Below are positions 1 through 64,000 of a stretch of 64,000 nucleotides of DNA, in pieces. The stretch's first letter is position 1. Each line of letters begins with the position of its first letter. The notes beneath the pieces were generated by a model, which saw only the letters and a list, made by a program, of their open reading frames with translations, ran no database searches and was not told the DNA's origin. Origin of the DNA: Gordius sp. MW1. Its lineage: Eukaryota; Nematomorpha; Gordioida; Gordea; Gordiidae. The stretch lies in assembly GCA_964036665.1 (NCBI GenBank), contig OZ038531.1, forward strand, positions 7,750,168 through 7,814,167. The letters run 5' to 3'. A program made the translations under genes and the position numbers.

Positions 1-40
1 TATGTTGTGGTTCTTCGTTCACGCTGGCTGGAAGTTGTCT
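1..40 (-). CDS. Array exon A cut by the window edge
   Basis: First 40 of the 48 bases of the linker exon TTSSQ, with its acceptor intact at 41-50. Shows that the gene and probably the array continue beyond position 1. Confidence 0.75.
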
Positions 41-3000
41 CTTTAAATAGTTTTAATATTTTATGAATATATCCATTTTAAGGGTAATTATTGTTTTCAA
101 CCTCTATATTATTCTACAAAATCCTTTATTCAAACAACTACGCTTAAAATGCGAAGAATAGAATGTCTGAAGATGTTTTTAATGGCTTATGCATATGAAT
201 AATAGATTTGTGATAAAATTACCGTAACATTTTTCGATGATAATTTCGATTAGGTGAAGTTGTCCTGTTATCTCGAAATCTCCCAATAAATCACTTACGA
301 ATGCATTCTTGTATTTAATTTCAACAATTTTGCCATTTTCGTTAACCTTCAGGATGACATCTAATCCAATTTGATGAACTTCGATCTAAACATCAAGGAG
401 TTACCATATATGTATGTAATAAGGTTCAGGGAAAAATGATAATGAACATATAACTGCACACCGAACTTACTATATTTATATTCTTGGGTATACACAACTT
501 TTTAACGGATTTATTTGGCTTGAAGATTATTAGGCAGACGTACAATCCTTTTCCTTTCGGATTTTTTATGGCGCATAGCTATGTAAAACATATATTTAAC
601 GTTTTGAGATAAATCTTACGTCACTCTTTATAATAATTCCATATGATGATAATTGGTAAATCCAGATGATTTGCTTTTTAATTATTTTAGAAATACTTGA
701 ACCAATAGCATTAATAACGAATATATCTTTTCCATCGAATGGATACAAGACATTATCGCCTTCTTTGATGAGGTAAACTTGTGCTGGGCTAAAATATAAT
801 GAAAATAGATTTAAATAGATTTCGGAGTAGACTTACAAAAATTGAGGAATGAACGGAATCAAAATTCGAATGATATAGTTGCCGCTCTTGATGATGTAAT
901 CGCATATTTCTAGTTTAAGAAAAAAACATGATATAGTTTGTTGGCATTGAAAAAACAATTAAAAACACATACTCTTGCGGGGAATAGTTGGACGTGTTCT
1001 AAGGAAGGTTGTACCGGTTTCTATTTTTGAATAAAATTATTACAGTAATTATTTTAAAAAATGATATAGCATGTAAGTATTTGACATAAAAGTTAAATCT
1101 GCACATAAAGGTGTAGAAACAAAGTTCACCTTCTTCCTCGGTTGTAGTACGTGGGGTTGAATGAGTTTTGTAGGTTCCTAAATAATAATTAAACAAAGTT
1201 AAAGTCGTATAATTTTGAAATAATCTAAATCATTGTAAACGACGAATAGTAGCACTACGTCCAAATCGCATTATTGAATTCATACCTTTGGTAAGAGGTG
1301 TGGTGATTGTCCTGATCGATGTTCTTCCTGCAACGGTAATAAAAGTTACAATGCTGTACAAAATACTCTTAACTGTCGAGGTAATTTACAATGTACAATA
1401 ATTTGCATAAATAGTGGAGTTTTATATTGAATAAAGGCAAAAAGTAAAATTCTACCGGTAATCTTGGGAGTTGTAGTTGTTTCAACGCGACGAGTCGAAG
1501 TTTCTTAAAATCAATTTAAAATTGTATATAATAAATAAGAAGACGCACATTGAATCTAATACACATGTTTTTAATATCTTGATAAAAGCGGTTATACAAA
1601 AATTATAACTAGAGGCTGTGTGCTTTAAATTAAACGTTATATATTGCAGTACCTTTCCTTGAGGTAAATTTATGTGGAGTGGTGCTTTCTAAAAATAAAT
1701 CAACAGTTAAGAAGTCGCATAATTAATTGAAGATATTTAAGTGAATTAGTTATTGCTTACCTTTTCGATATGTTGTGGTTCTTCGTTCACGCTGGCTGGA
1801 AGTTGTCTCTTTAAATAGTTTTAATATTTTATGAATATATCCATTTTAAGGGTAATTATTGTTTTCAACCTCTATATTATTCTACAAAATCCTTTATTCA
1901 AACAACTACGCTTAAAATGCGAAGAATAGAATGTCTGAAGATGTTTTTAATGGCTTATGCATATGAATAATAGATTTGTGATAAAATTACCGTAACATTT
2001 TTCGATGATAATTTCGATTAGGTGAAGTTGTCCTGTTATCTCGAAATCTCCCAATAAATCACTTACGAATGCATTCTTGTATTTAATTTCAACAATTTTG
2101 CCATTTTCGTTAACCTTCAGGATGACATCTAATCCAATTTGATGAACTTCGATCTAAACATCAAGGAGTTACCATATATGTATGTAATAAGGTTCAGGGA
2201 AAAATGATAATGAACATATAACTGCACACCGAACTTACTATATTTATATTCTTGGGTATACACAACTTTTTAACGGATTTATTTGGCTTGAAGATTATTA
2301 GGCAAACGTACAATCCTTTTCCTTTCGGATTTTTTATGGCGCATAGCTATGTAAAACATATATTTAACGTTTTGAGATGAATCTTACGTCACTCTTTATA
2401 ATGATTCCATATGATGATAATTGGTAAATCCAGATGATTTGCTTTTTAATTATTTTAGAAATACTTGAACCAATAGCATTAATAACGAATATATCTTTTC
2501 CATCGAATGGATACAAGACATTATCGCCTTCTTTGATAAGGTAAACTTGTGCTGGGCTAAAATATAATGAAAATAGATTTAAATAGATTTCGGAGTAGAC
2601 TTACAAAAATTGAGGAATGAACGGAATCAAAATTCGAATGATATAGTTGCCGCTCTTGATGATGTAATCGCATATTTCTAGTTTAAGAAAAAAACATGAT
2701 ATAGTTTGTTAACAATTAAAACCACATACTCTTGCGGGGAATAGTTGGACGTGTTCTAAGGAAGGTTGTACCGGTTTCTATTTTTGAATAAAATTATTAC
2801 AGTAATTATTTTAAAAAATGATATAGCATGTAAATATTTGACATAAAAGTTAAATCTGCACATAAAGGTGTAGAAACAAAGTTCACCTTCTTCCTCGGTT
2901 GTAGTACGTGGGGTTGAATGAGTTTTGTAGGTTCCTAAATAATAATTAAACAAAGTTAAAGTCGTATAATTTTGAAATAATCTAAATCATTGTAAACGAC

Positions 3001-6000
3001 GAATAGTAGCACTACGTCCAAATCGCATTATTGAATTCATACCTTTGGTAAGAGGTGTGGTGATTGTCCTGATCGATGTTCTTCCTGCAACGGTAATAAA
3101 AGTTACAATGCTGTACAAAATACTCTTAACAGTCGAGGTAATTTACAATGTACAATAATTTGCATAAATAGTGGAGTTTTATATTGAATAAAGGCAAAAA
3201 GTAAAATTCTACCGGTAATCTTGGGAGTTGTAGTTGTTTCAACGCGACGAGTCGAAGTTTCTTAAAATCAATTTAAAATTGTATATAATAAATAAGAAGA
3301 CGCACATTGAATCAAATACACATGTTTTTAATATCTTGATAAAAGCGGTTATACAAAAATTATAACTAGATCTGTGTGCTTTAAATTAAACGTTATATAT
3401 TGCAGTACCTTTCCTTGAGGTAAATTTATGTGGAGTGGTGCTTTCTAAAAATAAATCATCAGTTAAGAAGTCGCATAATTAATTGAAGATATTTAAGTGA
3501 ATTAGTTATTGCTTACCTTTTCGATATGTTGTGGTTCTTCGTTCACGCTGGCTGGAAGTTGTCTCTTTAAATAGTTTTAATATTTTATGAATATATCCAT
3601 TTTAAGGGTAATTATTGTTTTCAGCCTCTATATTATTCTACAAAATCCTTTATTCAAACAACTACGCTTAAAATGCGAAGAATAGAATGTCTGAAGATGT
3701 TTTTAATGGCTTATGCATATGAATAATAGATTTGTGATAAAATTACCGTAACATTTTTCGATGATAATTTCGATTAGGTGAAGTTGTCCTGTTATCTCGA
3801 AATCTCCCAATAAATCACTTACGAATGCATTCTTGTATTTAATTTCAACAATTTTGCCATTTTCGTTAACCTTCAGGATGACATCTAATCCAATTTGATG
3901 AACTTCGATCTAAACATCAAGGAGTTACCATATATGTATGTAATAAGGTTCAGGGAAAAATGATAATGAACATATAACTGCACACCGAACTTACTATATT
4001 TATATTCTTGGGTATACACAACTTTTTAACGGATTTATTTGGCTTGAAGATTATTAGGCAGACGTACAATCCTTTTCCTTTCGGATTTTTTATGGCGCAT
4101 AGCTATGTAAAACATATATTTAACGTTTTGAGATAAATCTTACGTCACTCTTTATAATGATTCCATATGATGATAATTGGTAAATCCAGATGATTTGCTT
4201 TTTAATTATTTTAGAAATACTTGAACCAATAGCATTAATAACGAATATATCTTTTTCATCGAATGGATACAAGACATTATCGCCTTCTTTGATGAGGTAA
4301 ACTTGTGCTGGGCTAAAATATAATGAAAATAGATTTAAATAGATTTCGGAGTAGACTTACAAAAATTGAGGAATGAACGGAATCAAAATTCGAATGATAT
4401 AGTTGCCGCTCTTGATGATGTAATCGCATATTTCTAGTTTAGGAAAAAACATGATATAGTTTGTTGGCATTGAAAAAACAATTAAAAACACATACTCTTG
4501 CGGGGAATAGTTGGACGTGTTCTAAGGAAGGTTGTACCGGTTTCTATTTTTGAATAAAATTATTACAGTAATTATTTTAAAAAATGATATAGCATGTAAG
4601 TATTTGACATAAAAGTTAAATCTGCACATAAAGGTGTAGAAACAAAGTTCACCTTCTTCCTCGGTTGTAGTACGTGGGGTTGAATGAGTTTTGTAGGTTC
4701 CTAAATAATAATTAAACAAAGTTAAAGTCGTATAATTTTGAAATAATCTAAATCATTGTAAACGACGAATAGTAGCACTACGTCCAAATCGCATTATTGA
4801 ATTCATACCTTTGGTAAGAGGTGTGGTGATTGTCCTGATCGATGTTCTTCCTGCAACGGTAATAAAAGTTACAATGCTGTACAAAATACTCTTAACAGTC
4901 GAGGTAATTTACAATGTACAATAATTTGCATAAATAGTTTGTTTTATATTGAATAAAGGCAAAAAGTAAAATTCTACCGGTAATCTTGGGAGTTGTAGTT
5001 GTTTCAACGCGACGAGTCGAAGTTTCTTAAAATCAATTTAAAATTGTATATAATAAATAAGAAGACGCACATTGAATCAAATACACATGTTTTTAATATC
5101 TTGATAAAAGCGGTTATACAAAAATTATAACTAGAGGCTGTGTGCTTTAAATTAAACGTTATATATTGCAGTACCTTTCCTTGAGGTAAATTTATGTGGA
5201 GTGGTGCTTTCTAAAAATAAATCAACAGTTAAGAAGTCGCATAATTAATTGAAGATATTTAAGTGAATTAGTTATTGCTTACCTTTTCGATATGTTGTGG
5301 TTCTTCGTTCACGCTGGCTGGAAGTTGTCTCTTTAAATAGTTTTAATATTTTATGAATATATCCATTTTAAGGGTAATTATTGTTTTCAACCTCTATATT
5401 ATTCTACAAAATCCTTTATTCAAACAACTACGCTTAAAATGCGAAGAATAGAATGTCTGAAGATGTTTTTAATGGCTTATGCATATGAATAATAGATTTG
5501 TGATAAAATTACCGTAACATTTTTCGATGATAATTTCGATTAGGTGAAGTTGTCCTGTTATCTCGAAATCTCCCAATAAATCACTTACGAATGCATTCTT
5601 GTATTTAATTTCAACAATTTTGCCATTTTCGTTAACCTTCAGGATGACATCTAATCCAATTTGATGAACTTCGATCTAAACATCAAGGAGTTACCATATA
5701 TGTATGTAATAAGGTTCAGGGAAAAATGATAATGAACATATAACTGCACACCGAACTTACTATATTTATATTCTTGGGTATACACAACTTTTTAACGGAT
5801 TTATTTGGCTTGAAGATTATTAGGCAGACGTACAATCCTTTTCCTTTCGGATTTTTTATGGCGCATAGCTATGTAAAACATATATTTAACGTTTTGAGAT
5901 AAATCTTACGTCACTCTTTATAATGATTCCATATGATGATAATTGGTAAATCCAGATGATTTGCTTTTTAATTATTTTAGAAATACTTGAACCAATAGCA

Positions 6001-9000
6001 TTAATAACGAATATATCTTTTCCATCGAATGGATACAAGACATTATCGCCTTCTTTGATGAGGTAAACTTGTGCTGGGCTAAAATATAATGAAAATAGAT
6101 TTAAATAGATTTCGGAGTAGACTTACAAAAATTGAGGAATGAACGGAATCAAAATTCGAATGATATAGTTGCCGCTCTTGATGATGTAATCGCATATTTC
6201 TAGTTTAAGAAAAAAACATGATATAGTTTGTTGGCATTGAAAAAACAATTAAAAACACATACTCTTGCGGGGAATAGTTGGACGTGTTCTAAGGAAGGTT
6301 GTACCGGTTTCTATTTTTGAATAAAATTATTACAGTAATTATTTTAAAAAATGATATAGCATGTAAGTATTTGACATAAAAGTTAAATCTGCACATAAAG
6401 GTGTAGAAACAAAGTTCACCTTCTTCCTCGGTTGTAGTACGTGGGGTTGAATGAGTTTTGTAGGTTCCTAAATAATAATTAAACAAAGTTAAAGTCGTAT
6501 AATTTTGAAATAATCTAAATCATTGTAAACGACGAATAGTAGCACTACGTCCAAATCGCATTATTGAATTCATACCTTTGGTAAGAGGTGTGGTGATTGT
6601 CCTGATCGATGTTCTTCCTGCAACGGTAATAAAAGTTACAATGCTGTACAAAATACTCTTAACAGTCGAGGTAATTTACAATGTACAATAATTTGCATAA
6701 ATAGTGGAGTTTTATATTGAATAAAGGCAAAAAGTAAAATTCTACCGGTAATCTTGGGAGTTGTAGTTGTTTCAACGCGACGAGTCGAAGTTTCTTAAAA
6801 TCAATTTAAAATTGTATATAATAAATAAGAAGACGCACATTGAATCTAATACACATGTTTTTAATATCTTGATAAAAGCGGTTATACAAAAATTATAACT
6901 AGAGGCTGTGTGCTTTAAATTAAACGTTATATATTGCAGTACCTTTCCTTGAGGTAAATTTATGTGGAGTGGTGCTTTCTAAAAATAAATCAACAGTTAA
7001 GAAGTCGCATAATTAATTGAAGATATTTAAGTGAATTAGTTATTGCTTACCTTTTCGATATGTTGTGGTTCTTCGTTCACGCTGGCTGGAAGTTGTCTCT
7101 TTAAATAGTTTTAATATTTTATGAATATATCCATTTTAAGGGTAATTATTGTTTTCAACCTCTATATTATTCTACAAAATCCTTTATTCAAACAACTACG
7201 CTTAAAATGCGAAGAATAGAATGTCTGAAGATGTTTTTAATGGCTTATGCATATGAATAATAGATTTGTGATAAAATTACCGTAACATTTTTCGATGATA
7301 ATTTCGATTAGGTGAAGTTGTCCTGTTATCTCGAAATCTCCCAATAAATCACTTACGAATGCATTCTTGTATTTAATTTCAACAATTTTGCCATTTTCGT
7401 TAACCTTCAGGATGACATCTAATCCAATTTGATGAACTTCGATCTAAACATCAAGGAGTTACCATATATGTATGTAATAAGGTTCAGGGAAAAATGATAA
7501 TGAACATATAACTGCACACCGAACTTACTATATTTATATTCTTGGGTATACACAACTTTTTAACGGATTTATTTGGCTTGAAGATTATTAGGCAAACGTA
7601 CAATCCTTTTCCTTTCGGATTTTTTATGGCGCATAGCTATGTAAAACATATATTTAACGTTTTGAGATGAATCTTACGTCACTCTTTATAATGATTCCAT
7701 ATGATGATAATTGGTAAATCCAGATGATTTGCTTTTTAATTATTTTAGAAATACTTGAACCAATAGCATTAATAACGAATATATCTTTTCCATCAAATGG
7801 ATACAAGACATTATCGCCTTCTTTGATAAGGTAAACTTGTGCTGGGCTAAAATATAATGAAAATAGATTTAAATAGATTTCGGAGTAGACTTACAAAAAT
7901 TGAGGAATGAACGGAATCAAAATTCGAATGATATAGTTGCCGCTCTTGATGATGTAATCGCATATTTCTAGTTTAAGAAAAAAACATGATATAGTTTGTT
8001 GGCATTGAAAAAACAATTAAAAACACATACTCTTGCGGGGAATAGTTGGACGTGTTCTAAGGAAGGTTGTACCGGTTTCTATTTTTGAATAAAATTATTA
8101 CAGTAATTATTTTAAAAAATGATATAGCATGTAAGTATTTGACATAAAAGTTAAATCTGCACATAAAGGTGTAGAAACAAAGTTCACCTTCTTCCTCGGT
8201 TGTAGTACGTGGGGTTGAATGAGTTTTGTAGGTTCCTAAATAATAATTAAACAAAGTTAAAGTCGTATAATTTTGAAATAATCTAAATCATTGTAAACGA
8301 CGAATAGTAGCACTACGTCCAAATCGCATTATTGAATTCATACCTTTGGTAAGAGGTGTGGTGATTGTCCTGATCGATGTTCTTCCTGCAACGGTAATAA
8401 AAGTTACAATGCTGTACAAAATACTCTTAACAGTCGAGGTAATTTACAATGTACAATAATTTGCATAAATAGTGGAGTTTTATATTGAATAAAGGCAAAA
8501 AGTAAAATTCTACCGGTAATCTTGGGAGTTGTAGTTGTTTCAACGCGACGAGTCGAAGTTTCTTAAAATCAATTTAAAATTGTATATAATAAATAAGAAG
8601 ACGCACATTGAATCTAATACACATGTTTTTAATATCTTGATAAAAGCGGTTATACAAAAATTATAACTAGAGGCTGTGTGCTTTAAATTAAACGTTATAT
8701 ATTGCAGTACCTTTCCTTGAGGTAAATTTATGTGGAGTGGTGCTTTCTAAAAATAAATCGACAGTTAAGAAGTCGCATAATTAATTGAAGATATTTAAGT
8801 GAATTAGTTATTGCTTACCTTTTCGATATGTTGTGGTTCTTCGTTCACGCTGGCTGGAAGTTGTCTCTTTAAATAGTTTTAATATTTTATGAATATCTCC
8901 ATTTTAAGGGTAATTATTGTTTTCAACCTCTATATTATTCTACAAAATCCTTTATTCAAACAACTACGCTTAAAATGCGAAGAATAGAATGTCTGAAGAT

Positions 9001-12000
9001 GTTTTTAATGGCTTATGCATATGAATAATAGATGATAAAATTACCGTAACATTTTTCGATGATAATTTCGATTAGGTGAAGTTGTCCTGTTATCTCGAAA
9101 TCTCCCAATAAATCACTTACGAATGCATTCTTGTATTTAATTTCAACAATTTTGCCATTTTCGTGAACCTTCAGGATGACATCTAATCCAATTTGATGAA
9201 CTTCGATCTAAACATCAAGGAGTTACCATATATGTATGTAATAAGGTTCAGGGAAAAATGATAATGAACATATAACTGCACACCGAACTTACTATATTTA
9301 TATTCTTGGGTATACACAACTTTTTAACGGATTTATTTGGCTTGAAGATTATTAGGCAGACGTACAATCCTTTTCCTTTCGGATTTTTTATGGCGCATAG
9401 CTATGTAAAACATATATTTAACGTTTTGAGATAAATCTTACGTCACTCTTTATAATGATTCCATATGATGATAATTGGTAAATCCAGATGATTTGCTTTT
9501 TAATTATTTTAGAAATACTTGAACCAATAGCATTAATAACGAATATATCTTTTCCATCGAATGGATACAAGACATTATCGCCTTCTTTGATGAGGTAAAC
9601 TTGTGCTGGGCTAAAATATAATGAAAATAGGTTTAAATAGATTTCGGAGTAGACTTACAAAAATTGAGGAATGAACGGAATCAAAATTCGAATGATATAG
9701 TTGCCGCTCTTGATGATGTAATCGCATATTTCTAGTTTAAGAAAAAAACATGATATAGTTTGTTGGCATTGAAAAAACAATTAAAAACACATACTCTTGC
9801 GGGGAATAGTTGGACGTGTTCTAAGGAAGGTTGTACCGGTTTCTATTTTTGAATAAAATTATTACAGTAATTATTTTAAAAAATGATATAGCATGTAAGT
9901 ATTTGACATAAAAGTTAAATCTGCACATAAAGGTGTAGAAACAAAGTTCACCTTCTTCCTCGGTTGTAGTACGTGGGGTTGAATGAGTTTTGTAGGTTCC
10001 TAAATAATAATTAAACAAAGTTAAAGTCGTATAATTTTGAAATAATCTAAATCATTGTAAACGACGAATAGTAGCACTACGTCCAAATCGCATTATTGAA
10101 TTCATACCTTTGGTAAGAGGTGTGGTGATTGTCCTGATCGATGTTCTTCCTGCAACGGTAATAAAAGTTACAATGCTGTACAAAATACTCTTAACTGTCG
10201 AGGTAATTTACAATGTACAATAATTTTCATAAATAGTGGAGTTTTATATTGAATAAAGGCAAAAAGTAAAATTCTACCGGTAATCTTGGGAGTTGTAGTT
10301 GTTTCAACGCGACGAGTCGAAGTTTCTTAAAATCAATTTAAAATTGTATATAATAAATAAGAAGACGCACATTGAATCTAATACACATGTTTTTAATATC
10401 TTGATAAAAGCGGTTATACAAAAATTATAACTAGAGGCTGTGTGCTTTAAATTAAACGTTATATATTGCAGTACCTTTCCTTGAGGTAAATTTATGTGGA
10501 GTGGTGCTTTCTAAAAATAAATCAACAGTTAAGAAGTCGCATAATTAATTGAAGATATTTAAGTGAATTAGTTATTGCTTACCTTTTCGATATGTTGTGG
10601 TTCTTCGTTCACGCTGGCTGGAAGTTGTCTCTTTAAATAGTTTTAATATTTTATGAATATATCCATTTTAAGGGTAATTATTGTTTTCAACCTCTATATT
10701 ATTCTACAAAATCCTTTATTCAAACAACTACGCTTAAAATGCGAAGAATAGAATGTCTGAAGATGTTTTTAATGGCTTATGCATATGAATAATAGATTTG
10801 TGATAAAATTACCGTAACATTTTTCGATGATAATTTCGATTAGGTGAAGTTGTCCTGTTATCTCGAAATCTCCCAATAAATCACTTACGAATGCATTCTT
10901 GTATTTAATTTCAACAATTTTGCCATTTTCGTTAACCTTCAGGATGACATCTAATCCAATTTGATGAACTTCGATCTAAACATCAAGGAGTTACCATATA
11001 TGTATGTAATAAGGTTCAGGGAAAAATGATAATGAACATATAACTGCACACCGAACTTACTATATTTATATTCTTGGGTATACACAACTTTTTAACGGAT
11101 TTATTTGGCTTGAAGATTATTAGGCAGACGTACAATCCTTTTCCTTTCGGATTTTTTATGGCGCATAGCTATGTAAAACATATATTTAACGTTTTGAGAT
11201 AAATCTTACGTCACTCTTTATAATGATTCCATATGATGATAATTGGTAAATCCAGATGATTTGCTTTTTAATTATTTTAGAAATACTTGAACCAATAGCA
11301 TTAATAACGAATATATCTTTTCCATCGAATGGATACAAGACATTATCGCCTTCTTTGATGAGGTAAACTTGTGCTGGGCTAAAATATAATGAAAATAGAT
11401 TTAAATAGATTTCGGAGTAGACTTACAAAAATTGAGGAATGAACGGAATCAAAATTCGAATGATATAGTTGCCGCTCTTGATGATGTAATCGCATATTTC
11501 TAGTTTAAGAAAAAAACATGATATAGTTTGTTGGCATTGAAAAAACAATTAAAAACACATACTCTTGCGGGGAATAGTTGGACGTGTTCTAAGGAAGGTT
11601 GTACCGGTTTCTATTTTTGAATAAAATTATTACAGTAATTATTTTAAAAAATGATATAGCATGTAAGTATTTGACATAAAAGTTAAATCTGCACATAAAG
11701 GTGTAGAAACAAAGTTCACCTTCTTCCTCGGTTGTAGTACGTGGGGTTGAATGAGTTTTGTAGGTTCCTAAATAATAATTAAACAAAGTTAAAGTCGTAT
11801 AATTTTGAAATAATCTAAATCATTGTAAACGACGAATAGTAGCACTACGTCCAAATCGCATTATTGAATTCATACCTTTGGTAAGAGGTGTGGTGATTGT
11901 CCTGATCGATGTTCTTCCTGCAACGATAATAAAAGTTACAATGCTGTACAAAATACTCTTAACTGTCGAGGTAATTTACAATGTACAATAATTTTCATAA

Positions 12001-15000
12001 ATAGTGGAGTTTTATATTGAATAAAGGCAAAAAGTAAAATTCTACCGGTAATCTTGGGAGTTGTAGTTGTTTCAACGCGACGAGTCGAAGTTTCTTAAAA
12101 TCAATTTAAAATTGTATATAATAAATAAGAAGACGCACATTGAATCTAATACACATGTTTTTAATATCTTGATAAAAGCGGTTATACAGAAATTATAACT
12201 AGAGGCTGTGTGCTTTAAATTAAACGTTATATATTGCAGTACCTTTCCTTGAGGTAAATTTATGTGGAGTGGTGCTTTCTAAAAATAAATCAACAGTTAA
12301 GAAGTCGCATAATTAATTGAAGATATTTAAGTGAATTAGTTATTGCTTACCTTTTCGATATGTTGTGGTTCTTCGTTCACGCTGGCTGGAAGTTGTCTCT
12401 TTAAATAGTTTTAATATTTTATGAATATATCCATTTTAAGGGTAATTATTGTTTTCAACCTCTATATTATTCTACAAAATCCTTTATTCAAACAACTACG
12501 CTTAAAATGCGAAGAATAGAATGTCTGAAGATGTTTTTAATGGCTTATGCATATGAATAATAGATTTGTGATAAAATTACCGTAACATTTTTCGATGATA
12601 ATTTCGATTAGGTGAAGTTGTCCTGTTATCTCGAAATCTCCCAATAAATCACTTACGAATGCATTCTTGTATTTAATTTCAACAATTTTGCCATTTTCGT
12701 TAACCTTCAGGATGACATCTAATCCAATTTGATGAACTTCGATCTAAACATCAAGGAGTTACCATATATGTATGTAATAAGGTTCAGGGAAAAATGATAA
12801 TGAACATATAACTGCACACCGAACTTACTATATTTATATTCTTGGGTATACACAACTTTTTAACGGATTTATTTGGCTTGAAGATTATTAGGCAGACGTA
12901 CAATCCTTTTCCTTTCGGATTTTTTATGGCGCATAGCTATGTAAAACATATATTTAACGTTTTGAGATAAATCTTACGTCACTCTTTATAATGATTCCAT
13001 ATGATGATAATTGGTAAATCCAGATGATTTGCTTTTTAATTATTTTAGAAATACTTGAACCAATAGCATTAATAACGAATATATCTTTTCCATCGAATGG
13101 ATACAAGACATTATCGCCTTCTTTGATGAGGTAAACTTGTGCTGGGCTAAAATATAATGAAAATAGATTTAAATAGATTTCGGAGTAGACTTACAAAAAT
13201 TGAGGAATGAACGGAATCAAAATTCGAATGATATAGTTGCCGCTCTTGATGATGTAATCGCATATTTCTAGTTTAAGAAAAAAACATGATATAGTTTGTT
13301 GGCATTGAAAAAACAATTAAAAACACATACTCTTGCGGGGAATAGTTGGACGTGTTCTAAGGAAGGTTGTACCGGTTTCTATTTTTGAATAAAATTATTA
13401 CAGTAATTATTTTAAAAAATGATATAGCATGTAAGTATTTGACATAAAAGTTAAATCTGCACATAAAGGTGTAGAAACAAAGTTCACCTTCTTCCTCGGT
13501 TGTAGTACGTGGGGTTGAATGAGTTTTGTAGGTTCCTAAATAATAATTAAACAAAGTTAAAGTCGTATAATTTTGAAATAATCTAAATCATTGTAAACGA
13601 CGAATAGTAGCACTACGTCCAAATCGCATTATTGAATTCATACCTTTGGTAAGAGGTGTGGTGATTGTCCTGATCGATGTTCTTCCTGCAACGATAATAA
13701 AAGTTACAATGCTGTACAAAATACTCTTAACAGTCGAGGTAATTTACAATGTACAATAATTTGCATAAATAGTGGAGTTTTATATTGAATAAAGGCAAAA
13801 AGTAAAATTCTACCGGTAATCTTGGGAGTTGTAGTTGTTTCAACGCGACGAGTCGAAGTTTCTTAAAATCAATTTAAAATTGTATATAATAAATAAGAAG
13901 ACGCACATTGAATCTAATACACATGTTTTTAATATCTTGATAAAAGCGGTTATACAGAAATTATAACTAGAGGCTGTGTGCTTTAAATTAAACGTTATAT
14001 ATTGCAGTACCTTTCCTTGAGGTAAATTTATGTGGAGTGGTGCTTTCTAAAAATAAATCAACAGTTAAGAAGTCGCATAATTAATTGAAGATATTTAAGT
14101 GAATTAGTTATTGCTTACCTTTTCGATATGTTGTGGTTCTTCGTTCACGCTGGCTGGAAGTTGTCTCTTTAAATAGTTTTAATATTTTATGAATATATCC
14201 ATTTTAAGGGTAATTATTGTTTTCAACCTCTATATTATTCTACAAAATCCTTTATTCAAACAACTACGCTTAAAATGCGAAGAATAGAATGTCTGAAGAT
14301 GTTTTTAATGGCTTATGCATATGAATAATAGATTTGTGATAAAATTACCGTAACATTTTTCGATGATAATTTCGATTAGGTGAAGTTGTCCTGTTATCTC
14401 GAAATCTCCCAATAAATCACTTACGAATGCATTCTTGTATTTAATTTCAACAATTTTGCCATTTTCGTTAACCTTCAGGATGACATCTAATCCAATTTGA
14501 TGAACTTCGATCTAAACATCAAGGAGTTACCATATATGTATGTAATAAGGTTCAGGGAAAAATGATAATGAACATATAACTGCACACCGAACTTACTATA
14601 TTTATATTCTTGGGTATACACAACTTTTTAACGGATTTATTTGGCTTGAAGATTATTAGGCAGACGTACAATCCTTTTCCTTTCGGATTTTTTATGGCGC
14701 ATAGCTATGTAAAACATATATTTAACGTTTTGAGATAAATCTTACGTCACTCTTTATAATGATTCCATATGATGATAATTGGTAAATCCAGATGATTTGC
14801 TTTTTAATTATTTTAGAAATACTTGAACCAATAGCATTAATAACGAATATATCTTTTCCATCGAATGGATACAAGACATTATCGCCTTCTTTGATGAGGT
14901 AAACTTGTGCTGGGCTAAAATATAATGAAAATAGATTTAAATAGATTTCGGAGTAGACTTACAAAAATTGAGGAATGAACGGAATCAAAATTCGAATGAT

Positions 15001-18000
15001 ATAGTTGCCGCTCTTGATGATGTAATCGCATATTTCTAGTTTAAGAAAAAAACATGATATAGTTTGTTGGCATTGAAAAAACAATTAAAAACACATACTC
15101 TTGCGGGGAATAGTTGGACGTGTTCTAAGGAAGGTTGTACCGGTTTCTATTTTTGAATAAAATTATTACAGTAATTATTTTAAAAAATGATATAGCATGT
15201 AAGTATTTGACATAAAAGTTAAATCTGCACATAAAGGTGTAGAAACAAAGTTCACCTTCTTCCTCGGTTGTAGTACGTGGGGTTGAATGAGTTTTGTAGG
15301 TTCCTAAATAATAATTAAACAAAGTTAAAGTCGTATAATTTTGAAATAATCTAAATCATTGTAAACGACGAATAGTAGCACTACGTCCAAATCGCATTAT
15401 TGAATTCATACCTTTGGTAAGAGGTGTGGTGATTGTCCTGATCGATGTTCTTCCTGCAAAGGTAATAAAAGTTACAATGCTGTACAAAATACTCTTAACA
15501 GTCGAGGTAATTTACAATGTACAATAATTTGCATAAATAGTGGAGTTTTATATTGAATAAAGGCAAAAAGTAAAATTCTACCGGTAATCTTGGGAGTTGT
15601 AGTTGTTTCAACGCGACGAGTCGAAGTTTCTTAAAATCAATTTAAAATTGTATATAATAAATAAGAAGACGCACATTGAATCTAATACACATGTTTTTAA
15701 TATCTTGATAAAAGCGGTTATACAAAAATTATAACTAGAGGCTGTGTGCTTTAAATTAAACGTTATATATTGCAGTACCTTTCCTTGAGGTAAATTTATG
15801 TGGAGTGGTGCTTTCTAAAAATAAATCAACAGTTAAGAAGTCGCATAATTAATTGAAGATATTTAAGTGAATTAGTTATTGCTTACCTTTTCGATATGTT
15901 GTGGTTCTTCGTTCACGCTGGCTGGAAGTTGTCTCTTTAAATAGTTTTAATATTTTATGAATATATCCATTTTAAGGGTAATTATTGTTTTCAACCTCTA
16001 TATTATTCTACAAAATCCTTTATTCAAACAACTACGCTTAAAATGCGAAGAATAGAATGTCTGAAGATGTTTTTAATGGCTTATGCATATGAATAATAGA
16101 TTTGTGATATAATTACCGTAACATTTTTCGATGATAATTTCGATTAGGTGAAGTTGTCCTGTTATCTCGAAATCTCCCAATAAATCACTTACGAATGCAT
16201 TCTTGTATTTAATTTCAACAATTTTGCCATTTTCGTTAACCTTCAGGATGACATCTAATCCAATTTGATGAACTTCGATCTAAACATCAAGGAGTTACCA
16301 TATATGTATGTAATAAGGTTCAGGGAAAAATGATAATGAACATATAACTGCACACCGAACTTACTATATTTATATTCTTGGGTATACACAACTTTTTAAC
16401 GGATTTATTTGGCTTGAAGATTATTAGGCAGACGTACAATCCTTTTCCTTTCGGATTTTTTATGGCGCATAGCTATGTAAAACATATATTTAACGTTTTG
16501 AGATAAATCTTACGTCACTCTTTATAATGATTCCATATGATGATAATTGGTAAATCCAGATGATTTGCTTTTTAATTATTTTAGAAATACTTGAACCAAT
16601 AGCATTAATAACGAATATATCTTTTCCATCGAATGGATACAAGACATTATCGCCTTCTTTGATGAGGTAAACTTGTGCTGGGCTAAAATATAATGAAAAT
16701 AGATTTAAATAGATTTCGGAGTAGACTTACAAAAATTGAGGAATGAACGGAATCAAAATTCGAATGATATAGTTGCCGCTCTTGATGATGTAATCGCATA
16801 TTTCTAGTTTAAGAAAAAAACATGATATAGTTTGTTGGCATTGAAAAAACAATTAAAAACACATACTCTTGCGGGGAATAGTTGGACGTGTTCTAAGGAA
16901 GGTTGTACCGGTTTCTATTTTTGAATAAAATTATTACAGTAATTATTTTAAAAAATGATATAGCATGTAAGTATTTGACATAAAAGTTAAATCTGCACAT
17001 AAAGGTGTAGAAACAAAGTTCACCTTCTTCCTCGGTTGTAGTACGTGGGGTTGAATGAGTTTTGTAGGTTCCTAAATAATAATTAAACAAAGTTAAAGTC
17101 GTATAATTTTGAAATAATCTAAATCATTGTAAACGACGAATAGTAGCACTACGTCCAAATCGCATTATTGAATTCATACCTTTGGTAAGAGGTGTGGTGA
17201 TTGTCCTGATCGATGTTCTTCCTGCAACGATAATAAAAGTTACAATGCTGTACAAAATACTCTTAACTGTCGAGGTAATTTACAATGTACAATAATTTTC
17301 ATAAATAGTGGAGTTTTATATTGAATAAAGGCAAAAAGTAAAATTCTACCGGTAATCTTGGGAGTTGTAGTTGTTTCAACGCGACGAGTCGAAGTTTCTT
17401 AAAATCAATTTAAAATTGTATATAATAAATAAGAAGACGCACATTGAATCTAATACACATGTTTTTAATATCTTGATAAAAGCGGTTATACAGAAATTAT
17501 AACTAGAGGCTGTGTGCTTTAAATTAAACGTTATATATTGCAGTACCTTTCCTTGAGGTAAATTTATGTGGAGTGGTGCTTTCTAAAAATAAATCAACAG
17601 TTAAGAAGTCGCATAATTAATTGAAGATATTTAAGTGAATTAGTTATTGCTTACCTTTTCGATATGTTGTGGTTCTTCGTTCACGCTGGCTGGAAGTTGT
17701 CTCTTTAAATAGTTTTAATATTTTATGAATATATCCATTTTAAGGGTAATTATTGTTTTCAACCTCTATATTATTCTACAAAATCCTTTATTCAAACAAC
17801 TACGCTTAAAATGCGAAGAATAGAATGTCTGAAGATGTTTTTAATGGCTTATGCATATGAATAATAGATTTGTGATAAAATTACCGTAACATTTTTCGAT
17901 GATAATTTCGATTAGGTGAAGTTGTCCTGTTATCTCGAAATCTCCCAATAAATCACTTACGAATGCATTCTTGTATTTAATTTCAACAATTTTGCCATTT

Positions 18001-21000
18001 TCGTTAACCTTCAGGATGACATCTAATCCAATTTGATGAACTTCGATCTAAACATCAAGGAGTTACCATATATGTATGTAATAAGGTTCAGGGAAAAATG
18101 ATAATGAACATATAACTGCACACCGAACTTACTATATTTATATTCTTGGGTATACACAACTTTTTAACGGATTTATTTGGCTTGAAGATTATTAGGCAGA
18201 CGTACAATCCTTTTCCTTTCGGATTTTTTATGGCGCATAGCTATGTAAAACATATATTTAACGTTTTGAGATAAATCTTACGTCACTCTTTATAATGATT
18301 CCATATGATGATAATTGGTAAATCCAGATGATTTGCTTTTTAATTATTTTAGAAATACTTGAACCAATAGCATTAATAACGAATATATCTTTTCCATCGA
18401 ATGGATACAAGACATTATCGCCTTCTTTGATGAGGTAAACTTGTGCTGGGCTAAAATATAATGAAAATAGATTTAAATAGATTTCGGAGTAGACTTACAA
18501 AAATTGAGGAATGAACGGAATCAAAATTCGAATGATATAGTTGCCGCTCTTGATGATGTAATCGCATATTTCTAGTTTAAGAAAAAAACATGATATAGTT
18601 TGTTGGCATTGAAAAAACAATTAAAAACACATACTCTTGCGGGGAATAGTTGGACGTGTTCTAAGGAAGGTTGTACCGGTTTCTATTTTTGAATAAAATT
18701 ATTACAGTAATTATTTTAAAAAATGATATAGCATGTAAGTATTTGACATAAAAGTTAAATCTGCACATAAAGGTGTAGAAACAAAGTTCACCTTCTTCCT
18801 CGGTTGTAGTACGTGGGGTTGAATGAGTTTTGTAGGTTCCTAAATAATAATTAAACAAAGTTAAAGTCGTATAATTTTGAAATAATCTAAATCATTGTAA
18901 ACGACGAATAGTAGCACTACGTCCAAATCGCATTATTGAATTCATACCTTTGGTAAGAGGTGTGGTGATTGTCCTGATCGATGTTCTTCCTGCAACGATA
19001 ATAAAAGTTACAATGCTGTACAAAATACTCTTAACAGTCGAGGTAATTTACAATGTACAATAATTTGCATAAATAGTGGAGTTTTATATTGAATAAAGGC
19101 AAAAAGTAAAATTCTACCGGTAATCTTGGGAGTTGTAGTTGTTTCAACGCGACGAGTCGAAGTTTCTTAAAATCAATTTAAAATTGTATATAATAAATAA
19201 GAAGACGCACATTGAATCTAATACACATGTTTTTAATATCTTGATAAAAGCGGTTATACAGAAATTATAACTAGAGGCTGTGTGCTTTAAATTAAACGTT
19301 ATATATTGCAGTACCTTTCCTTGAGGTAAATTTATGTGGAGTGGTGCTTTCTAAAAATAAATCAACAGTTAAGAAGTCGCATAATTAATTGAAGATATTT
19401 AAGTGAATTAGTTATTGCTTACCTTTTCGATATGTTGTGGTTCTTCGTTCACGCTGGCTGGAAGTTGTCTCTTTAAATAGTTTTAATATTTTATGAATAT
19501 ATCCATTTTAAGGGTAATTATTGTTTTCAACCTCTATATTATTCTACAAAATCCTTTATTCAAACAACTACGCTTAAAATGCGAAGAATAGAATGTCTGA
19601 AGATGTTTTTAATGGCTTATGCATATGAATAATAGATTTGTGATAAAATTACCGTAACATTTTTCGATGATAATTTCGATTAGGTGAAGTTGTCCTGTTA
19701 TCTCGAAATCTCCCAATAAATCACTTACGAATGCATTCTTGTATTTAATTTCAACAATTTTGCCATTTTCGTTAACCTTCAGGATGACATCTAATCCAAT
19801 TTGATGAACTTCGATCTAAACATCAAGGAGTTACCATATATGTATGTAATAAGGTTCAGGGAAAAATGATAATGAACATATAACTGCACACCGAACTTAC
19901 TATATTTATATTCTTGGGTATACACAACTTTTTAACGGATTTATTTGGCTTGAAGATTATTAGGCAGACGTACAATCCTTTTCCTTTCGGATTTTTTATG
20001 GCGCATAGCTATGTAAAACATATATTTAACGTTTTGAGATAAATCTTACGTCACTCTTTATAATGATTCCATATGATGATAATTGGTAAATCCAGATGAT
20101 TTGCTTTTTAATTATTTTAGAAATACTTGAACCAATAGCATTAATAACGAATATATCTTTTCCATCGAATGGATACAAGACATTATCGCCTTCTTTGATG
20201 AGGTAAACTTGTGCTGGGCTAAAATATAATGAAAATAGATTTAAATAGATTTCGGAGTAGACTTACAAAAATTGAGGAATGAACGGAATCAAAATTCGAA
20301 TGATATAGTTGCCGCTCTTGATGATGTAATCGCATATTTCTAGTTTAAGAAAAAAACATGATATAGTTTGTTGGCATTGAAAAAACAATTAAAAACACAT
20401 ACTCTTGCGGGGAATAGTTGGACGTGTTCTAAGGAAGGTTGTACCGGTTTCTATTTTTGAATAAAATTATTACAGTAATTATTTTAAAAAATGATATAGC
20501 ATGTAAGTATTTGACATAAAAGTTAAATCTGCACATAAAGGTGTAGAAACAAAGTTCACCTTCTTCCTCGGTTGTAGTACGTGGGGTTGAATGAGTTTTG
20601 TAGGTTCCTAAATAATAATTAAACAAAGTTAAAGTCGTATAATTTTGAAATAATCTAAATCATTGTAAACGACGAATAGTAGCACTACGTCCAAATCGCA
20701 TTATTGAATTCATACCTTTGGTAAGAGGTGTGGTGATTGTCCTGATCGATGTTCTTCCTGCAAAGGTAATAAAAGTTACAATGCTGTACAAAATACTCTT
20801 AACAGTCGAGGTAATTTACAATGTACAATAATTTGCATAAATAGTGGAGTTTTATATTGAATAAAGGCAAAAAGTAAAATTCTACCGGTAATCTTGGGAG
20901 TTGTAGTTGTTTCAACGCGACGAGTCGAAGTTTCTTAAAATCAATTTAAAATTGTATATAATAAATAAGAAGACGCACATTGAATCTAATACACATGTTT

Positions 21001-24000
21001 TTAATATCTTGATAAAAGCGGTTATACAAAAATTATAACTAGAGGCTGTGTGCTTTAAATTAAACGTTATATATTGCAGTACCTTTCCTTGAGGTAAATT
21101 TATGTGGAGTGGTGCTTTCTAAAAATAAATCAACAGTTAAGAAGTCGCATAATTAATTGAAGATATTTAAGTGAATTAGTTATTGCTTACCTTTTCGATA
21201 TGTTGTGGTTCTTCGTTCACGCTGGCTGGAAGTTGTCTCTTTAAATAGTTTTAATATTTTATGAATATATCCATTTTAAGGGTAATTATTGTTTTCAACC
21301 TCTATATTATTCTACAAAATCCTTTATTCAAACAACTACGCTTAAAATGCGAAGAATAGAATGTCTGAAGATGTTTTTAATGGCTTATGCATATGAATAA
21401 TAGATTTGTGATAAAATTACCGTAACATTTTTCGATGATAATTTCGATTAGGTGAAGTTGTCCTGTTATCTCGAAATCTCCCAATAAATCACTTACGAAT
21501 GCATTCTTGTATTTAATTTCAACAATTTTGCCATTTTCGTTAACCTTCAGGATGACATCTAATCCAATTTGATGAACTTCGATCTAAACATCAAGGAGTT
21601 ACCATATATGTATGTAATAAGGTTCAGGGAAAAATGATAATGAACATATAACTGCACACCGAACTTACTATATTTATATTCTTGGGTATACACAACTTTT
21701 TAACGGATTTATTTGGCTTGAAGATTATTAGGCAGACGTACAATCCTTTTCCTTTCGGATTTTTTATGGCGCATAGCTATGTAAAACATATATTTAACGT
21801 TTTGAGATAAATCTTACGTCACTCTTTATAATGATTCCATATGATGATAATTGGTAAATCCAGATGATTTGCTTTTTAATTATTTTAGAAATACTTGAAC
21901 CAATAGCATTAATAACGAATATATCTTTTCCATCGAATGGATACAAGACATTATCGCCTTCTTTGATGAGGTAAACTTGTGCTGGGCTAAAATATAATGA
22001 AAATAGATTTAAATAGATTTCGGAGTAGACTTACAAAAATTGAGGAATGAACGGAATCAAAATTCGAATGATATAGTTGCCGCTCTTGATGATGTAATCG
22101 CATATTTCTAGTTTAAGAAAAAAACATGATATAGTTTGTTGGCATTGAAAAAACAATTAAAAACACATACTCTTGCGGGGAATAGTTGGACGTGTTCTAA
22201 GGAAGGTTGTACCGGTTTCTATTTTTGAATAAAATTATTACAGTAATTATTTTAAAAAATGATATAGCATGTAAGTATTTGACATAAAAGTTAAATCTGC
22301 ACATAAAGGTGTAGAAACAAAGTTCACCTTCTTCCTCGGTTGTAGTACGTGGGGTTGAATGAGTTTTGTAGGTTCCTAAATAATAATTAAACAAAGTTAA
22401 AGTCGTATAATTTTGAAATAATCTAAATCATTGTAAACGACGAATAGTAGCACTACGTCCAAATCGCATTATTGAATTCATACCTTTGGTAAGAGGTGTG
22501 GTGATTGTCCTGATCGATGTTCTTCCTGCAACGGTAATAAAAGTTACAATGCTGTACAAAATACTCTTAACAGTCGAGGTAATTTACAATGTACAATAAT
22601 TTGCATAAATAGTGGAGTTTTATATTGAATAAAGGCAAAAAGTAAAATTCTACCGGTAATCTTGGGAGTTGTAGTTGTTTCAACGCGACGAGTCGAAGTT
22701 TCTTAAAATCAATTTAAAATTGTATATAATAAATAAGAAGACGCACATTGAATCTAATACACATGTTTTTAATATCTTGATAAAAGCGGTTATACAAAAA
22801 TTATAACTAGAGGCTGTGTGCTTTAAATTAAACGTTATATATTGCAGTACCTTTCCTTGAGGTAAATTTATGTGGAGTGGTGCTTTCTAAAAATAAATCA
22901 ACAGTTAAGAAGTCGCATAATTAATTGAAGATATTTAAGTGAATTAGTTATTGCTTACCTTTTCGATATGTTGTGGTTCTTCGTTCACGCTGGCTGGAAG
23001 TTGTCTCTTTAAATAGTTTTAATATTTTATGAATATATCCATTTTAAGGGTAATTATTGTTTTCAACCTCTATATTATTCTACAAAATCCTTTATTCAAA
23101 CAACTACGCTTAAAATGCGAAGAATAGAATGTCTGAAGATGTTTTTAATGGCTTATGCATATGAATAATAGATTTGTGATAAAATTACCGTAACATTTTT
23201 CGATGATAATTTCGATTAGGTGAAGTTGTCCTGTTATCTCGAAATCTCCCAATAAATCACTTACGAATGCATTCTTGTATTTAATTTCAACAATTTTGCC
23301 ATTTTCGTTAACCTTCAGGATGACATCTAATCCAATTTGATGAACTTCGATCTAAACATCAAGGAGTTACCATATATGTATGTAATAAGGTTCAGGGAAA
23401 AATGATAATGAACATATAACTGCACACCGAACTTACTATATTTATATTCTTGGGTATACACAACTTTTTAACGGATTTATTTGGCTTGAAGATTATTAGG
23501 CAGACGTACAATCCTTTTCCTTTCGGATTTTTTATGGCGCATAGCTATGTAAAACATATATTTAACGTTTTGAGATAAATCTTACGTCACTCTTTATAAT
23601 GATTCCATATGATGATAATTGGTAAATCCAGATGATTTGCTTTTTAATTATTTTAGAAATACTTGAACCAATAGCATTAATAACGAATATATCTTTTCCA
23701 TCGAATGGATACAAGACATTATCGCCTTCTTTGATGAGGTAAACTTGTGCTGGGCTAAAATATAATGAAAATAGATTTAAATAGATTTCGGAGTAGACTT
23801 ACAAAAATTGAGGAATGAACGGAATCAAAATTCGAATGATATAGTTGCCGCTCTTGATGATGTAATCGCATATTTCTAGTTTAAGAAAAAAACATGATAT
23901 AGTTTGTTGGCATTGAAAAAACAATTAAAAACACATACTCTTGCGGGGAATAGTTGGACGTGTTCTAAGGAAGGTTGTACCGGTTTCTATTTTTGAATAA

Positions 24001-27000
24001 AATTATTACAGTAATTATTTTAAAAAATGATATAGCATGTAAGTATTTGACATAAAAGTTAAATCTGCACATAAAGGTGTAGAAACAAAGTTCACCTTCT
24101 TCCTCGGTTGTAGTACGTGGGGTTGAATGAGTTTTGTAGGTTCCTAAATAATAATTAAACAAAGTTAAAGTCGTATAATTTTGAAATAATCTAAATCATT
24201 GTAAACGACGAATAGTAGCACTACGTCCAAATCGCATTATTGAATTCATACCTTTGGTAAGAGGTGTGGTGATTGTCCTGATCGATGTTCTTCCTGCAAC
24301 GGTAATAAAAGTTACAATGCTGTACAAAATACTCTTAACAGTCGAGGTAATTTACAATGTACAATAATTTGCATAAATAGTGGAGTTTTATATTGAATAA
24401 AGGCAAAAAGTAAAATTCTACCGGTAATCTTGGGAGTTGTAGTTGTTTCAACGCGACGAGTCGAAGTTTCTTAAAATCAATTTAAAATTGTATATAATAA
24501 ATAAGAAGACGCACATTGAATCTAATACACATGTTTTTAATATCTTGATAAAAGCGGTTATACAAAAATTATAACTAGAGGCTGTGTGCTTTAAATTAAA
24601 CGTTATATATTGCAGTACCTTTCCTTGAGGTAAATTTATGTGGAGTGGTGCTTTCTAAAAATAAATCAACAGTTAAGAAGTCGCATAATTAATTGAAGAT
24701 ATTTAAGTGAATTAGTTATTGCTTACCTTTTCGATATGTTGTGGTTCTTCGTTCACGCTGGCTGGAAGTTGTCTCTTTAAATAGTTTTAATATTTTATGA
24801 ATATATCCATTTTAAGGGTAATTATTGTTTTCAACCTCTATATTATTCTACAAAATCCTTTATTCAAACAACTACGCTTAAAATGCGAAGAATAGAATGT
24901 CTGAAGATGTTTTTAATGGCTTATGCATATGAATAATAGATTTGTGATAAAATTACCGTAACATTTTTCGATGATAATTTCGATTAGGTGAAGTTGTCCT
25001 GTTATCTCGAAATCTCCCAATAAATCACTTACGAATGCATTCTTGTATTTAATTTCAACAATTTTGCCATTTTCGTTAACCTTCAGGATGACATCTAATC
25101 CAATTTGATGAACTTCGATCTAAACATCAAGGAGTTACCATATATGTATGTAATAAGGTTCAGGGAAAAATGATAATGAACATATAACTGCACACCGAAC
25201 TTACTATATTTATATTCTTGGGTATACACAACTTTTTAACGGATTTATTTGGCTTGAAGATTATTAGGCAGACGTACAATCCTTTTCCTTTCGGATTTTT
25301 TATGGCGCATAGCTATGTAAAACATATATTTAACGTTTTGAGATAAATCTTACGTCACTCTTTATAATGATTCCATATGATGATAATTGGTAAATCCAGA
25401 TGATTTGCTTTTTAATTATTTTAGAAATACTTGAACCAATAGCATTAATAACGAATATATCTTTTCCATCGAATGGATACAAGACATTATCGCCTTCTTT
25501 GATGAGGTAAACTTGTGCTGGGCTAAAATATAATGAAAATAGATTTAAATAGATTTCGGAGTAGACTTACAAAAATTGAGGAATGAACGGAATCAAAATT
25601 CGAATGATATAGTTGCCGCTCTTGATGATGTAATCGCATATTTCTAGTTTAAGAAAAAAACATGATATAGTTTGTTGGCATTGAAAAAACAATTAAAAAC
25701 ACATACTCTTGCGGGGAATAGTTGGACGTGTTCTAAGGAAGGTTGTACCGGTTTCTATTTTTGAATAAAATTATTACAGTAATTATTTTAAAAAATGATA
25801 TAGCATGTAAGTATTTGACATAAAAGTTAAATCTGCACATAAAGGTGTAGAAACAAAGTTCACCTTCTTCCTCGGTTGTAGTACGTGGGGTTGAATGAGT
25901 TTTGTAGGTTCCTAAATAATAATTAAACAAAGTTAAAGTCGTATAATTTTGAAATAATCTAAATCATTGTAAACGACGAATAGTAGCACTACGTCCAAAT
26001 CGCATTATTGAATTCATACCTTTGGTAAGAGGTGTGGTGATTGTCCTGATCGATGTTCTTCCTGCAACGGTAATAAAAGTTACAATGCTGTACAAAATAC
26101 TCTTAACAGTCGAGGTAATTTACAATGTACAATAATTTGCATAAATAGTGGAGTTTTATATTGAATAAAGGCAAAAAGTAAAATTCTACCGGTAATCTTG
26201 GGAGTTGTAGTTGTTTCAACGCGACGAGTCGAAGTTTCTTAAAATCAATTTAAAATTGTATATAATAAATAAGAAGACGCACATTGAATCTAATACACAT
26301 GTTTTTAATATCTTGATAAAAGCGGTTATACAAAAATTATAACTAGAGGCTGTGTGCTTTAAATTAAACGTTATATATTGCAGTACCTTTCCTTGAGGTA
26401 AATTTATGTGGAGTGGTGCTTTCTAAAAATAAATCAACAGTTAAGAAGTCGCATAATTAATTGAAGATATTTAAGTGAATTAGTTATTGCTTACCTTTTC
26501 GATATGTTGTGGTTCTTCGTTCACGCTGGCTGGAAGTTGTCTCTTTAAATAGTTTTAATATTTTATGAATATATCCATTTTAAGGGTAATTATTGTTTTC
26601 AACCTCTATATTATTCTACAAAATCCTTTATTCAAACAACTACGCTTAAAATGCGAAGAATAGAATGTCTGAAGATGTTTTTAATGGCTTATGCATATGA
26701 ATAATAGATTTGTGATAAAATTACCGTAACATTTTTCGATGATAATTTCGATTAGGTGAAGTTGTCCTGTTATCTCGAAATCTCCCAATAAATCACTTAC
26801 GAATGCATTCTTGTATTTAATTTCAACAATTTTGCCATTTTCGTTAACCTTCAGGATGACATCTAATCCAATTTGATGAACTTCGATCTAAACATCAAGG
26901 AGTTACCATATATGTATGTAATAAGGTTCAGGGAAAAATGATAATGAACATATAACTGCACACCGAACTTACTATATTTATATTCTTGGGTATACACAAC

Positions 27001-30000
27001 TTTTTAACGGATTTATTTGGCTTGAAGATTATTAGGCAGACGTACAATCCTTTTCCTTTCGGATTTTTTATGGCGCATAGCTATGTAAAACATATATTTA
27101 ACGTTTTGAGATAAATCTTACGTCACTCTTTATAATGATTCCATATGATGATAATTGGTAAATCCAGATGATTTGCTTTTTAATTATTTTAGAAATACTT
27201 GAACCAATAGCATTAATAACGAATATATCTTTTCCATCGAATGGATACAAGACATTATCGCCTTCTTTGATGAGGTAAACTTGTGCTGGGCTAAAATATA
27301 ATGAAAATAGATTTAAATAGATTTCGGAGTAGACTTACAAAAATTGAGGAATGAACGGAATCAAAATTCGAATGATATAGTTGCCGCTCTTGATGATGTA
27401 ATCGCATATTTCTAGTTTAAGAAAAAAACATGATATAGTTTGTTGGCATTGAAAAAACAATTAAAAACACATACTCTTGCGGGGAATAGTTGGACGTGTT
27501 CTAAGGAAGGTTGTACCGGTTTCTATTTTTGAATAAAATTATTACAGTAATTATTTTAAAAAATGATATAGCATGTAAGTATTTGACATAAAAGTTAAAT
27601 CTGCACATAAAGGTGTAGAAACAAAGTTCACCTTCTTCCTCGGTTGTAGTACGTGGGGTTGAATGAGTTTTGTAGGTTCCTAAATAATAATTAAACAAAG
27701 TTAAAGTCGTATAATTTTGAAATAATCTAAATCATTGTAAACGACGAATAGTAGCACTACGTCCAAATCGCATTATTGAATTCATACCTTTGGTAAGAGG
27801 TGTGGTGATTGTCCTGATCGATGTTCTTCCTGCAACGGTAATAAAAGTTACAATGCTGTACAAAATACTCTTAACAGTCGAGGTAATTTACAATGTACAA
27901 TAATTTGCATAAATAGTGGAGTTTTATATTGAATAAAGGCAAAAAGTAAAATTCTACCGGTAATCTTGGGAGTTGTAGTTGTTTCAACGCGACGAGTCGA
28001 AGTTTCTTAAAATCAATTTAAAATTGTATATAATAAATAAGAAGACGCACATTGAATCTAATACACATGTTTTTAATATCTTGATAAAAGCGGTTATACA
28101 AAAATTATAACTAGAGGCTGTGTGCTTTAAATTAAACGTTATATATTGCAGTACCTTTCCTTGAGGTAAATTTATGTGGAGTGGTGCTTTCTAAAAATAA
28201 ATCAACAGTTAAGAAGTCGCATAATTAATTGAAGATATTTAAGTGAATTAGTTATTGCTTACCTTTTCGATATGTTGTGGTTCTTCGTTCACGCTGGCTG
28301 GAAGTTGTCTCTTTAAATAGTTTTAATATTTTATGAATATATCCATTTTAAGGGTAATTATTGTTTTCAACCTCTATATTATTCTACAAAATCCTTTATT
28401 CAAACAACTACGCTTAAAATGCGAAGAATAGAATGTCTGAAGATGTTTTTAATGGCTTATGCATATGAATAATAGATTTGTGATAAAATTACCGTAACAT
28501 TTTTCGATGATAATTTCGATTAGGTGAAGTTGTCCTGTTATCTCGAAATCTCCCAATAAATCACTTACGAATGCATTCTTGTATTTAATTTCAACAATTT
28601 TGCCATTTTCGTTAACCTTCAGGATGACATCTAATCCAATTTGATGAACTTCGATCTAAACATCAAGGAGTTACCAGATATGTATGTAATAAGGTTCAGG
28701 GAAAAATGATAATGAACATATAACTGCACACCGAACTTACTATATTTATATTCTTGGGTATACACAACTTTTTAACGGATTTATTTGGCTTGAAGATTAT
28801 TAGGCAGACGTACAATCCTTTTCCTTTCGGATTTTTTATGGCGCATAGCTATGTAAAACATATATTTAACGTTTTGAGATAAATCTTACGTCACTCTTTA
28901 TAATGATTCCATTTGATGATAATTGGTAAATCCAGATGATTTGCTTTTTAATTATTTTAGAAATACTTGAACCAATAGCATTAATAACGAATATATCTTT
29001 TCCATCGAATGGATACAAGACATTATCGCCTTCTTTGATGAGGTAAACTTGTGCTGGGCTAAAATATAATGAAAATAGATTTAAATAGATTTCGGAGTAG
29101 ACTTACAAAAATTGAGGAATGAACGGAATCAAAATTCGAATGATATAGTTGCCGCTCTTGATGATGTAATCGCATATTTCTAGTTTAAGAAAAAAACATG
29201 ATATAGTTTGTTGGCATTGAAAAAACAATTAAAAACACATACTCTTGCGGGGAATAGTTGGACGTGTTCTAAGGAAGGTTGTACCGGTTTCTATTTTTGA
29301 ATAAAATTATTACAGTAATTATTTTAAAAAATGATATAGCATGTAAGTATTTGACATAAAAGTTAAATCTGCACATAAAGGTGTAGAAACAAAGTTCACC
29401 TTCTTCCTCGGTTGTAGTATGTGGGGTTGAATGAGTTTTGTAGGTTCCTAAATAATAATTAAACAAAGTTAAAGTCGTATAATTTTGAAATAATCTAAAT
29501 CATTGTAAACGACGAATAGTAGCACTACGTCCAAATCGCATTATTGAATTCATACCTTTGGTAAGAGGTGTGGTGATTGTCCTGATCGATGTTCTTCCTG
29601 CAACGGTAATAAAAGTTACAATGCTGTACAAAATACTCTTAACAGTCGAGGTAATTTACAATGTACAATAATTTGCATAAATAGTGGAGTTTTATATTGA
29701 ATAAAGGCAAAAAGTAAAATTCTACCGGTAATCTTGGGAGTTGTAGTTGTTTCAACGCGACGAGTCGAAGTTTCTTAAAATCAATTTAAAATTGTATATA
29801 ATAAATAAGAAGACGCACATTGAATCTAATACACATGTTTTTAATATCTTGATAAAAGCGGTTATACAAAAATTATAACTAGAGGCTGTGTGCTTTAAAT
29901 TAAACGTTATATATTGCAGTACCTTTCCTTGAGGTAAATTTATGTGGAGTGGTGCTTTCTAAAAATAAATCAACAGTTAAGAAGTCGCATAATTAATTAA

Positions 30001-33000
30001 AGATATTTAAGTGAATTAGTTATTGCTTACCTTTTCGATATGTTGTGGTTCTTCGTTCACGCTGGCTGGAAGTTGTCTCTTTAAATAGTTTTAATATTTT
30101 ATGAATATATCCATTTTAAGGGTAATTATTGTTTTCAACCTCTATATTATTCTACAAAATCCTTTATTCAGACAACTACGCTTAAAATGCGAAGAATAGA
30201 ATGTCTGAAGATGTTTTTAATGGCTTATGCATATGAATAATAGATTTGTGATAAAATTACCGTAACATTTTTCGATGATAATTTCGATTAGGTGAAGTTG
30301 TCCTGTTATCTCGAAATCTCCCAATAAATCACTTACGAATGCATTCTTGTATTTAATTTCAACAATTTTGCCATTTTCGTTAACCTTCAGGATGACATCT
30401 AATCCAATTTGATGAACTTCGATCTAAACATCAAGGAGTTACCATATATGTATGTAATAAGGTTCAGGGAAAAATGATAATGAACATATAACTGCACACC
30501 GAACTTACTATATTTATATTCTTGGGTATACACAACTTTTTAACGGATTTATTTGGCTTGAAGATTATTAGGCAGACGTACAATCCTTTTCCTTTCGGAT
30601 TTTTTATGGCGCATAGCTATGTAAAACATATATTTAACGTTTTGAGATAAATCTTACGTCACTCTTTATAATGATTCCATATGATGATAATTGGTAAATC
30701 CAGATGATTTGCTTTTTAATTATTTTAGAAATACTTGAACCAATAGCATTAATAACGAATATATCTTTTCCATCGAATGGATACAAGACATTATCGCCTT
30801 CTTTGATGAGGTAAACTTGTGCTGGGCTAAAATATAAAGAAAATAGATTTAAATAGATTTCGGAGTAGACTTACAAAAATTGAGGAATGAACGGAATCAA
30901 AATTCGAATGATATAGTTGCCGCTCTTGATGATGTAATCGCATATTTCTAGTTTAAGAAAAAAACATGATATAGTTTGTTGGCATTGAAAAAACAATTAA
31001 AAACACATACTCTTGCGGGGAATAGTTGGACGTGTTCTAAGGAAGGTTGTACCGGTTTCTATTTTTGAATAAAATTATTACAGTAATTATTTTAAAAAAT
31101 GATATAGCATGTAAGTATTTGACATAAAAGTTAAATCTGCACATAAAGGTGTAAAAACAAAGTTCACCTTCTTCCTCGGTTGTAGTACGTGGGGTTGAAT
31201 GAGTTTTGTAGGTTCCTAAATAATAATTAAACAAAGTTAAAGTCGTATAATTTTGAAATAATCTAAATCATTGTAAACGACGAATAGTAGCACTACGTCC
31301 AAATCGCATTATTGAATTCATACCTTTGGTAAGAGGTGTGGTGATTGTCCTGATCGATGTTCTTCCTGCAACGGTAATAAAAGTTACAATGCTGTACAAA
31401 ATACTCTTAACAGTTGAGGTAATTTACAATGTACAATAATTTGCATAAATAGTGGAGTTTTATATTGAATAAAGGCAAAAAGTAAAATTCTACCGGTAAT
31501 CTTGGGAGTTGTAGTTGTTTCAACGCGACGAGTCGAAGTTTCTTAAAATCAATTTAAAATTGTATATAATAAATAAGAAGACGCACATTAAATCTAATAC
31601 ACATGTTTTTAATATCTAAAAGCGGTTATACAAAAATTATAACTAGAGGCTGTGTGCTTTAAATTAAACGTTATATATTGCAGTACCTTTCCTTGAGGTA
31701 AATTTATGTGGAGTGGTGCTTTCTAAAAATAAATCAACAGTTAAGAAGTCGCATAATTAATTGAAGATATTTAAGTGAATTAGTTATTGCTTACCTTTTC
31801 GATATGTTGTGGTTCTTCGTTCACGCTGGCTGGAAGTTGTCTCTTTAAATAGTTTTAATATTTTATGAATATATCCATTTTAAGGGTAATTATGGTTTTC
31901 AACCTCTATATTATTCTACAAAATCCTTTATTCAAACAACTACGCTTAAAATGCGAAGAATAGAATGTCTGAAGATGTTTTTAATGGCTTATGCATATGA
32001 ATAATAGATTTGTGATAAAATTACCGTAACATTTTTCGATGATAATTTCGATTAGGTGAAGTTGTCCTGTTATCTCGAAATCTCCCAATAAATCACTTAC
32101 GAATGCATTCTTGTATTTAATTTCAACAATTTTGCCATTTTCGTTAACCTTCAGGATGACATCTAATCCAATTTGATGAACTTCGATCTAAACATCAAGG
32201 AGTTACCATATATGTATGTAATAAGGTTCAGGGAAAAATGATAATGAACATATAACTGCACACCGAACTTACTATATTTATATTCTTGGGTATACACAAC
32301 TTTTTAACGGATTTATTTGGCTTGAAGATTATTAGGCAGACGTACAATCCTTTTCCTTTCGGATTTTTTATGGCGCATAGCTATGTAAAACATATATTTA
32401 ACGTTTTGAGATAAATCTTACGTCACTCTTTATAATGATTCCATATGATGATAATTGGTAAATCCAGATGATTTGCTTTTTAATTATTTTAGAAATACTT
32501 GAACCAATAGCATTAATAACGAATATATCTTTTCCATCGAATGGATACAAGACATTATCGCCTTCTTTGATGAGGTAAACTTGTGCTGGGCTAAAATATA
32601 ATGAAAATAGATTTAAATAGATTTCGGAGTAGACTTACAAAAATTGAGGAATGAACGGAATCAAAATTCGAATGATATAGTTGCCGCTCTTGATGATGTA
32701 ATCGCATATTTCTAGTTTAAGAAAAAAACATGATATAGTTTGTTGGCATTGAAAAAACAATTAAAAACACATACTCTTGCGGGGAATAGTTGGACGTGTT
32801 CTAAGGAAGGTTGTACCGGTTTCTATTTTTGAATAAAATTATTACAGTAATTATTTTAAAAAATGATATAGCATGTAAGTATTTGACATAAAAGTTAAAT
32901 CTGCACATAAAGGTGTAGAAACAAAGTTCACCTTCTTCCTCGGTTGTAGTACGTGGGGTTGAATGAGTTTTGTAGGTTCCTAAATAATAATTAAACAAAG

Positions 33001-36000
33001 TTAAAGTCGTATAATTTTGAAATAATCTAAATCATTGTAAACGACGAATAGTAGCACTACGTCCAAATCGCATTATTGAATTCATACCTTTGGTAAGAGG
33101 TGTGGTGATTGTCCTGATCGATGTTCTTCCTGCAACGGTAATAAAAGTTACAATGCTGTACAAAATACTCTTAACAGTCGAGGTAATTTACAATGTACAA
33201 TAATTTGCATAAATAGTGGAGTTTTATATTGAATAAAGGCAAAAAGTAAAATTCTACCGGTAATCTTGGGAGTTGTAGTTGTTTCAACGCGACGAGTCGA
33301 AGTTTCTTAAAATCAATTTAAGATTGTATATAATAAATAAGAAGACGCACATTGAATCTAATACACATGTTTTTAATATCTTGATAAAAGCGGTTATAAA
33401 AAATTATAACTAGAGGCTGTGTGCTTTAAACTAAACGTTATATATTGCAGTACCTTTCCTTGAGGTAAATTTATGTGGAGTGGTGCTTTCTAAAAATAAA
33501 TCAACAGTTAAGAGGTCGCATAATTAATTGAAGATATTTAAGTGAATTAGTTATTGCTTACCTTTTCGATATGTTGTGGTTCTTCGTTCACGCTGGCTGG
33601 AAGTTGTCTCTTTAAATAGTTTTAATATTTTATGAATATATCCATTTTAAGGGTAATTATTGTTTTCAACCTCTATATTATTCTACAAAATCCTTTATTC
33701 AAACAACTACGCTTAAAATGCGAAGAATAGAATGTCTGAAGATGTTTTTAATGGCTTATGCATATGAATAATAGATTTGTGATAAAATTACCGTAACATT
33801 TTTCGATGATAATTTCGATTAGGTGAAGTTGTCCTGTTATCTCGAAATCTCCCAATAAATCACTTACGAATGCATTCTTGTATTTAATTTCAACAATTTT
33901 GCCATTTTCGTTAACCTTCAGGATGACATCTAATCCAATTTGATGAACTTCGATCTAAACATCAAGGAGTTACCATATATGTATGTAATAAGGTTCAGGG
34001 AAAAATGATAATGAACATATAACTGCACACCGAACTTACTATATTTATATTCTTGGGTATACACAACTTTTTAACGGATTTATTTGGCTTGAAGATTATT
34101 AGGCAGACGTACAATCCTTTTCCTTTCGGATTTTTTATGGCGCATAGCTATGTAAAACATATATTTAACGTTTTGAGATAAATCTTACGTCACTCTTTAT
34201 AATGATTCCATATGATGATAATTGGTAAATCCAGATGATTTGCTTTTTAATTATTTTAGAAATACTTGAACCAATAGCATTAATAACGAATATATCTTTT
34301 CCATCGAATGGATACAAGACATTATCGCCTTCTTTGATGAGGTAAACTTGTGCTGGGCTAAAATATAATGAAAATAGATTTAAATAGATTTCGGAGTAGA
34401 CTTACAAAAATTGAGGAATGAACGGAATCAAAATTCGAATGATATAGTTGCCGCTCTTGATGATGTAATCGCATATTTCTAGTTTAAGAAAAAAACATGA
34501 TATAGTTTGTTGGCATTGAAAAAACAATTAAAAACACATACTCTTGCGGGGAATAGTTGGACGTGTTCTAAGGAAGGTTGTACCGGTTTCTATTTTTGAA
34601 TAAAATTATTACAGTAATTATTTTAAAAAATGATATAGCATGTAAGTATTTGACATAAAAGTTAAATCTGCACATAAAGGTGTAGAAACAAAGTTCACCT
34701 TCTTCCTCGGTTGTAGTACGTGGGGTTGAATGAGTTTTGTAGGTTCCTAAATAATAATTAAACAAAGTTAAAGTCGTATAATTTTGAAATAATCTAAATC
34801 ATTGTAAACGACGAATAGTAGCACTACGTCCAAATCGCATTATTGAATTCATACCTTTGGTAAGAGGTGTGGTGATTGTCCTGATCGATGTTCTTCCTGC
34901 AACGGTAATAAAAGTTACAATGCTGTACAAAATACTCTTAACAGTCGAGGTAATTTACAATGTACAATAATTTGCATAAATAGTGGAGTTTTATATTGAA
35001 TAAAGGCAAAAAGTAAAATTCTACCGGTAATCTTGGGAGTTGTAGTTGTTTCAACGCGACGAGTCGAAGTTTCTTAAAATCAATTTAAAATTGTATATAA
35101 TAAATAAGAAGACGCACATTGAATCTAATACACATGTTTTTAATATCTTGATAAAAGCGGTTATACAAAAATTATAACTAGAGGCTGTGTGCTTTAAATT
35201 AAACGTTATATATTGCAGTACCTTTCCTTGAGGTAAATTTATGTGGAGTGGTGCTTTCTAAAAATAAATCAACAGTTAAGAAGTCGCATAATTAATTGAA
35301 GATATTTAAGTGAATTAGTTATTGCTTACCTTTTCGATATGTTGTGGTTCTTCGTTCACGCTGGCTGGAAGTTGTCTCTTTAAATAGTTTTAATATTTTA
35401 TGAATATATCCATTTTAAGGGTAATTATTGTTTTCAACCTCTATATTATTCTACAAAATCCTTTATTCAAACAACTACGCTTAAAATGCGAAGAATAGAA
35501 TGTCTGAAGATGTTTTTAATGGCTTATGCATATGAATAATAGATTTGTGATAAAATTACCGTAACATTTTTCGATGATAATTTCGATTAGGTGAAGTTGT
35601 CCTGTTATCTCGAAATCTCCCAATAAATCACTTACGAATGCATTCTTGTATTTAATTTCAACAATTTTGCCATTTTCGTTAACCTTCAGGATGACATCTA
35701 ATCCAATTTGATGAACTTCGATCTAAACATCAAGGAGTTACCATATATGTATGTAATAAGGTTCAGGGAAAAATGATAATGAACATATAACTGCACACCG
35801 AACTTACTATATTTATATTCTTGGGTATACACAACTTTTTAACGGATTTATTTGGCTTGAAGATTATTAGGCAGACGTACAATCCTTTTCCTTTCGGATT
35901 TTTTATGGCGCATAGCTATGTAAAACATATATTTAACGTTTTGAGATAAATCTTACGTCACTCTTTATAATGATTCCATATGATGATAATTGGTAAATCC

Positions 36001-39000
36001 AGATGATTTGCTTTTTAATTATTTTAGAAATACTTGAACCAATAGCATTAATAACGAATATATCTTTTCCATCGAATGGATACAAGACATTATCGCCTTC
36101 TTTGATGAGGTAAACTTGTGCTGGGCTAAAATATAATGAAAATAGATTTAAATAGATTTCGGAGTAGACTTACAAAAATTGAGGAATGAACGGAATCAAA
36201 ATTCGAATGATATAGTTGCCGCTCTTGATGATGTAATCGCATATTTCTAGTTTAAGAAAAAAACATGATATAGTTTGTTGGCATTGAAAAAACAATTAAA
36301 AACACATACTCTTGCGGGGAATAGTTGGACGTGTTCTAAGGAAGGTTGTACCGGTTTCTATTTTTGAATAAAATTATTACAGTAATTATTTTAAAAAATG
36401 ATATAGCATGTAAGTATTTGACATAAAAGTTAAATCTGCACATAAAGGTGTAGAAACAAAGTTCACCTTCTTCCTCGGTTGTAGTACGTGGGGTTGAATG
36501 AGTTTTGTAGGTTCCTAAATAATAATTAAACAAAGTTAAAGTCGTATAATTTTGAAATAATCTAAATCATTGTAAACGACGAATAGTAGCACTACGTCCA
36601 AATCGCATTATTGAATTCATACCTTTGGTAAGAGGTGTGGTGATTGTCCTGATCGATGTTCTTCCTGCAACGGTAATAAAAGTTACAATGCTGTACAAAA
36701 TACTCTTAACAGTCGAGGTAATTTACAATGTACAATAATTTGCATAAATAGTGGAGTTTTATATTGAATAAAGGCAAAAAGTAAAATTCTACCGGTAATC
36801 TTGGGAGTTGTAGTTGTTTCAACGCGACGAGTCGAAGTTTCTTAAAATCAATTTAAAATTGTATATAATAAATAAGAAGACGCACATTGAATTTAATACA
36901 CATGTTTTTAATATCTTGATAAAAGCGGTTATACAAAAATTATAACTAGAGGCTGTGTGCTTTAAATTAAACGTTATATATTGCAGTACCTTTCCTTGAG
37001 GTAAATTTATGTGGAGTGGTGCTTTCTAAAAATAAATCAACAGTTAAGAAGTCGCATAATTAATTGAAGATATTTAAGTGAATTAGTTATTGCTTACCTT
37101 TTCGATATGTTGTGGTTCTTCGTTCACGCTGGCTGGAAGTTGTCTCTTTAAATAGTTTTAATATTTTATGAATATATCCATTTTAAGGGTAATTATTGTT
37201 TTCAACCTCTATATTATTCTACAAAATCCTTTATTCAAACAACTACGCTTAAAATGCGAAGAATAGAATGTCTGAAGATGTTTTTAATGGCTTATGCATA
37301 TGAATAATAGATTTGTGATAAAATTACCGTAACATTTTTCGATGATAATTTCGATTAGGTGAAGTTGTCCTGTTATCTCGAAATCTCCCAATAAATCACT
37401 TACGAATGCATTCTTGTATTTAATTTCAACAATTTTGCCATTTTCGTTAACCTTCAGGATGACATCTAATCCAATTTGATGAACTTCGATCTAAACATCA
37501 AGGAGTTACCATATATGTATGTAATAAGGTTCAGGGAAAAATGATAATGAACATATAACTGCACACCGAACTTACTATATTTATATTCTTGGGTATACAC
37601 AACTTTTTAACGGATTTATTTGGCTTGAAGATTATTAGGCAGACGTACAATCCTTTTCCTTTCGGATTTTTTATGGCGCATAGCTATGTAAAACATATAT
37701 TTAACGTTTTGAGATAAATCTTACGTCACTCTTTATAATGATTCCATATGATGATAATTGGTAAATCCAGATGATTTGCTTTTTAATTATTTTAGAAATA
37801 CTTGAACCAATAGCATTAATAACGAATATATCTTTTCCATCGAATGGATACAAGACATTATCGCCTTCTTTGATGAGGTAAACTTGTGCTGGGCTAAAAT
37901 ATAATGAAAATAGATTTAAATAGATTTCGGAGTAGACTTACAAAAATTGAGGAATGAACGGAATCGAAATTCGAATGATATAGTTGCCACTCTTGATGAT
38001 GTAATCGCATATTTCTAGTTTAAGAAAAAAACATGATATAGTTTGTTGGCATTGAAAAACAATTAAAAACACATACTCTTGCGGGGAATAGTTGGACGTG
38101 TTCTAAGGAAGGTTGTACCGGTTTCTATTTTTGAATAAAATTATTACAGTAATTATTTTAAAAAATGATATAGCATGTAAGTATTTGACATAAAAGTTAA
38201 ATCTGCACATAAAGGTGTAGAAACAAAGTTCACCTTCTTCCTCGGTTGTAGTACGTGGGGTTGAATGAGTTTTGTAGGTTCCTAAATAATAATTAAACAA
38301 AGTTAAAGTCGTATAATTTTGAAATAATCTAAATCATTGTAAACGACGAATAGTAGCACTACGTCCAAATCGCATTATTGAATTCATACCTTTGGTAAGA
38401 GGTGTGGTGATTGTCCTGATCGATGTTCTTCCTGCAACGGTAATAAAAGTTACAATGCTGTACAAAATACTCTTAACAGTCGAGGTAATTTACAATGTAC
38501 AATAATTTGCATAAATAGTGGAGTTTTATATTGAATAAAGGCAAAAAGTAAAATTCTACCGGTAATCTTGGGAGTTGTAGTTGTTTCAACGCGACGAGTC
38601 GAAGTTTCTTAAAATCAATTTAAAATTGTATATAATAAATAAGAAGACGCACATTGAATCTAATACACATGTTTTTAATATCTTGATAAAAGCGGTTATA
38701 CAAAAATTATAACTAGAGGCTGTGTGCTTTAAATTAAACGTTATATATTGCAGTACCTTTCCTTGAGGTAAATTTATGTGGAGTGGTGCTTTCTAAAAAT
38801 AAATCAACAGTTAAGAAGTCGCATAATTAATTGAAGATATTTAAGTGAATTAGTTATTGCTTACCTTTTCGATATGTTGTGGTTCTTCGTTCACGCTGGC
38901 TGGAAGTTGTCTCTTTAAATAGTTTTAATATTTTATGAATATATCCATTTTAAGGGTAATTATTGTTTTCAACCTCTATATTATTCTACAAAATCCTTTA

Positions 39001-42000
39001 TTCAAACAACTACGCTTAAAATGCGAAGAATAGAATGTCTGAAGATGTTTTTAATGGCTTATGCATATGAATAATAGATTTGTGATAAAATTACCGTAAC
39101 ATTTTTCGATGATAATTTCGATTAGGTGAAGTTGTCCTGTTATCTCGAAATCTCCCAATAAATCACTTACGAATGCATTCTTGTATTTAATTTCAACAAT
39201 TTTGCCATTTTCGTTAACCTTCAGGATGACATCTAATCCAATTTGATGAACTTCGATCTAAACATCAAGGAGTTACCATATATGTATGTAATAAGGTTCA
39301 GGGAAAAATGATAATGAACATATAACTGCACACCGAACTTACTATATTTATATTCTTGGGTATACACAACTTTTTAACGGATTTATTTGGCTTGAAGATT
39401 ATTAGGCAGACGTACAATCCTTTTCCTTTCGGATTTTTTATGGCGCATAGCTATGTAAAACATATATTTAACGTTTTGAGATAAATCTTACGTCACTCTT
39501 TATAATGATTCCATATGATGATAATTGGTAAATCCAGATGATTTGCTTTTTAATTATTTTAGAAATACTTGAACCAATAGCATTAATAACGAATATATCT
39601 TTTCCATCGAATGGATACAAGACATTATCGCCTTCTTTGATGAGGTAAACTTGTGCTGGGCTAAAATATAATGAAAATAGATTTAAATAGATTTCGGAGT
39701 AGACTTACAAAAATTGAGGAATGAACGGAATCAAAATTCGAATGATATAGTTGCCGCTCTTGATGATGTAATCGCATATTTCTAGTTTAAGAAAAAAACA
39801 TGATATAGTTTGTTGGCATTGAAAAAACAATTAAAAACACATACTCTTGCGGGGAATAGTTGGACGTGTTCTAAGGAAGGTTGTACCGGTTTCTATTTTT
39901 GAATAAAATTATTACAGTAATTATTTTAAAAAATGATATAGCATGTAAGTATTTGACATAAAAGTTAAATCTGCACATAAAGGTGTAGAAACAAAGTTCA
40001 CCTTCTTCCTCGGTTGTAGTACGTGGGGTTGAATGAGTTTTGTAGGTTCCTAAATAATAATTAAACAAAGTTAAAGTCGTATAATTTTGAAATAATCTAA
40101 ATCATTGTAAACGACGAATAGTAGCACTACGTCCAAATCGCATTATTGAATTCATACCTTTGGTAAGAGGTGTGGTGATTGTCCTGATCGATGTTCTTCC
40201 TGCAACGGTAATAAAAGTTACAATGCTGTACAAAATACTCTTAACTGTCGAGGTAATTTACAATGTACAATAATTTGCATAAATAGTGGAGTTTTATATT
40301 GAATAAAGGCAAAAAGTAAAATTCTACCGGTAATCTTGGGAGGTGTAGTTGTTTCAACGCGACGAGTCGAAGTTTCTTAAAATCAATTTAAAATTGTATA
40401 TAATAAATAAGAAGACGCACATTGAATCTAATACACATGTTTTTAATATCTTGATAAAAGCGGTTATACAAAAATTATAACTAGAGGCTGTGTGCTTTAA
40501 ATTAAACGTTATATATTGCAGTACCTTTCCTTGAGGTAAATTTATGTGGAGTGGTGCTTTCTAAAAATAAATCAACAGTTAAGAAGTCGCATAATTAATT
40601 GAAGATATTTAAGTGAATTAGTTATTGCTTACCTTTTCGATATGTTGTGGTTCTTCGTTCACGCTGGCTGGAAGTTGTCTCTTTAAATAGTTTTAATATT
40701 TTATGAATATATCCATTTTAAGGGTAATTATTGTTTTCAACCTCTATATTATTCTACAAAATCCTTTATTCAAACAACTACGCTTAAAATGCGAAGAATA
40801 GAATGTCTGAAGATGTTTTTAATGGCTTATGCATATGAATAATAGATTTGTGATAAAATTACCGTAACATTTTTCGATGATAATTTCGATTAGGTGAAGT
40901 TGTCCTGTTATCTCGAAATCTCCCAATAAATCACTTACGAATGCATTCTTGTATTTAATTTCAACAATTTTGCCATTTTCGTTAACCTTCAGGATGACAT
41001 CTAATCCAATTTGATGAACTTCGATCTAAACATCAAGGAGTTACCATATATGTATGTAATAAGGTTCAGGGAAAAATGATAATGAACATATAACTGCACA
41101 CCGAACTTACTATATTTATATTCTTGGGTATACACAACTTTTTAACGGATTTATTTGGCTTGAAGATTATTAGGCAGACGTACAATCCTTTTCCTTTCGG
41201 ATTTTTTATGGCGCATAGCTATGTAAAACATATATTTAACGTTTTGAGATAAATCTTACGTCACTCTTTATAATGATTCCATATGATGATAATTGGTAAA
41301 TCCAGATGATTTGCTTTTTAATTATTTTAGAAATACTTGAACCAATAGCATTAATAACGAATATATCTTTTCCATCGAATGGATACAAGACATTATCGCC
41401 TTCTTTGATGAGGTAAACTTGTGCTGGGCTAAAATATAATGAAAATAGATTTAAATAGATTTCGGAGTAGACTTACAAAAATTGAGGAATGAACGGAATC
41501 AAAATTCGAATGATATAGTTGCCGCTCTTGATGATGTAATCGCATATTTCTAGTTTAAGAAAAAAACATGATATAGTTTGTTGGCATTGAAAAAACAATT
41601 AAAAACACATACTCTTGCGGGGAATAGTTGGACGTGTTCTAAGGAAGGTTGTACCGGTTTCTATTTTTGAATAAAATTATTACAGTAATTATTTTAAAAA
41701 ATGATATAGCATGTAAGTATTTGACATAAAAGTTAAATCTGCACATAAAGGTGTAGAAACAAAGTTCACCTTCTTCTTCGGTTGTAGTACGTGGGGTTGA
41801 ATGAGTTTTGTAGGTTCCTAAATAATAATTAAACAAAGTTAAAGTCGTATAATTTTGAAATAATCTAAATCATTGTAAACGACGAATAGTAGCACTACGT
41901 CCAAATCGCATTATTGAATTCATACCTTTGGTAAGAGGTGTGGTGATTGTCCTGATCGATGTTCTTCCTGCAACGGTAATAAAAGTTACAATGCTGTACA

Positions 42001-45000
42001 AAATACTCTTAACAGTCGAGGTAATTTACAATGTACAATAATTTGCATAAATAGTGGAGTTTTATATTGAATAAAGGCAAAAAGTAAAATTCTACCGGTA
42101 ATCTTGGGAGTTGTAGTTGTTTCAACGCGACGAGTCGAAGTTTCTTAAAATCAATTTAAAATTGTATATAATAAATAAGAAGACGCACATTGAATCTAAT
42201 ACACATGTTTTTAATATCTTGATAAAAGCGGTTATACAAAAATTATAACTAGAGGCTGTGTGCTTTAAATTAAACGTTATATATTGCAGTACCTTTCCTT
42301 GAGGTAAATTTATGTGGAGTGGTGCTTTCTAAAAATAAATCAACAGTTAAGAAGTCGCATAATTAATTGAAGATATTTAAGTGAATTAGTTATTGCTTAC
42401 CTTTTCGATATGTTGTGGTTCTTCGTTCACGCTGGCTGGAAGTTGTCTCTTTAAATAGTTTTAATATTTTATGAATATATCCATTTTAAGGGTAATTATT
42501 GTTTTCAACCTCTATATTATTCTACAAAATCCTTTATTCAAACAACTACGCTTAAAATGCGAAGAATAGAATGTCTGAAGATGTTTTTAATGGCTTATGC
42601 ATATGAATAATAGATTTGTGATAAAATTACCGTAACATTTTTCGATGATAATTTCGATTAGGTGAAGTTGTCCTGTTATCTCGAAATCTCCCAATAAATC
42701 ACTTACGAATGCATTCTTGTATTTAATTTCAACAATTTTGCCATTTTCGTTAACCTTCAGGATGACATCTAATCCAATTTGATGAACTTCGATCTAAACA
42801 TCAAGGAGTTACCATATATGTATGTAATAAGGTTCAGGGAAAAATGATAATGAACATATAACTGCACACCGAACTTACTATATTTATATTCTTGGGTATA
42901 CACAACTTTTTAACGGATTTATTTGGCTTGAAGATTATTAGGCAGACGTACAATCCTTTTCCTTTCGGATTTTTTATGGCGCATAGCTATGTAAAACATA
43001 TATTTAACGTTTTGAGATAAATCTTACGTCACTCTTTATAATGATTCCATATGATGATAATTGGTAAATCCAGATGATTTGCTTTTTAATTATTTTAGAA
43101 ATACTTGAACCAATAGCATTAATAACGAATATATCTTTTCCATCGAATGGATACAAGACATTATCGCCTTCTTTGATGAGGTAAACTTGTGCTGGGCTAA
43201 AATATAATGAAAATAGATTTAAATAGATTTCGGAGTAGACTTACAAAAATTGAGGAATGAACGGAATCAAAATTCGAATGATATAGTTGCCGCTCTTGAT
43301 GATGTAATCGCATATTTCTAGTTTAAGAAAAAAACATGATATAGTTTGTTGGCATTGAAAAAACAATTAAAAACACATACTCTTGCGGGGAATAGTTGGA
43401 CGTGTTCTAAGGAAGGTTGTACCGGTTTCTATTTTTGAATAAAATTATTACAGTAATTATTTTAAAAAATGATATAGCATGTAAGTATTTGACATAAAAG
43501 TTAAATATGCACATAAAGGTGTAGAAACAAAGTTCACCTTCTTCCTCGGTTGTAGTACGTGGGGTTGAATGAGTTTTGTAGGTTCCTAAATAATAATTAA
43601 ACAAAGTTAAAGTCGTATAATTTTGAAATAATCTAAATCATTGTAAACGACGAATAGTAGCACTACGTCCAAATCGCATTATTGAATTCATACCTTTGGT
43701 AAGAGGTGTGGTGATTGTCCTGATCGATGTTCTTCCTGCAACGGTAATAAAAGTTACAATGCTGTACAAAATACTCTTAACAGTCGAGGTAATTTACAAT
43801 GTACAATAATTTGCATAAATAGTGGAGTTTTGTATTGAATAAAGGCAAAAAGTAAAATTCTACCGGTAATCTTGGGAGTTGTAGTTGTTTCAACGCGACG
43901 AGTCGAAGTTTCTTAAAATCAATTTAAAATTGTATATAATAAATAAGAAGACGCACATTGAATCTAATACACATGTTTTTAATATCTTGATAAAAGCGGT
44001 TATACAAAAATTATAACTAGAGGCTGTGTGCTTTAAATTAAACGTTATATATTGCAGTACCTTTCCTTGAGGTAAATTTATGTGGAGTGGTGCTTTCTAA
44101 AAATAAATCAACAGTTAAGAAGTCGCATAATTAATTGAAGATATTTAAGTGAATTAGTTATTGCTTACCTTTTCGATATGTTGTGGTTCTTCGTTCACGC
44201 TGGCTGGAAGTTGTCTCTTTAAATAGTTTTAATATTTTATGAATATATCCATTTTAAGGGTAATTATTGTTTTCAACCTCTATATTATTCTACAAAATCC
44301 TTTATTCAAACAACTACGCTTAAAATGCGAAGAATAGAATGTCTGAAGATGTTTTTAATGGCTTATGCATATGAATAATAGATTTGTGATAAAATTACCG
44401 TAACATTTTTCGATGATAATTTCGATTAGGTGAAGTTGTCCTGTTATCTCGAAATCTCCCAATAAATCACTTACGAATGCATTCTTGTATTTAATTTCAA
44501 CAATTTTGCCATTTTCGTTAACCTTCAGGATGACATCTAATCCAATTTGATGAACTTCGATCTAAACATCAAGGAGTTACCATATATGTATGTAATAAGG
44601 TTCAGGGAAAAATGATAATGAACATATAACTGCACACCGAACTTACTATATTTATATTCTTGGGTATACACAACTTTTTAACGGATTTATTTGGCTTGAA
44701 GATTATTAGGCAGACGTACAATCCTTTTCCTTTCGGATTTTTTATGGCGCATAGCTATGTAAAACATATATTTAACGTTTTGAGATAAATCTTACGTCAC
44801 TCTTTATAATGATTCCATATGATGATAATTGGTAAATCCAGATGATTTGCTTTTTAATTATTTTAGAAATACTTGAACCAATAGCATTAATAACGAATAT
44901 ATCTTTTCCATCGAATGGATACAAGACATTATCGCCTTCTTTGATGAGGTAAACTTGTGCTGGGCTAAAATATAATGAAAATAGATTTAAATAGATTTCG

Positions 45001-48000
45001 GAGCAGACTTACAAAAATTGAGGAATGAACGGAATCAAAATTCGAATGATATAGTTGCCGCTCTTGATGATGTAATCGCATATTTCTAGTTTAAGAAAAA
45101 AACATGATATAGTTTGTTGGCATTGAAAAAACAATTAAAAACACATACTCTTGCGGGGAATAGTTGGACGTGTTCTAAGGAAGGTTGTACCGGTTTCTAT
45201 TTTTGAATAAAATTATTACAGTAATTATTTTAAAAAATGATATAGCATGTAAGTATTTGACATAAAAGTTAAATCTGCACATAAAGGTGTAGAAACAAAG
45301 TTCACCTTCTTCCTCGGTTGTAGTACGTGGGGTTGAATGAGTTTTGTAGGTTCCTAAATAATAATTAAACAAAGTTAAAGTCGTATAATTTTGAAATAAT
45401 CTAAATCATTGTAAACGACGAATAGTAGCACTACGTCCAAATCGCATTATTGAATTCATACCTTTGGTAAGAGGTGTGGTGATTGTCCTGATCGATGTTC
45501 TTCCTGCAACGGTAATAAAAGTTACAATGCTGTACAAAATACTCTTAACAGTCGAGGTAATTTACAATGTACAATAATTTGCATAAATAGTGGAGTTTTG
45601 TATTGAATAAAGGCAAAAAGTAAAATTCTACCGGTAATCTTGGGAGTTGTAGTTGTTTCAACGCGACGAGTCGAAGTTTCTTAAAATCAATTTAAAATTG
45701 TATATAATAAATAAGAAGACGCACATTGAATCTAATACACATGTTTTTAATATCTTGCTAAAAGCGGTTATACAAAAATTATAACTAGAGGCTGTGTGCT
45801 TTAAATTAAACGTTATATATTGCAGTACCTTTCCTTGAGGTAAATTTATGTGGAGTGGTGCTTTCTAAAAATAAATCAACAGTTAAGAAGTCGCATAATT
45901 AATTGAAGATATTTAAGTGAATTAGTTATTGCTTACCTTTTCGATATGTTGTGGTTCTTCGTTCACGCTGGCTGGAAGTTGTCTCTTTAAATAGTTTTAA
46001 TATTTTATGAATATATCCATTTTAAGGGTAATTATTGTTTTCAACCTCTATATTATTCTACAAAATCCTTTATTCAAACAACTACGCTTAAAATGCGAAG
46101 AATAGAATGTCTGAAGATGTTTTTAATGGCTTATGCATATGAATAATAGATTTGTGATAAAATTACCGTAACATTTTTCGATGATAATTTCGATTAGGTG
46201 AAGTTGTCCTGTTATCTCGAAATCTCCCAATAAATCACTTACGAATGCATTCTTGTATTTAATTTCAACAATTTTGCCATTTTCGTTAACCTTCAGGATG
46301 ACATCTAATCCAATTTGATGAACTTCGATCTAAACATCAAGGAGTTACCATATATGTATGTAATAAGGTTCAGGGAAAAATGATAATGAACATATAACTG
46401 CACACCGAACTTACTATATTTATATTCTTGGGTATACACAACTTTTTAACGGATTTATTTGGCTTGAAGATTATTAGGCAGACGTACAATCCTTTTCCTT
46501 TCGGATTTTTTATGGCGCATAGCTATGTAAAACATATATTTAACGTTTTGAGATAAATCTTACGTCACTCTTTATAATGATTCCATATGATGATAATTGG
46601 TAAATCCAGATGATTTGCTTTTTAATTATTTTAGAAATACTTGAACCAATAGCATTAATAACGAATATATCTTTTCCATCGAATGGATACAAAACATTAT
46701 CGCCTTCTTTGATGAGGTAAACTTGTGCTGGGCTAAAATATAATGAAAATAGATTTAAATAGATTTCGGAGTAGACTTACAAAAATTGAGGAATGAACGG
46801 AATCAAAATTCGAATGATATAGTTGCCGCTCTTGATGATGTAATCGCATATTTCTAGTTTAAGAAAAAAACATGATATAGTTTGTTGGCATTGAAAAAAC
46901 AATTAAAAACACATACTCTTGCGGGGAATAGTTGGACGTGTTCTAAGGAAGGTTGTACCGGTTTCTATTTTTGAATAAAATTATTACAGTAATTATTTTA
47001 AAAAATGATATAGCATGTAAGTATTTGACATAAAAGTTAAATCTGCACATAAAGGTGTAGAAACAAAGTTCACCTTCTTCCTCGGTTGTAGTACGTGGGG
47101 TTGAATGAGTTTTGTAGGTTCCTAAATAATAATTAAACAAAGTTAAAGTCGTATAATTTTGAAATAATCTAAATCATTGTAAACGACGAATAGTAGCACT
47201 ACGTCCAAATCGCATTATTGAATTCATACCTTTGGTAAGAGGTGTGGTGATTGTCCTGATCGATGTTCTTCCTGCAACGGTAATAAAAGTTACAATGCTG
47301 TACAAAATACTCTTAACAGTCGAGGTAATTTACAATGTACAATAATTTGCATAAATAGTGGAGTTTTGTATTGAATAAAGGCAAAAAGTAAAATTCTACC
47401 GGTAATCTTGGGAGTTGTAGTTGTTTCAACGCGACGAGTCGAAGTTTCTTAAAATCAATTTAAAATTGTATATAATAAATAAGAAGACGCACATTGAATC
47501 TAATACACATGTTTTTAATATCTTGATAAAAGCGGTTATACAAAAATTATAACTAGAGGCTGTGTGCTTTAAATTAAACGTTATATATTGCAGTACCTTT
47601 CCTTGAGGTAAATTTATGTGGAGTGGTGCTTTCTAAAAATAAATCAACAGTTAAGAAGTCGCATAATTAATTGAAGATATTTAAGTGAATTAGTTATTGC
47701 TTACCTTTTCGATATGTTGTGGTTCTTCGTTCACGCTGGCTGGAAGTTGTCTCTTTAAATAGTTTTAATATTTTATGAATATATCCATTTTAAGGGTAAT
47801 TATTGTTTTCAACCTCTATATTATTCTACAAAATCCTTTATTCAAACAACTACGCTTAAAATGCGAAGAATAGAATGTCTGAAGATGTTTTTAATGGCTT
47901 ATGCATATGAATAATAGATTTGTGATATAATTACCGTAACATTTTTCGATGATAATTTCGATTAGGTGAAGTTGTCCTGTTATCTCGAAATCTCCCAATA

Positions 48001-51000
48001 AATCACTTACGAATGCATTCTTGTATTTAATTTCAACAATTTTGCCATTTTCGTTAACCTTCAGGATGACATCTAATCCAATTTGATGAACTTCGATCTA
48101 AACATCAAGGAGTTACCATATATGTATGTAATAAGGTTCAGGGAAAAATGATAATGAACATATAACTGCACACCGAACTTACTATATTTATATTCTTGGG
48201 TATACACAACTTTTTAACGGATTTATTTGGCTTGAAGATTATTAGGCAGACGTACAATCCTTTTCCTTTCGGATTTTTTATGGCGCATAGCTATGTAAAA
48301 CATATATTTAACGTTTTGAGATAAATCTTACGTCACTCTTTATAATGATTCCATATGATGATAATTGGTAAATCCAGATGATTTGCTTTTTAATTATTTT
48401 AGAAATACTTGAACCAATAGCATTAATAACGAATATATCTTTTCCATCGAATGGATACAAGACATTATCGCCTTCTTTGATGAGGTAAACTTGTGCTGGG
48501 CTAAAATATAATGAAAATAGATTTAAATAGATTTCGGAGTAGACTTACAAAAATTGAGGAATGAACGGAATCAAAATTCGAATGATATAGTTGCCGCTCT
48601 TGATGATGTAATCGCATATTTCTAGTTTAAGAAAAAAACATGATATAGTTTGTTGGCATTGAAAAAACAATTAAAAACACATACTCTTGCGGGGAATAGT
48701 TGGACGTGTTCTAAGGAAGGTTGTACCGGTTTCTATTTTTGAATAAAATTATTACAGTAATTATTTTAAAAAATGATATAGCATGTAAGTATTTGACATA
48801 AAAGTTAAATCTGCACATAAAGGTGTAGAAACAAAGTTCACCTTCTTCCTCGGTTGTAGTACGTGGGGTTGAATGAGTTTTGTAGGTTCCTAAATAATAA
48901 TTAAACAAAGTTAAAGTCGTATAATTTTGAAATAATCTAAATCATTGTAAACGACGAATAGTAGCACTACGTCCAAATCGCATTATTGAATTCATACCTT
49001 TGGTAAGAGGTGTGGTGATTGTCCTGATCGATGTTCTTCCTGCAACGGTAATAAAAGTTACAATGCTGTACAAAATACTCTTAACAGTCGAGGTAATTTA
49101 CAATGTACAATAATTTGCATAAATAGTGGAGTTTTGTATTGAATAAAGGCAAAAAGTAAAATTCTACCGGTAATCTTGGGAGTTGTAGTTGTTTCAACGC
49201 GACGAGTCGAAGTTTCTTAAAATCAATTTAAAATTGTATATAATAAATAAGAAGACGCACATTGAATCTAATACACATGTTTTTAATATCTTGATAAAAG
49301 CGGTTATACAAAAATTATAACTAGAGGCTGTGTGCTTTAAATTAAACGTTATATATTGCAGTACCTTTCCTTGAGGTAAATTTATGTGGAGTGGTGCTTT
49401 CTAAAAATAAATCAACAGTTAAGAAGTCGCATAATTAATTGAAGATATTTAAGTGAATTAGTTATTGCTTACCTTTTCGATATGTTGTGGTTCTTCGTTC
49501 ACGCTGGCTGGAAGTTGTCTCTTTAAATAGTTTTAATATTTTATGAATATATCCATTTTAAGGGTAATTATTGTTTTCAACCTCTATATTATTCTACAAA
49601 ATCCTTTATTCAAACAACTACGCTTAAAATGCGAAGAATAGAATGTCTGAAGATGTTTTTAATGGCTTATGCATATGAATAATAGATTTGTGATAAAATT
49701 ACCGTAACATTTTTCGATGATAATTTCGATTAGGTGAAGTTGTCCTGTTATCTCGAAATCTCCCAATAAATCACTTACGAATGCATTCTTGTATTTAATT
49801 TCAACAATTTTGCCATTTTCGTTAACCTTCAGGATGACATCTAATCCAATTTGATGAACTTCGATCTAAACATCAAGGAGTTACCATATATGTATGTAAT
49901 AAGGTTCAGGGAAAAATGATAATGAACATATAACTGCACACCGAACTTACTATATTTATATTCTTGGGTATACACAACTTTTTAACGGATTTATTTGGCT
50001 TGAAGATTATTAGGCAGACGTACAATCCTTTTCCTTTCGGATTTTTTATGGCGCATAGCTATGTAAAACATATATTTAACGTTTTGAGATAAATCTTACG
50101 TCACTCTTTATAATGATTCCATATGATGATAATTGGTAAATCCAGATGATTTGCTTTTTAATTATTTTAGAAATACTTGAACCAATAGCATTAATAACGA
50201 ATATATCTTTTCCATCGAATGGATACAAGACATTATCGCCTTCTTTGATGAGGTAAACTTGTGCTGGGCTAAAATATAATGAAAATAGATTTAAATAGAT
50301 TTCGGAGTAGACTTACAAAAATTGAGGAATGAACGGAATCAAAATTCGAATGATATAGTTGCCGCTCTTGATGATGTAATCGCATATTTCTAGTTTAAGA
50401 AAAAAACATGATATAGTTTGTTGGCATTGAAAAAACAATTAAAAACACATACTCTTGCGGGGAATAGTTGGACGTGTTCTAAGGAAGGTTGTACCGGTTT
50501 CTATTTTTGAATAAAATTATTACAGTAATTATTTTAAAAAATGATATAGCATGTAAGTATTTGACATAAAAGTTAAATCTGCACATAAAGGTGTAGAAAC
50601 AAAGTTCACCTTCTTCCTCGGTTGTAGTACGTGGGGTTGAATGAGTTTTGTAGGTTCCTAAATAATAATTAAACAAAGTTAAAGTCGTATAATTTTGAAA
50701 TAATCTAAATCATTGTAAACGACGAATAGTAGCACTACGTCCAAATCGCATTATTGAATTCATACCTTTGGTAAGAGGTGTGGTGATTGTCCTGATCGAT
50801 GTTCTTCCTGCAACGGTAATAAAAGTTACAATGCTGTACAAAATACTCTTAACAGTCGAGGTAATTTACAATGTACAATAATTTGCATAAATAGTGGAGT
50901 TTTATATTGAATAAAGGCAAAAAGTAAAATTCTACCGGTAATCTTGGGAGTTGTAGTTGTTTCAACGCGACGAGTCGAAGTTTCTTAAAATCAATTTAAA

Positions 51001-54000
51001 ATTGTATATAATAAATAAGAAGACGCACATTGAATCTAATACACATGTTTTTAATATCTTGATAAAAGCGGTTATACAAAAATTATAACTAGAGGCTGTG
51101 TGCTTTAAATTAAACGTTATATATTGCAGTACCTTTCCTTGAGGTAAATTTATGTGGAGTGGTGCTTTCTAAAAATAAATCAACAGTTAAGAAGTCGCAT
51201 AATTAATTGAAGATATTTAAGTGAATTAGTTATTGCTTACCTTTTCGATATGTTGTGGTTCTTCGTTCACGCTGGCTGGAAGTTGTCTCTTTAAATAGTT
51301 TTAATATTTTATGAATATATCCATTTTAAGGGTAATTATTGTTTTCAACCTCTATATTATTCTACAAAATCCTTTATTCAAACAACTACGCTTAAAATGC
51401 GAAGAATAGAATGTCTGAAGATGTTTTTAATGGCTTATGCATATGAATAATAGATTTGTGATAAAATTACCGTAACATTTTTCGATGATAATTTCGATTA
51501 GGTGAAGTTGTCCTGTTATCTCGAAATCTCCCAATAAATCACTTACGAATGCATTCTTGTATTTAATTTCAACAATTTTGCCATTTTCGTTAACCTTCAG
51601 GATGACATCTAATCCAATTTGATGAACTTCGATCTAAACATCAAGGAGTTACCATATATGTATGTAATAAGGTTCAGGGAAAAATGATAATGAACATATA
51701 ACTGCACACCGAACTTACTATATTTATATTCTTGGGTATACACAACTTTTTAACGGATTTATTTGGCTTGAAGATTATTAGGCAAACGTACAATCCTTTT
51801 CCTTTCGGATTTTTTATGGCGCATAGCTATGTAAAACATATATTTAACGTTTTGAGATGAATCTTACGTCACTCTTTATAATGATTCCATATGATGATAA
51901 TTGGTAAATCCAGATGATTTGCTTTTTAATTATTTTAGAAATACTTGAACCAATAGCATTAATAACGAATATATCTTTTCCATCGAATGGATACAAGACA
52001 TTATCGCCTTCTTTGATAAGGTAAACTTGTGCTGGGCTAAAATATAATGAAAATAGATTTAAATAGATTTCGGAGTAGACTTACAAAAATTGAGGAATGA
52101 ACGGAATCAAAATTCGAATGATATAGTTGCCGCTCTTGATGATGTAATCGCATATTTCTAGTTTGATAGAAAATAACATGGGATAGTTTGTTAGAATTGA
52201 AAAAACTCTTAAAAACACATACTCTTGTGGGGAATAGTTGGACGTGTTCTAAGGTAAGTAGTACCGGTTTCTATTATTGAATAAAATTATTACAATTATT
52301 TTAAGAAACGATATAGCATGTAGCAATATTTGACATAAAGGTTAAGTCTGCACAGAAAGGTGTAGCAACTAGATTCACCTTCTTCCTCGGTTGTAGTGCG
52401 TGGGGTATAAGTTTTGTAAGTTTCTGATTAATAATTCAAAAAAATTGAAATCGTTTAATTTTCTAATAAACTATATCATTGCCAAATTTAAATTTTGAAT
52501 TATGCCTACAATCGTTGCAAAGGTCTTTAAGATTAGCGCGCTTATAATTAAAAGCATAATTTTTGAAATTTTTCATGCTTATATAATAAATAAATCAGCT
52601 CAATCAATTTACTATCATCAGGAGTTGTGGGCCTTGTTCTGTGTTTGGTTGTGCCGCTTTCTAATGTATTATTTACATCAACAGTTAAATCAATATTCTG
52701 CGATTATTAAATTGACTTAATTTGCAAGATTGAAATTTTTTTACAACAATATATATTTAAATACCGTTCTCAAACGTGGTTTCCGTCAGCATTTCTGTAG
52801 AGCCTAGATTTATTTATTTGTAAACGTTTAATTTTACCACAAACTTTACTAATTTATTTTTGTAATAACTACCTGTTATGTTACACGTATTTTCCGTCCC
52901 TTTATATAATATACACAAATGTTGAAAAGAATAAATTTTCATGAACGATTTATCAAAAATATATGCCAATACCAAAAAAATTATTTATATGCTTATTAAT
53001 AATTTTGACTAACCCTTATTTTAACTAGGTTTTGTAATGCCTTGATCAAATTTATTTTTAACCATTTTAAGAACTATTTATACAAATATTCCGCACAAAT
53101 GAATTACAAATAAAATATCTACGTTTTCCGTAACTTATGTGTCCTGCATCAATTTATTATTAAACTTTGAGCACAATTTGATTTGTACATTTTTCTATTT
53201 TTTAATTGTATTAATTTATTTGCAAGCACAAAAACTTACATCTTAAATATAAATTTTTCCATAAACCCTATCGTAAAGGATCCCAATGTAGTTCACAATT
53301 ATTTAAATGATTTTATTAGATAACTAATCGACGTATAAATTAAATAGTAATTAGGAACAGATGACAGCAAATAATGGCCGAAATTGAGCTATTATTATTA
53401 TGTCATTTCTATTTTCATCTACATTCCCTACTATATATTTTTATACCTGCCCTTATTTTGGCTAATTTTGCGTCATGGTTCATCCAATATTATAATTAAA
53501 AATCCATCGAAAAAGAAAATGGATGGATTTCGTCGGATTTATAAACAAAATCAGCTCACACTTATATTTTATCATGGATATTAATCACGTGGAATATAAA
53601 TTAGATTCATTAGATTTAAACAACTCTAAGACCCTTTGTCCCAACTGACAAAAATATATCCACTTCTTTAACAAACAATATAATTTATAAACCGTAAAAG
53701 AGGCTTATTTCTTATATTTCTAATTTAAGTCGTAGTATAATTAATAAAAGGTTGCCCAAGTGAAATTATTTGTAACAAACACTATCTGATTAAACAAAAA
53801 ATGTAAAAATTCAATCGAAATTTTGTTTTGAATTTAGGCTAAAGCAACTTTGTTGCATATCCTATTTTATAACTCTATGATTATATTGAAAACTTTTTAA
53901 GGAAATGTATGTATAGGTCAGAAATTTCTTTTTTATCTAATGGCTTCGTAATATTTAATTAATTAATTCAAATTATAAAAAATTTTGCTTCCACTCTTTT

Positions 54001-57000
54001 TTAGTTCCATCTTAAATAATCTTGCAAAAAAATTTACTGCGTCATTTTGTTAAGAAAGTATGATTGTTTAAATCTTTGGTCTATGTTTGTATTTTATGAT
54101 TTCAGTTAAGATAGTTTCATTTAAATCTTCAATATACATATGGTTTCTGTGCCGCTCCCCCCTAACACCCTTCTGGGAAAAAACTGTGAATAACCTTTTC
54201 TATTATAACTTAATGTCTTCAAACATTCATCTTCATTTATATATGTAAACATATTGTGTAAGTAAATAAAATCTGTAAAACAAACTTACCCATGCCCTCT
54301 ATTAAAATAAAACATTATAAACATATAAATATATGTCGTATGTATATATAGGAAAAAAAATACTAAAACGATATGGTTGCATGACTTATTCATATAAAAG
54401 TTTAATAAATTTGTTTTTGCAACAAAAAATAAAGCGTAGCGTTATAAATAAATTAATATTTGCTACAAAATCAATTAGGTTGCAGATATATAACATACCT
54501 GATATCTCTGTTACACCCGTTTCCTCAGTTTCTAAGCTAGTTTCTGTGATCTCAGTAATTGGCGTTAAGTCGGTACCTTCACTTGATTCAGTAATTTCAG
54601 TTAATTCAGAAGATTGGCTATATTCAGTTCCTTCGGTCAAGCCAGTACCCTCAGTCTCTTCAGTGACTCCTGTAACTTCAGTTTCAGTCTCTTCAGTAAC
54701 TCCTGTAACTTCAGTTTCAGTCTCTTCAGTGACTCCTGTAACTTCAGTGATCTCTGAACATTCATCCGTTTGCCCAGTACCCTCTTCGATCGTACTGAAT
54801 TCTAATGTTTAAATTCGTTAAAATATAGGGGACTTGTAGTGCTAGTTCGCCTCGACATTATATTAAAATTCTAAGCAAAATGCCATCATTTCCCCTGTTA
54901 TACTATAATAATATCAATCATATTTACATGTTAAAAATATCATTAACTTTATTTAAATTGCTATTTAATTTCAGAGTTGTTAAGGTGCGCGCACCGGATT
55001 TGCGGTGCGACGTGCTGGTGCGCGCACTTTTTTATAACGAAGAGAGTGCGGGTGCGCGCACCTGATTAAGTCGGTGCGGGTGCGCAATTGCGCTCCTGTT
55101 TTGAGCACATTAAGAGTTTTACAATTTATTAATTTATTCGAAATTGCATTATATCGCATATTTCACAAATTAAATTTCTACTGATTTACTATATATAACA
55201 TACATCTATGTTCCTGGTGGAGAAGATAACAAGGCGGGAAATTGGTTACTATCGATATACAATAAAAATAATCTAACCGCGATATTTCACATTATTCACT
55301 TATTTACTTTATCATACAATAAAATATTTAAATAATGATAATATATTTAATTCCGCGTTTTTTGGAATATTGTCATCTCCCGTTACTATCTCAATATTTC
55401 AAACCCTTTTAAAACCTATCTTTGCTATCGTATTTTAATCACATATAGTGACCTAATTACAATTAATTTTCATTAAAATATATTAAATTAGTTAATTAAT
55501 TTTAATTATTAATCTGTATTATTGTATTGGTTGTCATAGTACTCCTTATCCAATTTTTTACTCTTTTCTTTTCTCACTGCTTATATATAACACTTTAATA
55601 TGATAGTGAGTTATGGAAATAGAAGAATCAAGCATAAATGTTGCAAGCACATCATGCATGGAAATTTTTCCATTTCCAAAATATGCTAATATGTTTAAAC
55701 TTAAAGATAATCAGCATAATACACTTAATTTTGAGGTGCAATGTCTTTTATGCAATGCCAAATTAAAGACTTCTTCTAGATCTTGTTTTAATTTGACTAG
55801 GCATCTAAAGGTAATCTTGTTACTTATTTTTATTTAATAATTAAGTAAATAAAAAATTTAGAGAGATTTCATAATAGTACATTACAAAAGCTTACAAATG
55901 ACGATAAGAAAAAGAAAGTCTTAAATAAATCTAACCAGAATATTTTAAACTTTACTAAAGAGATATGTTGGGAAGAAGCCTTGGTGAATTATGTCATCAA
56001 CACAATTCAGCCTCTTTCAATTGTGGATAATCCATCCTTTAGAAAGCTACTAAGTGCTTTCTCAAAATCTCCTGTTGATGTCATGTGTCGACAGACATTG
56101 ACATCTAGAATCACTAGTAGGTTCAATAAGTTAATTGCTAAAATCAAAGAAGAAATGCATAGTGCTGAGTTTATTTGTACAACAGCTGACTGCTGGATTA
56201 CTGGTAGAAGGTAATGATTTATAAAAAGTCATTTTTATACTCTAATTTATTTAGAGCTTATTTAGGCTTAACAGCACACTGGATTAATCAAAGCACCTTA
56301 GAGAGAAAATCAATTGGATTGTGTCTTAAAAGGATACAAGGAAAGCAAACCTATGATGTGATTGCTAAGAACATTATTGATGTACATAAACAATTCAAAA
56401 TTCACAACAAAGTTGTTCAACCATTACTGACAATGGATCCAATTTTGTAAAAGCCTTTAAGTAATAATTTTTTCTTTAAATAATAAAGCATATGCTATAG
56501 GGTGTAAGAAGAAGAGACAATACATTCTGATGTTCAGAAACAAGATAAAGATTTAGAGTGTGGATATTGAAGATATAATAAGTAATTGTCCTGAAGAATA
56601 ATCAGAACATTTGCCAAAACATGGGCGCTGTGCTTGTTTTTGTCTTAATTTGGTAGCCAGTGTTGATATCAAGGAAGCATTTTTGAATAACAATTTTAAA
56701 AAAATATTTCGTTCAACATTTAACAAATGCCAAAATTTGTGGAGTAAGCAAAATATGTCCACTCGGTTGGCTGATATATATAATGAGAAAATTGGAATAT
56801 ATTTAATTACCCCAAATAAAACTAGGTGGAATAGTTATTATGAGGCTGTGAATTTATTAAATAAATTGCTTGATACCAAAAAATCAAATTTGTATGATCT
56901 GTTTGATGAAATAGGCTTATCTAGGTTCAAAGAAGAAGAAAGAGTATTTATTTATGAGTATTCTTTAGTAAGTTTTACATTATAAGCAGATATAATAGCT

Positions 57001-60000
57001 GTTTATAATTTACTTATCAATTTATAGGTTATGGAACCATTAGCTAAATCTTTGCGCATTTTGGAAGGAGATAAATCCGTAATTAGGATATCTTCTACCA
57101 ACAATAACAGTACTAATAAAAGGTTGTGTGATTTAGATATATGCCTACCATTAGTGAATGCAATTATACAAGGGATTGAAAGAAGGTTTTATATATATAA
57201 TAAACTTTAAATTATTATTTGTATTTAAAAAGATTCCCAAATTTATATGACGATAATGTTATTGCAGCAGCATTCTCAACCCTTTATTTAAAACAAATCT
57301 CAGTTGGTGCGATCAAGATGAAAACAAACCTATACTAAAAAGAATTATTCGATTAATTGAAAGTCAAATCACGACAGGCGTAAAAGAAAAAGAAGTCATG
57401 AACTAAAAGACTTTGATGATTTTTTCGAAATAAATAATAAAGAACATAAAACAACTTTTCAGGATTTTCACAAATCCACTGATACAACTTTGGATATATT
57501 CCAACAATTTACTTCACTCAAGAATTTGTTCATCAAATACAATACTCCTATACCTTCAAGTGCTCCTATAGAACGTATGTTCAGCAAAGCCAAGGCACTA
57601 TTAAGTGAAAGAAGGGGTAACTTGACGGATAATCACCTTTAAATGCTTTTTCTCATGAATGTGAATAAAATGCTATGTTGATTTATATTGTTATTGTATA
57701 TCGATTATTTTTATAATTATAATAAATTCATAGGTTTTTGAATTAGACAAAATAAAGGTTATGCATTGAACATTACTCTTTATTATGTTTTGTTATAGTG
57801 CAATCAAAATTTATGTGCGAATGCGCGCCGCGCACCTTAATACTGATGCGAGTGCGCGCACCTTTGTTAAAACTGGTGCGAGTGCGCGCACCGGATTTTC
57901 CTCAATGTGTGAGTGCGAGTGCGGCACCGGTTTTAAGTGCGTTTAACAACTTTGTTTAATTTAATGATATTTATTTAGATACGTATACATGGGAGTAGCC
58001 AGGAAGGGGGGCAGGCCCTTAAATGACGGAATTTTTTTTGCCACCCCCTAATTGAACCTTTATACATTTGCCACCCCCCCTAATCCAAAACCTGGCTACA
58101 CCCATGTACGTATATTACACCTAAATATCGATAAGAGAAGAGTGTAGTCAATTTAAGCAATTCGCTGGCATTTATAAGTGTTGAGAAATGTTTATGGCAT
58201 TAGGCTTTTTTTAAACTTGATTAGATATATAATTACTGCGAGAGCTGCAAGCATTTTTGTTACAATCTGAAGACGTTTAATTCATTTAACCATTAATGGT
58301 ATTAGATTCAAATTGATAAACATTTACAAAAGCTTTTTTCACTTTTTTTGGATATATGTTACGTTTTAAATGTGCAGAAATAGTTTATCATTTTTGTTGC
58401 TTTAAGTCATTTTTATAAAATATAGGTAGGCCCAAAATAGTAGATATTTTTTCCCCTCATTTCATATATCCCACATTATAACGTAAATGATTTAGAAGAG
58501 ATGATTCAAAATTATTGGTGCTAATTTTGCGATGTTTTTAACCAAAATAACGTATTGCTTTGGTGGTGCTTATTTTATTATTAACAACTTCTTATTAATG
58601 CATTATAACAAGTTATCGTTAAATAATTAAAATAGTTAGTCTTTAGCAGTTAATCTATTTTATAAATGAGCCTTAATTTATATTAGCCCATTTTTTAACT
58701 CCAGGCACCCAAAGGGTGCTCCTTAGTGTAGAATTTTTTTGTATAAAAAAATGTTATTAAATAAATTAGGACAAATTACAAATCCTGTTTCTTCTTTTAA
58801 TTATCGAAAAGTTTCAACTTCTTACTATGAAAAATTGAGCCGAATGATTGTATTTTGTATATTATTTCAATAATTAATTTTATGGGCTCGTTTTTCATTG
58901 TCCATCCTGTCCAATTAGTGATTTTTTAATAATTGCCGTGTGTTACAATAAGCGATTTTAATGGTTATGACTTATGCTTCTGTAAAAAACTTTTATTTTG
59001 ATTTCGCATTTTAACCAGCTAATGACCGCTAGTTGCCTTTAATTTTTTCGACCTCGCCCGAGCCGAAAGTCCATTTTTTTGGGGCCGACTGATTACCTTT
59101 ATAAATGAATTTATTTTGTCAACTTGTGTTGCCTTATAACGAATAATTGCGAAACTGGCTGAAAAATTCCCTGCAAATTAATGATGACCGCTGCTTACTT
59201 TTACTTTTTGTGACCCCTGCCAACCAAAACCCATTTTTATTTTTATGGCTTATTTTTTTTGATATTAAACATAAAAAATAATTTCAAATTAATTCAAATC
59301 CTATTCCGTTTTAAGACAACGTTTATCCCAAGCTTGAAAAATTTATACGTTGTATTATTAAGCATTACAAAGGTTGCAACGTTGCAAATTTTTTTTCACA
59401 GTCTAAATAATTTATTTCTGATGATTAAAAAATTTTTCAGTCACATATCTTTACTATGCAAAAATTTGTTAAAAAATGGATCTTATTGGTTTAACCTGTT
59501 GCATTTTATTTTACTACGGAGGCCAAAGCCAAACAAATTTATAAAAAATTTCGATTTTAAGATGCAAAACTTTCGCCGTTCAGCTTTAAAAAACAAAGAT
59601 CATAAGTTACAAGGTCCTGCTAACTTTTAAATATAATTGTTAATTGTCTAAAGAACAAATAATTTATTTGCCAGACAATTTAAACAAAAAAAAATTGGTT
59701 GAGCCCGAGCTATATCAAGTGATATAAAGGCACACACAAACATTAACATAAAATCAAAATTTGAGTTAATGTATAAGACTTAAAGTGGCGTGTGGCCCCG
59801 GGAATGCCCCTAATCCAGGTAGGCCCTCTCTGTTATGTTTTTATCAAGATTGGCTACCTTTATTCGTTTCTGTTCCAAAAGAAAGCACTTCAAAAAAAAA
59901 GCTGATCAGAAAAAAAGCTAATAAATCATTTTTGAATATCCCATTGAGGGTTAAGGTTCGGGGTAGTGTTTTAGGTCAGCGTTTTAGGTTAGGGTTAGGA

Positions 60001-62765
60001 TTAGATGCACATCACATTCCCTCCCCATTTGAGATTTTAAAATAAGATATAATAATTAGATTTATTAATAGGATATCTAAAAATAGTATAGATATTCAAA
60101 AATGGTATAAAAAATGGGATATTCAAAAATGATTTATTAGCTTTTTTCTGATCAGCTTTTTTTTAAACACATTTTAGGGCCTACATTTTTTATTAGCTTT
60201 TTTTCTGATCAGCTTTTTTTTTTGAAGAGCTTTCTTTTTGAATAAGAATCACTTTATTATATAACAGCCTATCTACCGCGATAATCACGTGAATAAATGA
60301 GTCAGTTTTTTAAATCTCAGGACATTAAACACTTACACGAAAATTAGTATGTTTTGTCAAAACATCGATTGTAGAATTAGAATTAATGACAATTTTTCGG
60401 AAATAGTCTCCTAGCTTAAAGTATATTAAAGATAGACTAGCGCTGGAGAAAATAAAAACATTATTATATTAATATAATGATATTGATTAACTTTTTCTAT
60501 TTTTCACATACAATTTTTGAGCAAAAAAACATTTGATAAAATCCAATACCCCTTCCCTATAACAAAAATACACGCTATTTGTCTGCTCTCTTCTATGTTA
60601 TGCTAAATTACTAATTTTGGGGGAAAAATATAGCTTTTACTTAACGATCAATCCATGCCGTATTTAAATGTGTATTTTATAATACATGAGTTTCTTTCAT
60701 AATTTTACCTACCACATTATAAATTAGACAAGTAAAACTTTTGCCACCTTAATATTATTATTAAAAATAACCTGATATCGGGGTTGAATGATGGCCCTCG
60801 CTAAATCCTTTCGTAGCTAATAACATAAAAAAAATTTATAATCTATGCAAGTCTAATTTTACTGTTTCCGTCGAAAATCACAACTTTGAGTCCTTTCTTA
60901 AATAGACAATTTTTTTTCATAACCTTGTAAATTTCTTGTAATTCGCCGTTGGACAAGAAGGGTTTGGGTGAATAAATTTCCAATTCCACATAAACGGGGT
61001 AACAATAGCCCTTGCTCATCTGCTTTCGGCAAATTAGTATGATCAACAGACCATTTTTTGCGTACAGTATTAGGGCGTCATCTAACGTAAGATTATTTTA
61101 TTGTTTTAAGCCGAGACATGACTGCAATAATTTCTATTTAAGTAAATAATAATTGTGCTATGATATCCAGCATGAGGCGAACTTACATTTATCTTCGTTG
61201 GAAATTAGATTATTCTTAAGCCAGTACGAACCATTTGTTTGCCAGATGTAGGAGGGATTGTCCTCTTTTTTCCTTTTAGTTCACAAATTGATAGTTTAAT
61301 AGATATTGACATTTATAAAATCCTTTTTTTGTTGAAAATTAATGCAATTGTATTCGATTTATTATAATATTTTGATTAAAAAGGGTTGTAACAAATAGGT
61401 ATCAGCAGAATGCGTGATTGTTGTTATTTACTTATGTACAAGTAAAATTTAATAACACTTTGATTGTTATAATAATATTTGCTTTAGAAAGTTGAAATAC
61501 TATAAACAAGTATGCGCCCGTAAATTAAAAAAAATTAGATTAGTTAAAGTGTAAATATGCAATAAAACACATAATAGTAATGTTATTCCATTTAAAACAA
61601 AAATTTAAACAAGAGATTTAAAACATTGCATAATTTGTGAAGGCAACTAATTTCTCTATAAATAAAATTATCTAAAATTCAATAAACTTCTCTATAAATA
61701 AAATTATCTAAAATTTAATAAACTTCTCCACAGATATTAAATTTTCGACAAATCAAATATATACCCGAATTTTCCTAAAAATTTGGCATTATCAAAAAAC
61801 ATAATTATATGCTTATAAATTTTTAAAGGGTGGGTATAAAATAATGTGTTACTTGAAAGAGAGGTAGTTAAATTTGAATTGAGTTTCGTTCATTTTTTCA
61901 ATTTGTAAAGTCTCATATTTCGGGGCGCATATAACTTTTTTATTTTTCCTATCTTGTTTGCATTTATTGTAAAATCCGACGCGAAACAAAATTCGATTGA
62001 TGAACTATAAAATTGGTTAAAATTATTTTTTAAATAGACCCTATTACCTCTTTCGAATTTTGGACGGACGAACTGACTATGTTTTTCCATTTACAATGTT
62101 CACCTATGAATGTAAAAATAACGATATAAAATTAGCAACATATTAGACCAAACCCGACCTGAACTATTCGATATTTAAATCTCCTACCCAGCCAAATCTT
62201 ACAATTTTTATTAGCTAAGACATAAGTTTTCTATTGTGTAAACTTAAATTAAATATATCAAGCCTCCATAAAAATACATTTAAACACTCATAAGATTCTT
62301 TTTGATAACAAACTTATAATAACTAAAAAGTGATTTCAAGATTAACGGAAGGCACTTGTCATATTACTTGGCTTACACTAAACAATTTAATTAAGATTTA
62401 ATATCAAATTTTTTTTATCAAAATTATAAGTTTCAAGGATTGGGCTTACAGCATGGTCTACCCTTGATGTTTGTGATGGAGAAAATATCGGTAGTAACCG
62501 TTGCATTCAGATCCATGTAGTCTAGATAATCATCGATATATTCGCAAAATTTCAACTTTTTAAATTTGGCTTCCCAATCGCATTTGGAACCAAGCTGATG
62601 GTCCCATTTACAAACTTTGCTTTGGTTATTGTTTCGAACATTGGCCAAAGTTACCCCTGGATCAGCTTTGTCAATATAAAAATATTATTTTTACAAAACA
62701 ATTATTGTACCTTCGCAACTCAAAAGCTTCAGGGCAATAAAAACAAGCAGTAGCTTTAAAGCCAT
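1..62765 (-). CDS. Giant secreted mucin-like repeat protein gene, split into about 300 small exons, 3' end beyond the window
   Basis: Seen: starting from the ATG at 62,765, six N-terminal exons, one Thr/Glu-rich exon, several linker exons and then 29 complete ten-exon cassettes can be chained with GT-AG introns and matching phases at every junction. No stop or frame-shifting indel was seen in any chained exon. Coding per cassette is 783 nt, so frame is kept through the array. Predicted product in the window is about 8,150 residues: signal peptide, a diverged Cys-rich domain, an acidic Thr/Glu mucin segment, then repeats of a 90-residue basic Thr-rich linker and a 171-residue domain with five Cys. 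Inferred role: secreted or extracellular-matrix glycoprotein. I do not recognise the domain family. The alternative is two genes: a short one from exons 1-6, ending at a TAG just past exon 6, and a separate array gene. The consistent phase-1 junctions favour one gene. Confidence 0.8.
223..385 (-). CDS. Array exon J: domain end IEVHQ (163 nt), reference copy
   Basis: Phase 0 in, phase 1 out; acceptor TTGATGTTTAG, donor GTAATT. Encodes 54 codons beginning IEVHQIGLDVILKVNENGKI and ending IIEKCY, with the fifth Cys. Alternating hydrophobic pattern (DVILKV, KIVEIKY) implies beta strands. Unit 6 has Asn to His at 9,165. It joins to linker exon A of the next unit as Cys-Tyr-Glu-Thr-Thr. Confidence 0.8.
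471..578 (-). CDS. Array exon I: domain LCAIK, three Cys (108 nt), reference copy
   Basis: Phase 0-0, acceptor TTTTACATAG, consensus donor GTAAGT. Encodes 36 codons with LCAIKNPKGKG, YVCLIIF and KKLCIPKN. Three of the five domain Cys are here. Only this frame is open across the exon. It can be skipped without a frame change. The region resembles exon 4 of the N-terminal domain. Confidence 0.8.
620..788 (-). CDS. Array exon H: domain PAQVYL (169 nt), reference copy
   Basis: Phase 2 in, phase 0 out; acceptor TATATTTTAG, donor GTAAGA. Encodes 56 codons beginning PAQVYLIKEGDNVLYPFDGK and ending GIIIKSD. No Cys. Contains an Ile/Lys-rich middle. Units 3 (Gly to Glu, 4,256) and 17 (Tyr to Asn, 28,913) carry amino-acid changes. 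Without the donor the frame runs to a TAA 7 codons later, but the next exon fits phase 0 exactly. Confidence 0.8.
837..909 (-). CDS. Array exon G: domain start ICDY (73 nt), reference copy
   Basis: Phase 1 in, phase 2 out; acceptor CTTAAACTAG, consensus donor GTAAGT. Encodes ICDYIIKSGNYIIRILIPF and then IPQF. Alternating hydrophobic residues suggest two beta strands around a Ser-Gly-Asn turn. First of the domain's five Cys. Unit 22 has Leu to Ser at 37,966. Confidence 0.8.
973..1020 (-). CDS. Array exon F: linker TGTTF (48 nt), reference copy
   Basis: Phase 1-1 exon, acceptor CAAAAATAG, donor GTATGT, encoding TGTTFLRTRPTIPRK. An internal CTTAG could act as a competing acceptor, but that would give a 26-nt exon that does not fit the flanking phases. 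The full 48-nt form joins to the first domain exon as Lys-Ile-Cys-Asp-Tyr. Confidence 0.75.
1130..1177 (-). CDS. Array exon E: linker TYKTHS (48 nt), reference copy
   Basis: Phase 1-1 exon, acceptor ATTATTTAG, donor GTGAAC, encoding TYKTHSTPRTTTEEE. The 65-codon open frame that recurs 29 times in the array is this exon plus intron read-through at both sides. Conservation in diverged unit 30 (three-base loss, frame kept) supports the exon. Unit 17 has Arg to His at 29,420. Confidence 0.8.
1286..1327 (-). CDS. Array exon D: linker RTSIRT (42 nt), reference copy
   Basis: Phase 1-1 exon, acceptor TTACCGTTGCAG (one of the best in the unit), donor GTATGA, encoding RTSIRTITTPLTK. Variants at unit positions 1334 and 1335 lie just upstream in the acceptor region and mark units 7-12. 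Confidence 0.8.
1456..1503 (-). CDS. Array exon C: linker TSTRRV (48 nt), reference copy
   Basis: Phase 1-1 exon, acceptor TTGATTTTAAG, donor GTAGAA, encoding TSTRRVETTTTPKIT. It has a run of four Thr before Pro, a typical O-glycosylation context. Unit 23 carries a Thr to Pro change here at 40,343. Confidence 0.8.
1653..1688 (-). CDS. Array exon B: linker STTPHK (36 nt), reference copy
   Basis: Phase 1-1 exon, acceptor TTATTTTTAG, donor GTACTG, encoding STTPHKFTSRK. It is the shortest of the six linker exons. Length is a multiple of three, so skipping it would not shift frame. Confidence 0.75.
1761..1808 (-). CDS. Array exon A: linker TTSSQ (48 nt), reference copy
   Basis: Phase 1-1 exon with acceptor ACTATTTAAAG and donor GTAAGC. 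Encodes TTSSQRERRTTTYRK, Thr-rich and strongly basic. In transcript order it follows the last domain exon of the preceding (higher-numbered) unit and opens the linker. A Gly or Glu codon is formed across each junction. The copy at the left edge of the window, 1-40, lacks its last 8 bases. Confidence 0.8.
1769..3524 (-). repeat. Unit 2 (1,756 bp)
   Basis: Lost 11 bp in the intron between exons G and F, shortening it to about 52 nt, and 1 bp in the intron between exons C and B. Carries marker bases 536A, 611G and 770A shared with units 5 and 30. Exon lengths unchanged. Confidence 0.9.
3525..5290 (-). repeat. Unit 3 (1,766 bp)
   Basis: Two single-base intronic losses (near 4,441 and 4,938). A c to t change at 4,256 replaces Gly by Glu in exon H (DGKD becomes DEKD). 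Shares an intronic variant at unit position 1557 with unit 2. Confidence 0.9.
5291..7058 (-). repeat. Unit 4 (1,768 bp)
   Basis: Consensus-like copy. No exon change noticed. Exons at unit 1 coordinates plus 5,290. Confidence 0.9.
7059..8826 (-). repeat. Unit 5 (1,768 bp)
   Basis: Carries the 536A, 611G, 770A marker set of units 2 and 30, plus a synonymous change (Phe) near 7,794. Intronic change near 8,760. Confidence 0.9.
8827..10590 (-). repeat. Unit 6 (1,764 bp)
   Basis: Lost 4 bp in the intron between exons J and A (near 9,032). Asn to His in exon J at 9,165. Has 1374T and 1405T in an intron, as in units 7 and 10. Confidence 0.9.
10591..12358 (-). repeat. Unit 7 (1,768 bp), first of a three-unit block
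   Basis: Variant set 1335A, 1374T, 1405T, 1599G, all intronic. The same set occurs only in unit 10, three units away. Confidence 0.9.
12359..14126 (-). repeat. Unit 8 (1,768 bp), second of a three-unit block
   Basis: Variant set 1335A, 1374A, 1405G, 1599G, matching unit 11. Confidence 0.9.
14127..15894 (-). repeat. Unit 9 (1,768 bp), third of a three-unit block
   Basis: Variant 1334A (acceptor-proximal base of the intron before exon D) with 1374A, 1405G and 1599A, matching unit 12. Confidence 0.9.
15895..17662 (-). repeat. Unit 10 (1,768 bp), copy of unit 7
   Basis: Same four variants as unit 7. Additionally has 216T (16,110), shared only with unit 28 as far as I saw. Confidence 0.9.
17663..19430 (-). 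repeat. Unit 11 (1,768 bp), copy of unit 8
   Basis: Same variants as unit 8. No exon change noticed. Exons at unit 1 coordinates plus 17,662. Confidence 0.9.
19431..21198 (-). repeat. Unit 12 (1,768 bp), copy of unit 9
   Basis: Carries 1334A like unit 9. Closes the second three-unit block. Confidence 0.9.
21199..28270 (-). repeat. Units 13-16 (four copies of 1,768 bp)
   Basis: Starts at 21,199, 22,967, 24,735 and 26,503. I noticed no difference among these four consecutive copies, exons or introns, the most uniform run in the array. Confidence 0.85.
28271..30038 (-). repeat. Unit 17 (1,768 bp)
   Basis: Two amino-acid changes: Tyr to Asn in exon H (28,913) and Arg to His in exon E (29,420). 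Intronic changes near 28,677 and 30,000. The most protein-altering unit I saw. Confidence 0.9.
30039..31802 (-). repeat. Unit 18 (1,764 bp)
   Basis: Lost 4 bp in the intron between exons C and B (near 31,617). Several intronic substitutions (near 30,171, 30,838, 31,154, 31,415, 31,590). Exons appear unchanged. Confidence 0.9.
31803..33569 (-). repeat. Unit 19 (1,767 bp)
   Basis: Lost 1 bp in the intron between exons C and B (near 33,398), with intronic substitutions near 31,893, 33,322, 33,431 and 33,514. Confidence 0.9.
33570..37105 (-). repeat. Units 20 and 21 (1,768 bp each)
   Basis: Starts at 33,570 and 35,338. Unit 20 is consensus-like. Unit 21 has one intronic change near 36,893. Confidence 0.9.
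37106..38872 (-). repeat. Unit 22 (1,767 bp)
   Basis: Leu to Ser in exon G (37,966) and a synonymous Ser change (37,989). Lost 1 bp from an A run in the intron between exons G and F. Confidence 0.9.
38873..42408 (-). repeat. Units 23 and 24 (1,768 bp each)
   Basis: Starts at 38,873 and 40,641. Unit 23 has 1374T and a Thr to Pro change in exon C (40,343), extending the TTTTP run to TTTPP. Unit 24 has a synonymous Glu change in exon E (41,777). Confidence 0.9.
42409..49480 (-). repeat. Units 25-28, sharing variant 1424G
   Basis: Starts at 42,409, 44,177, 45,945 and 47,713. All four adjacent units have g instead of a at unit position 1424 (intron). Single changes: unit 25 near 43,507 (intron); unit 26 at 45,004 and about 45,758 (introns); unit 27 near 46,693 (synonymous Val in exon H); unit 28 at 47,928 (216T, shared with unit 10). 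Confidence 0.9.
49481..51248 (-). repeat. Unit 29 (1,768 bp)
   Basis: Consensus-like, lacks 1424G. Exons at unit 1 coordinates plus 49,480. Its linker exon A is at 49,473-49,520, and the exon A preceding it in the transcript is at 51,241-51,288. Confidence 0.9.
51471..52157 (-). CDS. Unit 30 domain exons (first repeated domain in transcript order)
   Basis: Four exons at 52,085-52,157, 51,868-52,036, 51,719-51,826 and 51,471-51,633 encode the 171-residue domain, with the same lengths and phases as the other units. They are nearly identical to the array copies. Unit 30 carries the same three marker bases as units 2 and 5 (unit positions 536A, 611G, 770A; the two exonic ones are synonymous). 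This is the 5'-most domain of the array and is followed by the linker exon at 51,241-51,288. Confidence 0.8.
52223..52270 (-). CDS. Unit 30 linker exon TGTT (diverged, 48 nt)
   Basis: Encodes TGTTYLRTRPTIPHK, phase 1-1, with acceptor CAATAATAG and donor GTATGT. It differs from the array exon by Phe to Tyr and Arg to His, while keeping length and frame. It lies just outside the region of near-perfect unit identity. Confidence 0.75.
52379..52423 (-). CDS. Unit 30 linker exon TYKT (diverged, 45 nt)
   Basis: Counterpart of the 48-nt TYKT exon of the array, encoding TYKTYTPRTTTEEE, phase 1-1. It has lost exactly three bases relative to the array copies, so frame is kept, and carries several substitutions. 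Acceptor ATTAATCAG and donor GTGAAT are intact. Conserved coding beside strongly changed intron sequence supports this as a true exon. Confidence 0.75.
52613..52660 (-). CDS. Linker exon with RTRPTTP (48 nt)
   Basis: This 48-nt phase 1-1 exon has acceptor ATACATTAG and donor GTAAAT. It encodes SGTTKHRTRPTTPDD. The GTT..RTRPT.P pattern is shared with the TGTTFLRTRPTIPRK exon present in every array unit, so the two are diverged duplicates of one ancestral linker exon. The overlapping plus-strand open frame at 52,502-52,720 is a shadow. Confidence 0.65.
52765..52794 (-). CDS. Candidate 30-nt micro-exon (LTETTFEN)
   Basis: Phase 1-1 segment with acceptor GGCTCTACAG and donor GTATTT, encoding MLTETTFEN. 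Its LTETT resembles the Thr/Glu style of the mucin exon. Fits the reading frame between the mucin exon and the next linker exon. Confidence 0.45.
52873..52899 (-). CDS. Candidate 27-nt micro-exon (TENTCNIT)
   Basis: Phase 1-1 segment with acceptor ATATAAAG and donor GTAGTT, encoding TENTCNIT between split glycine codons. It is Thr-rich, contains an N-glycosylation site (NIT), and shares the core ACGGAAA(A/C)(T/C)ACG with the candidate at 52,765-52,794. The acceptor is weak. The call rests on phase symmetry and on this likely duplication. Confidence 0.35.
52900..54498 (-). other. Intronic AT-rich stretch upstream of the linker exons
   Basis: About 1.6 kb of very AT-rich sequence. I find no recognisable gene or mobile element. 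A 21-nt phase-compatible candidate micro-exon at 53,123-53,143 and a 9-nt one at 54,290-54,298 can be drawn from splice signals but have little other support. The plus-strand open frame at 53,384-53,584 has low-complexity composition and no family signal. Confidence 0.4.
54499..54801 (-). CDS. Thr/Glu-rich acidic mucin exon
   Basis: This 303-nt exon is phase 1 at both ends; the acceptor is TTTAAACATTAG and the donor GTATGT. It encodes 101 codons dominated by Thr, Glu, Val, Ser and Gly, with the repeat TETEVTGVTEE and looser units such as ELTEITESSEG. There is a single Cys (DECSE). Such Thr-dense sequence is a typical substrate for O-glycosylation, giving an extended acidic stalk. It contrasts with the Arg/Lys-rich linkers of the array. 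The plus strand of the same DNA also reads openly (SVTPVTSVSVSS-like), which is a mirror effect of the repeat. Junction phase supports placement between exon 6 and the linker exons. Confidence 0.7.
54651..54749 (-). repeat. Three tandem 33-bp repeats in the Thr/Glu exon
   Basis: Three adjacent copies (54,651-54,683, 54,684-54,716, 54,717-54,749) begin tcagtctcttcagt(g/a)act and differ at one or two positions. On the minus strand each encodes 11 residues (TETEVTGVTEE). The period is a multiple of three, so copy-number change would alter stalk length without breaking frame. Confidence 0.9.
54964..54971. repeat. Left 8-bp target-site duplication of the hAT element
   Basis: TTTAATTT, identical to 57,955-57,962 on the other side. 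Confidence 0.9.
54980..55105. repeat. Left subterminal GC-rich repeats of the hAT element
   Basis: Four or five copies of a GGTGCG(C/G)GTGCGC-type motif, some palindromic (GGTGCGCGCACC), in a background of otherwise very AT-rich DNA. A matching cluster is at 57,813-57,935. Confidence 0.8.
55613..57681 (+). pseudogene. hAT transposase with BED zinc finger, frameshifted
   Basis: In order: exon 1 (55,613-55,810) carries a BED-type zinc finger with CLLC and, across an intron that could end at 55,863, RHLK-RFHN. Exon 2, from about 55,864, holds FTKEICWEEALVNYVI and the first catalytic Asp in TADCWITGRR. Then come LTAHWI, the second Asp in TDNGSNFVKAFK (56,42x-56,457, reached only by a one-base frame change), RCACFCLNLVAS (the usual His is replaced by Phe), TRWNSYYEAV, and the C-terminal dimerisation region SSAPIERMFSKAKALLSERR (near 57,557-57,616). 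Breaks: the frameshift before TDNGSN, stops near 56,560-56,600 and after KEVMN at about 57,406, and an early stop after TDNHL at about 57,642. About 690 codons could be expected of an intact gene. Clearly a dead copy of a known family. Confidence 0.9.
57813..57935. repeat. Right subterminal GC-rich repeats of the hAT element
   Basis: Repeats such as GATGCGAGTGCGCGCACC and GGTGCGAGTGCGCGCACC, in inverse arrangement to the left cluster. Confidence 0.8.
57955..57962. repeat. Right 8-bp target-site duplication of the hAT element
   Basis: TTTAATTT, directly after the terminal TTAACAACTTTG. Confidence 0.9.
57988..58106. mobile_element. MITE with CATGGG.GTAGCCAGG ends, 119 bp, copy 1
   Basis: Terminal inverted repeats CATGGGAGTAGCCAGG (left) and the complement CCTGGCTACACCCATG (right), followed by runs of G/C. 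Flanked by an 8-bp direct repeat TACGTATA at 57,980-57,987 and 58,107-58,114. It has no coding capacity. An 8-bp duplication suits hAT-like mobilisation, but the superfamily is unproven. It lies only 25 bp from the end of the hAT element. Confidence 0.85.
59872..60246. mobile_element. Foldback or MITE-like element with long inverted arms
   Basis: The left arm (59,892-59,944) is the near-perfect reverse complement of 60,114-60,164: both contain GCTGATCAG flanked by A/T runs, then AATAAATCATTTTTGAATAT. A second right-hand arm (60,187-60,246) pairs with an extended left arm (about 59,872-59,930), so the right arm is duplicated. The loop holds a telomere-like stretch (ttaggttagggttaggatta, about 59,984-60,003) and gatattcaaaaatg twice. 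No coding capacity; an overlapping open frame at 59,785-60,045 crosses arm and loop and is not a gene. Confidence 0.65.
60863..61081 (-). CDS. Exon 6: end of the N-terminal domain
   Basis: This 219-nt exon is phase 1 at both ends, with acceptor TTACGTTAG and donor GTAAAA. It encodes 72 codons starting DALILYAKNGLLIILICRKQ. It resembles DVILKVNENGKIVEIKYKN in the last domain exon of each array unit: alternating hydrophobics, then Lys-Asn-Gly or Asn-Gly-Lys. It contains three Cys (ICRK, YCYP, NCLF). Read without splicing, it meets a TAG five codons past the donor. Exons 1-6 total 784 nt, or 261 codons plus one base, leaving phase 1 as required by the next exon. Confidence 0.65.
61187..61272 (-). 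CDS. Exon 5: N-terminal domain, continued
   Basis: This 86-nt exon has phase 2 in and phase 1 out, with acceptor AACTAAAAG and a consensus GTAAGT donor. It encodes KKEDNPSYIWQTNGSYWLKN and then NLISNEDK. It has an N-glycosylation site (NGS) and aromatic residues at regular spacing, which suggests a beta-rich fold. The other two frames contain stops (TAA), and only this frame joins exons 4 and 6. Confidence 0.65.
61652..61723. repeat. Two tandem 36-bp repeats in the intron between exons 4 and 5
   Basis: Two copies starting ttctctataaataaaattat at 61,652 and 61,688, differing at one or two bases, with a short partial third copy after 61,723. The surrounding 580-bp intron (61,273-61,852) shows no other feature. 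Confidence 0.8.
61853..62004 (-). CDS. Exon 4: N-terminal domain, region similar to the array LCAIK exon
   Basis: This 152-nt exon enters in phase 0 after a 43-nt intron and leaves in phase 2 at a GTAACA donor. It encodes 50 complete codons including YNKCKQDRKNKKVICAPKY. That stretch resembles YVCLIIFKPNKSVKKLCIPK in every array unit: Cys, a Lys-rich spacer of 10-13 residues, then Cys-x-Pro-Lys. It also contains an N-glycosylation site (NET). The similarity is seen by eye and is the main reason for treating exons 2-6 as a diverged copy of the repeated domain. Confidence 0.65.
62048..62103 (-). CDS. Exon 3: N-terminal Cys-rich domain, second part
   Basis: This 56-nt exon enters in phase 1 and leaves in phase 0. 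The acceptor is TTCATAG and the donor GTAATA. It encodes CEHCKWKNIVSSSVQNSKE, where the first Cys is completed across the junction. The CKW motif repeats that seen in exon 2. An overlapping open frame here (start near 62,090, end near 61,890) reads through the next intron and is judged a shadow. Confidence 0.6.
62450..62665 (-). CDS. Exon 2: N-terminal Cys-rich domain, first part
   Basis: This 216-nt exon is phase 1 at both ends, with acceptor TTGACAAAG and donor GTAAGC. It begins ADPGVTLANV and holds cysteines in the contexts VCKWD, KCDWE, FCEYIDDY and RPC. FCEYIDDY resembles ICDYIIKSG, which opens each repeated domain in the array. It contains an N-glycosylation site (NAT). If not spliced at the GTAAGC the frame runs only five more codons (CKPNP then stop). 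The downstream exon matches the phase and continues a Cys-rich chain, so splicing is preferred. Confidence 0.7.
62711..62765 (-). CDS. Exon 1: start codon and signal peptide
   Basis: The ATG at 62,765-62,763 has A at -3 and G at +4, a good Kozak context. The 18 codons read MALKLLLVFIALKLLSCE, a short basic start followed by a hydrophobic core of about 12 residues, which is a classical secretory signal peptide. The exon ends in phase 1 at a GTACAA donor. Cleavage is likely near the Cys/Glu at the exon end or just inside exon 2. This is the only signal-peptide-like start on the minus strand upstream of the array, so it is taken as the N terminus of the giant protein. Confidence 0.75.
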
Positions 62766-63639
62766 TCTATGACTTTTTCTTTTGATTATGACAAACTTAT
62801 TAATTTATTCTGCTCGTGATATTTTAGCTAGAATTTTTGGAGAAGTAATTTTTTCGAAAAAATAATGAGAAAAAAAAATTATGGTGTCGTGGAAAGGTGT
62901 AAGGTACATTTAATGAGACATTTCGGCACAAATTAATGACTTTATTTACGTCTAAAATAGGGGGAATTAGGTAAAAATCATTAACCCATATAGTTTAAAG
63001 GATAATTTGAGCCAATTCTACATATTATTAATATAACATTTACAGAATTTTAGGTTAATAACAGGTTAATTAATGTGATAACTCTAATTCCATAAATGGC
63101 ACACTATAATAAAACATAGATTTTAGGGTTATATCGTAGAAATTAGGATTAATTCATTTGTATAATAGTTGTAAGCCATTAAATGTATTTCTTGATGATA
63201 ATAAGGATACTAAATAAACCCCAGTTCTGTTAAAGACCTTGGACCTATTGGGACATTTTTTATTGTTAGTTTTTCGAAGAAAGATATCTTACACCCTTAA
63301 CTCTTATCCTAAATTTTTAAACTAATCAACCCACCGCCCTTAATTAAATTTGACTAAATATAACTGAATTTTAAAGTGGATTATTTTGATCTCCATTTTT
63401 GCTCCATTAAAAGTTATAAATCATCCCCAAAATTATGTTCAAAAAGCACTTTTAGAAACACTTTTATCAAGTGTAAAAATATTATTTGCTTTCTAAAAAA
63501 GATTGTTTTTCATACATATAAAGAGAAGAGGTCTGCGCATGTGATTTTAATATGTAATATCATAAAACTCGATCAAGATACAAGAAACTCCTCATCAAAA
63601 CAAACCCTACGAATATGGGACCAAATACTTGATAAACAG
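62766..63639. other. AT-rich upstream region of the giant gene
   Basis: Contains the presumed promoter and 5' untranslated region of the minus-strand gene. I could not identify a convincing TATA box or initiator amid the AT-rich background. No recognisable gene. The plus-strand open frame 63,376-63,666 runs into the MITE and has no family signal. Confidence 0.4.
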
Positions 63640-63807
63640 CATGGGCGTAGCCAGGTTTTGGATTAGGGAAGGGGGGGGGCAAAACGTTTAAAAATTCAAT
63701 TAGGGAGGAACAAAACATAATTTCTTTTAATTTTTAAGGGTTTTTGCATTAAATTTTTTTTGTCATCTAAGGGGGGGGGCGGCCGCACCTCCCTGGCTAC
63801 GCCCATG
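63640..63807. mobile_element. MITE with CATGGG.GTAGCCAGG ends, 168 bp, copy 2
   Basis: Ends CATGGGCGTAGCCAGG and the complement CCTGGCTACGCCCATG, with inner G runs of nine on both sides. Same family as the copy at 57,988. The flanks ATAAACAG and AAAAAGAG match at six of eight positions, consistent with an old duplication. Lies upstream of the giant gene. Confidence 0.8.
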
Positions 63808-64000
63808 AAAAAGAGGAAGATATAACTTTTATATTAAGTTATAAAATTGAATCCCTAAGTGATTCTGCATACGAGAGCACAATATTAAAAAAACAGGCTC
63901 CTGGCCAAGTTTCTTAATGAACGAATATCGAGAAGCGCTGCTGGTGCCGGAGAACCTGTCAAGTGACGAACCGCGCAAAGGCCTTCCCCTACCGACCAGC
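63808..64000. other. Right edge, GC-richer tail of unknown origin
   Basis: The last 100 bp are clearly richer in GC than the rest. A plus-strand frame from an ATG at 63,917 stays open to the end (MNEYREALLVPENLSS, then DEPRKGLPLPTS). The minus strand is also open in part. Could be the edge of an exon or of a mobile element; too short to decide. Confidence 0.3.

Follow-up and report, generated by a model that had tools for sequence, protein, structure and literature searches.

A satellite-like tandem array of ten-exon units as the very probable body of one giant split gene

A minus-strand array of 40 near-identical tandem copies, found in one assembly of 211.8 Mb in 12 contigs, is very probably the body of a single coding gene, predicted to encode one chain of 1.3 MDa. 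The window, the whole stretch of 64,000 nucleotides that was analysed (C5:7750168-7814167), contains 30 of the 40 copies. A sequence-only reading of the same DNA had proposed one giant split gene, and this proposal is borne out by a predicted chain of exons that stays open from an ATG through 40 units to a stop, as well as by constraint on the exons themselves. According to the proposed mechanism, ten-exon blocks would be spliced in frame, with a signal-peptide-like start at the 5' end and a stop at the 3' end, and a single pre-mRNA would span the entire gene. The product, which is probably secreted judging from its predicted start, would consist of Cys-containing, putatively beta-rich domains of 171 residues alternating with Thr-rich, basic linkers of 90 residues.

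The unit of 1,768 bp given by the earlier reading was recovered as the measured tandem period. Its count of 29 units in the window agrees with the 29 exact copies of the array anchor, but the anchor total is 30. The array runs past window base 1; a search of the 180 kb below the window with the array anchor revealed ten further copies, and the lower end of the array lies near window coordinate -17,400. All ten exons that had been proposed for each unit have GT-AG borders, and their lengths do sum to 783 nt, with compatible phases and no in-frame stops (Table 1). The predicted unit protein is 261 residues long, divided into the 90-residue linker and the 171-residue domain. Thr accounts for 31 of the 90 linker residues and Thr, Ser and Pro together for 49%, and the linker is strongly basic (pI 11.1; 20 Lys and Arg versus 9 acidic residues); a Thr/Ser/Pro-rich segment, which is a feature of gel-forming mucins, thus recurs with every unit. 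The domain is 46% Ile, Val, Leu, Phe or Tyr and includes five Cys. The 39 full units encode nine distinct versions of the protein, each at most one residue away from the commonest. The longest open reading frame of 65 codons that had been reported matches the longest start-to-stop frame in window positions 1-7000, and the longest stop-to-stop frame of the whole array on the minus strand is 93 codons.

Table 1. Predicted features of the array and of the 5' part of the gene, in window coordinates
Feature	Coordinates	Strand	Details
In-window array	1..52158	-	30/40 copies; rest extends ~17.4 kb below base 1
Unit linker exon 1	1761..1808	-	48 nt, phase 1-1
Unit linker exon 2	1653..1688	-	36 nt, phase 1-1
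Unit linker exon 3	1456..1503	-	48 nt, phase 1-1
Unit linker exon 4	1286..1327	-	42 nt, phase 1-1
Unit linker exon 5	1130..1177	-	48 nt, phase 1-1
Unit linker exon 6	973..1020	-	48 nt, phase 1-1
Unit domain exon 1	837..909	-	73 nt, phase 1-2
Unit domain exon 2	620..788	-	169 nt, phase 2-0
Unit domain exon 3	471..578	-	108 nt, phase 0-0
Unit domain exon 4	223..385	-	163 nt, phase 0-1
Peptides predicted for array product			KIVEIKYK, EGDNVLYPFDGK
Exon 1: start codon and signal-peptide-like MALKLLLVFIALKLLSCE	62711..62765	-	donor GTACAA, phase 1; by eye
Exon 2: N-terminal Cys-containing segment	62450..62665	-	exon-chain search; donor uncertain by few bases
N-terminal unique domain	60863..62103	-	four exons, phases 1-0, 0-2, 2-1, 1-1; exon-chain search
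N-terminal domain exons	62103-62048, 62004-61853, 61272-61187, 61081-60863	-	
Short linker exon, weak donor	60772..60816	-	exon-chain search
Thr/Glu-rich exon	54499..54801	-	three near-identical 33-bp (11-codon) repeats
Four diverged linker exons	52223..52803	-	all phase 1-1; borders checked by script
Diverged linker exons singly	52803-52765, 52660-52613, 52423-52379, 52270-52223	-	

Variation was counted in 39 aligned copies of the 40; unit 40 was excluded because its linker tail is diverged. Splice dinucleotides are intact in all 39 full copies. Variable columns are less frequent in exons than in introns (16/783 versus 41/985; Fisher p 0.014), and all nine distinct indels fall outside exons; as three of the nine tag one shared haplotype, they would count as 6 to 8 independent events, for which the probability that exons are spared altogether is 0.03 to 0.009. 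Neutral evolution was simulated with the observed mutation spectrum in 5,000 runs. Eight amino-acid changes were observed versus a neutral expectation of 17.0 (P 0.005), and the same eight stand against 19.4 when stop and splice changes are included (P 0.0006), while silent changes occur at the neutral rate (8 observed, 7.8 expected). Furthermore, the predicted frame of the joined unit exons is free of stops, whereas the two alternative frames contain 13 and 15; read in these, the same 16 exon changes would be silent once and four times. The selection signal is based on these 16 exon substitutions, and the constraint tests, all of them on small samples, make a good but not overwhelming case for coding function.

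These measurements bear directly on the explanation that the array is a non-coding satellite amplified from a piece of a once-coding gene, with the exons as fossils and the flanks as a smaller or dead gene. The mean pairwise divergence of the copies is 0.95%, counting the diverged tail of the last one, and at about 99% identity their intact frames could be partly inherited; moreover, a 131-bp piece of the unit (C2:5978331-5978461), 98% identical and running from exon through intron to exon, lies on a different chromosome, inside a tandem repeat rich in G. In the diverged flank copies, too, exon and intron identities differ little (91.4 versus 87.6%, 95.9 versus 94.3% and 88.1 versus 85.2%), and with exons leading by no more than 2 to 4 points, substitution rates in the flanks say little. 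However, a non-coding satellite should show no constraint in any frame, and the neutral simulation revealed constraint: the changes that followed amplification have avoided damage to amino acids, splice sites and frame. In addition, the flank copies alter exon length by 3 nt only (diverged flank linkers have exon gaps of 3, 3 and 3 nt, and intron gaps that are multiples of 3 in 4 of 16 cases), and the frame of the array is continuous with the unique sequence at both ends. That the present array is a non-coding satellite is judged very improbable.

The exons outside the array were predicted with a homology-free exon-chain search. Run on a doubled copy of the consensus unit, it scored 147.5 on the minus strand versus 15.9 on the plus strand, and dinucleotide shuffles of the consensus unit (n=100) gave a mean of 11.3 (sd 8.0, maximum 33.8). 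One intron of the unit is 41 nt long, so a minimum intron of 45 nt left exons undetected; the search was rerun at 38, once with a slight bonus for joins in phase 1 and then without it. Raw scores against a fixed background were useless for comparison across regions (controls reached 521 versus 113 for the C-terminal end), and controls shuffled from each region itself were used instead. With self-composition scoring, the C-terminal chain scored 73.3 (30 shuffles: mean 5.0, sd 4.0, maximum 14.2), the N-terminal chain 34.2 (30 shuffles: mean 2.7, sd 3.1, maximum 11.0) and two array units 62.9 (30 shuffles: mean 4.8, maximum 16.4), and the opposite strands scored 5.2, 0.0 and 4.5 for the C-terminal end, N-terminal end and array units respectively. 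Six of twelve neighbouring control stretches of 5.5 kb entered the same comparison, and all six beat their own 15 shuffles on at least one strand (highest score 59.8), an effect that other genes and mobile elements presumably account for. Because these controls also beat their shuffles, the search score alone is no proof of a gene; the search identifies sequence as coding-like, and it is the frame joins, the phase order and the constraint that tie the pieces together.

The joined chain comprises 438 exons and 34,491 nt, with a single stop located at its end, and the gene model spans 89.3 kb (C5:7723616-7812932). The predicted product has 11,496 residues, a mass of 1.31 MDa and a pI of 9.6. A product of about 8,150 residues had been estimated before; for the window this estimate is close to the 8,177 residues of the model (437 + 29 x 261 + 171, by arithmetic), but it falls short of the whole product, because the gene model runs 26.5 kb past the window. 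At the 5' end, the start codon placed at 62,765 is an ATG followed by a signal-peptide-like stretch, as judged by eye. The four diverged linkers upstream of the array connect to unit 1 in phase 1. On the 3' side, the array is followed by diverged linkers (among them TTSSLRERITTTYRK and STSTPTKFTSRK) and Thr-rich mini-exons that lead to a first C-terminal domain. Nine mini-exons of phase 1-1 come next, without the Thr richness of the preceding ones; the chain closes with a last domain and a TGA stop codon, and an AATAAA lies 221 nt past the stop.

The linkers of the 40th copy are diverged, and the array contributes 39 x 10 + 4 = 394 exons. This number is unaffected by the ends of the gene, where the count is approximate, making 438 an approximate total. 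Several features account for this. Three exons (175, 64 and 16 nt) in a palindromic stretch below the array were removed before the final count; a linker-like stretch of 48 nt (ENSTGLISTITALKIS, -19063 to -19110) is open and in phase, yet it was not picked by the search; a linker remnant near -18271 no longer has an acceptor; and the result depends on the search settings. A long hairpin was seen by eye in a 250-nt stretch below the array, inside what is predicted to be a long intron toward the 3' end of the gene.

Other elements were noted in and around the 5' part of the gene. The predicted intron between 60.8 and 54.8 kb holds an insertion-like segment of about 3 kb (window 54935-57972) with imperfect inverted ends and GC-rich minisatellites, which may be an inserted, hAT-like DNA transposon; the two of its open frames that were compared with Pfam gave no transposase match. 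Small elements bounded by inverted copies of GGGCGTAGCCAGG occur at 63643-63804 and 57991-58103; this motif has four matches at one mismatch or fewer versus none expected, and similar stretches were seen by eye elsewhere in the genome. Upstream of the gene, remains of a LINE-like reverse transcriptase were recognised by eye in a 3,600-nt stretch.

The three terminal domains were compared with one another and with the unit domain. Their exon lengths are 56/152/86/219 in the N-terminal domain, 56/134/110/219 in the first C-terminal domain and 35/134/116/216 in the last, and with the phase-1 bonus all three display one phase order (1-0, 0-2, 2-1, 1-1). Without the bonus, the N-terminal and last C-terminal domains keep this order, whereas the first C-terminal domain becomes one exon of 375 nt and one mini-exon is lost. 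In its four-exon reading, the first C-terminal domain aligns over its full length with the N-terminal domain (score 115 versus 34 with 500 shuffles; z 15.4); the likeness of the last C-terminal domain to the other two is weak (P 0.014 and 0.046). A whole-genome search with the one-exon reading of the first C-terminal domain found only itself and, through residues 50-116, the last exon of the N-terminal domain (E 2.2e-6), and outside the gene the three terminal queries gave only weak matches in the whole genome, on C3 (E 0.4) and C7 (E 0.02). Pairwise alignments of the unit domain with the terminal domains were at the level of shuffles (P 0.60-0.85), and a profile of the terminal domains ranked the unit domain below nearly all of 500 shuffles. 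The unit domain resembles the terminal domains in having four exons and a similar number of codons (171), but its phase order differs; it may be a very diverged relative of the terminal domains or a second family.

Variation along the array was examined for traces of its history. Shared variants in 37 columns form an ordered mosaic, with one block shared by units 28, 31, 32 and 37 and another by units 1, 26, 29, 32, 33 and 38. Units 28, 31, 32 and 37, toward the 3' end, differ in the largest number of columns (17 to 21), which is due mostly to one shared deletion. The recurrence of variant blocks in units that are not adjacent points to unequal exchange between sister copies, by which the array most likely grows and shrinks. 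It was also considered that the copy number is an artefact of assembly and that the real coding array is shorter or longer: units 10 and 15-17 match the consensus at every position, and identical runs are hard for any assembler. Many other units nevertheless carry private or shared markers within the ordered mosaic and both ends of the array pass into unique sequence, and we consider such an artefact quite unlikely.

Gain or loss of a whole unit adds or removes 261 codons, so the frame would be kept, and each linker exon could be skipped without a frameshift because all six are in phase 1-1. The length of the protein could thus be adjustable in evolution and possibly by splicing too. The same skippable exons would suit a reading in which the array is coding and gives rise to several shorter products through internal promoters, poly(A) sites or extensive exon skipping. 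We regard that reading as unlikely, given that the modelled chain has its one stop at the end and that no unit closes a reading frame.

Relatives of the predicted protein were sought by sequence and by fold. Among 5.8 billion proteins, neither the unit nor the C-terminal chain has a homologue at E <= 10, and the aligned three terminal domains have none at E <= 1. No Pfam family passes its cut-off for the unit (best DUF2283, E 0.063) or for the N-terminal 276 and C-terminal 509 residues; vWD, C8, TIL, cystine-knot and SEA domains are among the Pfam domains not found in the unit or the ends. Searches of the PDB by sequence gave two chance-level matches for the unit (E 1.5 and 2) and none for the terminal-domain profile. 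The 56-residue exon of the unit is predicted to fold into five strands (pLDDT 78.2), and of its 680 fold matches in the PDB at E <= 10 none reaches 0.001, the best being to Ragulator-type chains (E 0.12); a 72-residue exon of the N-terminal domain is predicted to form three strands and a helix (pLDDT 66.5). Both folds were predicted without an alignment and for this reason are read as beta-rich only. A search of the genome with the unit gave 162 matches, and among the matches listed all are in the C5 array. Among the papers listed on giant repeat proteins and on hairworm secreted proteins (10 of 26 for the latter), no title or abstract opening describes this gene.

From the signal-peptide-like start, the Thr-rich basic linkers, the Cys-containing domains and the megadalton length of the predicted product, an extracellular structural role has roughly an even chance of being correct. 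The Thr-rich linkers would carry O-glycans, and the five Cys per unit, an odd number, may help to cross-link chains; the protein could be a structural, mucin-like polymer of the cuticle, the egg-string matrix or the cyst wall. Gordiids are described as laying egg strings and as having larvae that encyst (PMC6892959), so matrices that need such a protein exist.

The host was assessed from its mitochondrial contig. On contig C12 (14.8 kb), cox1 can be read with the invertebrate mitochondrial code, and within 4.3 kb around it both sides carry perfect inverted repeats with arms of 108, 95, 53 and 47 nt. Nematomorpha are reported to have long perfect inverted repeats within their mitochondrial protein genes, those in nad1, nad5 and atp6 being common to the four species that were studied (PMC6649704), and mitochondrial inverted repeats of this kind are described as exclusive to the phylum (PMC10380579). 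The repeats on C12 therefore make a horsehair worm the likely host. Nuclear copies resembling cox1 are many, on C1, C3, C4, C5 and C8, the one at C8:2829490-2830827 being nearly full-length and four on C4, two per strand, scoring alike. In addition, (CCCTAA)n was seen at four of the five contig starts that were read. For this reason, and because a search for the RR cuticle family found no match in the genome, an insect host was rejected, although the cuticle search was weak, as its control also gave no match. A bryozoan host, considered on account of 11 chromosomes, was given up in view of the mitochondrial inverted repeats.

If the predicted gene is real, ordinary annotation would discard one of the largest animal proteins, because a repeat masker sees a satellite and an ORF scan sees nothing. 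The gene would then provide a candidate matrix or glue protein for a phylum with few molecular tools, as well as a natural test of how a spliceosome avoids skipping when it meets over 400 exons that are small and near-identical. It would also be a case in which protein length is set by the molecular drive of satellite arrays.

The closest parallels are found among genes with internal repeats and giant modular proteins. In LPA, which encodes apolipoprotein(a), kringle IV-2 is a near-identical multi-exon block repeated in tandem within one gene and of symmetric phase. The array similarly places a tandem multi-exon block in one open chain in which changes of copy number would keep the frame; however, LPA has kringle domains and two exons per block, whereas here there are ten exons, 40 copies and no Pfam domain above the cut-off. 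Mucins of the MUC16 type are giant chains in which folded domains alternate with Ser/Thr-rich linkers and repeats are built from several small exons. The predicted chain shares this domain-plus-linker plan and the assembly of repeat units from small exons, but it differs in having no SEA domain, in its short, very basic linkers of six mini-exons, and in a domain without a known relative. Like satellite DNA, the array is uniform, runs head to tail and bears signs of unequal exchange and homogenisation, and it is set apart by constraint at splice sites and in the reading frame. Titin is an intracellular muscle spring of Ig and Fn3 domains. Its gene, which is reported to have 363 exons (PMC6850032), is likewise extremely exon-rich and encodes a giant modular protein; in contrast to titin, the product described here is predicted to be secreted, no Ig or Fn3 domain was found in it, and its gene has about 438 predicted exons. 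It may well be the most exon-rich gene yet described, a coding satellite in which unequal exchange would have built the body of a horsehair-worm-specific extracellular polymer of 1.3 MDa with orphan domain families. Intragenic multi-exon repeats are known already; the scale and the domains are new, and the gene stands out by its homogeneity, its number of exons and the orphan state of its domains.
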